Positions 1 through 42,218 of a stretch of 42,218 nt of DNA are shown piece by piece. The stretch spans positions 1-42,218 of the IMG/VR virus record IMGVR_UViG_3300032304_002675, one strand, 5' to 3'. The stretch comes from a virus. The position numbers and the translations under genes were made by a program. The notes under the pieces are model-generated. The model ran no database searches. It was not told where the DNA came from and saw nothing but the letters and a program-made list of their open reading frames with translations. Within the stretch, counting starts at the first letter, position 1. Each line of letters begins with the position of its first letter.

Positions 1-390
1 ACACCAACGCCCACAGCAAGCGCCACACCATCACCCACAGCAAGTGCCACATCGACACCTACAGCAAGTGCCACACCGACACCTACAGCAAGCGCCACAC
101 CTACAAGAACATCAACACCATCACCTACGGCAAGTGCCACACCTACAAGAACATCAACACCAACGCCCACAGCAAGCGCCACACCGACGCCTACGGCAAG
201 TGCTACGCCCACAAGAACATCTACACCAACGCCCACGGCAAGTGCCACACCGACACCCACGGCAAGTGCTACGCCTACAAGAACATCTACACCAACGCCC
301 ACAGCAAGCGCCACACCGACACCCACGGCAAGTGCTACGCCAACACCTACAGTCACTCCAACACCCACGGTAGCAACACCTACATCTCCT
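1..390 (+). repeat. Tandem Thr/Pro/Ala-coding low-complexity repeat
   Basis: Imperfect 24-base units (an acaccaacgcccacagcaag-type core) repeat from base 1 to about 370, interspersed with acaagaacatc variants that code TRTS. In frame 1 they encode a TPTPTASA stalk. Other frames also stay open here because of the repetition, so the His/Gln-rich ORF in this stretch is a shadow. Such tracts are prone to slippage and length variation. Confidence 0.85.
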
Positions 391-3009
391 CTATTTGCTT
401 GGGGAGATAATTCTGTGGGTCAGTTGGGGGATGGCACCATAACTGATAAGTCTTCGCCAACACAAATAGGAACAGATAATTGGTCAAGTGTTGCTTGTGG
501 AAATAGTTACACTTTGGCAATTGGAAATGATGGAAAACTTTTCGCTTGGGGAAGCCATTCTAATGGTCAATTAGGAGTGGGAGGCTCCTTATCTAATAGG
601 ACTTCTCCAACACAAGTGGGAACAGACAATTGGTTAGGTGTTGCTTGTGGGGCTTTGCACACATTGGCAATTAGAAGCGATAGAAAACTTTTTGCTTGGG
701 GTTCGAATAGTGATGGGAGGCTAGGAAATGGAACTGTTTCTTTGGGATTTAGCGCCCCAATACAAATAGGAACAGATGATTGGTCAAGTGTTGCCTGTGG
801 AAATCGTCATACTTTAGCAATTAGAAACGATGGAAAACTTTTTGCTTGGGGAGATAATTCTGTTGGTCAGTTGGGAGATGGCACCACAACTGATAAGTCT
901 TCACCAACACAAATAGGTACAGACAATTGGTTGAGTGTTGTTTCTCAATCTGGGGCTCTTCACACTTTGGCGATTAGAAGTGATGGAAAACTTTTTGCTT
1001 GGGGAGCGAATTCTGTTGGTCAGTTAGGAGTGTCAGGCGCCTTGACTAGTAGGACTTCGCCAACACAAGTAGGCACAGACAATTGGTCAAGTGTTGCTTG
1101 TGGAAGTAATTACACTTTGGCAATTAGAAGTGATGGAAAACTTTTTGCTTGGGGGTGGAATATCGCCGGGCAGTTGGGGGATGGCACTACAGAGACTAGG
1201 TATTCTGGAATACAAATAGGAACAGATAATTGGTCAAGTGTTGCCTGTGGTAGTGCCAGCACTTTGGCAATTAGAAGTGATGGAAAACTTTTTGCTTGGG
1301 GAGCGAATGGCTCTGGGCAGCTAGGAGATGGAACTACAACTGACAAGTCTATTCCAACACAAATAGGCAACAATAACTGGTCTGTGGTGTCTAGTGGTGG
1401 TAGTCATTCATTAGCAATTCCTTTAGGAAATCTATGGTCTCAAGTTGGCTCAGACATAAATGGAGAGGCGTCTCAAGACTATAGCGGATGGAGTGTAAGT
1501 TCAAATGGGGCGGGAGATGTTATTGCGATTGGGGCTCCTTATAACAATGGAAATGGAATTGACTCAGGTCATGTGAGAGTTTACGCTTGGAATGGAGCAT
1601 CATGGGCACAAAGAGGTTCAGATATCGACGGAGAAGCCGCATCGGATTATAGTGGAGTCAGTGTTAGTTTAAATAATGATGGTACTATTGTTGCTATAGG
1701 CGCACCACAAAATGACGGAGCAGGTTCAAATTCTGGTCATGTAAGAGTTTATGTTTGGAATGGAACTTCATGGATTCAAAGAGGAACAGATATCAATGGA
1801 GAAGCTGCCGGAGATCAAAGCGGAACCTCGGTCAGCATAAGTGACGACGGAACTGTTGTTGCGATTGGCGCTCCATATAATGATGGCAACGGAATCGATT
1901 CTGGTCACGTGAGAGTTTACGCTTGGAACGGCACTTCCTGGGCTCAGAGAGGAACAGATATCAACGGAGAAGCCGCCGGAGATCAAAGTGGACATTGTGT
2001 AAGTTTAAGTGGAGATGGCGCTATCGTTGCTATAGGGGCTCCATTAAATGACGGAGGTGGATCGAACTCGGGTCATGTAAGAGTTTTTGCTTGGAATGGT
2101 ACTTCCTGGGCGAAGAGAGGAAATGACATAGACGGCAAAACGACTAGCGACCAGAGTGGTGTTGTATTGAGCACGAATATAGTAGGAACAATCGTAGCAA
2201 TAGGATCCTATTACAGCGATGCCAACGGCGTAGATTCTGGCCAAGTTAGGGTTTTTGAATGGAACGGCACTTCTTGGACGCAAAGAGGAAACGATATTAA
2301 TGGAGAATTGGCTGGGGATCGTTTGGGCACAGGTATTAGTCTGAGTGAAAGCGGCGACATTCTTGCAATCGGCGCTTCCTACAACGATGGAAATGGCGCT
2401 GACGCTGGTAGTGTGCGAGTCTATACTTGGAACGGAATTTCATGGATTAGAAGAGGAAACGATATTGATGGAGAATCGGCAGGAGATCTAAGCGGCTACA
2501 GCGCAGCATTGAGCAATAAAGGAAACACTCTTGTTATCGGAACTCCGGGAAACAACGGATTTACAGGTCGCGTTAGAATTTATTCGTGGAATGGAACATT
2601 AGGCTCGCAAGGTTTTGGAAATTTAGGTACGCACACAACAGATACAGGAGATATCAATACTGCTGGTGCGTTTACTTTGACGGACGTGCGATCAACAGCC
2701 AGCAAGACAGGTTATTTCACCAATTTTGCATCTTTTTCACAGTTGGGATCTTTGTCGTTCAATACGAGTGTCGGTACGAGTCTGAGATTCTATCATCCAG
2801 CCTTGGGAACTTTTGTTTCAAACAGTATAACAACAACATCTAACATATCGACACCGGGCAAAGTAAGAAACATAACGATAATAGGCACTCTTAGTGGTGG
2901 AACATTAGGGAACATATCGCCGAACAACATTCCAGTAAGATTGGCAGTTTCTTTCACGCAGTCTGGTGCGGCAATAAGTTCTTCTATAAACTTGAACCTG
3001 GGGCAATAA
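1..3009 (+). CDS. Giant adhesin-like protein with Thr/Pro stalk, RCC1 propeller and second seven-repeat propeller (5' end missing)
   Basis: The frame is open from base 1, so the gene begins upstream; 1002 residues are visible. Residues 1-130 are a low-complexity Thr/Pro/Ala/Ser stalk built on TPTPTASA units. Residues about 130-475 hold seven RCC1-type repeats, each with LFAWG...GQLG and a following (S/C)GxxxTLAI strand, which fits a seven-bladed propeller. Residues about 478-870 hold seven copies of a second unit (W.QRG.DI.GE..D.SG, then IAIGAP..D, then SGHVRVY.WNG), similar to FG-GAP/integrin-alpha or WD-like blades. About 130 further residues form an unrecognised C-terminal domain. There is no signal peptide in view. 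Placed in a phage with a nearby tail module, it could be a receptor-binding or tail-fibre protein; that role is inferred. The domain calls are firm and the function is not. Confidence 0.8.
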
Positions 3010-3010
3010 A

Positions 3011-3877
3011 GTGAAATTTTCAGAATTTGCATCAAATAAGAACAAAAAAAAAGTAGTCTTAATAATAGGATCCGCAAGATCACCGGATTGTTGCCCGAAT
3101 GAAAAAAGCAAAACGCACAAACTTGCCGATCATTTGACTAGTAAATTTAAAGATGAAGTTTTGTTCGAAATCATCGATTTGTCAGTAAAGTGTGATGGAA
3201 TAAATGTACAACCTTGCAAAGGATGCGTAAGCACATCGGCTTTTCACTGCGCCTGGCCGTGCAATTGTTATAGCAAGGAGTCCGATCCGAAAGACTTGAT
3301 GCAAAACCAAGATGTATATGAAAAACTTGAGGATTGTGATGGGTTTTTTGTTTTAACTCCAATCAATTGGAGTGCTTGTTCAAGTGTAGTGAAGAGTTTT
3401 TTTGATAGACTTGTGTGCGCTAGTTTAACAATTACAGCAAAAGAAGCCGGAGAAATACTCGGCAAAGATTCGATAAAAGATAGTAGAAAAACAAGAAAGA
3501 TCGAAAAAGAAGGTAAGCACAATGATCTGCTGAAGAATCATCTTCAAGGAAAGTACGCAGGGTTTTTTGCTCATGGAAATGAAGGCGGCTCCGATTACTT
3601 AGAATTTTCCGCTAAAAAGAAGACTAACTTGCCCATCATTCCCGAAAGTCTCACAGAATATGAAAACAAGCACGGCAAGGAAGATGTATCTAAACTTTTA
3701 GACCCGTTGGTCAGACAGTGTGTTTACTCAGGAATTTTTGTTCCCGATGATTGCATTCGTGTCGTAACCTATGGATTTGGAGTTTCGTATTCTGATGTGA
3801 ACGATTTATTCAAAAAAGACGAAGAGTTAAAAGAATCTTCTTCAGAAGTGTTTGAAAATTTTGTTTCTAAACTTTAG
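3011..3877 (+). CDS. NAD(P)H-dependent FMN reductase / flavodoxin-fold protein
   Basis: Starts at GTG one base after the stop of the upstream gene, so probably co-transcribed with it; 288 residues. Residues 14-130 look like the NADPH-dependent FMN reductase fold: a hydrophobic strand followed by the GSAR phosphate-binding loop, a Cys cluster (PCKGC, then CAWPC) where family members have C-x2-C, then the LTPINWSACSS segment that contacts flavin, and SFFDRL. The family transfers electrons from NAD(P)H to FMN, quinones or other acceptors. The C-terminal 130 residues are unassigned. The N-terminus (MKFSEFASN) faintly resembles the leader described elsewhere in this window but lacks the closing Glu. 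It converges with the next gene, the stops overlapping in TTAG. Confidence 0.75.
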   Translation: MKFSEFASNKNKKKVVLIIGSARSPDCCPNEKSKTHKLADHLTSKFKDEVLFEIIDLSVKCDGINVQPCKGCVSTSAFHCAWPCNCYSKESDPKDLMQNQDVYEKLEDCDGFFVLTPINWSACSSVVKSFFDRLVCASLTITAKEAGEILGKDSIKDSRKTRKIEKEGKHNDLLKNHLQGKYAGFFAHGNEGGSDYLEFSAKKKTNLPIIPESLTEYENKHGKEDVSKLLDPLVRQCVYSGIFVPDDCIRVVTYGFGVSYSDVNDLFKKDEELKESSSEVFENFVSKL

Positions 3878-4650
3878 TCTGAAAAAACTACGCACCAATA
3901 GATTTTGCCGTTTTTGTCTGCTTTTGTTCCAAATCCAACCTTTTCATAGTCTGACCCGAGAATGTTCCATCTATGTCCGGGGCTCCACATCCAGCTATTA
4001 ACAACTTCGTCTTCATCTTTTTGACCCCAGGCTATATTTTCTCCGACCGAATTTGAGTCTATAACTTTTGCCAAATCTTTCATACTGGAGTGTTCTAGGT
4101 TCTCTTCTCTTGCCATTTTTTCGGCATGGTTTTTTGCGTATTTGCAAAGAGATTCATTCATTTTCAACGTCTTATAGCCTCTTGAAACTCTCTCTTTGTT
4201 GTGATTTTCAAGAAGTTTCACTTCGATCGTTGAATATTGGATATTATTCTCGACGTGTTTGTTTAGAAATTGATCAAACTTATTTTTATCATATCCCTCC
4301 ATCCTCGACAGTTCTTTTTTGTTTTTTAGAATCAAAACAGTAGGAAGAGATTTAACTTTATAGAGTTTTTTAAGGTCTTCTCTTTGATCTACATTGACTT
4401 CGCATATGACAAAATCTTTTAGATTTTTTGAGGCGAGATTTGTCTTTAGTTTCACACAATAAACACACCAATCGGCTCCAAAAACGATAAGAACTTTTTT
4501 GTCTTTATGACTTATTGCTTTTTCGTAATTATCCTCAACAACAGGCTTAGAAATTTGAGGTGCTGGTGCGGGGGAAACGATTTCAGAAGGATCGACTATC
4601 TTGTTACTGCACCCCGATATAAGCAATAAAATTAAAAGAAATTTTTTCAT
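3874..4650 (-). CDS. Lipoprotein with thioredoxin and CAP/SCP domains
   Basis: 258 residues, behind an AAGGAGG ribosome site three bases before ATG. An N-terminal lipoprotein signal is visible (hydrophobic LLILLL, then ISGC with the lipid-attached Cys14). Residues 40-135 form a thioredoxin domain with WCVYC (Cys62, Cys65) and the cis-Pro loop SLPT. Residues 142-258 form a CAP/SCP (YkwD-like) domain with His187 in EHSS, GENIAWG at 203-209 and SPGHRWNIL with His226; these are typical CAP cavity residues. The protein is expected to be anchored in an outer envelope membrane of an infected cell. Both domains are recognisable; the combination in one phage-encoded lipoprotein is unusual. Possible roles are disulfide handling or envelope modification during infection (inference). 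Confidence 0.85.
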   Translation of the reverse strand: MKKFLLILLLISGCSNKIVDPSEIVSPAPAPQISKPVVEDNYEKAISHKDKKVLIVFGADWCVYCVKLKTNLASKNLKDFVICEVNVDQREDLKKLYKVKSLPTVLILKNKKELSRMEGYDKNKFDQFLNKHVENNIQYSTIEVKLLENHNKERVSRGYKTLKMNESLCKYAKNHAEKMAREENLEHSSMKDLAKVIDSNSVGENIAWGQKDEDEVVNSWMWSPGHRWNILGSDYEKVGFGTKADKNGKIYWCVVFSD

Positions 4651-4721
4651 ATGCCTCCTTGCATTATTCTGCTAAAAATATGTAGGAGACGATCTAGGCA
4701 ATAAGCTGAGGATTTTTTCCG

Positions 4722-5294
4722 TTAGAGACCAAGTCCACGGGGCTTCATCCCATAAGACAGCCTTAATTTATCTATTCCGCTATTTAAAGCACGCCAAGCA
4801 GAGGCATAAGAAATTTCAAGTTCTTGGCCCATTCTTCTTACTGTCATTCCTTCTGAGCACATGCGAAGAACTCTTCTCTCTAAGTTTGTTAATATTTTTG
4901 CTGATCTTTTGACGAGTTCTTCTAAGGAATCAGAGGTTATTGATTTCTTTATCGACTTAATACATGAAAGATTTTTTCGAATGTGTCTTTTTTTGTTTTT
5001 CAATGCAGATAAGTTTTTTTGCATTTCTTTATTTATTAGGTTTTTAGCAATCTGCTCTGATCCGGGCTTTGCTTTTTTTGCAATTTCGACCGCATCTTTA
5101 AACGCATCTTCTACATCATCATATTGTGCGTGAGGCAGTGAGTCATAGAACTTGTTTATGATCTTATGACTATTGTTTTTTTCTATATTTTTCACAAATG
5201 AAGATTCAACAATAGTTTTAGAACTCACTGGCTCTAGTTGTTTTTGAAGATAATACGCCAAAAAAGTCATAACATATATAGTTTCTAAAGCCAT
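4722..5294 (-). CDS. Sigma-70 region-4-like helix-turn-helix protein
   Basis: 190 residues. The C-terminal 55 residues look like a sigma region 4 or LuxR-type helix-turn-helix: LTNLERRVLRMCSEGMT, then VRRMGQELEIS and SYASAWRALNSGIDKLR, closely following the 'L...E..V..L...G.t..EIA..L.is...V' pattern. The N-terminal 130 residues are Lys-rich, helical and unrecognised, so regions 2 and 3 of a full sigma factor are not evident. The start overlaps the end of the upstream gene by 10 bases. A second Met at residue 9 is an alternative start. It could be a phage transcription regulator or divergent sigma factor; only the HTH is supported. Confidence 0.6.
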   Translation of the reverse strand: MALETIYVMTFLAYYLQKQLEPVSSKTIVESSFVKNIEKNNSHKIINKFYDSLPHAQYDDVEDAFKDAVEIAKKAKPGSEQIAKNLINKEMQKNLSALKNKKRHIRKNLSCIKSIKKSITSDSLEELVKRSAKILTNLERRVLRMCSEGMTVRRMGQELEISYASAWRALNSGIDKLRLSYGMKPRGLGL

Positions 5295-5863
5295 AAACTA
5301 ACCGGGCACCAGACTCTGTTCGTTAGTCTTGCAAGAAACAATCCTCTATTAACCCAATTATTACAATTCGTAACGCAGTTGTATCTTAAATTGGAATTGT
5401 AATAGTTTCCTTTTTGATAGAATTCTGGCTTTTTCTTAATTTCTTCTCCATAAAATGAATCTAGAATATGTTGTTTAATGACGAAAATTTGTCTCTCGTC
5501 AGCTTCCATCAATTTAGAATTTGAAGGAATCTCATCAATAAATTCAATTCTAAGAACAGTTTTATTGATGCCAAAAAATGCAGTAAGAAAATGTTCTATC
5601 TTAAGTTCTGCCCACGTTCTTGTTTCAAGGAATATCTTTCTATCTCCCCAACCTATTTTTATGAACTTTGCTCTGGGGGTGAATACGTCTTCGAAGAAAG
5701 TTGATTCAAAAACATAGTCTGCGTGAATCGCATCTCTTGCTATATATAAATAATTCCCCGCACCCGGCTTTATTTTGCCAATTCTGATTTGAGAAAAAAT
5801 AAGACAAAAGATAAAATATAAAAAGAAAATTGGTAAGCAATAAAGAAAAAATAGAAGAGCCAA
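5285..5863 (-). CDS. DUF2459-like membrane-anchored protein (TTG start)
   Basis: I chose a TTG at 5863 because AGGAGA lies five bases upstream of it and it begins just after the stop of the preceding gene (5872). The long in-frame ATG at 5956 would overlap that gene by 85 bases with a highly basic extension. The product is 192 residues: one N-terminal transmembrane segment (ALLFFLYCLPIFFLYFIFCLIF), then a domain matching the DUF2459/TIGR02117 pattern: IGWGDRKIFLETRTWAEL, a central strand, FYQKGNYYNS and NCNNWVNRGLFLA near the C-terminus. The conserved Asn-Cys-Asn-x-Trp suggests a papain-like or related hydrolase site, but the family's activity is unknown to me. It lies in a minus-strand cluster with the GP88-like and HTH genes. 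Confidence 0.7.
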   Translation of the reverse strand: MALLFFLYCLPIFFLYFIFCLIFSQIRIGKIKPGAGNYLYIARDAIHADYVFESTFFEDVFTPRAKFIKIGWGDRKIFLETRTWAELKIEHFLTAFFGINKTVLRIEFIDEIPSNSKLMEADERQIFVIKQHILDSFYGEEIKKKPEFYQKGNYYNSNLRYNCVTNCNNWVNRGLFLARLTNRVWCPVSLWL

Positions 5864-5871
5864 TTTGTCTC

Positions 5872-6921
5872 CTAGTGCTGAGTTAACAGTATGGTTTTGA
5901 TATCTTTTCTGAAGGCTGCGTCGTCGCCATCTCCCGGAGTGATAATGACGTGCCACTTTTGATCTTCTCCCTTTGGAGTAGACATCATTTCTCCATAAGT
6001 TATAACTTGACTTATTGGCAGCACAAAATGTTTTGCCACTCTTTCTTTAAGTTTTTGCTCGTCAGATATTTTCATCAAATCAAGATCTCGAAACAAATCT
6101 TTAGGAACTACGATTGAAAGTTTATTGGTGGCAAAATCAACTTTACCTGTTTGTGTGGTATTTGCTCCACTCGAAAATGTTGTTTGAAAAGATGCGTCAT
6201 TAGCCACGTCAGCTAATTTGGTATATGCATAACTATCGATGTTGTGTCCATCTTCTTTTAACCTTCTCATCACACTTTCTGCAATTTGCTTGTATTTTTT
6301 AGAGAAGAAATCCCCAGAGTCATTCCATCGTAGAAGCACTCTTGGCTTGTATCCTTGGTAGGCTTTATGTTCATCACATTTACTCTTAAGTTCTTTGTAA
6401 AGTTGCTCTTCATATTTCTCGGGATGATTGATAAGAAAGTTCAATCTTCTTGTCATGCTGTCGTACGCTTCGGAATATTGTATGTACCTTCCGTGTCTGG
6501 CATAGCATATAACAACGCACTGCCCTGCTCCGGGACATGTGTTTATAACATAGAACTTGCCTTCATTTTGATCATATACTATTCCTCGAAATGCAGGAAT
6601 TCCTGTTTTATATACGAATTCATTCGGTCCACCGCTCTTTAGTATTTTATCATTTGTGTTAACAATTGTTTTGGGAGGCTCATTCATTCTTTTTGCGAAG
6701 TCTTCTATGTCAACATCTCCATCTTTAAACAAATCTGACCTGGAGTGAACGAATGGCATAGAAAGCGGGAATTTTTCTCTTTCAGACGTTTTCTTCCCAT
6801 AATTTGCCCGAACAGCATTGAGATATTCTACAAGTTCATCAGGATTCAAACATGTTTTTTGAACGTCCGAAAAATCTCCATCCCAATCCGCCTCATTAAT
6901 AAGCCACTTTTTGAATTGCAT
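5872..6921 (-). CDS. GP88-like phage protein with capsid-targeting-like leader
   Basis: 349 residues. The first ten (MQFKKWLINE, followed by AD) match a T4-type capsid-targeting leader, with I-N-E then Ala as the predicted protease site. Residues about 120-240 follow the phage gene-product-88 family pattern: NTCPGAGQC, CYARHGRY (Cys-rich metal-binding look), a helical region, then LLRWNDSGDF and SYAYTKLADV. Its biochemical activity is not established to my knowledge. The C-terminal 100 residues are variable. No Shine-Dalgarno sequence is visible; TAAATAAA sits four bases before the ATG. It is the first gene of a minus-strand group and diverges from the DUF3445 gene across 34 bases. Confidence 0.7.
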   Translation of the reverse strand: MQFKKWLINEADWDGDFSDVQKTCLNPDELVEYLNAVRANYGKKTSEREKFPLSMPFVHSRSDLFKDGDVDIEDFAKRMNEPPKTIVNTNDKILKSGGPNEFVYKTGIPAFRGIVYDQNEGKFYVINTCPGAGQCVVICYARHGRYIQYSEAYDSMTRRLNFLINHPEKYEEQLYKELKSKCDEHKAYQGYKPRVLLRWNDSGDFFSKKYKQIAESVMRRLKEDGHNIDSYAYTKLADVANDASFQTTFSSGANTTQTGKVDFATNKLSIVVPKDLFRDLDLMKISDEQKLKERVAKHFVLPISQVITYGEMMSTPKGEDQKWHVIITPGDGDDAAFRKDIKTILLTQH

Positions 6922-6955
6922 GATCTTTATTTAGGGCGCAAACTCTACTAATTTT

Positions 6956-7696
6956 ATGTACGATGTTTATAAAAAAGGCTATAACACCCTTCCTAATTTA
7001 AGAAAATTGAATCCAGAGGAAGTGTTCGAAAAGGACAAATCGGACTCGCAGACTCTTCGAATCGAAAAAGAAGAAGCTTTATTGAATCAAAATTACTTCA
7101 TGGAGTCTGATCAGGACCCGAAAATTTATGATGCCTGCGCAGAGTGGATTCGTAAATTTTATCCTTCAAGGCTAAAAAGTGATAATTATCTAGATGTAGC
7201 AAAAGAAACAGAGGAAGACTTCTTAATTCATAGAATGAATTCAGAAAAAGATTGGCTTAGCAGTGCCCATGTTTGTTTTGCTAGTCATTGGCTTCCAGAA
7301 GATAAGATAGGAAAGTCATTTGAGCAGATACACATGCCAGTGCCCATGAATCTTAAAAATAGCAAAAAGCTTGTAGAGGCAATGATTCACGGCGGTATTT
7401 TCGAACGGTTCGTGTGGAGTGTTGTTTACGACAATAGATATAATTTTCATCCAAGACTTCCCTATAAAAAATTCAATAAGAATAATCCGGAAGTTCTTAT
7501 AAAAGTTGAACGACAAGTGACAGTCGGTTTTTCAGAACAAAATTTTTGTCTATTTATATTGAGACAATATTTGATTCAAGAAAAAGATTTAGACAAAAAA
7601 ACATTAGCAGGAGTGATTGAATCGATGACGCCTGAACAAAAAAGATATAAAGGACTAGAAAATTGTTCTGATTTGGTCGAATATCTCAAATCTTAG
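6956..7696 (+). CDS. DUF3445 / haem-dependent oxidative N-demethylase-like protein
   Basis: 246 residues. Residues about 80-210 match the DUF3445 (HODM-like alpha subunit) layout: TEEDFLIH, then CFASHWLPEDKIGKSF (family C-F-P-S-x-W...EK-x-G), IHMPVP, a spacer with ERFVWSV, and IKVERQVTVGF followed by FCLFILRQYL (family ERQ-x-L-x-R-L-P...FTIR). Known members bind haem and oxidatively demethylate dimethylamine-type substrates. Some usual residues differ (for example Ala for Pro before the Ser-x-Trp, and Val-Gly-Phe for Arg-Leu-Pro), so catalysis is uncertain. No obvious ribosome site precedes the ATG. It lies on the + strand, its end overlapping the opposing metallothionein-like remnant. Confidence 0.7.
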   Translation: MYDVYKKGYNTLPNLRKLNPEEVFEKDKSDSQTLRIEKEEALLNQNYFMESDQDPKIYDACAEWIRKFYPSRLKSDNYLDVAKETEEDFLIHRMNSEKDWLSSAHVCFASHWLPEDKIGKSFEQIHMPVPMNLKNSKKLVEAMIHGGIFERFVWSVVYDNRYNFHPRLPYKKFNKNNPEVLIKVERQVTVGFSEQNFCLFILRQYLIQEKDLDKKTLAGVIESMTPEQKRYKGLENCSDLVEYLKS

Positions 7697-7792
7697 TTTT
7701 GCAAGAACATCCCTCGCATTTGCAGTTTTTGCACGTGCATTTTCCACATTTTCCTTCCTTACATGGGGGACAATTACATTTACCTATCTTGA

Positions 7793-7871
7793 GGCGAGAA
7801 CGCCCCTACTTTCGTAGAAAGTTTGCCTATTGCAGATCGTGAGCGATAGCGAACGAGCAAAATAGGCAAAC
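7793..7871 (+). other. Left-end stem-loops of the IS element
   Basis: Three hairpins follow the left boundary. GGCG-AGAA-CGCC spans about 7793-7804; CTAC-TTTC-GTAG spans 7806-7817. An 11-bp stem GTTTGCCTATT (7821-7831) pairs with AATAGGCAAAC (7861-7871), enclosing a smaller ATCG-TGAG-CGAT hairpin. Subterminal hairpins of this kind are the recognition structures of IS200/IS605 ends; the longest could also be a transcription attenuator or RHH operator upstream of the gene at 7991. Confidence 0.55.
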
Positions 7872-7990
7872 CTCTTTAGGGTAGTGGGATGAATCGCCGT
7901 TAATCATAGTACGACATGGATTCATGCCCTTTTCAATGGTTCCCCTAAAATTCGGATCAAAAATCAGTTCTAGCATACTATATACAATGT

Positions 7991-8140
7991 ATGAGCAAAG
8001 AGAACAAAGAAAAAGATATGCTGATTCGTGTTCAACCATCATTGTTTGAGCAGTTCAAGAAAAAGTGTGAAGAAAACTATAAGACAATAAGTGAAGTAGT
8101 CCGTGATTTCATGGTCAACTACACCAAAGAGGACAATTGA
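7991..8140 (+). CDS. Small ribbon-helix-helix (CopG/Arc-like) protein of the IS element
   Basis: 49 residues. After a charged MSKENKEKD start, MLIRVQPSLFEQFKKKC fits the beta strand and first helix of a ribbon-helix-helix domain, and YKTISEVVRDFMVNY fits the second helix. Arc/CopG proteins with this fold bind DNA as dimers and often autoregulate. The TGA overlaps the TTG start of tnpB (TTGA), so the two are probably translationally coupled. An out-of-frame ATG at 7987 gives only a 20-residue product. Likely role: repressor of the element's promoter or an accessory to TnpB (inference). Confidence 0.75.
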   Translation: MSKENKEKDMLIRVQPSLFEQFKKKCEENYKTISEVVRDFMVNYTKEDN

Positions 8141-9378
8141 ACCATCTGTATTCTTACAAATTTAGGTTGTATCCTACCAAACAACAAGAAGTTTTGCTAA
8201 ACAAACACTTCGGTTGTGGAAGGTTTGTATACAACCATTTTTTGGAAAAAAGAATACACGAATACAAGAACAACAAAAAGTCAATAAGCAGAAAAGACAA
8301 CGAAAAAGAACTGCCCGTCTTGAAGAAAGAAAACCCTTGGTTGAAAGAAGTAGGAAGTCAAAGTCTGCAATACGCTGTTGAGTGTCTACAAACTGCGTAT
8401 GACAACTTTTTCCGCAAAGTCAAACAAAAGAACAAAGGCAAAAAAGGATTCCCAAGATTCAAGCGTAGACATGACAAACAATCATTCCGAGTCAAGCAAA
8501 ACATCAAAATCAAAGACAAAAAGTTGATTTGTCCCAAGTTTTTGTCGGGCATCAACTTTGTACAAGATCGTGAATTTAATGGTGAAATTAAGTTTGCAAC
8601 AATTAGCAAGAACAAAGTTGGTCAATACTTTGTTTCAATCACTGTTCAAAAAGAAATACTACCGTTGAAAGAATCGTCAGAGGTTATTGCGTTTGACCTC
8701 AATGTTAAAAATATAGTTGACAGCAACGGCAACAAAATACAAAATCCAAGACCAATGAAACAGTACGAACAACGAATGAAACTTTTGAGCAAAGGTGCTA
8801 GTCGTTGCGAAAAAGGAAGTAATGGCAGAAAGAAAGCCAACCGAAGGTTGGCTAAATTACACTTGAAGATAACAAACAAGCGTGAAGATTTTCTACATAA
8901 GTTAACTCACCGTATAATCAACGAAAACCAAGTGATATGCGTTGAAGACTTGAGTGTAGACTCCATGCTTAAAAAGGTTAGTTATGAAAAAAGAGAAGAA
9001 ACAAGAAAACAAGAACGCAATAGGCATAAAGATATTGCTGATTGTGGGTTCCGCTCTTTTGTTGATAAACTGACCTACAAGGCAAAGTGGTATGGAAGAC
9101 AATTAATTAAAGTTGACCGATATTTTCCGTCTAGCCAACTTTGTAATAATTGCTGTTTTCAAAACAAAGAACTAAAACCTACCGATAGAGAGTGGTTTTG
9201 TTATAACTGCTTTGAGAGTGTTGACCGTGACCACAACGCCGCCTTGAATATACTTGATGAAGGATTAAAATACAGAACGGTAGGAACTACCGAGTTAGCC
9301 GCTTGTCCTGATGTAAGACCCGCTATTAGTGGGCTATTGGTTGGAGCGGAAACCCACCCGTCTTTAGCGGGTGGGTAG
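8137..9378 (+). CDS. tnpB: RNA-guided nuclease TnpB
   Basis: 413 residues from a TTG that overlaps the stop of the RHH gene. The N-terminus (YKFRLYPTKQQ...FGCGRFVYNHFL) is the standard TnpB wedge/REC start. RuvC motifs are intact: Asp187 in IAFDLNV, Glu270 in VICVEDLSV, and Asp363/Asp365 in DRDHNAALNIL. A zinc finger, CNNC...CYNC, lies at about 335-357. Length is normal for the family. TnpB cuts DNA next to a target-adjacent motif using an RNA from the element's right end; it helps retain the element. All expected catalytic residues are present, so it is probably active. Confidence 0.93.
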   Translation: MNHLYSYKFRLYPTKQQEVLLNKHFGCGRFVYNHFLEKRIHEYKNNKKSISRKDNEKELPVLKKENPWLKEVGSQSLQYAVECLQTAYDNFFRKVKQKNKGKKGFPRFKRRHDKQSFRVKQNIKIKDKKLICPKFLSGINFVQDREFNGEIKFATISKNKVGQYFVSITVQKEILPLKESSEVIAFDLNVKNIVDSNGNKIQNPRPMKQYEQRMKLLSKGASRCEKGSNGRKKANRRLAKLHLKITNKREDFLHKLTHRIINENQVICVEDLSVDSMLKKVSYEKREETRKQERNRHKDIADCGFRSFVDKLTYKAKWYGRQLIKVDRYFPSSQLCNNCCFQNKELKPTDREWFCYNCFESVDRDHNAALNILDEGLKYRTVGTTELAACPDVRPAISGLLVGAETHPSLAGG

Positions 9379-9383
9379 TTCAT
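9240..9383 (+). ncRNA. Predicted right-end guide RNA scaffold of TnpB
   Basis: In characterised elements the guide (omega) RNA comes from the 3' end of tnpB plus the right end, its guide starting just past the boundary. Here the scaffold would end at TTCAT (9383) and the guide would begin ACATTTTGTTTTCCTCC (9384 on). A strong hairpin, CCCACCCG-tctttag-CGGGTGGG, is at 9353-9375 and overlaps the end of tnpB. The 5' boundary given is approximate. Confidence 0.5.
9353..9375 (+). repeat. Right-end hairpin of the IS element
   Basis: A perfect 8-bp GC-rich stem, CCCACCCG with CGGGTGGG, around a 7-base loop. It lies eight bases before the predicted right boundary and includes the last codons of tnpB. 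This is a typical subterminal structure of IS605-family right ends. Confidence 0.75.
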
Positions 9384-9429
9384 ACATTTTGTTTTCCTCC
9401 TAAGTTCAAACTATTTAGAAGTTCAACGA

Positions 9430-9438
9430 TATATATTT
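9430..9438 (+). promoter_or_regulatory. TATATATTT box before 9441 gene
   Basis: The same TATATATTT string occurs ahead of several transcription units in this window and is reminiscent of the T4 late promoter core TATAAATA. Here it ends only two bases before the ATG, so if it is a promoter the message would be essentially leaderless or the true start would be later. No Shine-Dalgarno sequence is present. Confidence 0.4.
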
Positions 9439-9440
9439 CT

Positions 9441-9845
9441 ATGATAAGTTTTGCCAATTGGATGGAAATCGCAATCAATCAAGAGATGCCAGAGTTCAAG
9501 AACTCAAAATATGGTCAAAGAGGTTTGTCAAAGATTGTTCCTCAAGAAGACTCATTCAACATAATTCCGGTCAAAATTAGTTATGGAACTTATAACGTCT
9601 TTAAAAAACACATTAACCCGAGATTTAGTCTGGCGAATAGACTTCTTGATCGTAGAGGTTCAAGTGTAGATTGGGTGACCATAAAGGCTTCTAATGAAGA
9701 AATAGCCAATCTCAAAGAACTAGCCGACTATATTATTGGTGTCGCAGGAGAAACAGACGATCCTAGAAAACAAGCAGAAATAAGAACTGCTCATGGGGCA
9801 ATAAAGGATATCGAAAGCTCTATGGCCGGCACAAAAGGAGCATGA
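9441..9845 (+). CDS. Unknown protein with leader-like N-terminus
   Basis: 134 residues, not recognised. The N-terminus MISFANWMEIAINQE has the F-x-x-W-M and hydrophobic-x-x-E spacing of the capsid-targeting-like leaders seen elsewhere here, though the Glu is further in. The rest is soluble and mixed alpha/beta (FNIIPVKISYGTYNVFKKHI, then a helical C-terminus with ANLKELADYIIG). The stop overlaps the next gene by four bases (ATGA), so the following small membrane protein is co-translated. It begins just beyond the interrupted metallothionein-like gene and diverges from it. Confidence 0.6.
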   Translation: MISFANWMEIAINQEMPEFKNSKYGQRGLSKIVPQEDSFNIIPVKISYGTYNVFKKHINPRFSLANRLLDRRGSSVDWVTIKASNEEIANLKELADYIIGVAGETDDPRKQAEIRTAHGAIKDIESSMAGTKGA

Positions 9846-10036
9846 TGTTCAAAATGCTTGTTTTTCTTATTGCTTTAGAACCTGTGTTTTTGACTCTTCA
9901 ATTAGGCGCTATGTGTCTTTCAGCAGGAAAAATTTCTGAGTCTCTTCCTTTTTTGGCTTTGTCTTTGATGTCAATTAATTACTTAATTTCCGGAGCATCG
10001 GATACCATTTCCTACATAAAAAGTCGAATCAAATGA
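9842..10036 (+). CDS. Small membrane protein
   Basis: 64 residues with two likely transmembrane stretches (MLVFLIALEPVFLTLQLGAM and LPFLALSLMSINYLI) and a basic tail (SYIKSRIK). It overlaps the upstream gene by ATGA. Not recognised; a membrane-acting early protein or holin-like role are both possible without further support. Confidence 0.55.
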   Translation: MMFKMLVFLIALEPVFLTLQLGAMCLSAGKISESLPFLALSLMSINYLISGASDTISYIKSRIK

Positions 10037-10047
10037 TTTAGATTTTG

Positions 10048-10056
10048 TATATATTT
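10048..10056 (+). promoter_or_regulatory. TATATATTT box before the 10073-11887 operon
   Basis: TATATATTT lies 16 bases before the ATG at 10073, a sensible distance for a promoter -10/late-type element with a short leader. It is identical to the strings at 9430 and, on the other strand, 13583 and 14663. Confidence 0.45.
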
Positions 10057-10072
10057 GAACTAGATTATTCAA

Positions 10073-10165
10073 ATGGTTGACAGACAAAAATACATGCCTA
10101 ATTTTCTATTGATTTCATTATTTGTTTTTGCTATTCTTTTGTGTCTGCTTTCGGAGATTTTATGA
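10073..10165 (+). CDS. Thirty-residue single-span membrane peptide
   Basis: A short ORF: charged MVDRQKYMPN, then a single hydrophobic stretch (FLLISLFVFAILLCLLSEIL) to the stop. The TGA overlaps the ATG of the next gene in ATGA, which supports real translation as the first cistron of the operon that ends with the caspase-like and zinc-peptidase genes. Function unknown. Confidence 0.5.
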   Translation: MVDRQKYMPNFLLISLFVFAILLCLLSEIL

Positions 10166-10311
10166 GCGTTTCGGGTGTTAGAGTTATTCTTGAAAATGGC
10201 TCATCCGGCGTAATTGTGAGACGACTTAATGCAGAATCGTACGAGATATGGCTTGAAAGTGATGAAATAGTTATTTTGAGCCCGAAAGAATTTAAAGAGG
10301 TTGAAAAATGA
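10162..10311 (+). CDS. Small beta-rich protein of unknown function
   Basis: 49 residues, linked to both neighbours by ATGA overlaps. The sequence looks like a small beta barrel: VRVILENGSSGVIVRRL, YEIWLESDEIVIL, then a Lys/Glu tail. It could be a compact SH3-like or regulatory protein; no family is recognised. Confidence 0.5.
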   Translation: MSVSGVRVILENGSSGVIVRRLNAESYEIWLESDEIVILSPKEFKEVEK

Positions 10312-11255
10312 GAACTTTTATTTTATTTCTATTTATGTGCTCTTGCGCTTTGGCTCAAGATAAAACAGGAATAGCAGTCGATCCTTCTGCCCAAAACATT
10401 GCTGCTTTGTTCACAATGACCAATGAAAATGGAAGGACCAAAAATCTTGAACTTATGGAAGAGGTTTTCAAAGATGGTTCTTTGGGTTTTGAAGTGGAAA
10501 AGCACCATAATGTTTCTTCTGCTTATATTTACAAAAAAATGACCGAGCTTGCCACGAAGTTAGAGAGCGGAGCAACTCTTCTTCTTTACTTCAATAGTCA
10601 TGGTGGCGGTAGCGGAGACAGATTTGGCATGACGGCTCAAGGAGGAAGTTTTAAGTTTAGTAAAGGACTTGATGCGCTAAGTAAGTCCGGGAAACCGATA
10701 CGAAGATTAATATTTCTTGTTGACACGTGTCATGCTGAAGGAAGTATTCAAGACAGTCTAAAACAAGATGGAGAGCTTCTCAGAAATATAAAAACAGCCA
10801 CTCCAACTAATTTTCTTCCAGAACTTCCCTCTGTTTATTCGAGGAAAGAACTTCCTTTTGTATCGATATTTTTGAATTCTATTCCAGTGCAAGGTCAGCA
10901 ATATGATCTAGCAATAGATTATGGCGAGGATTCTGGAGTCTACGATGAGATACTAATCATTAGTTCGAGTAGTGTCGAAGATCTTTCTATCAGAGGCGCC
11001 TTTGCCTACAGATTCAATATCGCTCTTAAATCGGCGAAGAATAATAGAAATACTACCGTGGGTGAGTTTCTGAAAAAATTTGCAGAAAGTCATGGACCAT
11101 CGGGGCAGCAACCTCACTACAAATTGCTCCCTGACAAGTCCATGCTCGATGAACTTCTATTTGGTCCTTGGTTTGTTCAAACTATTCCCATCAGAGATCA
11201 TTCAGGAAAAGGTCAGAAAGCCGACCCCAACTTCATTCCTCTGCCGAAAAAATGA
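10308..11255 (+). CDS. Secreted caspase-like (clan CD, C14-type) protease
   Basis: 315 residues. The start MRTFILFLFMCSCALAQ is a Sec signal peptide with a likely cut after Ala-Leu-Ala. The mature part has the caspase/metacaspase fold marks: a strand LLLYFNSHGGG with His98, and the strand RLIFLVDTCHAEG with Cys141, giving the His/Cys dyad. A downstream strand, DEILIISSSSVEDLS, fits the strand that lines the substrate pocket. The C-terminus is unassigned. Family members cut after Asp, Arg or Lys. Export to periplasm or cell surface is predicted. It is flanked by two small genes upstream and a zinc-peptidase gene downstream, all coupled by ATGA overlaps, so the two peptidases probably act together or one processes the other (inference). 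Confidence 0.78.
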   Translation: MRTFILFLFMCSCALAQDKTGIAVDPSAQNIAALFTMTNENGRTKNLELMEEVFKDGSLGFEVEKHHNVSSAYIYKKMTELATKLESGATLLLYFNSHGGGSGDRFGMTAQGGSFKFSKGLDALSKSGKPIRRLIFLVDTCHAEGSIQDSLKQDGELLRNIKTATPTNFLPELPSVYSRKELPFVSIFLNSIPVQGQQYDLAIDYGEDSGVYDEILIISSSSVEDLSIRGAFAYRFNIALKSAKNNRNTTVGEFLKKFAESHGPSGQQPHYKLLPDKSMLDELLFGPWFVQTIPIRDHSGKGQKADPNFIPLPKK

Positions 11256-11887
11256 AAATTAAAAAGATAACAGACAATATTGCTGCTCTGGTTATTCCTG
11301 ATAATTACGAAAGAGCCATGCTTTTTTGTAGAGTCCAAGAGTTTTACGAGAGTCCGGGCTTGCAATTTAGAAATAAAAAATTTTGCATTTGGGACTATTT
11401 CCGTTGGTACTCAAAAAAAACAGGCTGCTTTTCATATCCTAAAGATTTTGTTGGATATAATTTACCTTTAATTGTAGCAAAAAAATGTTATGAAATAAAT
11501 GACGTTCAGACTCCTTATGATCAAACCATGAAAGACGTTATTGATAGTCTTTGGGAAAACGGCAAAAGAATGTATTTGATTGGCGTTGATTCATTGTCGA
11601 ACTCTGTTTTTGATCATGAACTCGCTCATGCATTCTACTACTGCGATCTGTCTTACAAGAACAAAATGGACAGTCTGACTAGGAAAATTTCTGCTACCTT
11701 TTTGAAGAGGTTTAAGAAGAATCTAAAAGAAATGGGATATTGCCCTTCTGTATTTAAAGATGAAGTGCAAGCATACATGTCGACAGAGTTAAATAAAAGA
11801 ATACTAAAAGGCATACCCAATAAACGAGAATTGCACAAGAAATATAAAGAGGTTTTTAAAAAATACAGAAAATCTTCAAAACTTTAG
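11252..11887 (+). CDS. Putative zinc metallopeptidase (HExxH)
   Basis: I chose the ATG at 11252 because it overlaps the caspase-like stop in ATGA; a longer frame from 11168 lies wholly inside the previous gene. The product has 211 residues. HELAH (His122, Glu123, His126) is a zinc-peptidase motif; a candidate third ligand is the Glu in KDEVQAYMSTEL about 50 residues later. The N-terminal half has KFCIWDYFRWYSKKTG and no recognised domain; the C-terminus is Lys-rich. No signal peptide is present, so it would be cytoplasmic unless packaged or released by lysis. It converges with the ArdC-like gene, their stops overlapping by four bases. Confidence 0.65.
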   Translation: MKIKKITDNIAALVIPDNYERAMLFCRVQEFYESPGLQFRNKKFCIWDYFRWYSKKTGCFSYPKDFVGYNLPLIVAKKCYEINDVQTPYDQTMKDVIDSLWENGKRMYLIGVDSLSNSVFDHELAHAFYYCDLSYKNKMDSLTRKISATFLKRFKKNLKEMGYCPSVFKDEVQAYMSTELNKRILKGIPNKRELHKKYKEVFKKYRKSSKL

Positions 11888-13581
11888 TTTTTTCGGTTTT
11901 TAATCCAATCCGGGGTCGGACTTACCCTGCCGCTTTTGTCTACCTTGGACTCAATAGCCTTGATCTTTTCTCTAACCGATTTTAGTTCCTTCATAGCGTC
12001 GTAGTAGCCCTTCTTGTTTATACCAATCACCATGCCCATGGGGTCTACTCTGCCTTGCATGCTCATAAGGAGCAGTCTCTCGTCACGTTTTAGGCGATCC
12101 AGCTCTGGATTCAGAGACTCGCCTAGTCTAATTTCATCTGACAAATCTAAAGCATCTCCATTGTTGACCATTTTTAAGATTAACGAATACGCCTCGGAAG
12201 GACTCATGCGTCTTAGACGATCATGATAAAGAGCATCTACTACAAATTTTCTTTTTCTGCCATCTACGGCTCCCATGATAGTTCCATCTTTCAACCAAGC
12301 AGAAAAAACTACTCTCTCTGGGTTCGTGTTTTCAGAAGCAACTTCTTCAGCCTCTTCTTTTTCTGGCTCCATTTTTGACTTTATCGCCATTATGATATCT
12401 TTCGAAGCTTGTTGAATGTGCTTTCTTCTTGCTCGGATGTCGTCGCCTTTGGCTCTCCAAAGCGCAAGATAATTACTTGTGTCTTTGGTTTCAAATCCAA
12501 AATGATTCAAGACTATAAACGCTGTTGTTTCCGCATCGATTTCTTTTTCTTGACTAGTTGTTTTTACGTCTTTATTCTTCCAGTGTAAAATTTCATGCGC
12601 AACTTCGTGAACAAGAGTGCTAAAAAGGTTTATTCCTTTAAATGTATCATTAAGAGCCACCTTGCCACCGGCAGAATAGCCTCCCGTTTCGTCTGATAGC
12701 TTTTCATAATTTATATTAATACTGTTGTCTTTTGCCCAAGAAGTCAATGCATTTACTAGATTGGTTACTTCTTCAAGTTCTTCATTGCTGTCCTTGCTCC
12801 AGTCTTTTCTTGTAACCGGCTCAAATGGAGTGGGATGACCTGGAATTGGAACTGTGCTTGTCACATCGTAAACTCGACCCGTAGTAAAAAACATTCTTTC
12901 TTGCTGTTCTTTTTCTCCTGTGGTCTGGTTAAGAACTTCTTTCTTGCTTTTTCTTGGCATAAGTATCACGATAAATTTTTTCCAATCTGACACCCTTCTG
13001 CCAAATTTTTGCTCCCAAGTTTTTGCACCGGCTACGTGTCTGGCTTGACCTTTTGATTGTATCCAAATCAAAATTTGATTGTGTAGGCTGTAGTTATAGA
13101 ATTTTGATGAAAAATCAAGAAAATTTCTTATGAAGTTTTGCTTTGCTGCTTCGTCTGTGGAATTGGCGACGCGCTCGATCATCTTTTCTATGCTGTCGAT
13201 AAGATTTTGAGTGGTTGGATCGTCTGTAAAAACCTTATTTAAGTCTGACTGCATCTTTTCAAGAGTCTCGTCGGCAGGAGTTGGCTCCGATTTTTTAAAT
13301 GGATCTTCAATTGCTACCGGGTCGGCGTCGTATCCACTCATATCGACACCAAGTGTTTTTAATTTTTCACGAAGGTCATCATTTACTCGAAGGGATGAAG
13401 TAGACCAAGTAGAAGTAGGTCTAAAGAAAGAAAATCCTAATTTCTTTAATTCTCCGGCTAATGGCGCGGTATTTCCGTATAAAACGAGAAAACTTTTGTT
13501 TGGATCCTTTGGGTTTGGATCTTTTCTAGTTCTTATAAGAGTTTCTTGTTCATTAAGAAAAAGCCAGTGTCGAAATTGCAT
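11884..13581 (-). CDS. ArdC/M78-like antirestriction candidate with capsid-targeting-like leader
   Basis: 565 residues. Residues 1-11 (MQFRHWLFLNE) match the shared leader, with L-N-E as a possible cleavage site. Residues about 28-78 resemble a small 'GNT...LKKLGFSF...STW' domain found in phage and mobile-element proteins. Residues about 155-260 follow the ArdC ssDNA-binding domain: FYNYSLHNQILIWIQ, then ARHVAGAKTWEQKFGRRV, and IVILMPR. Residues about 280-390 are an M78/IrrE-like zinc peptidase, with HEVAH (His325-His329) and a later DAETTAF acidic helix. ArdC proteins protect incoming DNA from restriction. The C-terminal 180 residues are extra. TATATATTT is one base before the ATG and no Shine-Dalgarno sequence is seen. 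Confidence 0.75.
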   Translation of the reverse strand: MQFRHWLFLNEQETLIRTRKDPNPKDPNKSFLVLYGNTAPLAGELKKLGFSFFRPTSTWSTSSLRVNDDLREKLKTLGVDMSGYDADPVAIEDPFKKSEPTPADETLEKMQSDLNKVFTDDPTTQNLIDSIEKMIERVANSTDEAAKQNFIRNFLDFSSKFYNYSLHNQILIWIQSKGQARHVAGAKTWEQKFGRRVSDWKKFIVILMPRKSKKEVLNQTTGEKEQQERMFFTTGRVYDVTSTVPIPGHPTPFEPVTRKDWSKDSNEELEEVTNLVNALTSWAKDNSININYEKLSDETGGYSAGGKVALNDTFKGINLFSTLVHEVAHEILHWKNKDVKTTSQEKEIDAETTAFIVLNHFGFETKDTSNYLALWRAKGDDIRARRKHIQQASKDIIMAIKSKMEPEKEEAEEVASENTNPERVVFSAWLKDGTIMGAVDGRKRKFVVDALYHDRLRRMSPSEAYSLILKMVNNGDALDLSDEIRLGESLNPELDRLKRDERLLLMSMQGRVDPMGMVIGINKKGYYDAMKELKSVREKIKAIESKVDKSGRVSPTPDWIKNRKN

Positions 13582-13582
13582 G

Positions 13583-13591
13583 AAATATATA
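13583..13591 (-). promoter_or_regulatory. TATATATTT box before the ArdC-like gene
   Basis: On the minus strand TATATATTTC directly abuts the ATG at 13581, nearly the same arrangement as TATATATTTCT-ATG at 9441. Either this is a late-type promoter giving a leaderless message or it is an A/T-rich translation signal. Confidence 0.4.
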
Positions 13592-13625
13592 TTGATTTTT
13601 TTTCAATAATTGCTAGATTATACAT

Positions 13626-14171
13626 ATGGAACAAACTACACAAGCGGAACAAAATACACAAGATTTGCCTCTTCTAGATCTGCCTAGAAAAGTAAAATTA
13701 GGTTATTCTATTTTTGGAAGGGCTGTTTTCGCCACAGAAGACATAAAAAACGGAGAATTAGTTGAACGTTGCCCAATGGAAATTCTTGCATTTAGAATGA
13801 ATTATCATAAAGATCCTGTGGTCTGGTCTCATATGTTTACGAGCACATGTCCTTGCGAAGAGTGCAAGAGACATGGAGGTCATATACTTATGGTCATGGG
13901 ATTTGCTCAGATGTATAATCATCAAGATGACCACTCAGCCGATATTAAATTTGATTTAAAAAATAAGATAGCAGATATAGTTGCTCGTCGAGATATTAAA
14001 AAGGGTGATGAGATATATCTAAATTATGGGCCAAAATACTTTAATAACAGAAAAAAAATCACTCTGAACGCGGATGGGTCTCCCTCTGAATCTGCTATGG
14101 TGGAAAGTGTAGAAGGCACTAAAGAAGTCACGTCTACATTTGATAGTTCAAAAGTATTCAAACCTCTCTAA
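13626..14171 (+). CDS. SET-domain protein (first of two)
   Basis: 181 residues. Residues about 20-140 match a SET domain: GRAVFATEDIKNGELVE (SAM-side loop), a Cys-rich insert CPCEECKRHGGH, the N-H-x-x motif as YNHQDDHSADIKFD, and the closing GDEIYLNYGPKYF. SET proteins methylate Lys using SAM, although phage and bacterial members can act on non-histone targets. There are no pre-SET or post-SET domains. The first 18 residues are Gln/Thr-rich (QTTQAEQNTQ), and the C-terminal tail is Ser/Val/Glu-rich. Diverges from the ArdC-like gene across 44 bases. A second SET gene closes the window. Confidence 0.8.
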   Translation: MEQTTQAEQNTQDLPLLDLPRKVKLGYSIFGRAVFATEDIKNGELVERCPMEILAFRMNYHKDPVVWSHMFTSTCPCEECKRHGGHILMVMGFAQMYNHQDDHSADIKFDLKNKIADIVARRDIKKGDEIYLNYGPKYFNNRKKITLNADGSPSESAMVESVEGTKEVTSTFDSSKVFKPL

Positions 14172-14206
14172 TCATTTTTTTGAGAGAAGTATTATGCAGG
14201 CGATTC

Positions 14207-14244
14207 CGCTGAAAAAACTTTCCAATATATATGCTTTTTCAGCG
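14207..14244 (+). repeat. Inverted repeat enclosing a TATATAT box
   Basis: CGCTGAAAAA (14207-14216) pairs with TTTTTCAGCG (14235-14244) around an 18-base loop that holds AATATATAT. It lies in the gap between the SET gene and the small membrane protein. It may act as terminator for the upstream gene, as operator/promoter for the downstream one, or both. Confidence 0.4.
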
Positions 14245-14264
14245 AACGCGTAGTAGATAATCTT

Positions 14265-14456
14265 ATGAATAGATTTCTTCTCGTTATGGCCAGAATAATA
14301 GACTATAGAATAGGAAGAAACGATCAAGATAAGCCTGATCTTCCTATTCTCACCATGGAAGAGGCACTAGTTGCTTTTTTCTTTAGACTAATTATTGTTT
14401 TAGTAAATTTTATAACTTGCGGATTTGTTATAGCAAGCATTATTAGACATTGGTAA
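14265..14456 (+). CDS. Small membrane protein
   Basis: 63 residues. A basic N-terminal part (MARIIDYRIGRND) is followed by one long transmembrane stretch (FFFRLIIVLVNFITCGFVIA) and a short IIRHW tail. The last 14 bases overlap the end of the opposing DUF4177-like gene. Function unknown. Confidence 0.5.
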   Translation: MNRFLLVMARIIDYRIGRNDQDKPDLPILTMEEALVAFFFRLIIVLVNFITCGFVIASIIRHW

Positions 14457-14640
14457 TTTCTTTTCTGAGAACACACAGACACGTAGGCGCTTGTGCATTC
14501 TCAGAGTAATTCGAGCCGCTAGAGGGCATACCTGTTTCTCTCAATGGCTCCCATCCTTCTTGGGTGAGTTTTTCGAGTTGTTTTAGAGCCGAGCCATTTT
14601 CGTCAAGAATAAAAACAAAATACTTATATTCGTATCTCAT
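14443..14640 (-). CDS. DUF4177-like small protein
   Basis: 65 residues. MRYEYKYFVFILDENG, then LKQLEKLTQEGWEPL matches the DUF4177 pattern (Y-E-Y-K-x-V ... L-N-x-L-G-x-E-G-W-E), and the ending CLCVLRKEI supplies the last strand. The family has no assigned activity. A TATATATTT string reading toward this gene ends about 22 bases before the ATG (14671-14663, minus strand). It converges with the small membrane protein on the + strand. Confidence 0.65.
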   Translation of the reverse strand: MRYEYKYFVFILDENGSALKQLEKLTQEGWEPLRETGMPSSGSNYSENAQAPTCLCVLRKEITNV

Positions 14641-14662
14641 GGTTTAAATTAGTGTGTATTGC

Positions 14663-14671
14663 AAATATATA
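14663..14671 (-). promoter_or_regulatory. TATATATTT box in a divergent gap
   Basis: In the 36-base gap between the DUF4177-like gene (minus) and the Gly-rich gene (plus) there is one TATATATTT on the minus strand. It is 22 bases before the minus-strand ATG, and its TATATA core is 5 bases before the + strand ATG at 14677. It may serve one or both genes. Confidence 0.4.
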
Positions 14672-14676
14672 CCATC

Positions 14677-15015
14677 ATGACAACTTTTTCCGAATGGCTT
14701 AAATTAAAAGAAGACGCAGCAGGAGGCGGTTCTGCGGGCGGTGGAGCAGGTGGAGCCGGAGGTGCTTCTGGCGGTTCTGCGGGCGGCGATGCAGGAGGCG
14801 CTCCATCAGCCGGAGGCGAATCTGGCGGGTCTACTGGAGGTGAATCGACCGGTGGAGATGCAGGCGATAGCGGAAACGATAACTCCGGAACCACGACAAA
14901 AGATGTTGCTAGAGTTCCTTTTCGTCTTGGAGGATGCGGATTTTGTTATCCAATGTGCTCTTGTGGAAATAAAAAGAAAAGAAAGAAAAAGAAGTCAAAG
15001 AGGAAAAAGAAGTGA
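14677..15015 (+). CDS. Leader-bearing Gly/Ser-rich protein with Cys cluster and poly-Lys tail
   Basis: 112 residues from the ATG at 14677, chosen because it begins the shared leader MTTFSEWLKLKE; an upstream TTG adds only MQIYTI. After the leader comes a run of about 55 residues of Gly with Ser, Ala, Glu and Asp, then VARVPFRLGG, a CGFCYPMCSCG cluster and a Lys/Arg-only C-terminus of about 16 residues. This composition suits an internal head protein that coats or condenses DNA and may bind a metal. The GTGA overlap couples it to the patatin-like gene. Role inferred. Confidence 0.7.
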   Translation: MTTFSEWLKLKEDAAGGGSAGGGAGGAGGASGGSAGGDAGGAPSAGGESGGSTGGESTGGDAGDSGNDNSGTTTKDVARVPFRLGGCGFCYPMCSCGNKKKRKKKKSKRKKK

Positions 15016-15830
15016 AAAAAATTGGATTCTGTTTTACAGGAGAAGGAGCAAGAGGATCGATCCAAGCTGGCATAGCGTTGGGTCTCCACAAAGAAGGAAT
15101 AGATGCAGACTTTACAATAGGCATATCCTCAGGTTCTATTTGCGCAGCATCATATTCTTATCTAGGTCCTCAAGGTCTAGCAGATATGTGGTCTAACGTA
15201 TCAGGCATATTCGATGTGTTTGGATTTAATTGGGACTTTCCTTGGAGAAGTGGGATTTTAAATCAAAGACCTATGGAAAAAATAGTTAAAAGGTCTATGA
15301 CAAATTCTCCAATTTGTGAAAGTGTTGTAGTTCGAATGAATATCGAAGACGGTAGGATGGAATATGTTTCAAACAAAGAAATAAGTTCAGATGAATTCGG
15401 AGAAGCGGTTTTAGGTGCTGTGGCTATTACTGCTCTCGTTGAAGATCGAAACGGATGGGTCGATGCAGGAAGTAGACAACTTGCTCCATTAGAACAGTGC
15501 ATAGAAGCCGGTTGCAACAAAATCTATGTAATAATGGGAAGAAAATTTGACATAGATCAATGGGAACTTCCCTCAGGATTCATGAGATCAATAAAAATGG
15601 CTTACAGAGCACTTGATATTAGTCTTAATGAAATAATGATGCGAGATATAAATAAATGCCTAAAAAATGAAGGAGAGTTTGGGTATAAAGGAATAGATAT
15701 ACACTTAGTTGAACCTAATGAAACAATATTTCAAACCATAGAATTCAACAAATGCAAAAGTGGGGTTGAATATGGAATTGAAAACTACACAAAAAACGAC
15801 AAAAGAGGACTGAGGAGACTACTCAAATGA
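15012..15830 (+). CDS. Patatin-like phospholipase
   Basis: 272 residues from a GTG overlapping the previous stop. Catalytic marks are in order: oxyanion loop GEGARGS (residues 10-16) near the N-terminus, nucleophile motif GISSGS with the Ser in G-x-S-x-G at about 37-41, and the dyad Asp in WVDAGS (family D-G-G/A). Patatins hydrolyse acyl groups of membrane lipids with a Ser/Asp dyad. No signal peptide, so action on the inner face of the membrane or after lysis is expected. It sits between two basic leader-bearing small proteins in one operon, which is an odd location for a lipase and hints at a role during entry or egress (inference). Confidence 0.83.
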   Translation: MKKIGFCFTGEGARGSIQAGIALGLHKEGIDADFTIGISSGSICAASYSYLGPQGLADMWSNVSGIFDVFGFNWDFPWRSGILNQRPMEKIVKRSMTNSPICESVVVRMNIEDGRMEYVSNKEISSDEFGEAVLGAVAITALVEDRNGWVDAGSRQLAPLEQCIEAGCNKIYVIMGRKFDIDQWELPSGFMRSIKMAYRALDISLNEIMMRDINKCLKNEGEFGYKGIDIHLVEPNETIFQTIEFNKCKSGVEYGIENYTKNDKRGLRRLLK

Positions 15831-16042
15831 AATTTAAAAAATGGTTAGTAGAGAGAAATCAGCGAGATGCAACAAAGATGCCGGAAAGGATGAGCAGCTT
15901 GGAACTTCACCAACGCGCAGTTTCTAAAGCGGCACATGGAATGCAACACGGAAAAGCAGGAACTATCGAAACCAAGAAAAGAAAAGGATCTAGAGCAGAG
16001 TCTAAAAGAAGCGCAATTAACAGATCTTATGACGGAGAGTGA
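15827..16042 (+). CDS. Small basic leader-bearing protein
   Basis: 71 residues, coupled to the patatin-like gene by ATGA. Begins MKFKKWLVE, matching the shared leader with L-V-E as candidate cut. The remainder is strongly basic with His, Lys and Arg (AAHGMQHGKAG, TKKRKGSRAESKRSAINR). It is like a small internal head protein in composition. No domain recognised. Confidence 0.6.
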   Translation: MKFKKWLVERNQRDATKMPERMSSLELHQRAVSKAAHGMQHGKAGTIETKKRKGSRAESKRSAINRSYDGE

Positions 16043-16063
16043 CTAGAAATGTCTCCAACTCAC

Positions 16064-16073
16064 TAATATATAA
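16064..16073 (+). promoter_or_regulatory. Late-type promoter box before 16098 gene
   Basis: TAATATATAA lies 24 bases before the ATG at 16098 and is followed by AAGAGGA, a good ribosome site nine bases before the start. This is the best-spaced example of the A/T box in the window and fits a strongly expressed gene. Confidence 0.5.
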
Positions 16074-16097
16074 CTTGAGGCACTAAGAGGATATAAA

Positions 16098-16919
16098 ATG
16101 GCTTTTTTTCAGAATGTTTTTGACCAAGAATACCAGGGATACCTGCTTTTGAGCGACAGAAAGCTCATACCAACTTTTAAAGTTGCTCCTAATAGGAATC
16201 TCCAGAGTCAGCAGGTTGCTTGGAATCCTGGTCCGTATGATTTTTCCTCAACAAATCTACTTGTTTTGAATTTTTGTTGGGATAAAGAATTCAAAAATTG
16301 GGCTTCTCTATCGATAGATGTTGCAGGATCAAATGCTTCATCGACTAAGCCAGCAGAAGCAGCCTCAATTTTAAATGCCGATCCTACTTTTTCCAACATG
16401 TTTGTAGCATCAGTGACTTCGGTAAATGGCGGCGAAACAGTTTCTATTGCGTCTAATCCAAAAAGAAAGCAAAATGTAAGGTTTTATTTTAGCAATTCCG
16501 GAGCAGAAACAAAATTACGATTCAATAAAATGGCTGGCGTTGCTGAACTTCCAGAGTATTTCTCAAGACATACTATATCCAATAGAAATAATTATGAAGA
16601 TTCAGCCGGAATGCTCATAAAATTAGACACATCCGATGCGGTCGATCAAAATATTATCGAAGAGGCAGGTTTCGTTGTTGCAGAAATGCAGGCTGATTGG
16701 CAACTCTTAAGGGGTCGTGCCTCAGGACTTTTCACTTTTCAAAAATTGACTGTTGACTCCAGTGATAGAATTACTGAGATCATTGAGTACCCTGCCGGGT
16801 CTGTAGTAGGTGATTTTGCGAGAAAAATAAGTTATGTGTACTCCGGCGCAAAAACCAATCCGAGTCAGATAACTGAGGTGCCGTATGTTTTGGCTAGTGG
16901 CGACCTTGTTACTCCCTAA
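16098..16919 (+). CDS. Probable structural protein, unknown family
   Basis: 273 residues, no signal peptide or membrane segment. The sequence is beta-rich with many Ser, Asn and Val (SLSIDVAGSNASSTKP, VSIASNPKRKQNVRFYF) and a C-terminal part (ITEIIEYPAGSVVG, ISYVYSGAKTNP) like the beta sandwich segments of phage tail or head accessory proteins. It has the strongest ribosome site in the left half (AAGAGGA) and its own promoter-like box, as expected for an abundant virion protein. No specific family recognised. Confidence 0.55.
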   Translation: MAFFQNVFDQEYQGYLLLSDRKLIPTFKVAPNRNLQSQQVAWNPGPYDFSSTNLLVLNFCWDKEFKNWASLSIDVAGSNASSTKPAEAASILNADPTFSNMFVASVTSVNGGETVSIASNPKRKQNVRFYFSNSGAETKLRFNKMAGVAELPEYFSRHTISNRNNYEDSAGMLIKLDTSDAVDQNIIEEAGFVVAEMQADWQLLRGRASGLFTFQKLTVDSSDRITEIIEYPAGSVVGDFARKISYVYSGAKTNPSQITEVPYVLASGDLVTP

Positions 16920-16954
16920 TTTGAAATTGTATTTTTCTAACTAATTTAGATTGA

Positions 16955-17821
16955 ATGCAATACTTTGTAAGCGCCGAAAATTCTAGTTACTTTTATTGGC
17001 AGTTGGAGTTGTTAATAGAAAGTTTTCTTATGCATGGGCTTGAAGATAAGCTCGTCATAGGACTTGCAGAAAATAACAATCCAAAAATCAGAGGCTTCTC
17101 ATCAAATCTTGTTAATTACGGAACAAAATTCATTCATGAGAACGAAGGAGAAAAGGCAGAATATCTTCCAATTAATCGTGTCGAATCAATAAGACACGCT
17201 TTGGCTTATGGAATTTTAAAATACCCGTTTGTGCTTATCCATGCAGATATGATTCTTAAAAATCCTATATCTTTAGATGGAGAAGAAGATTTTGGAATTA
17301 TTGTAAATAATTTGGAAGAGTTAGAGAGTGACCAAAATTCAATCAAAAATGCACTCGAACCATTTTTAGACAAACTAGCAGACGAAAGATCAGTAGAAAA
17401 GAAAAATTTGCCCATTCTTCCTTTGTTTTCATTCCCTATTGTTTTTAATGAACCATCTGAATTTGTTTCAGATGTGTTTTTCTCAAAACTACAGATGAAT
17501 ATGATCGAAATCTTAAAAGAAAAAGGAAGTAAGTTTCCTTGTGAAAGAGCCGCATTGGAACTTACACTGATTGAGACTTTTCAACATTGTTCTATAAAAG
17601 GAAAATTCCTGTCCGCCTCTATGATGTCTGACATTAACGAAATGAATTTCATTCACTACAAAACAGGCGTCCCACCTGTTTTTCACAAGAAGTTTTTCAA
17701 GTTTGATCAAGGCGCTTATCATGGTGATGGTCCATATGAAGTGCTTATGGATCACAACCCAACAATCAATACAAACTACGTTCAAAGCGTAATCAAATCA
17801 TACAAGAAAAGAAACGGTTAA
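16955..17821 (+). CDS. Glycosyltransferase-like protein
   Basis: 288 residues. The start YFVSAENSSYFYWQLELLIESF...KLVIGLAE resembles the first strand and helix of GT-A fold transferases of the Hyp-O-arabinosyl/Ser-galactosyl type (Y-x-x-W-Q). LIHADMIL at about residue 93-100 is in the place of the donor-binding D-x-D strand. A late MNFIHYKTGVPPVFHKK segment may be part of the acceptor side. The link to these families is by pattern only, and the catalytic residues cannot be fixed. It converges with the CCA-adding enzyme gene, stops overlapping in TTAA. Confidence 0.5.
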   Translation: MQYFVSAENSSYFYWQLELLIESFLMHGLEDKLVIGLAENNNPKIRGFSSNLVNYGTKFIHENEGEKAEYLPINRVESIRHALAYGILKYPFVLIHADMILKNPISLDGEEDFGIIVNNLEELESDQNSIKNALEPFLDKLADERSVEKKNLPILPLFSFPIVFNEPSEFVSDVFFSKLQMNMIEILKEKGSKFPCERAALELTLIETFQHCSIKGKFLSASMMSDINEMNFIHYKTGVPPVFHKKFFKFDQGAYHGDGPYEVLMDHNPTINTNYVQSVIKSYKKRNG

Positions 17822-19383
17822 GCGGCTTCGTGGTCGTCAAACATCTGCTTTAATTTCTTTTTATTAATATCCTTAATAACCGATCCTCGAAAATGAGCCG
17901 GAACATCCGCTAGATTTTGTAGTCTGATCTCCGGGTGTACTTCTTGTGTTGGTTTTCCTTGATCGTCTTTTGCAAACCAACTCACAAGTTTTGTTGGATC
18001 AGGGGTGAAGTCCGCAAATCTTCTAACTTTTTTAGACCAATTAGGACGAGGGCTTCGCACTTGATTTCCATCGACAATATCGAAAAGTTCTACCCATTTT
18101 TTAATCTGATCTTTGGTAATGCCCAGTATTTTCTTCTTGCTTAAAAAATCATCAAGATTGTTGGCGTCAAATTCTTTTAGTTGAAGAAGATAAGAGATTA
18201 TTCCTCTTTCTTGATTAGACCAGCCAGTGTTTAATTCTTGCTCTCCTGATTTTCTGACGGGAGAAAGAACCTGATTTACTTGTTCAATTGAATTGTCTTG
18301 TAGAATCCATGAGAGAGCAAGAAACTTATCTTTTTTGTCTCGCAGTTGATTTGGAACATTCACATTAATTGAAACTCCCGGAAGGACTTTGCGAATAAGA
18401 CCGGTTTTAAAGTACAATTCAACATATTTTTTAGGATCTATTTCTGGGTCGTCTAGACCTTTTAGAAATTCTTCGCGAACTCTTTCTAAAGCCACACCTT
18501 CTAGGTCAAGAAATTTTGGCAAGGCTTTGACAATATCCGGATCTATTGGAGAGTTCTTTCCGAATTTACAATGAAACCTTATTGCTCTCATTACGCGAAG
18601 TTTATCTTCATTAAATCTTTCTTCTGCTTTTCCAACTGTCCTCACTTTGTTATTATTTATATCGTGATAGCCTTGTTTTGTAGGATCATAAAGTTTGCTA
18701 TTTTCGCCATCCACTTTATTAAGTTCAATATACATTGCGTTGATAGTCAAATCTCGTCTTGCTGCATCTTCATGAGGATTATCAACAAAATCTACCTCGG
18801 ACTGACCATCGACAGTTTTCGCATCTTTTCTAAATGTGGCTATATCAAATTCTTCGCCATTAACAACTGCTCCTATAACGAACGGCTTACTTTCTTGGCT
18901 TGCGTCTCTACCCTTTAGGTACCAAATCTTCTTATCTTCGTCTTCAGCAACTTCCGGGGTGAAGCCAAGACTCATTCCTTTGATCTTAGATCCATCTTTT
19001 CCAATCTTTCCGGATCTATCGTAATCTGCTTTCCCTTCTGCTCCTGCTGGAACCTTAAATCCTGCGTTGTGTAATATTAAAGCAATTTGTTCGGGCGTTG
19101 CATTCGTGGCCAAATCCATGTCCTTAGGTTGTTTTCCGCGAAGAAAATCACGAACTGGGCCACCTACTAGGAAAAGAGATTTCTTGGGAAGTGTGACTTT
19201 TGAAGACACATCATTTGTCAATTGTATATTTCCACTATCCAAAAAAGCTTGTATTATAGGACGCATATTACTCGGTGGCACAAAGCCTTTTTCGAGTTTG
19301 ACATACTCCTTCTTCCAGTCTTTTTTTTCAGACTCAACAATTACATTTGCTTTTTCAGAAACAAATTCTTTAAATGATTTCAT
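17818..19383 (-). CDS. cca: CCA-adding tRNA nucleotidyltransferase / poly(A) polymerase-like enzyme with leader
   Basis: 521 residues. MKSFKEFVSE at 1-10 matches the shared leader. The class II nucleotidyltransferase core follows: FLVGGPVRDFL (G-G-x-V-R-D), then DMDLATNATP with the metal-binding Asp pair, then FDIATFR, and the RRDLTINAMY and RVMRAIRF motifs. These enzymes add CCA to tRNA 3' ends; relatives make poly(A). Motifs alone do not separate the two. The C-terminal 200 residues include helical tRNA-binding-like parts and an unassigned extension, so it is longer than most bacterial CCA enzymes. The start overlaps the upstream stop in ATGA. No tRNA gene lies in this window. Confidence 0.85.
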   Translation of the reverse strand: MKSFKEFVSEKANVIVESEKKDWKKEYVKLEKGFVPPSNMRPIIQAFLDSGNIQLTNDVSSKVTLPKKSLFLVGGPVRDFLRGKQPKDMDLATNATPEQIALILHNAGFKVPAGAEGKADYDRSGKIGKDGSKIKGMSLGFTPEVAEDEDKKIWYLKGRDASQESKPFVIGAVVNGEEFDIATFRKDAKTVDGQSEVDFVDNPHEDAARRDLTINAMYIELNKVDGENSKLYDPTKQGYHDINNNKVRTVGKAEERFNEDKLRVMRAIRFHCKFGKNSPIDPDIVKALPKFLDLEGVALERVREEFLKGLDDPEIDPKKYVELYFKTGLIRKVLPGVSINVNVPNQLRDKKDKFLALSWILQDNSIEQVNQVLSPVRKSGEQELNTGWSNQERGIISYLLQLKEFDANNLDDFLSKKKILGITKDQIKKWVELFDIVDGNQVRSPRPNWSKKVRRFADFTPDPTKLVSWFAKDDQGKPTQEVHPEIRLQNLADVPAHFRGSVIKDINKKKLKQMFDDHEAA

Positions 19384-20087
19384 TGAAAATCTCCATCCTT
19401 TAATCTGTCGGGAACTTTTGTTTTTGGCTTAAAAGAATAAACACATATAAGGTTTCCACTTTCCTCTTCTTCTATTTTTTTTTCAGCTTTTCTAAGATCA
19501 TACTTGCTATCGAGTCCTTTCTGGGTCATATCATTTACGATCATGATGAGTATCAGAGCTCTTGTGAAACTCTTTGCCCATTCTGTTTCTTCGATATTCT
19601 TTGCACTTGGACTGAGGAATTTCCCAGGAGTCGCAGGATCGTCTCCCAATTTTTTAACCCTAGGGTCGTTAGCGGGATCAGGCACAAATGGAAGAACCTT
19701 AGAAAACATATTTTCACTATAATTATTAGAATTAAATATCCTTACCATCTTTCCGGAACTATCTTTATAAAGCGGCTTTTGGAGCGGTAGTGTCCCGTGC
19801 ATTACCATTTCTTTATTTAAGTCGGGAAATTTAACAAGGTTGCCAGGAGGCGTGAATACTCTGCCTGACTTAGTTAGTTCATTTCCAATTCCAGATCCGA
19901 CACCAGCGATTACTGACGATACTGCTTTGTTGTCGAATCCCTTAGATATCGGAAGTTGCGTACTTGAATGACCATATTGTGCTGCTAGACCGTACAGAGC
20001 GCTTCTGTCGACGTTGGAAATATTTGATGGTCTTACCTTTGTCGCCGACGCTTCTTCTATTTTGTCTAGCCATTGTTTGAATTTCAT
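19380..20087 (-). CDS. Unknown protein with leader and predicted protease site
   Basis: 235 residues from the ATG at 20087, chosen over a longer frame because it overlaps the upstream stop (ATGA) and begins the shared leader MKFKQWLDKIEE followed by Ala-Ser. I-E-E then Ala is a textbook T4-type prohead protease site. The body is unrecognised: polar, Gly/Ser/Pro-rich (VIAGVGSGIGNELTKSG, then LPFVPDPANDPRVKKLG), with one moderately hydrophobic helix (ALILIMIVNDM). Second gene of a three-gene minus-strand operon ending with the CCA enzyme. Confidence 0.6.
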   Translation of the reverse strand: MKFKQWLDKIEEASATKVRPSNISNVDRSALYGLAAQYGHSSTQLPISKGFDNKAVSSVIAGVGSGIGNELTKSGRVFTPPGNLVKFPDLNKEMVMHGTLPLQKPLYKDSSGKMVRIFNSNNYSENMFSKVLPFVPDPANDPRVKKLGDDPATPGKFLSPSAKNIEETEWAKSFTRALILIMIVNDMTQKGLDSKYDLRKAEKKIEEEESGNLICVYSFKPKTKVPDRLKDGDFQ

Positions 20088-20341
20088 AATGGTGCTTGTA
20101 ATCCTAAATGAGTGAGAAGCCATGCTGCCATGGCAACCCAAATGAGTTGTACTGAAAAGTCGATTAATCTTCTCCAATTTTGGGAATTTTGATCCCGCTG
20201 TTTTTTTAGTTCTTGTAATTCTGCCTTGAGTTTATGTTTAAGTTCTTTAAGTTCTTTCACTTCTCTTTCTACTTCTGTCGTTCTTTTAGAAAGACTCTTA
20301 AATTTGTCTAGAATTTCCGAATAATTGGTCTCTTCGTCCAT
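20084..20341 (-). CDS. Coiled-coil protein with C-terminal membrane anchor
   Basis: 85 residues from the ATG at 20341, preceded by AGAGGA about seven bases upstream; a longer frame has no support. Residues 8-52 form a Lys/Glu coiled coil (VEREVKELKELKHKLKAELQ), followed by a tail-anchor-like segment (FSVQLIWVAMAAWLLTHLG). Possibly a spanin-like or membrane-tethering protein, but neither is supported beyond topology. First gene of the minus-strand operon and divergent from 20386. Confidence 0.55.
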   Translation of the reverse strand: MDEETNYSEILDKFKSLSKRTTEVEREVKELKELKHKLKAELQELKKQRDQNSQNWRRLIDFSVQLIWVAMAAWLLTHLGLQAPL

Positions 20342-20368
20342 AATCGATCCTCTACAATTTAAGACTAT

Positions 20369-20380
20369 CGATATATATAG
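20369..20380. promoter_or_regulatory. Divergent TATATATA box
   Basis: ATCGATATATATAG sits in the 44-base gap between two divergent genes. Its TATATATA core is self-complementary and can read either way: 6 bases before the + strand ATG at 20386, and about 30 bases before the minus-strand ATG at 20341, which has its own ribosome site. Confidence 0.4.
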
Positions 20381-20385
20381 TTTGT

Positions 20386-20835
20386 ATGAATAAAGAACTA
20401 GCCGAAGAGGTTGTTGAAACTTCCTTGAATGAAGTGGAAAAGCCACAGCCTCAGGATCTATCAATTGTGAGCGACGAGTCTCTCCTTGGGGTTTACGGGG
20501 AAATAATGAATAACCTACGGGATGACAGAAGCCAGGTTTCGGCTCTAGTAGACACATTTTCAAATATGGTGTTAAACGATGGAGATTCGTCTACCGCAAG
20601 CAAGGAGGCGCTTGTCAATCTGCTGAAAACAAAAATCGATGCGACAGATAAAATGGCTAAAATAGCTGATCTTATGACTAGAATAAAACTAAGACAGCCC
20701 GATACATTTCAGCCTTGGATGGGGAAAGGCAAAGAAAAAGGTCCGACAATTAACATATACGACTCCAGCGGAGTGAATAGAAAATCACTAATGGAGAAGA
20801 TACAGAAGGAAAAAAAGAATGAATCACAATCTTGA
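20386..20835 (+). CDS. Unknown phage protein, possibly small terminase-like
   Basis: 149 residues, mainly helical and acidic at the N-terminus. The core reads VYGEIMNNLRDDRSQVSALVDTF, then STASKEALVNLLKTKIDATDKMAKIADLMTRIK, a style seen in T4-type phages just ahead of head or tail genes and slightly reminiscent of gp16 small terminases, but no diagnostic motif is visible. It ends in a Lys-rich tail (MEKIQKEKKNESQS). The next gene starts 17 bases before its stop. Treat the terminase idea as weak. Confidence 0.5.
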   Translation: MNKELAEEVVETSLNEVEKPQPQDLSIVSDESLLGVYGEIMNNLRDDRSQVSALVDTFSNMVLNDGDSSTASKEALVNLLKTKIDATDKMAKIADLMTRIKLRQPDTFQPWMGKGKEKGPTINIYDSSGVNRKSLMEKIQKEKKNESQS

Positions 20836-22069
20836 ATTCTGGCTCGAAGAGGAAATGCCTCCACAAGAACCACAAGTTACTAATCAAGTTTCTGCTACAG
20901 ACGCTCCAGAAGCACAGCCCGAGGCTTCAGAGGATCAGGCTCCAGAACAACAGCCAGAAGAAGATGTTTCCGAGGACCCACAAACTCCTGACATGCCGGA
21001 AGAATCAGAAGAGCAAGATTTTGAAGTATGGAAGAGCAATTATTTCAAAGAAAGTATCAAAGGAGATCCTCAAAAACTCATGGACATGATATCTCCCATG
21101 AGAGAGAAAGAAGACCTTCAGCCATATCAAAGAAAATTTGTAGAAGACAATTGGAATGTGCAACTCCTTCGCATGAATGCAAACATCTCAGACGCTTCAA
21201 AACAAATTAGAAAAAGCATTAAAGACCAACTTGATAAAAACAATCCAGCAACGAGCGTTGTTAATCACATATTTAATTCACTTGAATCGTCACCGGTTCT
21301 TGGCGAGGTGTTCGTTAGAATGATGGGTTATAGCGGAAACAAAGGAGAACTCCACAGAAAGTTTATCGCTGCACTTACAGGATCAGTACAAGTTAGCAGT
21401 AGTCCAGATAAAGAAAACATCATATTTAACGAAAGAGAATACTCGATAAAAATGTCGACAAGGCTCAATTCAGAATGGGGAGAAGTTGCCTTGGGAAGTT
21501 GGAGTCTGCGTGAAGATGATCCCGAAAGATATCTCTCAGAGCCCGAACTTAAGAGACTATCTGAAGGAAGCCCAGAAGAGCGAGATGTTTTAAGAAGAAG
21601 AATTGTTGTCGAGTCCATAGCAAAACACTTCGAAGAACAGGCTTTTATTATCAATGTGGTTGACGAGAACGGAACAGTTTATCACATGGGCTGGGACATA
21701 TCTAATGCGCTTCGAGGTGCATACACGGAAGGAAAGATTTCAGTAAAAACAGTGAAATCAGAAAATTCAGAAGCACTCATAAGCGACGATGGTCAGATTG
21801 TTCCAATGGTGGATCTTAAAATTTATTTTGTAAAAGAGACGGGCGGACAAGATGAATACGGAAATCCAGAGAAAGAAGAAATAGAATTCATGGAAAAAAG
21901 AAATGGCATGTTATTTTTAACTGCCGGTTTATCTACTGTAAAGGACGCGTCCGAGACCATGCAAGGAACTGAGTTCAAAGAAGCTCCCTATCCGGGAAAC
22001 CCAAGCGATCTCAAAGTTCTAAAGAGGTGCGTTTACAGTGCTCACGACATGTTAATGAGGCAATGTTAG
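20819..22069 (+). CDS. Unknown protein with leader-like start and acidic linker
   Basis: 416 residues. AAGGA lies about nine bases before the ATG. NLEFWLEEEMPP resembles the shared leader (W-L-x-E), followed by 55 residues rich in Glu, Pro, Gln and Ala (like a disordered linker), then a folded part from residue 65. The latter has WKSNYFKESIKGDPQKLMDMI, a middle section NSEWGEVALGSWSLREDD and a C-terminal YSAHDMLMRQC. No family recognised. Placed just ahead of tail genes it could be a head or portal-side accessory protein. Confidence 0.55.
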   Translation: MNHNLEFWLEEEMPPQEPQVTNQVSATDAPEAQPEASEDQAPEQQPEEDVSEDPQTPDMPEESEEQDFEVWKSNYFKESIKGDPQKLMDMISPMREKEDLQPYQRKFVEDNWNVQLLRMNANISDASKQIRKSIKDQLDKNNPATSVVNHIFNSLESSPVLGEVFVRMMGYSGNKGELHRKFIAALTGSVQVSSSPDKENIIFNEREYSIKMSTRLNSEWGEVALGSWSLREDDPERYLSEPELKRLSEGSPEERDVLRRRIVVESIAKHFEEQAFIINVVDENGTVYHMGWDISNALRGAYTEGKISVKTVKSENSEALISDDGQIVPMVDLKIYFVKETGGQDEYGNPEKEEIEFMEKRNGMLFLTAGLSTVKDASETMQGTEFKEAPYPGNPSDLKVLKRCVYSAHDMLMRQC

Positions 22070-22078
22070 GAGATTAAA

Positions 22079-22546
22079 ATGAAATTCTCAAGTTTTTTAG
22101 ACAAAAAGAAAAAGCAGACAGTCAATGAACTCAAAATAATAAAAGATGTTCTTTCTCAAGGAGATATAAAAGTCGAGGATTTCACAGAAGAAGAAACACC
22201 TTATTTATTTGTAAATTCTACTGAAGAAAGTCTGGATTTTGATGGAGTGAGAGTCTATAAAGTTGGATCAAATATGGCATATAGGATACAAAGAGAAAAA
22301 AAAACTGAGCCTTATGGGGCGGCATATCCTTTAAATTTAGAAAACATGTTCGGTGATTTGATCTCAGATATGTCAGAAGAAAAAGCCGCAGAAGATATCA
22401 AAAAAGCCGTTATTGAGGAGTTCAAGATATTCTTTAAGAGAAGTTCCGAGGCACAGGACGAAATTAATTCCGGCATTATAGACGATAGTGGTAGGAAACT
22501 AGTTAGTTCTGGTTTTGGCGACATAAGTAACTCCATGTCGAATTAA
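22079..22546 (+). CDS. Unknown small protein
   Basis: 155 residues, AGGAG seven bases before the ATG. The start MKFSSFLDKKKKQ partly resembles the shared leader but lacks the Glu. The rest is soluble: an N-terminal helix, a strand-rich centre (YLFVNSTEESLDFDGVRVYK) and a helical C-terminus. The 80-base gap after it carries the box at 22580 and no other gene. Confidence 0.5.
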   Translation: MKFSSFLDKKKKQTVNELKIIKDVLSQGDIKVEDFTEEETPYLFVNSTEESLDFDGVRVYKVGSNMAYRIQREKKTEPYGAAYPLNLENMFGDLISDMSEEKAAEDIKKAVIEEFKIFFKRSSEAQDEINSGIIDDSGRKLVSSGFGDISNSMSN

Positions 22547-22579
22547 CAAGCAATTGTTCGAATTTTCGCCCAAAAATAC

Positions 22580-22590
22580 CTATATATTAG
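22580..22590 (+). promoter_or_regulatory. Promoter-like box before the tail operon
   Basis: CTATATATTAG, inside the small palindrome ACCTATATATTAGGT, lies 36 bases before the ATG at 22627. No ribosome site is obvious before that ATG. It is the last box of this kind before about 19 kb of closely spaced + strand genes, so it could drive the tail operon. Confidence 0.45.
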
Positions 22591-22626
22591 GTCCTACTCC
22601 CTCCTTTTTTTGGTCGAATTAATCGC

Positions 22627-23157
22627 ATGGTATTTGTACCCCCCAGAGCAGACATATTACAACAATTTTTTAGTCCTGTTGGCGCAGATGCTTTGTCTAG
22701 TCCCGATCAAAGAATGTCGCAAAAATTCGGCATTCGCAGAGGAAGTCTCGTAAGTTTCAACTACGCATTCTGGAGGAATGATCCTTATCCTCTTGTGATT
22801 GTCGTAGATAATGAACTTTCTGGAGATAAAATGTCGGGCATAAACCTGCACAGATTGACGTTTTCATCGATCCGAGAACTTATTCAAAGAACATATCAGA
22901 TGGGTTTTTCGTATGGATCCGTCTCTGATAATGTTAGTTTTAGAGGAGCATACAGATCATATAAAAGAACAGGGATAAGACAAGTCAAAGTATTTGATAG
23001 TAAATTTCTTTTGCGCGTCATATCAATGGTTAAATCTTACGACCCGGCAGAAGTTCAAATAATTAGAAGACAAGTTCAAGAACAAATAAGACAACAAATT
23101 AACCCAAAAGCTAATGATATAGCTAATTTAAATCAAACAGATAATACTGGAGAGTAA
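22627..23157 (+). CDS. Conserved-looking phage tail/baseplate-associated protein
   Basis: 176 residues. The pattern GSLVSFNYAFWRNDPYPLVIVVD...MSGINLHRLTF is of the type found in T4-like structural genes (compare 'P-x-P-L-x-L-V...G-x-N-L-H-Y-L'). Residues 135-165 form a helical, Gln/Arg-rich end. Its stop overlaps the tape-measure start by one base (TAATG), supporting a tail role. I cannot name the family with confidence. Confidence 0.5.
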   Translation: MVFVPPRADILQQFFSPVGADALSSPDQRMSQKFGIRRGSLVSFNYAFWRNDPYPLVIVVDNELSGDKMSGINLHRLTFSSIRELIQRTYQMGFSYGSVSDNVSFRGAYRSYKRTGIRQVKVFDSKFLLRVISMVKSYDPAEVQIIRRQVQEQIRQQINPKANDIANLNQTDNTGE

Positions 23158-26100
23158 TGGCAGAGATTCCCGATCCTTTTGGACGGTTAGGAAATTTTTT
23201 AAACGCAGAATTCGAGACGCTATCAAACTCATTAAAATCTGCTGTGGGGGCTGCTGTAAAGTTTGTGTCAGACCAGTCTAAAACTTCTGCTTCTTCGTCT
23301 GCGGATCTCGGCAAGAATTACGACGATCTTCGTAAGGCTCTTCAAGAACTCGGCGATGATATTGAAGATAATTTGAAATCTAATAAAACACTTGTTGATG
23401 AAATAGGGAAATTAGCAGAGAGCGTAGAAAAAAGAAAAGAAGGCTTGGGCAAAGGAACAGTAAAAGACGAATCTTCAAGTATTCAAAGAGAACAGTTGAA
23501 TGTTCTCAACATGATACTTAAAAATCAACAAAAGGCGATTGCGGAAAAGGTCGCAAAGTTTTCACCCGGTGTCGCGGGATCGCCAAAAAAAGGTAAAGCA
23601 TCGCTCGAAAGCATTGGCTTTAAACCAAGAGGAACAGATACGGTTCCTGCCATGCTTTCTCCAGGAGAAATTATAGTCAATAGGCGAGGAGCACAAAGAA
23701 ATAGAGGAGTCTTAGATAGAATAAACAAAGGATATAGACTCGGAGGAGAAGTTAAACCTGTGTATCTGGAGAAGGGAAGTGATCCTGCCGCCGGAAAAGC
23801 AACAGGCGCCACCGTGATAGACGGAGCAGGAAGTGCGAAGGTAACAGTTCAAATTACGGCAGAAAATTTAACTCCTTCTGAGCAAAAGAAATTTGAAAAT
23901 ATAGGCGCACAAATCAGCGCCCATGTAGAAGAAGGCCTTAAAGGAGGAAGTAGACGAGCGGTTGCTGCTTATGCTACGGGCCTTGGCACTGCATTACTTG
24001 GTGGTCAGGCAGATTTTATGCAGACCTTGTTTGGTGGCGGTGTAACCGATGCCGTTAACTTCAGAAAAGAAATGCGTGAAATCGCGTTCCAAACACAAGG
24101 CATAACGGGCGATTTCAGGGAGATGCAGGCAAGTTTCTCCAATCTTGGAACGAACATCGTGAGTGAAACCGGAAAGAGCGTAGATGTTCTTCAACGTGTT
24201 TATATGGCGAATCTTAAAAAAGGATTCAAGGACCAAAAAGCAGGCTTAAAAGTAATGAAGTCTGGTCTATTCCTTTCGACAATGATCGGGTCGGAAGCAG
24301 AGCAAACTGCTAATCTTTTTGGAGATTGGCACCGATCTCTTGGAATGAGTTCGAATGAGATGGAAAAGATGGCTCGAGACATGAGAAGAGTAGCCATAAG
24401 CACAGGTGTGACAGGAGACGACCTACTTGATGCAATGAAATCTTCCGAAGGGATTCTCAAAAACATGAGAAACCAAGGGAACCTTACTTCGGACGCGACA
24501 AAATCGATAGTGACAATGATGGCAGAAGCTAAGAAAACAGGATTCGAAGAAGTCACATCTAAGGTTGTTGGAGCAATGTCAAGTTCTACTTCTATGCACA
24601 ATGCAGACTCGGCAACTCGAGGTTTAATTTATACTGTTGCGAATCAGATGGGAGGCGAAGCAACGAATCAAGTTCAACAAGGAACATTTCTAAATGATAA
24701 ATCTAACCTCGCCGGATTTTCCAAGGGATTAATGGATATGGTTGGGCGGCTTTCAGATGGAGCCGTCCAATCTATTGAAGACTTTGATAAGTTATCTGAC
24801 AAAGAGAGATTTCTTCTTTCGATGCGTCTTAAAAATTATGGTCTTGAGATTGGTGAAGCAAAGTCACTTATTGAACAAACTAAAAAAGCCGGGATGGGGC
24901 TCAAAGAAAACCTTGCAGAACTTGACAAGTTAGGATCGAAAAAATTTGCAACAGAAGAAGAAAAGAAATTAGTAGAAAAACAAAAAGATCAACTTGTCGC
25001 TGGCGCCGCGGCCGATTATCTCTCTGCAATAAGAGAAAAATCTTCGGGAGATGAATCACTTTCAGAAGTAATGAGCAAAATGGCTTCTGATCCCAAGAGT
25101 GCAGCTACAAATAAAGATTTCGCAGGCATGGCAGGGGCCTTGACTCCCGACATAAAGAAAAAGTTTGGCATTAGCGGAACAGAAGAGCAAATGGCTAAAC
25201 AAATGGAAAATTTAAATAATTTAGATAAAGCAAAAGTTAGTGCTCTTGTTCAAAATCAAAGTTTAATGAAGGCTGCCAAGGAACAAGGAAAGCCCGTAAA
25301 GGATTTGACTTCAGAAATCATGGCAATGAGCGACAATGATAGTTTTAATAAAGTCTCAGACGCTATGGGGGCGTATAGCAAAGAACTAGCCGTTGCCGAG
25401 GCGAATGCAGTAGATCCTCAGAAAGAACTTGTTCTCACTTTGAATCAACTCAATGAAACAATAAGGGGATACACATCTTCACTTGTTGGCGGAATAATGG
25501 ATGCGATTGGCGGATTTGGTCTTCTATTGGTGCAAATAGGAATCCAAACTGCCATGTTGGGGGCTTTGTTTGGTCGAGATATTTTCACTATGTTTAGTGG
25601 CATTAGTACGATGTTCAGTGGTGTTGGGAAGCGTTTCGGCTCAATTGGATCTAAGATTGACAATTTTGCTAAAACAATGTCGCCTTCAGATGGAATATTT
25701 AATAAATTTTTCAAAACTTATAGTCAATCAAAAAATCCATCAAGAATGATGGATATAGCAGAATATAGAAAATTTAGAAAACAAGGATTGTCTCCAATTG
25801 ATGCTAAAAAATCGGTAGAAAAAATGGGAGGTTTTTCAAAAGGTAAGGGCGTATTTGGATCGCTATTAGACGCAACAGACGAACTTGGCGACACTTTAAA
25901 AGAAAAAATTGTGAAAGGGGTAGATGATTTTGGAAAGAAGGGAAGCAAGGTTTTTAACAGACTTGGAACACGCATTAACTTGTTTGGAACACAAGTAAAG
26001 GATTCTTTTTCAGGCGCAGTTGGTGCGTTTAAAAACGCAAGAACACCGTCAACGGCATCGAGAATGATGGATATAGCGGAATTTAGAAAGTTCAGAAAAC

Positions 26101-29100
26101 AAGGAATGTCAGCAATCGATGCTAAAAAAGCAGTAGAAAAAATGGGCGGTTTCTCTAAAGGAAAAGGAATATTCTCTTCTCTAAAGGACGCAGGAGATGA
26201 GTTTATCAAAGGCATGACAGGCAAAGCGAATAAAGTTTCTGACCTTTTAGATACCATAGCAAATACAAAAACAGTTAAATCAGTAAAAAGTGCATTAGAG
26301 GTATTTAAAACTGCGCGAAAAGGAACTTTGGGCACAGGAGCATTCGGCAGGTCAGGAGTGGCATCTAAAGGAATATTCTCATCTCTGACGGATGCGGGAG
26401 ATGAGTTCATTAAAGGAATGACAGGCAAAGCAAATAAACTTTCTGGCGTTGTGAGTGCGACCAAGGGAAAATTCGATTTGTTATCTAATTCTTTTAAGAA
26501 AGGAAAGAAAGCCTTCGGTGTCATGAGGTCCGGCAACAAAAACATATTCTCCTCGTTTGCGGTAGGTTTTGATCAGTTCTCCAAAAATCTGACCGGTGGC
26601 ATAAAGCCTTTTGAAAAGATGAGTTCTGTATTCTCATCATTCATCGGAAAAATAAAGAATTTCAAATTGAGCAGTCTGAAATCTTTGCCTGGTATGCTTT
26701 TCAGGGGCGTTAAGACTTTGGTTAGCGGCGGCGTCGGAGGAATATTCAAAGGCATAGGAACTGCTCTAAAGGGTGGAAGTAAACTTGTTTCTGGAGGTTT
26801 GAGAGCAGCTTTGTTGGGCGGAACTATGGGAACCGCTCAGTTAATCTTTAGTGCTATAGACATGGTTTTCGGGGCTGTGACTGGCTTTCAGAACACAGGC
26901 AAGAACTTCGAGGGGGTCATGAAGGCAATGGGCAAGTCAACAAAGGACTTGACATGGGGAATGTACGCTTCATCTACGATTGCGGGAGGTTTAGTTGGCA
27001 TACTCGACGGTCTTACATTTGGAATGTTAAGACTCACAGGCGTTGCTGACTTCTTGGAGCAAACGCTTTCGTTTGTGTTCTATGGATTCTTCAGCGTAAT
27101 AGAAGGATTTATAAGTGGAATAATGGTTGCTGTGGATATGGTTAGACCGGCACTCAAGGGTCTTTATGAGTCTTTCGCTGGGCTTGGTACTGCCTTGCTT
27201 GGTTTATTCAATTCCTTCACATCAATTTTTGGAATGGGAGAGGCAAAGAATGCAAGCGAAGCTTTTGCGACATTGTACAGTATTCTTAAGCCCATAGGTA
27301 AATTATTAGGTATGATTATAGGCGTTCCCTTAGGAGCTGTTTTATGGACTCTTGTCAAAGTGTTGGGGTTAGTTGTTAATTCTATTACATTTACAATCAA
27401 CTTATTTACGACTCTTGTAAACGCCATTGTAGCTCCTTTTAAGTGGCTATTTAATATTCTTGTTGGCAACTCAATTATCCCCGATCTTTGTGTGGCTATA
27501 GTCGGATTCTTTGGAAATATGGCATTAAATGTAGTCAAATCAATTGGAAAGATGGCGTGGAATGTGGTCAAAACAGTTGCTAGTTTGCCTGTAAAAGCAG
27601 TCAAATTTGTTGCTAGTTTGCCAGGAACTGTGTTCAAGGGACTTCAGAATGCATTCTTCAAAGCGCCAAAGAAAGTTTTTGAGAAAATATTTAAGCACAT
27701 AAACACTAAGACTTTAAGATCAGGTCTGGGTGTTATTTCGGAAAAATTTGGCGGCTTCTTCAATTTGTTTAAGAGTAATCTTTCAGGACTAACAAAGTTC
27801 TTTAAGAATAGTTGGTATGATTTCCTAAATGCATCAACAGGGGGTTTGTTTGGAAAACTTGTTGATACAATTAAGAATAGTAAGATGTACAAGGCTGTTA
27901 ATGACTTCCTTATTAAACCCATAATAAACGGTTTATCTTGGATTGGACAGAAGGTAGGAAGTGTTTTCAAGAATGCTTTTGATTGGATAAAGAATAAGGC
28001 TGGGAGCCTGGTGTCTGGAGCCAAGGTCGCTGCTGAGGCGGCTAGTAAAGTTGCACAAAATGTTGCTTCAAAGGTGGCAGAAAAGACAGGCTTAAAAGCA
28101 GCGATGGAGTCTGCTAAAGCAGCAAGGTTCGCAGAGTTTAAGAGACTGAGAGCAACAGGTTTGTCGGCTGAGGCTGCAAAAGCAAAGATGGGTAAAACAG
28201 CAGTAGGTTCTGCTAAAGACCTTGCTTCGAAGGCGACTAATTCAGTAAAGAACTTGGCTAAAGACAGCATGACAAAAGCAGCTGGCGTTGCTTCAAAGGT
28301 AGCGGAAAAGACGGGTGTAAAAGCGGTGATGGAATCGTCTAAAGCAGCAAGATTCGCAGAGTTTAAGAAACTGAGAGCGACAGGTTTGTCGGCCGAGGCT
28401 GCAAAAGCAAAGATGGCTAAGGCTACACCTGTTAAGGACGTCGCCTCAAAAGCAACAAATGCATTAAAAAGCATAGCCAAGGATGGCATGGCAAAAGCAA
28501 CTGGTGTTGCCTCAAAGGTAGCAGAAAAGACAGGCTTAAAAGCAGCGATGGAATCGTCTAAAGCAGCAAGATTCGCAGAGTTTAAGAAACTGAGAGCGAC
28601 AGGTTTGTCTGCTGAAGCTGCAAAAGCAAAGATGGGCTCTCGTACATTTGGTGTCGCAAAAGAACTTGCAAATAAGGGAATGGCGAAGGCTACCGAAATG
28701 GCACCTAAAACTACAGGTTTATTGAAGACCGGAGCTTCTAAAGTAACAGATTTTGCAAAGGGCGTGGTAGGAAAGGGAGGCGTAAAAACAGCAACAGCAG
28801 CTGCTGGTGCTGTCGATGATGCAGCCAAGGCTGCGGGACCTGCTCTGGGCTTCCTTGGAAAAAGTTCAAAATTAATCGGAGGTCTGGCCAAAAAACTTCC
28901 GGTTGTTGGTCCATTATTAGATTTTGGAATAAGAAAAGTTAGTGGAGAAAGTACAGGAAAAGCACTTACTGGAACTGCTGCTGGGGCTGCTGGGGGTCTC
29001 GGCGGGGCTGCATTAGGAGCCACTATAGGTACACTTATATTCCCAGGCGTGGGCACAGCTATAGGAGGTTTGTTAGGCGGCGTGCTAGGTGGAGTTGGTG

Positions 29101-29618
29101 CAGGAATGGCTTCAGACGCAGTTTATGACAAGGTTGTAGGAACACCAGGATCTTCAGCAAACAAAGCTGCCGAAAAAGCCAGTGCGAAAATGGAATCAAA
29201 CACGGCTGCGGTAGCAACTCCAGTTGGACAGCACGCCATACCTGTAGTTCATCCAGAACAAAACGATCAAATAAACAACGTTCAGCCAACACACTTAAAT
29301 GATATTTCAGAAAGCATATTGCGTGATCGTGCAGGGAGTTCTGGTCAGACTGGCAGGTTGCAAAGCGATGAACTATCGAGAATCGAAGAGGCATCCGTAA
29401 GGCAGGTTGAGGAACTCGAACAGATAAAACAGGGAATAACAGAAATGGTGACTCTGTTAAAGCCTAAGGGCGTCAGAGTGGGAGGCACAGATGAAATGGG
29501 AGCGGGAAGAACCAAAGATCCAAGAAGACCATTGCACGCAGCTAAATTTGGGAAAATGAAATATGGCAAGGCTGGCGGTAATGCAAATAGAAGTTTTGTT
29601 AACGACGGAGAGTCATAA
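23157..29618 (+). CDS. Tail tape measure protein
   Basis: 2153 residues, by far the longest gene in the window. Residues about 163-177 hold PAMLSPGEIIVNRRG followed by LDRINKGYRLGG, a signature of phage tape measures. Several hydrophobic helical stretches, at about 775-800, 1215-1240, 1295-1330, 1378-1435 and 1937-1985, fit membrane-interacting segments used in DNA delivery. The rest is Lys/Ala-rich helix. Five copies of a short module (F-x-x-x-R-x-x-G-(L/M)-S-x-x-x-A-K) occur at about 863, 969, 1655, 1730 and 1803. Tape length implies a very long tail (about 0.15 nm per residue, a family rule). GGAG precedes the ATG; the next gene starts at the overlapping TAATG. Confidence 0.9.
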   Translation: MAEIPDPFGRLGNFLNAEFETLSNSLKSAVGAAVKFVSDQSKTSASSSADLGKNYDDLRKALQELGDDIEDNLKSNKTLVDEIGKLAESVEKRKEGLGKGTVKDESSSIQREQLNVLNMILKNQQKAIAEKVAKFSPGVAGSPKKGKASLESIGFKPRGTDTVPAMLSPGEIIVNRRGAQRNRGVLDRINKGYRLGGEVKPVYLEKGSDPAAGKATGATVIDGAGSAKVTVQITAENLTPSEQKKFENIGAQISAHVEEGLKGGSRRAVAAYATGLGTALLGGQADFMQTLFGGGVTDAVNFRKEMREIAFQTQGITGDFREMQASFSNLGTNIVSETGKSVDVLQRVYMANLKKGFKDQKAGLKVMKSGLFLSTMIGSEAEQTANLFGDWHRSLGMSSNEMEKMARDMRRVAISTGVTGDDLLDAMKSSEGILKNMRNQGNLTSDATKSIVTMMAEAKKTGFEEVTSKVVGAMSSSTSMHNADSATRGLIYTVANQMGGEATNQVQQGTFLNDKSNLAGFSKGLMDMVGRLSDGAVQSIEDFDKLSDKERFLLSMRLKNYGLEIGEAKSLIEQTKKAGMGLKENLAELDKLGSKKFATEEEKKLVEKQKDQLVAGAAADYLSAIREKSSGDESLSEVMSKMASDPKSAATNKDFAGMAGALTPDIKKKFGISGTEEQMAKQMENLNNLDKAKVSALVQNQSLMKAAKEQGKPVKDLTSEIMAMSDNDSFNKVSDAMGAYSKELAVAEANAVDPQKELVLTLNQLNETIRGYTSSLVGGIMDAIGGFGLLLVQIGIQTAMLGALFGRDIFTMFSGISTMFSGVGKRFGSIGSKIDNFAKTMSPSDGIFNKFFKTYSQSKNPSRMMDIAEYRKFRKQGLSPIDAKKSVEKMGGFSKGKGVFGSLLDATDELGDTLKEKIVKGVDDFGKKGSKVFNRLGTRINLFGTQVKDSFSGAVGAFKNARTPSTASRMMDIAEFRKFRKQGMSAIDAKKAVEKMGGFSKGKGIFSSLKDAGDEFIKGMTGKANKVSDLLDTIANTKTVKSVKSALEVFKTARKGTLGTGAFGRSGVASKGIFSSLTDAGDEFIKGMTGKANKLSGVVSATKGKFDLLSNSFKKGKKAFGVMRSGNKNIFSSFAVGFDQFSKNLTGGIKPFEKMSSVFSSFIGKIKNFKLSSLKSLPGMLFRGVKTLVSGGVGGIFKGIGTALKGGSKLVSGGLRAALLGGTMGTAQLIFSAIDMVFGAVTGFQNTGKNFEGVMKAMGKSTKDLTWGMYASSTIAGGLVGILDGLTFGMLRLTGVADFLEQTLSFVFYGFFSVIEGFISGIMVAVDMVRPALKGLYESFAGLGTALLGLFNSFTSIFGMGEAKNASEAFATLYSILKPIGKLLGMIIGVPLGAVLWTLVKVLGLVVNSITFTINLFTTLVNAIVAPFKWLFNILVGNSIIPDLCVAIVGFFGNMALNVVKSIGKMAWNVVKTVASLPVKAVKFVASLPGTVFKGLQNAFFKAPKKVFEKIFKHINTKTLRSGLGVISEKFGGFFNLFKSNLSGLTKFFKNSWYDFLNASTGGLFGKLVDTIKNSKMYKAVNDFLIKPIINGLSWIGQKVGSVFKNAFDWIKNKAGSLVSGAKVAAEAASKVAQNVASKVAEKTGLKAAMESAKAARFAEFKRLRATGLSAEAAKAKMGKTAVGSAKDLASKATNSVKNLAKDSMTKAAGVASKVAEKTGVKAVMESSKAARFAEFKKLRATGLSAEAAKAKMAKATPVKDVASKATNALKSIAKDGMAKATGVASKVAEKTGLKAAMESSKAARFAEFKKLRATGLSAEAAKAKMGSRTFGVAKELANKGMAKATEMAPKTTGLLKTGASKVTDFAKGVVGKGGVKTATAAAGAVDDAAKAAGPALGFLGKSSKLIGGLAKKLPVVGPLLDFGIRKVSGESTGKALTGTAAGAAGGLGGAALGATIGTLIFPGVGTAIGGLLGGVLGGVGAGMASDAVYDKVVGTPGSSANKAAEKASAKMESNTAAVATPVGQHAIPVVHPEQNDQINNVQPTHLNDISESILRDRAGSSGQTGRLQSDELSRIEEASVRQVEELEQIKQGITEMVTLLKPKGVRVGGTDEMGAGRTKDPRRPLHAAKFGKMKYGKAGGNANRSFVNDGES
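28062..28640 (+). repeat. Three direct repeats of about 219-225 bases inside the tape measure
   Basis: Copies begin at 28062, 28287 and 28506 with gttgc(t/c)tcaaaggt, spaced 225 and 219 bases (75 and 73 codons). Each encodes VAEKTG...AARFAEFK.LRATGLSAEAAKAKM. The high nucleotide identity suggests recent duplication; copy number changes would alter tail length. Confidence 0.85.
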
Positions 29619-30163
29619 TGCCAGCAGCAACAATTATAGGCGGTTCATTAGTTCCAATTAGAAAATGTTATATAATTATACCAACTGATAACGGTCCTTT
29701 TAGAGTAATAATAAATAATCTTCCTGAAATAACCGATTCGAAGACGGCTTCTTACAATGATGAGACTGTTATTGGTCGAGCCTCTCCTCTAAAAACATAC
29801 TCGCAATCAGACAACAGAACGCTTTCAGTTCAATTGCATATGATTGTTTCGTCTCCGGAAGATGTTAATTATAACTTAGAAGCTCTTAGAGCCATACAAA
29901 GCGCCACCTATCCTCGAGAATCTGCTAACGGAGCTCCATTTGTTCCGCCTCCTATTTGTAGAATTAAATGTGGGAGTCTATTATCTGCTCAAGAAGAATT
30001 GTGTGTTATTTTAAAACAATACTCTGTTAAATTTCCTACAGAAGTGGCTTGGGACGAATCCAATTTTGTACCATTTAAATTTGATATAGATACTAATTGG
30101 GACGTTGTCTACAAGAGTGCCGACTTGCCGGGTCAAAACAGAATATTGAACTTAGGAAAATAA
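29618..30163 (+). CDS. Tail tube/hub-adjacent protein (contractile-system tube-protein-like)
   Basis: 181 residues behind GGAGAG. GPFRVIINNLPEITDSKTASYND, then SPLKTYSQSDNRTLSVQLHMIV fits the N-terminal domain seen in LysM-linked tube proteins of contractile injection systems, here as a separate gene placed right before the LysM-like protein. The C-terminus has VCVILKQYSVKFPTEV. Its place between tape measure and gp53-like gene fits a tail-tip adaptor. Assignment is by pattern and context. Confidence 0.6.
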   Translation: MPAATIIGGSLVPIRKCYIIIPTDNGPFRVIINNLPEITDSKTASYNDETVIGRASPLKTYSQSDNRTLSVQLHMIVSSPEDVNYNLEALRAIQSATYPRESANGAPFVPPPICRIKCGSLLSAQEELCVILKQYSVKFPTEVAWDESNFVPFKFDIDTNWDVVYKSADLPGQNRILNLGK

Positions 30164-30164
30164 A

Positions 30165-30491
30165 ATGGCTAATAAAATAGAGTTTACAGATTTGCAAGCA
30201 AATGATTTTGTAACAAGAGTAAGCAGATATTCCTCTAGCAGAGTAATTTACTATTCTGATGAGAGGATAATAACATTCGAAACCTATAAAAAACAAAAAT
30301 TTTCTCCTTCTCCAAATGATCAAGTGGCAGTAATACCTTCAGGCATGGAATACAGACCAGACCTTGTTTCAAAAGAAAAATATGGAATTCCTGATTTTTG
30401 GTGGAAGATCATGGAGGCGAATAATATTAGTGACATACTAGAATTCAAAGCAGGCAAAACAATAATTTTGCCGGAGAATATTTATGTATAA
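30165..30491 (+). CDS. Baseplate wedge gp53 / LysM-like protein
   Basis: 108 residues. The C-terminal half YRPDLVSKEKYGIPDFWWKIMEANNISD, then LEFKAGKTIILP follows the gp53/LysM-like pattern (Y-R-P-D...Y-G...W-W-x-I...N-x-I...F-x-x-G-x-x-I-x-L-P). gp53-type proteins hold the wedge to the central hub. AGGAAAA precedes the ATG. Shares its end with the start of the hub gene (overlap of eight bases). Confidence 0.75.
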   Translation: MANKIEFTDLQANDFVTRVSRYSSSRVIYYSDERIITFETYKKQKFSPSPNDQVAVIPSGMEYRPDLVSKEKYGIPDFWWKIMEANNISDILEFKAGKTIILPENIYV

Positions 30492-31998
30492 TTGTTTGGC
30501 GGGTTGTGCCGCTGAATATAAATGTGGACCACTTATGTTGCCAGGTCCCGCTGGGCAACAAGCCGAGAGCTTTGCTCCTTGGGTTTGGGTTCAATTTGGA
30601 GAGGGTGCAGGAGAAAATGACAAAATAACAGTTGGCAACGACTCTTACAAAGCCAATCCAAATACGGCCATTATAAAATCTTTTGAAGTTGGATTTATTG
30701 ACACTCCTAAAACGATTATAGAAATAGTAGACGAGGCAGGCGGACGAATGGGAGCTCTTATCGATTCAATAAGAAAGTGTGCCACGTCAGCAGGAGAAGG
30801 AACGAAAATAAAATGTCAGTTTGGATGGGTGTATGCCACATGCGACGGAACAAAACAAGTAATACCTTCTCCATTGTTTAAATCGCAAATTATGCAAACA
30901 GAGGTTAGTTATAGCGAAGGTAAAATAAAATACATGATAACGGGAGAGGCGTTGGTTCCTGTTTTTGAAGGAATGAGAGAAGACAATGTAAAAGGCGAGG
31001 ATGACAAACAAATAACAATCGAAGAAGCAATAAATAATCTTTGTAATTTACCCCCCGCAATCAGAGTAAGATATTGTGAAATCACAAATGATGGAAAATT
31101 AAAAGATGTAAAATTTAAATGGAAAAACTTTAAAGAAGGCGGACCAAAAGGAACATGGCAGGGCGACAATATGAACAGACAATCTGTCATAACAAAATGG
31201 CTCGAGCCTTTTCGACTAGACGACGGATCAGCTTGGGGAAAAGGAATAATTCCTTTTATGAATCCACAAGAATATGATGAATTAATTTTGCTAAAAGATC
31301 CGACACTAAATCCTGAAGAAGCCAAAGAGTGCACAGAAAGAAGTTTAGGGACATTTATTGTTAATGGAGGAAAATGCAGTACAGTTATTGAGTTTACTCC
31401 GACATTCAATTGGATTAAAGGTCAGGCTAACTTCAGTGCGGGTGGCGGAACTTCAGGGGCCGCAAATACCGGAAGCAACTTTCAAGAAGATAAAAAAGTT
31501 AATCAACAAGAAAAAGATCACGGACCCACAGCAGGTCTTCAACAACAGGTAACAATCACACAACAAGCTTGGAATGCATATGGACCAAAAAACGCATATC
31601 AAGAAACTATGAGATCTCAACAGGCGCATTCAAAAGCCCATAGATTAACTGATGTTGCTGTTCAAGAAATAATAGCAGATTTGAAAATTTTAGGTGATCC
31701 TCGTGAGCCATTCTGTTCTATACAAGCGGGAAGAATAGTTTCGATTGTGGCAATAAATCCATTTCACATACAGGGCGGATCTAACAAGGGATGTGGAGAT
31801 TGGCTCGCCATACCGGGTTGCAATCAGATATTAAGTAATAAAGCGTGGCTAGTTGTTGGAGTAAATCACTCTATAAAAGAAGGCTCGTACACTACTACTT
31901 TAAAAGTACAGTTAAATGCTCCTGGACAAGAACAGGGTTCGAAGGAACCTCTCGGTGGGTCCGGAAGCGGAGGAAAAACAGTAAAGAATACTTGCTAA
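30484..31998 (+). CDS. Baseplate hub protein (gp27/gpD-like)
   Basis: 504 residues. The N-terminal domain (APWVWVQFG...IIKSFEVGFIDTP) and the C-terminal AWLVVGVNHSIKEGSYTTTLKVQL match hub proteins, where the last strand-turn-strand closes the ring that seats the spike. A central Gly/Gln/Asn-rich linker (about 320-360) divides the two. It is longer than a minimal hub and is Cys-rich. Lies directly before the spike gene, the usual order in contractile tails. Confidence 0.7.
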   Translation: MYNCLAGCAAEYKCGPLMLPGPAGQQAESFAPWVWVQFGEGAGENDKITVGNDSYKANPNTAIIKSFEVGFIDTPKTIIEIVDEAGGRMGALIDSIRKCATSAGEGTKIKCQFGWVYATCDGTKQVIPSPLFKSQIMQTEVSYSEGKIKYMITGEALVPVFEGMREDNVKGEDDKQITIEEAINNLCNLPPAIRVRYCEITNDGKLKDVKFKWKNFKEGGPKGTWQGDNMNRQSVITKWLEPFRLDDGSAWGKGIIPFMNPQEYDELILLKDPTLNPEEAKECTERSLGTFIVNGGKCSTVIEFTPTFNWIKGQANFSAGGGTSGAANTGSNFQEDKKVNQQEKDHGPTAGLQQQVTITQQAWNAYGPKNAYQETMRSQQAHSKAHRLTDVAVQEIIADLKILGDPREPFCSIQAGRIVSIVAINPFHIQGGSNKGCGDWLAIPGCNQILSNKAWLVVGVNHSIKEGSYTTTLKVQLNAPGQEQGSKEPLGGSGSGGKTVKNTC

Positions 31999-31999
31999 A

Positions 32000-34192
32000 A
32001 TGGCAGATAATACAACAAGAAATTTTGGCGCTGCTTCTATTCCTGAGGCAATGCAGATTTTAGATCAGAGACTTGCCCATGTAGAGGAAAGATTCTCCGA
32101 GATGGGGTACGGAGTTAAAGCACTAATGACCAGCGAAATTAAAAATAGCTGGAAGACTCCCGCTCAGCAAGAAACCATTTATGGAATGCACACGGCTATA
32201 GTTATAGAAACTATAGATCCTTGGAAGCAAGGTAGAGTAAGGTATTTTAGCCCTTTACAGCACATGAAAGAAGCCCCTGTAAAGTCGCTACCTTGGGCAT
32301 ATCCCATATCGAGTCAAGGTGGGTTTGATGACTGTGGCTGTACTTGGGTTCCTCCTGCTGGATCAAAATTATGCTTGATATTTGAAGCAGGAAACAGACA
32401 GTGGCCATATTATATTGGCACAACTTGGGACAGAGATCGCACTCCAGGATGGAATTATCCGGTTCCCGAGTATGAGAAGATACATCGTGGTCACCGAGGT
32501 GGATATATGGTCGGACCTGATGAGACTCAAGTCTACCCTCCATGGAATACAGAAAATTATAATGGTTATGACATCGATTCAATTGACGACTTCGAGAATG
32601 ATCCAGAGGCTAAGGATAAGATAACTTATCCCAATATTTATGGATGGAAAACGCCACAAAAGCACATGATCAAGATGGTCGACGGGAATTACAAATGCAA
32701 TTTCAGATGGCAACGTCTAGAAATTAAGAGTTCTCAAGGCAATCATCTAATATTTAAAGATGATCGCATTCATCCAGCCGCACAGTGGGCAAACCCCGAC
32801 TGTAACTGCGGGAGTGGCGATTTTAGCAAGTGTAACGAAGGAGATGAGCCGCTTGAAAAAGTAGAGAATTGCCCAACAAAATCGCAAGGAGACAATACTC
32901 CAGTCGCTCCAGATGTAATGATGCAAGGAAGCGGCAAGCCCAACACGTCAAAAAGTCAAAGCGGAAGTTCTGAGGGTCAATGTGCTAATCCTTATTTTAA
33001 AAATAAAAGTGAATGTAGACCATATTCAGGACCGGGTAATCCTCAGAACAATAAAGTAGACAAGACAACGCTGCCGCAATCGGGGATACAAATGACATCC
33101 TTGAGCGGACATACATTTTGGATGGACGATTCAGTTAAAGAGCCCCGAGGTAAAAATAATTGGGAAAAGGGAATGCAGCCCTTTGACTATGGGTGTGACG
33201 AAACTTTCAAAGGCAAAACCGTATGGAAGTCTGCTCATGGACATCAAATGATGATGAGCGATGTTGAGCCCGATGGAGATCCAAAAGGAAGAAATGCTGA
33301 GAATTTCATCCGAATATTGACGGCTACCGGCAACAGATTCGAGATGAATGATGATACTCCTCCTGGAACCTGTAAAGCCGGACCAAGAAGAGGCATAGAA
33401 CTCCATAGCACATCAAATCACATCATTCAGATGATTGACGAGAACAATGAGCAGTGTAATAGAAACAGAAGAGAAGGTTCTGCTCCCATAAATAAAGCCA
33501 CTGACGCCTTTGTGAGAATACGAACTGGTTATGGTCTTGAAATAATGATGGCTGACGACAATCATCAGGAAGATACACAAACTCAATATCTTCAATTAAT
33601 GGCTCCACAATATGATGCTTGCTGCGGTCCACATATAATAAGAATGCAAGAAAGCGATTACTGCGGCTATATCTTTATAAGAGCCGGTGGTGATTATATG
33701 TGCATGACAGAGGGAGATCACGTTACAGTTGTAGGCGTAGGAGAAACGACTCCTAAAGATGATTTTTGTAAGGGAGGATGTCTTGGACCAAGAAACTGGT
33801 TCACTGCCGTTTCGCAACATTCAGTGCATTGGTCGTGCAATTTCTACTTTAACAAATCTGAGATCGCTGCATTCTTGGCAGATAAAATCATACTACTAAT
33901 GGCCGGCAAGGATTGCCCTCCGCCACCGGATGCAGATACTTTAGAGTGTTCGCCTTGCGTAGGTCCTGTGGTTGTTCTAATCGGAGATCCGAAAAACAAG
34001 GTAGGAAGACTTGTGGCAAGCGATCGAGTATTTGCGTCTGCTTCGCTAGAAGCTCCTTGCGTATCTATATTTAATTTAAGTCCATTTACGAAATGTGGAG
34101 GAGTAAATTGTCCGCCTCCATACATAGGGAACGATAACAAGACCACCTCAGGATACAAATCAAACAGCGTTGGTCGGCTGTACAAGGAGTAG
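32000..34192 (+). CDS. Baseplate spike with OB-fold (gp5/VgrG/gpV-like)
   Basis: 730 residues. After an N-terminal helix, residues about 55-145 form the gp5-type OB fold: HTAIVIETIDPWKQGRVRY, then LPWAYPISS, WVPPAGSKLCLIFEAG and WPYYIGTTWD. A Pro/Gly/Cys-rich middle links to repeated strands (LEIMMADDNHQ, HIIRMQESDYCGYIFI) like a beta-helix needle. Unlike T4 gp5 there is no lysozyme domain recognisable, so peptidoglycan cutting must be done elsewhere. Many paired Cys (CNCGSG, CPPPP) may bind metal, typical of spike tips. Starts two bases after the hub stop. Confidence 0.8.
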   Translation: MADNTTRNFGAASIPEAMQILDQRLAHVEERFSEMGYGVKALMTSEIKNSWKTPAQQETIYGMHTAIVIETIDPWKQGRVRYFSPLQHMKEAPVKSLPWAYPISSQGGFDDCGCTWVPPAGSKLCLIFEAGNRQWPYYIGTTWDRDRTPGWNYPVPEYEKIHRGHRGGYMVGPDETQVYPPWNTENYNGYDIDSIDDFENDPEAKDKITYPNIYGWKTPQKHMIKMVDGNYKCNFRWQRLEIKSSQGNHLIFKDDRIHPAAQWANPDCNCGSGDFSKCNEGDEPLEKVENCPTKSQGDNTPVAPDVMMQGSGKPNTSKSQSGSSEGQCANPYFKNKSECRPYSGPGNPQNNKVDKTTLPQSGIQMTSLSGHTFWMDDSVKEPRGKNNWEKGMQPFDYGCDETFKGKTVWKSAHGHQMMMSDVEPDGDPKGRNAENFIRILTATGNRFEMNDDTPPGTCKAGPRRGIELHSTSNHIIQMIDENNEQCNRNRREGSAPINKATDAFVRIRTGYGLEIMMADDNHQEDTQTQYLQLMAPQYDACCGPHIIRMQESDYCGYIFIRAGGDYMCMTEGDHVTVVGVGETTPKDDFCKGGCLGPRNWFTAVSQHSVHWSCNFYFNKSEIAAFLADKIILLMAGKDCPPPPDADTLECSPCVGPVVVLIGDPKNKVGRLVASDRVFASASLEAPCVSIFNLSPFTKCGGVNCPPPYIGNDNKTTSGYKSNSVGRLYKE

Positions 34193-34195
34193 AAG

Positions 34196-34618
34196 ATGTC
34201 TTTTTTAGGGGCGCCATATCCGATAATAAAGCACCCTCTTGGGCTCCTAAGGACCCAAAGAGATATGAATCAGGTTAAGGCAGATTTACTTGTTTTATTA
34301 TTGACTGAGCCTGGCGAGCGTGTGATGTTGCCTGAATTTGGCACTCCTCTTAAAAGATTCTTGTTTGAACCCAACGATTCAGAAATAGTTAGTGACGTAA
34401 GAGAAGCAATATCTAATTCAATAAGAACGTGGGAGCCGAGAATTGCGGTAAGTAATATAGAAATAACAAATTCTCGCGAAAATATCGAGCCAGTTCTTGA
34501 TCAACAAGATAAAAAAGAGGATATGGACAGCACTCTCTTAATAAGAATACTATTTACAGATTTTAATAATATTAGAGAAGTTCAGGAATTGAAATTGGAG
34601 ATACCATTAGGAGAATAG
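34196..34618 (+). CDS. Baseplate wedge protein gp25-like (GPW/gp25 family)
   Basis: 140 residues behind AAGGAG. The family signature is present: DMNQVKADLLVLLLTEPGERVMLPEFGTPLKRFLFEPN (given here as its key elements L-L-L-T-x-P-G-E-R and P-x-F-G-T-x-L), then an acidic helical part and a C-terminal strand. gp25 links wedge proteins gp6 and gp53 and the sheath. Directly before gp6-like gene, as in many phages. Confidence 0.88.
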   Translation: MSFLGAPYPIIKHPLGLLRTQRDMNQVKADLLVLLLTEPGERVMLPEFGTPLKRFLFEPNDSEIVSDVREAISNSIRTWEPRIAVSNIEITNSRENIEPVLDQQDKKEDMDSTLLIRILFTDFNNIREVQELKLEIPLGE

Positions 34619-34619
34619 A

Positions 34620-36194
34620 ATGAGTGGAAATTGCCCATTTGAAATACAACCATATTCACAGTCAAATCCCATTAAAAATGACAAGATAATAAGTCTAAAT
34701 TATACTAATCAGGATTTTTGGTCTCTTAAGACGAAACTTGTAGAGTTTATCAGAGATAGGTTCGGAGAGAATGGCAGTGTTCTTCCGAATACTTTTAATG
34801 ATTTTGTTGAAGGTTCTATTGCAATAATGCTCATAGAAAATTGGGCTTTTCTTGCAGACACGCTGTCATTTAAGATGGATCAGATGGTCAATGAGTTATT
34901 TATTGACACTGTTACAGAGCCGGATAATGCTTTTAGGTTGTGTCAACTTGTCGGATTTAAACCAACTCCTCCGATACCTTCTAGTTCAATGTGGACGGCA
35001 ACGATAAACAATGCTCTTTCTGAAGATCTTATCGTAAATGCTCCAATTTCCATAGACTTAGGGACAGAAGATGGTCTGATCTCGATTGAACTTTTCCCAG
35101 CAGATTCTAAAAATAATCCAATATTTGATCGAGACATAATCATCCCTGCTGGGTCTTTTACTAATTCTTCTGTTATAGGTTTAGAAGGAAGAACTTTTGT
35201 TGATTTATTTACGGGTACGGGGCAAAACCTTCAATCAATAACCACTTCAAAGCCCTCAGTAATCTATGATTCAATTTCTATTAAGGTCGATGGCGTTCTG
35301 TGGGAACGAGTTGATTATTTCACGGACTCTCAGCCAAGAAAAGAATACAGAGTTGAATTTGATTCATCATATCGTGCTTATGTTATGTTTGGAAACAATA
35401 GAGCCGGTTTGAGTCCTCCGAAAGGCGCCCAAATTGAACTTCAGGCAAGAACTGGAGGTGGCACAAGAGGAAATATAGTGACGGGATACGCGGAGTATCA
35501 ATCTCAAGTTCAGGTTTTTGGATTAAGCGCAAGCGTGCCCGTAACATTTAGAAATTACACAAGAGGAGATCACGGCTATAACGGCGACACTATTGAAGAT
35601 ATAAGAAGAAAACTTCCTAGTTATCTTCGAACTCAAGACAGAGCAGTTACAGGCTTAGATTACAAAACATTAACAGATCAGTTCGTGACTGCTTATCATG
35701 GTCAAATAGGCAAATCGGTTGCTACTCTTCGCAATCATGGTTGCGCAGGAAATGTAATTGACATATACATTCTTGCAAGAGAGGGAAACAATAATCTTCA
35801 AGAAGCAAACGACAATCTAAAGGCTGAACTTGCCGAGATGCTTGAAGCAAAAAAGATGATTACTGATTATATCTGTATCAAGGATGGAAGTGTATTGGAG
35901 ACAGACGTTACGGTAGAAATAACTCTTTCTAGAATCAATAAAAAATTCGAACAAGAAATACGTGTTGCTGCCGAGAATTCAGTAAACGATTTCTTTTCTC
36001 TTTCGAACTGGGAGTTTGGACAGGATCTTCGCGAAAATGATCTTGTTAAGAACCTTTCTTCAATAAAACAAGCAGAAAGTTTCGATATAGTTTTCACTAC
36101 AAATGAGGAAGAAAACTCAGGATCAATAGTGAGAACTAGATTTTTTGAGATAATAAGACCAAGTGTTGTCGAAATTTCATTCGTATATCTGTGA
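34620..36194 (+). CDS. Baseplate wedge protein gp6 / baseplate J-like
   Basis: 524 residues behind AGGAG. N-terminal part: QDFWSLKTKLVEFIRDRFGEN. The centre carries the baseplate-J hallmarks: VMFGNNRAGLSPPKGAQIEL, GGGTRGNIVTG, then TIEDIRRKLPSYLRTQDRAVTGLDYKTL. The C-terminal 150 residues include a helical wrap. This forms the ring of wedges around the hub. Gene order 25-6-(I-like) is preserved as in many myoviruses. Confidence 0.88.
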   Translation: MSGNCPFEIQPYSQSNPIKNDKIISLNYTNQDFWSLKTKLVEFIRDRFGENGSVLPNTFNDFVEGSIAIMLIENWAFLADTLSFKMDQMVNELFIDTVTEPDNAFRLCQLVGFKPTPPIPSSSMWTATINNALSEDLIVNAPISIDLGTEDGLISIELFPADSKNNPIFDRDIIIPAGSFTNSSVIGLEGRTFVDLFTGTGQNLQSITTSKPSVIYDSISIKVDGVLWERVDYFTDSQPRKEYRVEFDSSYRAYVMFGNNRAGLSPPKGAQIELQARTGGGTRGNIVTGYAEYQSQVQVFGLSASVPVTFRNYTRGDHGYNGDTIEDIRRKLPSYLRTQDRAVTGLDYKTLTDQFVTAYHGQIGKSVATLRNHGCAGNVIDIYILAREGNNNLQEANDNLKAELAEMLEAKKMITDYICIKDGSVLETDVTVEITLSRINKKFEQEIRVAAENSVNDFFSLSNWEFGQDLRENDLVKNLSSIKQAESFDIVFTTNEEENSGSIVRTRFFEIIRPSVVEISFVYL

Positions 36195-36205
36195 AAAGGG
36201 GATAA

Positions 36206-39200
36206 ATGGCAAAGATTGTAGGACAAGACACAGGGATAACAATATCGGATGACGTTCGATTTATATTAGACACAACAGACGGAGACGACTGTGCTGTTTC
36301 GCCGTATCAAATTACGAACGCGACAGTATATTTTGTTTCGAGAGAGTTTACAGACAGCACTGCTAAAGAATATGAACGTGAAACCCTAAATTCTAATCTT
36401 CAAGCAGAATATAATCTCGTAAAAAGACAAATATGTCTCAAGAGAAAAGAAGCCGTACGGGTCGCTACAACACAAGGCATTCAATTAACAGGACCGCGAA
36501 CAATTGATGGAGTTTCTGTTGTTTCTGGAGATCGTGTGCTTGTTAAAAATCAGACAAATTCTTCGGAAAATGGAATTTACGTCGTCACAGAAGAGCGTTG
36601 GGCTCGATCCAACGACGCAAACAGTTCCGATAATATTGTAAAAGGAATGTATGTTTTTGTGGAAAATGGAATTGATAATATTAACACAGGTTGGGTTTTA
36701 GATTGCCCAGAACATATTTCTTTAGGAACTACACAATTAAACTTTTTCAGATTCTCCTATCCGGATAACTTGGCAGACGCTCCCGATGGCAATTCTCTTG
36801 AGACATTGAATTTACTGAGAAAGAGAATTGACGAATCCAAGTCCGTTTCTTCTTTTTTCTATAAAAATGCGATCCCTGTCAAGACTTTTGGCGGATATAC
36901 AGATCCTGATACTGGAGAGTTGTTTCCCGCATGGCTCAATCCTGATCTAGTGCCCTCTGAGCTTAAAGAAAAAACAATACAAGATAACATTATTCAACCT
37001 TATTATGAAAATGATGAAGCTGTAAAAGGGAAGTTTGTTCTTGAATGGAAGCCTTTAGAGTGTAGAGAAGGCGATTACTTTATTTGTTGGTCTTGGATGC
37101 CTAATCTAGCGGGCAGAATTCTATCTTCTCACATGTTTTTCATGCTAGAGGGAGATAGTCGTCTTAACACAAGCATACCAACGCACAGAACAAGACCAGA
37201 TAAGTATGAGATTTTAATGGATCGTTATTTGCCTGAGATGTTTAAAACTATCATCTCTGAAAATGATTTGACACCCACCGTACTACAGGAATTCAACAAA
37301 TCAGTGGCGAGAGGATTTACATTTATAGAGGACATGGCCAATCAAATAATTGATCTTCTTGATGCAAATGCCACGCACGAACAACTTCTTCCACTTTTGT
37401 CGAATATGTTCAACTTAAAGTTAAGGTCATCTGATCCTACTTTATGGAGAAGACAAATAAAGAAAGCCATTCCCAACTTTAAAAGAAAGGGCACAATAGA
37501 AGGATTGAGAAACGGTCTTTCTGATGTCGGAATAAAACTTTTAAAGATAACAAAGTTGTGGCAAGTTGTATCAAAATACACTTTTCAAGAACATTTTGTA
37601 TACTCCGGCTCGGACGAGTTCGAACTCTCTAAAAAAATAATACTTCCTATAGATTCTAATTTTAGACTCTGGCTGAGACCGGCTGCGCATTCGGAATGGC
37701 AAGACATTACGTCAGACCATGAAAGCAAAATAAGCCTGACCGAGGATTCTTTAACATGGATTGACGAACCTCTTGAACAGGGAGACCAGATCAGAATTAT
37801 TTATAAATTCAGAGAAATACCTCCTCAAGAGCAATCTTTGGAAGACTACATTCAAACTCTTCCTCTTATGGACGATAGAGATGAACGAGAGCAAGAATAT
37901 CCTCCAAAAAATTGGAATGTTCGCCTAGTTGAAGAAGATGATGATCTTTTCGACATACTTGTTCCTGTGCGTCATCCAATATCAGATCCAATAATTTGGG
38001 GTCGTGTAAGGACAGAATTTCCATATAGTGAAAATGCCTATAACATGGAAGAATACAATGGCTGTTGTGTCGGATCAACTTTGGTCATAACTGAAAATGG
38101 GATCAAAAAAATAAAAAACATAAAAAATGATAAACTGATTATGACAGAATTTGGATTTAAATCATTTGAAGAATTAAAAAACCAAGGCAAGAAATCAACA
38201 TTAAATATTACAACTAGTTTGGGCAGAAACATTATTGTAACTCCCAACCACAGATTTAAAATTTTCAATGAATCTGGTTTTGAATGGAGGCAAGCCGATC
38301 AGCTAGAAATTGGCGATTATATCTTATGTAAAAAAGGAAATTGCGGATCAATACCGAAAAATAAAGGTTTTGATAAGGAATTGTGGTACTTGGCTGGTCA
38401 TCTGTATGGGGATGGTAATCTATATGAGAAAAATAATTTAAGATCTTTTAGATGGCTAATATCGGAAAAAGAACCAGAAATAAAAGAATTAATTTCTAAA
38501 ATAATAATAAAAAACAATGCAAAATCGCAAATATTTTGTATTAAAAAACATAATCATCAGAAGCACACGAAACTTAAATGCAATGAAGATTTATATAGAA
38601 TTTCCAGTTCCAGCGTACAACTACCTATTTTAAATCAAATTATACCCAAATACGAAACTAAAGGAAAATGGAGAAGATGCCTTCCTAATTCCATCTGGGA
38701 GAGTGGCGAGGAGCAAATTTGTAGTTTTCTGCGGGGTTTGTTTGATACAGATGGCGGAATTCAAAAAAGACAACCTTTGTTGACAACTAAGTGGAAGAAT
38801 TTAGCAAGAGAAATTCAAAATTTGTTATTGGCACTAGGGATTGTTTCTTCAGTAACCAGTTACAATGTTTTTTGGGAAGGAAAAAAGAGAAAGTATTTTA
38901 GAATAAGAATTGTAGGTAAAAATAGTAGAAAAATATTCAAAGATAAAATAGGATTTAATTCAAATATAAAAAATAAATCTTTAATAGACGCCATAGAATT
39001 AGAAAATAAATCTATTTTAGAGGCGGATAGGACAATCATTCCGTTTGGAGACAAGATAATAAAAAATATTTTTCCTTTCAGAAAACGACTATCTAGGTTT
39101 AATTCAAATAATCGAACAAGAGAAGAAAAAAGAACTTTAACCTTAATTACAAGATTAAAACAAGGATATCAAAAAACTATCCCAGATAATGTAGTTTCCG

Positions 39201-41002
39201 AAATTCATCATAAAATTAAAGAATTTAAAATTATTAATAGTACAGAGACTAATTTTATTCAAGATTATGTTGATAATGATTGGTTCTTTGAAAAAATAAA
39301 AAGTATATCCCCCGGTCCTGTGGAAGATGTTTTCGATCCTCTAAACGTAAAAGATACGTCTTCATACGTTTCTAATGGTATAGTTTCTCATAACTCTACA
39401 AGAGAAAGCACCGATCCATGCGACATAGATAAAGAATTCGTCGATGGATGCGGACAATGCCAGAGTAGCAAGTTCACTGTCGATCTAGAGGTCGAGCGTT
39501 TGTCGGATGATAGTCTTGAAGAAGCCAAGCAAACCATATCTGACTATATGCCTTTTCACTCTCTCGTTCATTCTCTTAATTTAAGTGGAGCCATGAACGA
39601 GTTTGTCAGATCATCAGAAGAAAGAATAGAGGCTCTTGTTCAATTTTCAAAAGAAGATGTGCTTCTTGCCGGTGAAGGTCAGCACATATTTAATAAAGCC
39701 ATGGATTCAGAAGAGTTAGCAAGTTTCAAAAGAGATATGTTGGCTAGTTTTTCTGCGGTACCTAGTTCAGGGAGTAATTTGCAGTGGTCCGGTGTCGTTT
39801 CAAATCAAAGAGTCGTTCTTTCTTCTTCAGTTTTAAGCTCAGAACAAGATCTTTCGAATTTAGATTTCAAAGGAAAGAAACAAGGGTTCGATTCTATTAG
39901 TATTAACACTGGCGATTTGGACGTTGATCCAAGACAGAGTAGCAACTTGCTTGAAGTCCTTGGGGAATCTCAATATGAATTTTCGGTTTCTTCCGTTGGT
40001 TTGAATTCAATGGAAATTTATGGCGATGTGGAAAGTTCTGTGATCGGTCCACTTTTTGAATATAGAATTTCAAATAAAATAGGAGATTTCACCGCAGATA
40101 TTGAACAAGCAAATCGATTTGTGCTCACAGATGTTGATGCTGATTTTTGGATGCTTGGAGTCATATCTCAACATGATATCGAGATTGGCTCTTTGAACTC
40201 TGCTTGGAGATTGAGACATTTAAATAAACAATACATTGTACAAAATGTATTGCCCGATGGAACTCTTCTTCTTTCCGAGGAGTCTGTAGTAACTCCTGTT
40301 ATTGGGTGGTTTTTATATGACGGATCAGGAAATTTAATTAAAAGTTCAAATTCAGGATCTTTGAGCACAATTAAATTAGGACTTGTGGACATAGGACAAG
40401 AACAAGGATTAGCCATAAATGACTATGTTTATATTGACAACTCAAAATATAAAATAAAATCATTAAAAAATGGGGAAGAGGGCAAGTTTTACATAGAAAA
40501 TTACGAAGAAGGAGAGGAATACGGTAAAAATATCTCGATATACAGAAGAATACTAGAAAATAAGGTCGGTCAGTTTGCGTATGAAGGAATAAAATTAATA
40601 TCTTCTTCAAATCTTGCAATTTCTACGTCTAATGCTGATGATATCAAAGAAAACTTTCTTATTTTTATGGATTCAAAATACTACACTATTTTGTCGGTAA
40701 ATTCTAATGAATTGACGCTTTCTGGTCCCATAGATGATTGGACGACAGATGGCGCGGAAGTAGATTTTATGGTTTACAAATTTGACAAACAAAGCAAACA
40801 AATAAAGGAACGAACAGAGCCTCCGGTTCCTGCGGGTTCTTTTGAGCGACTAGACAGGTCAGGAGCGGCGATAATAAAAAACATACAAGATAATGCCCTA
40901 GGAGCAGCCGTTTCGATGTTAAACATGTCAAATTCAAATGAAAAAACAGACTTGGTTAAGCAGAATGAACATATAGACTTCAACATTGAATACAAGGAAT
41001 GA
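36206..41002 (+). CDS. Tail_P2_I/gp7-like baseplate protein interrupted by an intein
   Basis: 1598 residues, of which 621-1063 are an intein; the mature protein would be 1155. N-terminal residues about 92-175 are the common phage repeat domain TTQGIQLTGPRTIDGVSVV...GDRVLVKNQTN...NGIYVV found in fibre proteins. Residues about 395-445 match Tail_P2_I (LLPLLSNMFNLKLRSSD, RRQIKKAIPNFKRKGT), the wedge-to-fibre connector. A Cys-rich stretch straddles the intein site (NGC | STRESTDPC, then CGQCQ). The C-terminal 500 residues are beta-rich and may be fibre attachment. Preceded by AAGGGG. The fusion of a fibre-like module with Tail_P2_I is unusual but the order matches a wedge protein. Confidence 0.78.
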   Translation: MAKIVGQDTGITISDDVRFILDTTDGDDCAVSPYQITNATVYFVSREFTDSTAKEYERETLNSNLQAEYNLVKRQICLKRKEAVRVATTQGIQLTGPRTIDGVSVVSGDRVLVKNQTNSSENGIYVVTEERWARSNDANSSDNIVKGMYVFVENGIDNINTGWVLDCPEHISLGTTQLNFFRFSYPDNLADAPDGNSLETLNLLRKRIDESKSVSSFFYKNAIPVKTFGGYTDPDTGELFPAWLNPDLVPSELKEKTIQDNIIQPYYENDEAVKGKFVLEWKPLECREGDYFICWSWMPNLAGRILSSHMFFMLEGDSRLNTSIPTHRTRPDKYEILMDRYLPEMFKTIISENDLTPTVLQEFNKSVARGFTFIEDMANQIIDLLDANATHEQLLPLLSNMFNLKLRSSDPTLWRRQIKKAIPNFKRKGTIEGLRNGLSDVGIKLLKITKLWQVVSKYTFQEHFVYSGSDEFELSKKIILPIDSNFRLWLRPAAHSEWQDITSDHESKISLTEDSLTWIDEPLEQGDQIRIIYKFREIPPQEQSLEDYIQTLPLMDDRDEREQEYPPKNWNVRLVEEDDDLFDILVPVRHPISDPIIWGRVRTEFPYSENAYNMEEYNGCCVGSTLVITENGIKKIKNIKNDKLIMTEFGFKSFEELKNQGKKSTLNITTSLGRNIIVTPNHRFKIFNESGFEWRQADQLEIGDYILCKKGNCGSIPKNKGFDKELWYLAGHLYGDGNLYEKNNLRSFRWLISEKEPEIKELISKIIIKNNAKSQIFCIKKHNHQKHTKLKCNEDLYRISSSSVQLPILNQIIPKYETKGKWRRCLPNSIWESGEEQICSFLRGLFDTDGGIQKRQPLLTTKWKNLAREIQNLLLALGIVSSVTSYNVFWEGKKRKYFRIRIVGKNSRKIFKDKIGFNSNIKNKSLIDAIELENKSILEADRTIIPFGDKIIKNIFPFRKRLSRFNSNNRTREEKRTLTLITRLKQGYQKTIPDNVVSEIHHKIKEFKIINSTETNFIQDYVDNDWFFEKIKSISPGPVEDVFDPLNVKDTSSYVSNGIVSHNSTRESTDPCDIDKEFVDGCGQCQSSKFTVDLEVERLSDDSLEEAKQTISDYMPFHSLVHSLNLSGAMNEFVRSSEERIEALVQFSKEDVLLAGEGQHIFNKAMDSEELASFKRDMLASFSAVPSSGSNLQWSGVVSNQRVVLSSSVLSSEQDLSNLDFKGKKQGFDSISINTGDLDVDPRQSSNLLEVLGESQYEFSVSSVGLNSMEIYGDVESSVIGPLFEYRISNKIGDFTADIEQANRFVLTDVDADFWMLGVISQHDIEIGSLNSAWRLRHLNKQYIVQNVLPDGTLLLSEESVVTPVIGWFLYDGSGNLIKSSNSGSLSTIKLGLVDIGQEQGLAINDYVYIDNSKYKIKSLKNGEEGKFYIENYEEGEEYGKNISIYRRILENKVGQFAYEGIKLISSSNLAISTSNADDIKENFLIFMDSKYYTILSVNSNELTLSGPIDDWTTDGAEVDFMVYKFDKQSKQIKERTEPPVPAGSFERLDRSGAAIIKNIQDNALGAAVSMLNMSNSNEKTDLVKQNEHIDFNIEYKE
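38066..39394 (+). other. Intein with LAGLIDADG homing endonuclease
   Basis: 443 residues (621-1063 of the precursor). Begins CVGSTLVITENG with Cys1 and the G-x-T block, holds block B as NHRFKIF (TPNHRF), and ends GIVSHN followed by Ser as the first C-extein residue. The two endonuclease motifs, LAGHLYGDG at about intein residue 109 and LRGLFDTDGG at about 222, have their acidic residues. The Cys at 620 is adjacent, so a cut one residue earlier cannot be strictly excluded, but C-V-G-S-T is the better start. Splicing would join ...EEYNGC to STREST. All catalytic residues look present; Ser is used at +1. Confidence 0.93.
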
Positions 41003-41003
41003 A

Positions 41004-41474
41004 ATGGAAGAATTATTAAAGTGTAAGGGTGATGTAAGCGTTTTAATTGAATATGACGATGGAAATTCCAACAAAATAGAATTTAGGAACACCATATTGA
41101 CCTCTGGTAGAGAGGCTCTGGCTCTTTCTTTGGCAAATAGAATAGGCTCGGATTTCGACTTTTTTGTAAATAGAATGTTATTTGGAGACGGAGGAACAAC
41201 TGGAGGTGTGCCAAAAGTTGTAAACGCAGAAAGAAACGCATTGTTCGGATCTGTTCGCTCTAGTAAACCTGTCGTTGCAAACATAGACCCAAACAACCCT
41301 TCTCAAGTCATATTTACTTCTGTAGTGTCATTTGGAGAAGCAAATGGCTTTACTCTCAATGAAATGGCTCTCCAATTAAATAATGGGGATCTTTATAGCA
41401 TGGCCACTTTTCCTGGCATATCCAAAACTCCACAAATGCAAGTAACCTGGAACTGGCGACTTTCATTCATCTAA
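41004..41474 (+). CDS. Tail accessory protein, unknown family
   Basis: 156 residues from the ATG at 41004, chosen because AAGGA lies six to seven bases before it; a TTG at 40986 would overlap the previous gene. The sequence is beta-rich, with MLFGDGGTTGGVPK and VIFTSVVSFGEANGFTLNEMALQL, a layout seen in phage tail fibre-attachment or collar proteins. C-terminal WNWRLSFI is like the closing strand of such domains. In the tail operon; exact role unknown. Confidence 0.55.
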   Translation: MEELLKCKGDVSVLIEYDDGNSNKIEFRNTILTSGREALALSLANRIGSDFDFFVNRMLFGDGGTTGGVPKVVNAERNALFGSVRSSKPVVANIDPNNPSQVIFTSVVSFGEANGFTLNEMALQLNNGDLYSMATFPGISKTPQMQVTWNWRLSFI

Positions 41475-41485
41475 TCGGGAGGTTT

Positions 41486-41752
41486 ATGACAAAAATACCG
41501 CTCGAGATAAAAGATTATGAAGGTCAAAAAGTATTATTTGTTGATGGCGAGTTGTTTGATTGGGGAATAGACGAAGAAGCACTTTCGTTAGCGAATGAGC
41601 AATTTTCGAATGAAGATGCAATGAGAGCCATACACACAGACATGCAAGATTATTTCCTCGAATGTCTTGGGTCTATTTTGGGTTTTAAACCTACTATAAG
41701 ACAAGTTAACTTAGCGATAAAGTCTGGATTCATAGATGATCACAATAAATGA
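41486..41752 (+). CDS. Small unknown protein in tail operon
   Basis: 88 residues with a strong ribosome site (GGGAGG). IPLEIKDYEGQKVLFVDGELFDWGIDEE is a strand-turn module; the rest is helical (MRAIHTDMQDYFLECLG). Its 3' end overlaps the start of the SET gene by 17 bases. Function unknown. Confidence 0.5.
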   Translation: MTKIPLEIKDYEGQKVLFVDGELFDWGIDEEALSLANEQFSNEDAMRAIHTDMQDYFLECLGSILGFKPTIRQVNLAIKSGFIDDHNK

Positions 41753-42218
41753 AAAAGATAAAAGATTTTACATTGCAGAATCAACTCAGAAAAATGCTGG
41801 GCTCGGTTTGTTTGCTTCTGAAAGTATAGAAAAAGGAGAATATTTAGAAGTAATAGGAGTAATGGTAGACAAAGATTCGATTTCGGATCATTGTACGGCA
41901 TATGCTAATCATTTTAAATTCGCTGCTGATTATTCGGACTCATTTACAAAACATATAATTCCTCTGGGCTATGGTGGGATCGTTAATCATGCAAATGAAA
42001 AACAAGACCAAAACGTAGAAATACGATACATCAAAAAAGGAAAAGAAAGCATTTGCGTTTATTGGTTTTTAAAAGATGTAAAAAAAGATGAAGAAGTTTT
42101 AGGAAATTATGGAGAAGGTTGGAATTCCATGTCGAGATGGGTAGAAAATGTAGATTTGAACGAAGAAGACCACCAAGAAGAATGGGACAGTTTTCTTTCA
42201 CTTGGTCTATATAATTTG
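41736..42218 (+). CDS. SET-domain protein (second, 3' end outside window)
   Basis: 161 residues are visible from the ATG at 41736, open to the last base. SET-domain marks in order: GLGLFASESIEKGEYLE, IIPLGYGGIVNHANEKQDQNVEI with the N-H motif, and DEEVLGNYGEGW with the closing N-Y-G. The catalytic-lobe Tyr is present. The C-terminal 30 residues are acidic. It overlaps the previous gene by 17 bases, so it probably belongs to the tail operon. It is only distantly similar to the SET protein at 13626. Confidence 0.8.
   Translation, partial: MITINEKDKRFYIAESTQKNAGLGLFASESIEKGEYLEVIGVMVDKDSISDHCTAYANHFKFAADYSDSFTKHIIPLGYGGIVNHANEKQDQNVEIRYIKKGKESICVYWFLKDVKKDEEVLGNYGEGWNSMSRWVENVDLNEEDHQEEWDSFLSLGLYNL

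Follow-up and report, generated by a model that had tools for sequence, protein, structure and literature searches.

A T4-type capsid targeting sequence as the probable nature of a leader shared by unrelated proteins in a lineage of huge phages

Unrelated proteins encoded by the window, the 42,218-nucleotide stretch that makes up positions 1 to 42,218 of IMG/VR virus record IMGVR_UViG_3300032304_002675, share a short N-terminal leader. This observation is confirmed, and it is very probably explained by a capsid targeting sequence of the T4 type that has been expanded into a large cargo system in a lineage of huge phages. A strict pattern based on the leader of T4, ^M.{1,3}[FY]..[WFY][LIVM].{0,5}E, is found in 7 of the 37 called window genes (5872-, 9441+, 11884-, 14677+, 15827+, 17818- and 19380-), with sequences including MKFKKWLVE, MQFKKWLINEA and MKSFKEFVSEKANVIVES. 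From the pooled chance rate of 3.5 matches per 1,331 shuffled N-termini and 17 in 5,914 at internal methionines, only ∼0.1 match is expected in the window. All eight N-termini listed in the initial annotation are present at the positions and on the strands given there, and Glu is followed by Ala in two leaders, as stated there (genes 5872 and 19380). Its central proposal of a gp21-linked capsid-targeting leader on varied cargo survived every test run, but its attribution of a MKTYQEFIxE-type leader to Alt is wrong, the N-terminus of Alt being MELITELFDE. A direct nucleotide comparison of the window's first 24 kb with cultured phages gave no matches.

The leader extends to a clade set of 14 IMG/VR relatives and the 595-kb huge phage LR756511, in which 97 of 2,066 non-redundant proteins carry it, compared to 4.8 +/- 2.1 in shuffles. 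These proteins fall into 66 of 1,487 families. LR756511 bears the leader on 28 of its 1,018 proteins, with 2.2 expected, and the genes are scattered along the genome. The comparison with shuffled N-termini and other phages that had been proposed together with the leader shows a ∼20-fold clade excess over shuffles and internal methionines. IMG/VR contigs retrieved by one leader bear other leaders in 22 of 383 genes, in contrast to 0 of 294 genes on contigs retrieved by scrambled patterns (p=3e-6). Enrichment of the strict leader is slight or absent in the control phages, which comprise RaK2, phiKZ, Atu_ph07, LR756508, and one phage each of Flavobacterium and Microcystis (RaK2, 1/496; phiKZ, 1/350; Atu_ph07, 4/728; immuto, 1/212; Mel-JY01, 2/216; LR756508, 0/505). 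T4, the positive control, gives three matches only, ipII, ipIII, and 61.1. A loose motif chosen by eye among many N-termini could arise by chance, and the pattern is indeed degenerate and fortuitously matched by one conserved primase family; the excess, its repetition both in LR756511 and in contigs that were retrieved independently, and its near absence from six other phages make this the least credible of the explanations considered.

Gene 5872-6921 (minus strand) encodes a predicted cargo protein of the GP88 family (349 aa; PF17338, E=8.5e-20), in which a long N-terminal extension precedes the GP88 match, the latter beginning at residue 107. Its leader, MQFKKWLINE followed by A (6892..6921, minus), is kept in three relatives, there as MEFKEWLYNE. 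The leader MQFRHWLFLNE (13549..13581, minus) fits the strict pattern and belongs to a predicted cargo protein of 565 aa resembling ArdC-N anti-restriction proteins (11884..13581, minus). Here, F3, W6, L7, and F8 are invariant among relatives, while residues 2, 4, and 5 vary. The match of this protein to PF08401 (E=2e-4, 21.9 bits) is slightly below the Pfam cut-off of 22.6; it also matches the anti-restriction family phrog_7245 (E=7e-9) and contains a zincin motif, HEVAHEILH, whose HExxH is conserved in family alignment A3. A TATATA box (13586..13591, minus) lies immediately 5' of the start at 13581. On the plus strand, the leader MTTFSEWLKLKE followed by D (14677..14712), with the F, W, and L-x-E-D invariant in its family, opens a predicted cargo protein of 112 aa that is Gly-rich with a polybasic C-terminus (14677..15015). 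Its TATATA box at 14666-14671 has a counterpart upstream of the gene in 5/5 family members. The leader MKFKKWLVE followed by R (15827..15853, plus), a strict match, is carried by a predicted cargo protein that is small and basic by sequence (71 aa; 15827..16042, plus).

Among the recognizable enzymes with the leader, a tRNA CCA-adding enzyme is essentially universal in the lineage. The window member (521 aa; 17818..19383, minus) is a predicted cargo protein of the tRNA CCA-adding enzyme / poly(A) polymerase family (PF01743, E=4e-25; phrog_2244, E=1e-43), and it matches CCA-adding NCBIfam models, but under their cut-offs. Its leader MKSFKEFVSE (19354..19383, minus) may have an additional cut site after residue 17. 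F4 is conserved in 100% and F7 in 92% of the family, and [LIV]xE occurs at residues 10-17 in 15/16 members, compared to 27% of control N-termini. In the window and most relatives, this gene adjoins that of a predicted cargo protein of 235 aa (19380..20087, minus) with the leader MKFKQWLDKIEE followed by A (20052..20087, minus). The latter family, with 17-45% identity, has only seven invariant columns, among them F3 and W6.

Further leaders are variant or weak. The sequence MNHNLEFWLEE (20819..20851, plus) falls outside the strict pattern, as Leu takes the place of the first aromatic residue. Since W8 and L9 are invariant in 13 orthologues, against only 26% conservation at residues 15-40, it is counted as a leader variant, and the protein of 416 aa (20819..22069, plus; low-confidence structure model) is predicted to be leader bearing. 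The leader MISFANWMEIAINQE (9441..9485, plus; TATATA box at 9430-9435) is the weakest strict match, the window copy being without [LIV]-x-E and one of three relatives having one. Gene 22079, absent from the initial list, begins with the leader core MKFSSFLDKKK (22079..22111, plus), in which F3, F6, D8, and K10 are 100% conserved; F-x-x-F is present in every family member, and no consistent [LIV]xE is found before residue 17 in this family.

The two aromatic residues of the leader are 92-100% conserved in families whose neighbouring residues vary. In the T4 capsid targeting sequence, residues 4 and 7 serve targeting and residues 8 and 10 serve processing (PMC9026906); the clade aromatics correspond to the former pair and count in favour of capsid targeting. 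[LI]xE within residues 6-20 is found in 61 of 149 core families, compared to 17% of controls (p=1e-10), which implies a prohead protease. The canonical (L/I)-x-E is not universal, being absent from the WLYNE of the GP88 relatives, from 9441, and from 22079. Leader proteins are basic, with a median pI of 8.5 versus 6.1 (p=3e-9). A translation-initiation or other nucleotide-level element, or recent DNA duplication, would account for shared N-termini with no protein signal, and the preference for TTT over TTC at the first Phe codon (47:18, against a background of 13,710:9,995) leaves room for slight nucleotide effects. Leu codons are mixed, however, upstream 30-mers are in most genomes no more alike than those of random gene pairs, and the residues are kept although their spacing to Glu varies, so that this origin is highly improbable.

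A protein signal might also act as an amphipathic helix that localizes unpackaged proteins to a membrane or compartment of the infected cell. With a spacing of i, i+3, and i+4, F, W, and L would share one helix face. AlphaFold places a helix at the start of the 19380 protein (residues 3-12) and disorder after it (low confidence at residues 10-90; no PDB fold match for the confident core of the family model). Such a helix does not predict [LI]xE enrichment after the helix, basic cargo, or a promoter-like box in common with structural genes, and the T4 matches to the pattern include known internal head proteins. It is accordingly regarded as unlikely, and a capsid targeting sequence remains the preferred explanation.

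The initial annotation had linked the leader to a gp21-like prohead protease. This gene is found in relatives and is missing from the window contig (PF03420), as expected for a 42-kb fragment. The protease (PF03420; S77 family) and gp23 share a record with leader genes of the window families in G005, LR756511, and G028. They occur on 5/22 leader contigs versus 1/17 scrambled-pattern contigs, a difference that is not significant alone, these contigs being mostly fragments. Leader genes lie within or adjoining head clusters (G005, 93794; LR756511, 516905 and 520504), and contig L209 places one between gp21 and the scaffold gene. RaK2-like phages have gp21 and no leader, indicating that gp21 does not require it. 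A TATATA box is present upstream of 28/47 leader genes versus 128/938 of the remaining genes, which corresponds to a stratified odds ratio of 6.8. Structural operons are headed by the same box, which thus appears to be a promoter-like element common to both groups.

One of these boxes (20372..20377, plus) precedes gene 20386, just 5' of the tail gene block, and is found in 9/11 family members. Together with the many window leader genes that adjoin the tail module (tape measure and baseplate), this would fit a virion sorting tag for the tail or baseplate, through which leader proteins attach to a component of the tail or neck. Leader genes are, however, also found in or near head clusters and scattered over LR756511, the motif resembles the head-targeting sequence of T4, and the [LI]xE enrichment implies a prohead protease. 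A tail tag is considered about as improbable as the localizing helix, and targeting to the capsid is again favoured.

The capsid targeting sequence of the T4 internal proteins IPI, IPII, and IPIII (Mullaney and Black, 1996; reviewed in PMC9026906) shares with the clade leader an N-terminal position, a length of 10-20 residues, aromatics three residues apart with a hydrophobic residue beside the second, and an (L/I)-x-E site. A gp21-family protease, gp23, and basic cargo are likewise common to T4 and the lineage. IPI (MKTFKEFTSTTTPVSTITE followed by A) illustrates a more distal cut site, like that of the CCA-enzyme family described above. In T4, such proteins are few and uniformly small, and Alt has a leader of its own, whereas tens of unrelated families, including recognizable enzymes, bear the leader here; in addition, the second aromatic is usually Trp and the spacing to Glu is variable. 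P1 DarB also has an N-terminal signal (30 residues) sufficient for head entry and carries an anti-restriction function (PMC9024508), but this signal is described for a single large protein, and the likeness drawn here is one of function. In phiKZ and SPN3US, many ejected head proteins lose propeptides to a prohead protease that is a distant relative of gp21 (PMC5694885); these propeptides mostly exceed the T4 leader greatly in length, and no common short leader is found on many unrelated proteins, in line with the lack of leader enrichment in phiKZ. The 11884 protein appears to resemble the polyvalent proteins, whose ArdC-N plus metallopeptidase architecture is predicted to travel with incoming DNA (PMC5512222). 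These are defined by their multidomain architecture and not by a leader of this type.

For the clade leader, we infer the following course of events, along with an anti-defence role for the cargo. Leader-bearing proteins would be made late in infection alongside head proteins, and the N-terminal M-x(1-3)-F-x-x-(W/F)-L would form a short amphipathic helix that docks cargo on the prohead scaffolding core via its two aromatics. A gp21-family prohead protease would then cut after (L/I/V)-x-E a few residues downstream of the helix, and the mature cargo would stay in the head with the DNA and be ejected into the cell at infection. The tag would have spread to tens of unrelated proteins in the lineage, which probably carries a ready-made toolkit entering the host together with the phage DNA. 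As part of this same well-favoured explanation, the proposed cargo comprises the CCA-adding enzyme, the ArdC-like anti-restriction protein, the GP88-family protein, and small basic proteins.

Some clade members also bear the leader on RNA ligase, an RNA-repair HAD phosphatase, and polynucleotide-kinase-like enzymes. Most clade matches to RNA ligase and AAA_33 fall outside the strict leader set, and the idea that all RNA-repair enzymes are cargo was rejected. Two homologous pairs, with starts as called, differ in the leader: the RNA ligases G010_34639 (with) and LR511_156065 (without) and the alpha/beta hydrolases G009_98453 (with) and G009_95694 (without). They suggest gain or loss of the leader and thus a natural modularity. 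The Toprim primase family (G005_72668), a strict match, was set aside as cargo, as the motif probably belongs to the enzyme's own conserved N-terminus. An Alt-type identity was likewise rejected for the window cargo, given the different leader of Alt and the finding of no ADP-ribosyltransferase domain in these proteins. The ART-looking protein G008_5957 and several large leader proteins gave no family or convincing PDB-sequence match.

A more tentative proposal, judged slightly short of an even chance, is that the heads hold a pre-loaded anti-defence toolkit built around the CCA-adding enzyme, joined in some members by RNA ligase, RNA-repair phosphatase, and kinase-like enzymes, which could repair tRNA damage from host abortive defences before phage gene expression. 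The tag would then be a general postcode that turns acquired enzymes into injected effectors.

If the explanation is true, the head contents of uncultured huge phages would be readable from sequence, any tagged gene being predicted to encode a packaged and injected protein. The leader would also offer a direct route to unrecognized anti-defence proteins, a prospect supported by the precedent of T4, in which IPI blocks restriction by the gmrSD system and IPIII is required for infecting E. coli ECOR17 (PMC9391042). New tags for protein delivery via phage heads would become available, and the T4 internal-protein idea, built on a few small proteins, would be widened to encompass tens of families, tRNA-repair enzymes among them.

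A large myophage is the source of the window, a 42-kb fragment whose tail module is T4-like and contains the tape measure (23157-29618) and the baseplate wedge proteins (34196-36194). All N-termini quoted by the initial annotation, which had proposed a shared capsid-targeting leader on unrelated proteins, are found in it. A strict pattern set from the T4 leader, ^M.{1,3}[FY]..[WFY][LIVM].{0,5}E, was run on mechanically called genes and matches 7 of the 37 complete window genes. The calls come from a simple purpose-made caller with a few visibly misplaced starts; the relative G005 copy of the ArdC-like family (window gene 11884) has such a start, its leader beginning at a later Met. Together with 14 IMG/VR relatives retrieved through the protein of gene 20819, the window shows the pattern in 88 of 1,331 genes, compared to 3.5 +/- 1.9 (maximum, 11) after shuffling of residues 2-25 in the same genes and 17/5,914 for internal methionines as a control. 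LR756511.1, a 595-kb uncultured phage record of the same lineage (major capsid protein 90% identical to that of G005 over 210 residues compared; baseplate protein 48% identical to that of the window), carries 28 leaders in 1,018 genes versus 2.2 expected. The non-redundant clade set contains 97 leaders in 2,066 proteins (4.8 expected) from 66 unrelated families, ∼5 of which are expected to be false; the nearly identical overlap of the relatives G005, G011, and G014 is allowed for in the non-redundant counts but not in every per-family count. About 60 unrelated families therefore share an N-terminal peptide that is under selection. The match of a Toprim primase family is accidental.

Little or no enrichment is seen with the strict pattern in RaK2 (1/496 genes), phiKZ (1/350), Atu_ph07 (4/728), Flavobacterium phage immuto (1/212), and Microcystis phage Mel-JY01 (2/216), and the huge phage LR756508 has no match in 505 genes over 400 kb. 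The comparison with shuffled sequences and unrelated phages suggested by the initial annotation shows an excess for the window, its relatives, and LR756511. The leader therefore marks particular lineages rather than jumbo or gp21-bearing phages generally. In an independent retrieval, IMG/VR DNA was scanned for MKFK(K/E)WL...E encoded from ATG; the 32 stretches obtained contain further, different leader genes (22/383 genes), compared to 0/294 in stretches from two scrambled versions of the pattern (p = 3e-6). Phages with one leader tend to carry several.

Three genes of T4 match the strict pattern. Two of them, ipII and ipIII, encode internal proteins for which packaging and cleavage are established. 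The third, gene 61.1 (NC_000866.4 18966-19130, minus strand), encodes a hypothetical protein of 54 residues starting with MKTFKEFIKEDM, a perfect leader of the capsid-targeting type, and its product is a candidate for an internal protein so far overlooked in T4. IPI has a longer leader variant, MKTFKEFTSTTTPVSTITE|A (the bar marks the predicted gp21 cut). Alt begins with MELITELFDE, a leader of another kind, so the initial annotation was wrong to credit it with a similar one. In several genes of Atu_ph07 (MF403008.1), another N-terminal sequence recurs, M(R/K)L(I/T)(D/E)LL/F..., which may represent a leader class resembling that of Alt; a loose pattern gives 10 matches in this phage versus 2.6 expected.

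In T4, genetics assigns leader residues 4 and 7 to targeting and 8 and 10 to processing (PMC9026906). The aromatics equivalent to T4 residues 4 and 7 are 92-100% conserved in the window families, with variable residues in between. F3 and W6 are among only seven invariant columns of the 19380 family (17-45% identity); F3, W6, and L7 are invariant in the ArdC-like family, with residues 2, 4, and 5 conserved at 20%; and W8 and L9 are invariant ahead of an otherwise variable N-terminal region in the 20819 family. [LI]xE occurs at residues 6-20 in 61 of 149 aromatic-core families, compared to 17% of controls (p = 1e-10). In every relative in which it is found, the tRNA CCA-adding enzyme (gene 17818) keeps the F-x-x-F/Y core, and 15/16 family members have an [LIV]xE site at residues 10-17, its exact place shifting as in T4 IPI. 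The leaders differ in codon usage, and the DNA upstream of them is for the most part unshared, which indicates that the peptide is what is kept. The leader matches the T4 capsid targeting sequence. An 854-residue leader protein of the relative G007 (L068-L070, 39404-41968, minus strand) has a second, internal copy, LNFKEWLENL, at an apparent domain junction, which suggests a fusion of two tagged proteins. Contig L221 (5842-10089, plus strand) encodes tandem paralogues of 813 and at least 601 residues with the identical leader MNFNFQEWLLILEE.

The gp21-like prohead protease sought on the strength of the initial annotation is absent from the window, where no head genes were recognised, but present in the relatives G005, LR756511, and G028 (PF03420 or gp21 matches). 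G005 combines the leader genes of the window with a T4-type head cluster of portal, core-like protein, gp21 (PF03420, E = 4e-28), scaffold-like protein, and gp23 (E = 4e-86), inside which lies a leader gene, MTNFKEWLISE|A. Its portal gene contains an apparent intein (L020, 90970-93459, plus strand). In LR756511, with two PF03420 matches, leader-core genes adjoin the capsid gene; the second gp21-like protease (242240-243133, minus strand; E = 3.5e-9) lies far from the head cluster. Contig G028 carries gp21 and gp23 together with leader-bearing CCA and 19380-family genes, and contig L209 (G017) has a leader gene, MKFKEWLNEQVLINEE, between gp21 and a scaffold-like gene. The lineage therefore possesses gp21 and gp23, with leader genes linked to head clusters. 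The N-terminal regions of the capsid proteins (LINE|N in G005, LFNE|I in LR756511) resemble leader sites, by similarity only.

Leader-bearing proteins are basic, with a median pI of 8.5 versus 6.1 (p = 3e-9; first 12 residues stripped from all proteins), also in LR756511 alone (p = 9e-5). T4 internal proteins are likewise basic (PMC9026906). Among leader genes that are first in their transcription unit, 28/47 have a TATATA box no more than 45 nt upstream of the start, compared to 128/938 for other genes (genome-stratified odds ratio, 6.8; chi-square, 45). The box is found ahead of 9/11 members of the 20386 family, located before the tail block; in G005 and LR756511, it also lies 5' of the gene for the core protein. 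We infer a putative late promoter, comparable to that of T4, TATAAATA. Leader proteins would be made late, dock on the core through the leader, be cleaved, reside in virions, and be ejected to function in the host.

Other window genes encode a caspase-like peptidase domain with an apparent signal peptide (10308-11255, plus strand; PF00656, E=2e-11; 9 lineage members), a match to the haem-dependent oxidative N-demethylase alpha subunit, unexpected in a phage (6956-7696, plus strand; PF11927), a lipoprotein-like thioredoxin and CAP domain fusion (3874-4650, minus strand), and a TnpB-like IS605-type transposase (8137-9378, plus strand; OrfB_IS605, Cas12f1-like TNB domain). Two proteins (13626-14171 and 41736-42218, both plus strand) belong to a single family of 20 clade members, the former with a SET-domain match (PF00856). 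A patatin-like protein just below the Pfam cut-off (15012-15830, plus strand) is leaderless; on either side, its gene shares a few terminal bases with the leader genes 14677 and 15827.

The predicted cargo of the window comprises a member of the GP88 family (PF17338), the tRNA CCA-adding enzyme, an ArdC-N-like protein bearing a zincin motif, a Gly-rich protein ending in a polybasic tail, a small basic protein, and further leader proteins without an assigned family. In the relatives, an RNA ligase (PF09414), an RNA-repair phosphatase (HAD_SAK_1), a kinase-like protein (AAA_33), a 2H phosphoesterase (weak match), a GNAT acetyltransferase, and an alpha/beta hydrolase are predicted. In LR756511.1, G001, G008, G009, and G013, small proteins of one family contain GLYPLGYGGIGLYPP-like repeats, usually together with a leader. 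The RNA ligase is tagged in G010 but not in LR756511, and the hydrolase paralogues of G009 include both tagged and untagged proteins, in both cases judged from called starts, so the tag looks modular. Some RNA-repair enzymes of leader phages are untagged. ArdC-type proteins of plasmid systems travel with incoming DNA (PMC5512222), and in jumbo phages RNA repair is regarded as a countermeasure against tRNA-cutting defences (PMC7824862). The most attractive reading, to which slightly less than even confidence is given, is that the leader cargo may serve as a preloaded kit for tRNA and RNA repair and anti-restriction.

Follow-up and report, generated by a model that had tools for sequence, protein, structure and literature searches.

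A TnpB-only IS200/IS605-type element very probably splits a metallothionein-like gene in the window, that is, in the 42,218-nucleotide stretch of viral DNA analysed here (IMG/VR record IMGVR_UViG_3300032304_002675). The explanation that we favour with high confidence is that the element, with the help of a TnpA supplied from elsewhere, entered a minus-strand gene for an 11-Cys metallothionein-like peptide on the 3' side of TTTAC and parted its Shine-Dalgarno sequence and ATG from the remainder. IS insertions in phage genes are ordinary, and so is this part of the finding; the broken gene is the interesting part. It leads to an apparently undescribed family of metallothionein-like proteins of large phages, some of which carry a capsid-targeting-like tag.

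Excision of the element restores a Cys-rich reading frame

The earlier note on this DNA had claimed that removing positions 7784-9383 restores a 33-residue Cys-rich ORF behind AGGAGG without base changes, and this was correct to the base. Excision of these 1600 bp joins 7783 to 9384 and gives ATG TGT AAA TGT AAT TGT and onwards to TGA on the minus strand, a frame of 33 codons (MCKCNCPPCKEGKCGKCTCKNCKCEGCSCKTKI) in which no base was altered. The join is composed of ATG-T and GT-AAA-TGT, and AGGAGG stands 8 nt upstream of the ATG. The restored peptide is Lys-rich, contains no F, W, Y or H, and has 11 Cys in CxC/CxxC spacing; the earlier count had been about 12. We rejected other excision limits. 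Excision of 7784-9384 or 7783-9383 shifts the frame, and excision of 7785-9384 keeps the frame but gives a product that starts MGKC.

In the inserted state, the minus strand up to 9384 reads GAACTTAGGAGGAAAACAAAATGT and is followed by the plus-strand element, from 9383 back to 7784. The separated 98-nt 3' part still preserves the frame and all 11 Cys. On this ground a recent insertion, as proposed before, is plausible; the event is undatable, given that the sequence is short and the only other known copy of the element is just 88% identical. The features of the locus are listed in Table 1.

Table 1. Positions (in the window), strand and basis of the features of the split gene, the inserted element and their neighbours.
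Feature	Positions	Strand	Basis
Left syntenic anchor, HODM-like protein (PF11927), convergent with split gene	6956..7696	+	profile match, synteny
3' part of metallothionein-like gene, last two bases of codon 2 to TGA (7688-7686)	7686..7783	-	restored join, orthologues
TTTAC target pentanucleotide at left flank, no target duplication	7779..7783	+	sequence; same flank in L002 copy
TnpB-only IS200/IS605-type element, 1600 bp	7784..9383	+	join, domain matches, second copy
Left-end subterminal hairpins	7793..7871	+	folding z = -3.8; GGCGAGAACGCC and stem common to L002
49-residue ribbon-helix-helix (RHH)-like ORF, overlaps tnpB start	7991..8140	+	weak profile matches only
tnpB, 413 aa, intact	8137..9378	+	OrfB_IS605, HTH_OrfB_IS605 and Cas12f1-like_TNB domains; RuvC-type D/E/D motifs
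Right-end hairpin ACCCACCCG-loop-CGGGTGGGT	9352..9376	+	z = -3.9; shape conserved in L002, L003, L007
Right-end tip TTCAT, where homology to other copies ends	9379..9383	+	copy comparison
5' part of metallothionein-like gene, ATG and first base of codon 2	9384..9387	-	restored join
Predicted guide-matching stretch of TnpB omega RNA	9384..9403	+	by analogy with the ISDra2 mechanism (PMC8612924)
Shine-Dalgarno AGGAGG of split gene	9396..9401	-	sequence; AGGAGG also in intact orthologues
Right syntenic anchor MISF134, 134-aa, MISFANWMEIA..., divergent from split gene	9441..9845	+	synteny

A second copy defines the ends of the element

The TnpB of the element has the RuvC motifs FDLN, EDLS and DRDHNAA. 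It scored 357 bits against the IS200/IS605 TnpB model, which is below the strict cut-off of 425, and passed the threshold of the general model for guided TnpB proteins. A 458-kb phage contig (L002) contains another copy of the element, which is 88% identical over the whole length. Homology between the two copies stops at TTTAC on the left and at TTCAT on the right, and the DNA beyond differs on both sides. When the L002 flanks are joined, AAAGGAG-TAAAAAG-ATG stands before a 266-residue ORF; this copy, as read from the joined flanks, evidently interrupts the Shine-Dalgarno sequence of another gene. In the window, TTTAC (as minus-strand sequence) falls in codons 2-3 of the split gene. Each of the two known copies sits where translation of an opposite-strand gene begins. 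This number is too small for a claim that the element prefers such sites, and A-rich start regions with GTAAA would explain the placement.

The 49-residue protein is 100% identical in the L002 copy (dN 0, dS 0.24), and TnpB shows dN 0.057 and dS 0.70. Judged by these rates, both proteins are evidently under purifying selection between the two copies. A search of positions 7000-10000 against Rfam revealed no known RNA. As for the phages that carry the element, a baseplate protein of the window shares 48% identity with its counterpart from an uncultured phage of 595 kb, and the caspase-like neighbour occurs in 23 contigs, including the 458-kb phage with the second copy. The element therefore appears to be in circulation among a group of very large phages.

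Intact and decayed relatives at the same locus

Relatives of the locus were found via the HODM-like left neighbour of the split gene. This protein is 72% identical in L009/L010 and 68% identical in L011-L013, three near-identical contigs that were counted as one lineage. Overall, the neighbour proteins in these nearest intact relatives are about 70% identical to those of the window. The gene order TrxCAP, HTH, g5285, GP88 (in L011-L013), HODM, metallothionein-like gene, MISF134 and caspase-like gene is common to the window and both groups. Between HODM and MISF134, on the opposite strand and behind AGGAGG, both groups have an uninterrupted 31-residue orthologue (MCKCKCLPCVKGKCEKCRCKDCKCEGCSCKK and MCKCKCVPCVRGKCEKCRCKDCKCEGCSCKK), which matches the window join in its ATG, its Shine-Dalgarno sequence and all 11 Cys. 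The relatives had been checked for a different start and for the lack of a match to the 9384 side, and the outcome favours the restoration: the ORF is uninterrupted, lies in the same place and starts M-C-K-C-x-C. Since independent relatives carry this ORF at this place, the restored frame is evidently not a chance product. The claim that an IS interrupts a metallothionein-like gene directly behind its start codon is thus borne out: syntenic orthologues are free of the insert, a second element copy has identical ends and an identical TTTAC flank, and the TnpB matches its family models.

Between L010 and L011, the intact gene has 10 changes at 14.5 synonymous sites, compared with 2 at 78.5 nonsynonymous sites. 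On these counts, the intact peptide is evidently under strong purifying selection. In L021, which has the same gene order, the Shine-Dalgarno sequence is followed by MCKCECLPRKK and then a stop. This sequence reads like the two ends of the gene after a deletion of its middle codons. In L020, no Cys-rich ORF was found near the same neighbours. Taken from these comparisons, the metallothionein-like gene is to all appearances real and selected; it is also dispensable, because it is broken differently in at least two lineages. Its reduction to a remnant in L021 further suggests that the gene is accessory to the phage.

A recurrent family of metallothionein-like proteins in phages

Degenerate DNA pattern scans of IMG/VR were used to find family members. 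The layout C-x-C-x-C-x2-C-x(3-5)-C-x2-C-x-C-x2-C-x-C-x2-C-x-C occurs in further phage lineages. In a ten-member alignment, all 11 Cys and two Lys are invariant and the residues between the Cys are variable. The earlier view that such a phage gene is unusual is partly corrected by this result, for the gene is a member of a recurring phage family. The members of the window clade and L045 are free peptides, and L047 has two metallothionein-like domains in tandem. In L048 and L049/L050, either a start just before the Cys domain or read-through from an upstream ORF is possible.

The members had no family match in Pfam or NCBIfam, and their matches in PHROGs were at chance level (best single E 0.0095, in one member). 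Neither the curated metallothionein models nor solved structures searched by sequence gave a match, a negative that is weak for short queries of biased composition. A tblastn search of GenBank phages with the restored peptide and the two-domain L047 protein returned 0 matches, and the low-complexity filter may hide such queries. When 84,980 bacterial and archaeal genomes were scanned with a narrow pattern, 8 matches were obtained, 0 of them with the 11-Cys layout. Matches to a loose 7-Cys pattern were mostly out-of-frame low-complexity DNA and were rejected. In the open-access literature, we found no paper on phage metallothioneins; one phage paper names a metallothionein, in a table of its bacterial genome sequence analysis section. 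Judged from these searches, the family is apparently undescribed so far.

We infer that the peptide forms a metallothionein-like thiolate cluster because it has 11 Cys in CxC/CxxC spacing, is Lys-rich and is without His or aromatic residues. It would enclose d10 metal ions (Zn, Cu(I) or Cd) in a small cluster. The alpha domain of mammalian metallothionein has 11 Cys and holds about four divalent ions; by analogy, the phage peptide would probably bind some four divalent ions as well. Its CxCxxCxCxxC core presumably resembles the beta domain of mammalian metallothionein. Metal-free metallothioneins have no fold to predict.

Alternatively, the Cys-rich peptide could be a structural zinc knot, an Fe-S or redox peptide, or a regulator with partner-binding Cys. 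We consider this unlikely, even though no curated metallothionein model matches and the tagged relatives described below could be structural head proteins. The restored peptide, with 11 Cys among its 33 residues and neither His nor aromatic residues, has no space for a hydrophobic core. Furthermore, a CxC/CxxC array whose 11 Cys stay invariant in ten members, with variable residues between them, is the classical make-up of a metallothionein, and the tandem arrangement in L047 also argues for the metallothionein-like reading.

Some relatives carry capsid-targeting-like tags

Four members have an N-terminal extension before the Cys domain, namely MKSFKNWMEN (L044), MKSFNQWLES (L046), MGNFKNWVDKN (L047) and MVNFYDFEMIME (L029). 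All have F at position 4 and W or F at position 7. The window peptide starts MCKC and has no such tag. Similar N-termini open many unrelated proteins of these phages and also of the window; examples from the window are MKSFKEFVSE, MQFKKWLINE, MKFKKWLVER and MISFANWMEI. We compared the frequency of the tag motif at gene starts and at internal Met. In the window, the motif was found at 9 of 39 gene starts (7/39 minus two doubtful cases) vs. 1 of 265 internal Met. The corresponding values were 12/160 vs. 1/596 in G006, 11/104 vs. 1/388 in G008, and 9/76 vs. 2/198 in G009.

The internal proteins of phage T4 bear a capsid targeting sequence ten residues long; targeting depends mostly on its residues 4 and 7, and cleavage on residues 8 and 10 (PMC9026906). 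For the phages analysed here, we looked for [LIVM]xE in residues 1-24 of 27 tags, drawn from three records, and found it in 20, against 9.9 expected from shuffles. The L044, L046 and 458-kb records each encode a prohead protease of the T4 type (Peptidase_S77); none was found in the fragments that bear L047 and L029. The tagged metallothionein of the L044 record belongs to a run of MKSF-tagged ORFs, at a distance of about 8 kb from capsid- and scaffold-like ORFs and the prohead protease; the major capsid protein and the scaffold were called by eye and the protease by profile. These observations suggest that the tagged metallothionein-like proteins may be packed into the head and injected.

Mobility of the element

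No Y1 TnpA was found in the window, which is a 42-kb fragment of a genome, in the 458-kb L002 record or in the 55-kb L009 record, and the controls were positive. The element is therefore TnpB-only and would have to be moved by a TnpA from elsewhere. Two more distant elements with a similar right end, L003 and L007, have a TnpA gene adjoining tnpB. In ISDra2, the target motif doubles as the TAM, and the DNA that follows the right end provides the guide (PMC8612924). In the window, the empty site is TTTAC-ACATTTTG.

By analogy, we propose the following course. A TnpA supplied from elsewhere would have inserted the element 3' of TTTAC, which separated the Shine-Dalgarno sequence and ATG from the rest of the gene. 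The TAM would then be TTTAC, and the empty site of the split gene, ACATTTTGTTTTCCTCCTAA, would be the sequence matched by the guide. With the right-flank sequence as its guide, the intact TnpB would cut the DNA of a sibling phage with an intact gene, and the cut empty site would be repaired by copying the element from the inserted genome, like a homing intron. In this way, the element may spread between phages in a homing-like manner.

The element might instead leave precisely during replication in part of the phage population, which would make the gene an occasional on/off switch. Excision of IS200/IS605 elements leaves no scar and is coupled to replication (PMC8612924), the gene obtained by the join is perfect, and the separated part is without decay. 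However, the absence of decay in 98 nt has little power, TnpA is missing from the element, the contig and the 458-kb record with the other copy, and TnpB is expected to destroy empty sites. Such switching is rather improbable, and we prefer an insertion by a TnpA from elsewhere.

The interrupted gene lacks a conventional start

In the inserted allele, the Cys-rich frame consists of a stop followed by GRSRLKIGKCNC..., the stop lying nine codons before KCNC. After this upstream stop, the frame has no ATG, GTG or TTG. As the insertion removes the start of the gene and no conventional start is present in the inserted state, the predicted peptide is evidently not made. Translation from a non-standard start in the left end of the element, giving ...KIGKCNC..., is very improbable: the frame is open for 8 codons upstream of the junction (GRSRLKIG), but only CTC and ATA occur near the junction, and the site falls within a predicted hairpin. 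That an assembler wrongly stitched the element into the gene is hardly credible, for although this is a metagenome contig, the left and right flanks are parts of one gene, and the junctions match the ends that the element has in an independent contig with other flanks.

Discussion

We tentatively combine these results into a wider reading, to which we give slightly less than an even chance. Large T4-like phages would encode 11-Cys metallothioneins, several of which would be loaded into the capsid by their tag and injected with the DNA, acting from the start of infection as a metal or redox buffer or as a metal thief that starves metal-dependent host nucleases. The untagged form of the window clade would be an accessory that is lost repeatedly, here by a TnpB element that maybe spreads between co-infecting phages by cutting the intact gene. 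If packaging is true, phages deliver a metal-binding peptide together with their DNA, and metal and redox control at the start of infection becomes a question in phage-host conflict. In addition, the split gene is a natural test case for TnpB as a homing-like nuclease between phages because its empty site is known exactly.

The element resembles the TnpB-only IS200/IS605 elements (IS1341-like group) in that its tnpB encodes the three canonical Pfam domains, its hairpins are subterminal, and tnpA is absent. Its insertion 3' of a short T-rich motif, without duplication of the target, is a further trait of that group. It differs from the group by an additional small RHH-like ORF over the tnpB start, whose protein is invariant between two copies whose tnpB differs by 10%. 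With IS608 (TTAC) and ISDra2 (TTGAT) it shares the peel-and-paste logic, and its TTTAC target, inferred from two copies only, contains the TTAC of IS608. As in ISDra2, the empty site is the expected TnpB target (PMC8612924). Unlike the window element, IS608 and ISDra2 carry tnpA.

The peptide is similar to mammalian, fungal and SmtA-type bacterial metallothioneins in being small, Lys- and Cys-rich and built of CxC/CxxC arrays, and it has the same number of Cys as the mammalian alpha domain. In contrast to these metallothioneins, the phage family has its own Cys spacing and no His, is phage-encoded and matches no curated family model. The tagged relatives are similar to the T4 internal proteins with a capsid targeting sequence (IPI, IPII and IPIII) in their aromatic residues at positions 4 and 7 and, in most of them, in a possible (L/I)xE cleavage site; a T4-type prohead protease is present in two tag-bearing records. 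They differ from the T4 internal proteins in their cargo, which is a metallothionein-like domain, and the window peptide differs in being untagged.

Element copies and the 49-aa ORF

Both known copies of the element (n = 2, one in the window and one in L002, a 458-kb phage contig) hit the translation start of a gene on the opposite strand; the L002 copy interrupts the Shine-Dalgarno sequence of a 266-aa gene. An RHH-like ORF of 49 aa overlaps the tnpB start. Its product is 100% identical between the two copies, whereas TnpB is only 90% identical, and it is perhaps a repressor of tnpB or of transposition.

Coordinates of features in the window and in related viral loci
Feature	Locus	Position	Strand
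Second element copy	L002	2647-4247	
49-aa RHH-like ORF	window	7991-8140	+
49-aa RHH-like ORF	L002	2855-3004	
Metallothionein-like gene, deletion remnant (MCKCECLPRKK)	L021	4072-4030	-
Tagged protein, two metallothionein-like domains	L047	1262-1618	+
ClpP-like protein	L169	ORF from 6281	+
RCC1-like and FG-GAP-like repeats, large protein (by eye)	window	415-3009	+
Thioredoxin and CAP domain fusion, lipoprotein-like	window	3874-4650	-
Caspase-like protein (Peptidase_C14)	window	10308-11255	+
Structural protein, 1598 aa	window	36206-41002	+
T4-CTS-like tagged gene starts	window	9441, 14677, 15827, 22079	+
T4-CTS-like tagged gene starts	window	6921, 13581, 19383	-

Variants of the metallothionein-like gene and other Cys-rich proteins

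The remnant in the related phage L021 retains its Shine-Dalgarno sequence. In the phage fragment L047, repeated CKG units lengthen the second metallothionein-like domain (GCKCKGCKCKGCKC). The ClpP-like protein of viral locus L169, probably a capsid maturation protease, carries a metallothionein-like Cys-rich stretch close to its C-terminus (CECECPQCTDGTCEDCSCDECDCDNCEC). A separate short acidic Cys-rich family (KxCxTCECYECDCEECNCECH) was found repeatedly in several viral contigs (L109, L112, L129, L171, L172, L180 and L186).

Other proteins of the window

The caspase-like protein, with a probable signal peptide, is kept in 23 large-phage contigs (41-75% identity); tblastn gave no match to it in GenBank phages. 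At the DNA level, the repeat-protein gene contains repeats roughly 150 and 168 bp in length, and it is preceded by an ACACC-type tandem array (24-66 bp). By eye, the structural protein holds an intein-like insertion (CCVGSTLVITENG ... VSNGIVSHNS) with a LAGLIDADG-like motif inside it.

Seven unrelated proteins, GP88-like and metalloprotease-like ones among them, begin with a T4-CTS-like tag (MQFKKWLINE, MISFANWMEI, MQFRHWLFLNE, TTFSEWLKLKE, MKFKKWLVE, MKSFKEFVSE and MKFSSFLDK), resembling the capsid targeting sequence of T4 internal proteins. These seven starts suggest that the phage packages a large set of proteins in its capsid.

Follow-up and report, generated by a model that had tools for sequence, protein, structure and literature searches.

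A caspase-like protease of large T4-like phages, predicted to be exported through the host Sec pathway

Bacteria have caspase-like proteases, which are discussed there in connection with cell death and defence, and so do viruses that infect eukaryotes. What would such a protease do if it were made by a phage and carried an export signal? The question is raised by a cluster of four genes in a virus record of IMG/VR (IMGVR_UViG_3300032304_002675, positions 1 to 42,218). The whole stretch of 42,218 nucleotides is called the window here. It encodes a tape-measure protein and T4-like baseplate proteins, and its closest named record is LR756511, an uncultured phage of 595 kb, with protein identities of 48-52%. 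For these reasons the window is, as judged from its gene content, a piece of a large T4-like phage with a contractile tail. The initial annotation had found a phage-encoded, exported caspase-like protease unexpected, and the tail genes in the same window do place the gene in a phage. The 42,218 bases contain no tRNA genes.

The rest of the window holds several other genes of note. An intein with a LAGLIDADG domain splits a Tail_P2_I-type tail gene (36206-41002), and a TnpB/OrfB-type gene of the IS605 kind stands alone at 8137-9378. A SET-domain protein, having a methyltransferase fold that is commoner in eukaryotes, is encoded at 13626-14171, and RCC1 repeats are combined with FG-GAP-like repeats in one protein at 415-3009.

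The gene cluster is composed of the following elements.

10046..10057, + strand: TATATAT promoter-like element, about 20 bases 5' of the first mini-gene (enriched upstream of genes)
10073..10165, + strand: 30-residue protein with an MVDRxK start and one hydrophobic segment (homologues in L002, L003 and L006)
10162..10311, + strand: 49-residue small conserved protein (homologues in L002, L003, L006 and L007)
10308..11255, + strand: 315-residue exported caspase-like (Peptidase_C14) cysteine protease, predicted from Pfam, a model, an alignment and a signal rule
11252..11887, + strand: 211-residue HExxH protein, predicted cytosolic zinc peptidase (motif conservation, weak fold match)

The coordinates of all four reading frames agree with the initial annotation, and each successive pair shares an ATGA. 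Because of these overlaps and the upstream TATATAT element, the four frames would form an operon. Close relatives keep both mini-proteins; the 49-residue protein has no match in Pfam. In L002, L003 and L006 the two mini-genes are separated by a HAD-type gene (HAD_SAK_2 in L003), which is absent from the window.

The 315-residue protein matches Pfam Peptidase_C14 (PF00656) with 44.6 bits, the cut-off being 21.4 (E=1.9e-11), and 10 of 11 homologues match the same family. An AlphaFold model calculated from 11 sequences has a mean pLDDT of 66 and a pTM of 0.73, with values of pLDDT below 50 in the loops following His98 and Cys141. The model can be superimposed onto procaspase-3 (VIA) with a Z score of 16.1 and an rmsd of 3.0 over 184 residues. 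The matching range, residues 15-287 of the model, includes the p10-like part of the fold. His98, in the motif FNSHGGG, is the last residue of strand 3 (90-98), and Cys141, in VDTCHAEG, that of strand 4 (131-141). The structure search against C14 proteases, proposed earlier as a check, thus found the caspase fold: MALT1 was the first hit in Foldseek, followed by caspase-1, and BFVD gave as its best matches the caspase-like proteins of giant viruses that infect eukaryotes. One of the refuting outcomes named beforehand, a model devoid of this fold, therefore did not arise. The caspase-like identity proposed from the sequence is borne out by the family score and the model, and the suggested dyad residues are correctly numbered and kept in 18 aligned homologues. 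A search of PHROGs with the protein gave no match. A marginal C14 candidate in LR756502 was dropped, as it is devoid of the catalytic motifs.

The homologue set comprises 20 loci on IMG/VR contigs of 7-381 kb. Six caspase-bearing contigs have clear matches to phrog_2, which we take for the large terminase; the one in L008 falls at the same place as a Pfam T4-type terminase. His98, Cys141, Glu40, Asp139, Arg229 and a QQP motif are invariant in the 18 aligned proteins. The gene is under strong purifying selection with dN/dS of about 0.04 (0.035-0.043 in the four pairs with computable dS, one of them near saturation). From its sequence, the protein is a conserved C14-type protease of large phages and probably active. 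With the methods used, no homologue of it was detected in the INPHARED phages or in plasmids. Two scans of GTDB contigs, keyed on short exact motifs that distant bacterial metacaspases could escape, found no relative either. Nor did the PADLOC models match, and they thus lend no support to a link with catalogued bacterial defence proteins. A literature search, in which coverage of subscription journals was slight, returned no report of an exported C14 or caspase-like protease encoded by a phage.

The residues lining the S1 pocket lead to a prediction of specificity. In caspases these are Arg and Gln (Arg64 and Gln161 in caspase-3), which give specificity for Asp. Metacaspases and MALT1 have an acidic S1 pocket, and metacaspases and orthocaspases (C14B), with the motif D-x-C-H-S-G, cut after Arg or Lys, often in a calcium-dependent manner. 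In the phage protein, Glu40 is aligned with the S1 Arg in two HMMER alignments and Asp139 with the Gln of QACRG in one. The hallmarks of caspases proper (C14A), the S1 Arg and the QACRG Gln, are therefore absent, and Glu40 and Asp139 take their places in 18 of 18 proteins. The third S1 position (Glu224/Asp225) is variable in distant members. The D-x-C-H part of the metacaspase motif is retained in the phage motif DTCHA-x-G, whereas Ser is replaced by Ala. Because acidic residues stand where caspases have Arg and Gln, the protease is predicted to cut after Arg or Lys and not after Asp, a firm prediction that can be tested. As these residues are acidic in all 18 homologues, the name "caspase" should not be understood to imply aspartate specificity here.

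A signal-like hydrophobic segment is found at the start of all 18 aligned proteins. In the window protein the signal occupies residues 1-16, with an ALA|Q cleavage site read by eye, and the N-termini of the homologues begin with basic residues and continue with a hydrophobic core, most of them showing an A-x-A-like site before Gln. The assignment was made not with SignalP but with a simple home-made rule, which was tested on 380 phage ORFs of at least 100 residues. The rule was satisfied by 14 of the 18 homologues and by 8 of the 380 ORFs. Of these eight, four are caspases, three are thioredoxin-like and one is trypsin-like. The Sec-type signal reported earlier is thereby upheld, and export of the protease by the Sec pathway is strongly predicted. 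In 11 of the 18 homologues the catalytic Cys is the sole Cys beyond the first 21 residues, which would suit an oxidising compartment. The N-terminus of L019, L021 and L022 may be an uncleaved anchor.

Of the 39 genes in the window, 6 have a TATATAT no more than 60 bases upstream, which is 15 times the rate expected, and TATATAT/ACTATA elements are enriched 5' of genes in several of these phages. Elements of the TATA type precede the caspase gene or its operon in several lineages, and in L008 the caspase gene follows the large terminase gene. On account of these elements and of the position behind the terminase in L008, the caspase-like gene is probably expressed late in infection. The T4 motif TATAAATA was rejected as the element of these phages, having no clear enrichment, unlike TATATAT/ACTATA in several of them.

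Unrelated proteins in the window have in common an N-terminus resembling M-x-F-x-x-W-L-x-x-x-E (6921(-), 9441(+), 13581(-), 14677(+) and 19383(-)), which is also present in L129-L131, L138 and L142. Its carriers include GP88-like proteins, ArdC-like antirestriction proteins and CCA-type nucleotidyltransferases, among others. Their genes are often situated right behind TATATAT, and the N-terminus is reminiscent of a capsid-targeting peptide.

The HELAH motif that had been pointed out in the next gene is present, at residues 122-126 of the 211-residue protein. His122, Glu123, His126 and Glu171 are invariant in 61 relatives, and Glu171 provides the downstream Glu that, with HExxH, is the hallmark of gluzincins. 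The naming of this protein as a zinc peptidase is thus substantiated as far as the motif is concerned, with a predicted zinc site of invariant residues, but less so by the fold, for which the match to PPEP-type and M34-like metallopeptidases is weak (Z of 4.7 at best). The protein belongs to no Pfam family; a BAR_3 match was under the cut-off and was judged to be a helix artefact. It has no export signal. The family is wide in phages, with 118 matching stretches, and has members in XacN1 and LR756502; the "ABC transporter" label on the XacN1 relative was judged from homology to be a mislabel. A relative in LR756502 (L103, 3923-4693) has a capsid-targeting-like N-terminus and is encoded two genes before a portal-like gene.

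A further exported protein of the window could be an accessory of the protease.

3874..4650, - strand: exported thioredoxin-CAP lipoprotein, possible accessory (Pfam Thioredoxin and CAP; signal and lipobox-like start)

Its fusion of a lipoprotein-type signal to thioredoxin and CAP domains is unusual. Six of the 17 caspase contigs (the window, G002, G003, G006, G010 and G013) encode an exported thioredoxin-like protein, compared to 1 of 19 others. Trypsin-like proteins give the same counts, 6 of 17 against 1 of 19 (p=0.037, or p=0.073 when one duplicate contig is left out). Since fragments are compared, and fragments of related phages, the association is weak and suggestive only. It is conceivable, if unlikely, that the Arg/Lys-directed caspase-like protease, the exported thioredoxin and the exported trypsin-like protease form a toolkit in the periplasm by which the phage seizes the host envelope late in infection. 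The thioredoxin would then keep the cysteine of the protease reduced.

For the 315-residue protease, computation establishes the C14 membership, the caspase-like model, the conservation of catalytic and pocket residues and of the export-type N-terminus, and purifying selection. That it cleaves, and with what specificity, where, when, on which substrate and to what end, is what we infer. The best reading, to which we give an even chance, is that of a periplasmic, Sec-exported and Arg/Lys-directed protease of the caspase superfamily (clan CD), which clips envelope proteins. A large T4-like phage would make this cysteine protease, and the protein would leave through the host Sec pathway with cleavage of its signal peptide. 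In the periplasm, a term that assumes a host with two membranes, it would act as a single-chain enzyme with a caspase fold. The His98-Cys141 dyad would cut after Arg or Lys by way of the acidic S1 pocket formed by Glu40 and Asp139. The clipping of host envelope proteins would probably help release, block competing phages, or both. The host envelope is our best inference for the site of action, and superinfection exclusion, which had been suggested along with action on envelope proteins or defence effectors, is one of several purposes that the protease may have there.

Rather than remodelling the envelope in general, the exported protease might destroy a host defence or stress factor located there, or the exclusion protein of a rival phage. 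Such a counter-defence is favoured by the uneven occurrence of the gene in related phages, by neighbours that look like accessory genes, an ArdC-like antirestriction gene among them, and by the strong purifying selection; however, the protease has neither a PADLOC match nor a known target, and the neighbour genes vary from lineage to lineage. We regard it as possible but rather doubtful. The signal peptide and the exported trypsin- and thioredoxin-like companion genes would also be in keeping with a moron product that goes to work extracellularly once the cell has lysed, for instance by breaking down proteins of the environment or of cells nearby. This seems improbable, as there is neither a second secretion tag nor a surface-binding domain to be seen, and GTDB contigs yielded no close bacterial source.

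An enzyme of the legumain and GPI-transamidase type (C13) would join or cut at Asn instead of Arg/Lys. Peptidase_C13 does give weak matches in 8 of 11 homologues, the best being 0.00084, and an alignment with GPI transamidase spans the HGG and DTC motifs with an E value of 0.25. Yet the window protein reaches only 11.4 bits against a C13 cut-off of 22.8, compared with 44.6 bits for C14, and caspases and MALT1 lead the fold ranking, so that this is very unlikely. There is still less to be said for a single proteolytic system in which one of the two, the caspase-like protein or the HExxH peptidase, activates the other, a notion prompted by their adjacency in the window clade and, in opposite, convergent orientation, in L011-L013. 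The predicted compartments of the two proteins differ. No HExxH gene adjoins the caspase gene in at least ten loci (L008, L009, L010, L015-L019, L021 and L022), and in G013 the two genes are about 110 kb apart. The peptidase also occurs in many phages where no caspase was detected: none turned up in 30 records that carry the HExxH gene or come from near it, a set having no positive control. The earlier grouping of the two proteases as one functional unit is thus not sustained. As the two genes adjoin in some lineages only, a partnership is improbable, and the HExxH protein most likely works on its own as an enzyme of the cytosol.

A conserved and exported caspase-like enzyme of large phages would place this fold with the attacker and beyond the cytoplasm. 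It also offers a clear, testable prediction of specificity and a well-delimited group of homologues on which to do biochemistry.

Among known systems, PPEP-type and related HExxH metallopeptidases share with the 11252-11887 protein the HExxH motif, the downstream Glu and a weak similarity of fold; the latter protein, however, reaches a Z of only 4.7 and lacks both a Pfam family and a signal peptide. Caspases (MEROPS C14A; caspase-3 and -7) have the same fold, the same His-Cys order and the same strand positions as the 315-residue protein, which differs in having Glu40/Asp139 for the S1 Arg/Gln, a signal peptide, an origin in a tailed phage and no death domains. The Arg/Lys-directed C14 enzymes, namely metacaspases, orthocaspases and MALT1, resemble it in the D-x-C at the catalytic Cys and in the acidic residue replacing the caspase S1 Arg, whereas the phage protein has DTCHA and not DxCHSG, is phage-borne and is without a close homologue in GTDB contigs. 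In the bacterial metacaspases that start with a hydrophobic segment (PMC3501461), one C14 domain likewise follows what is likely to be a signal peptide, but the present protein is encoded by a phage; all that PMC3501461 reports in this respect are phage-related metacaspase operons in a clostridium. The caspase-like proteins of giant viruses are virus-encoded C14 domains as well, but the hosts of those viruses are eukaryotic, whereas here the domain is carried by a tailed phage.
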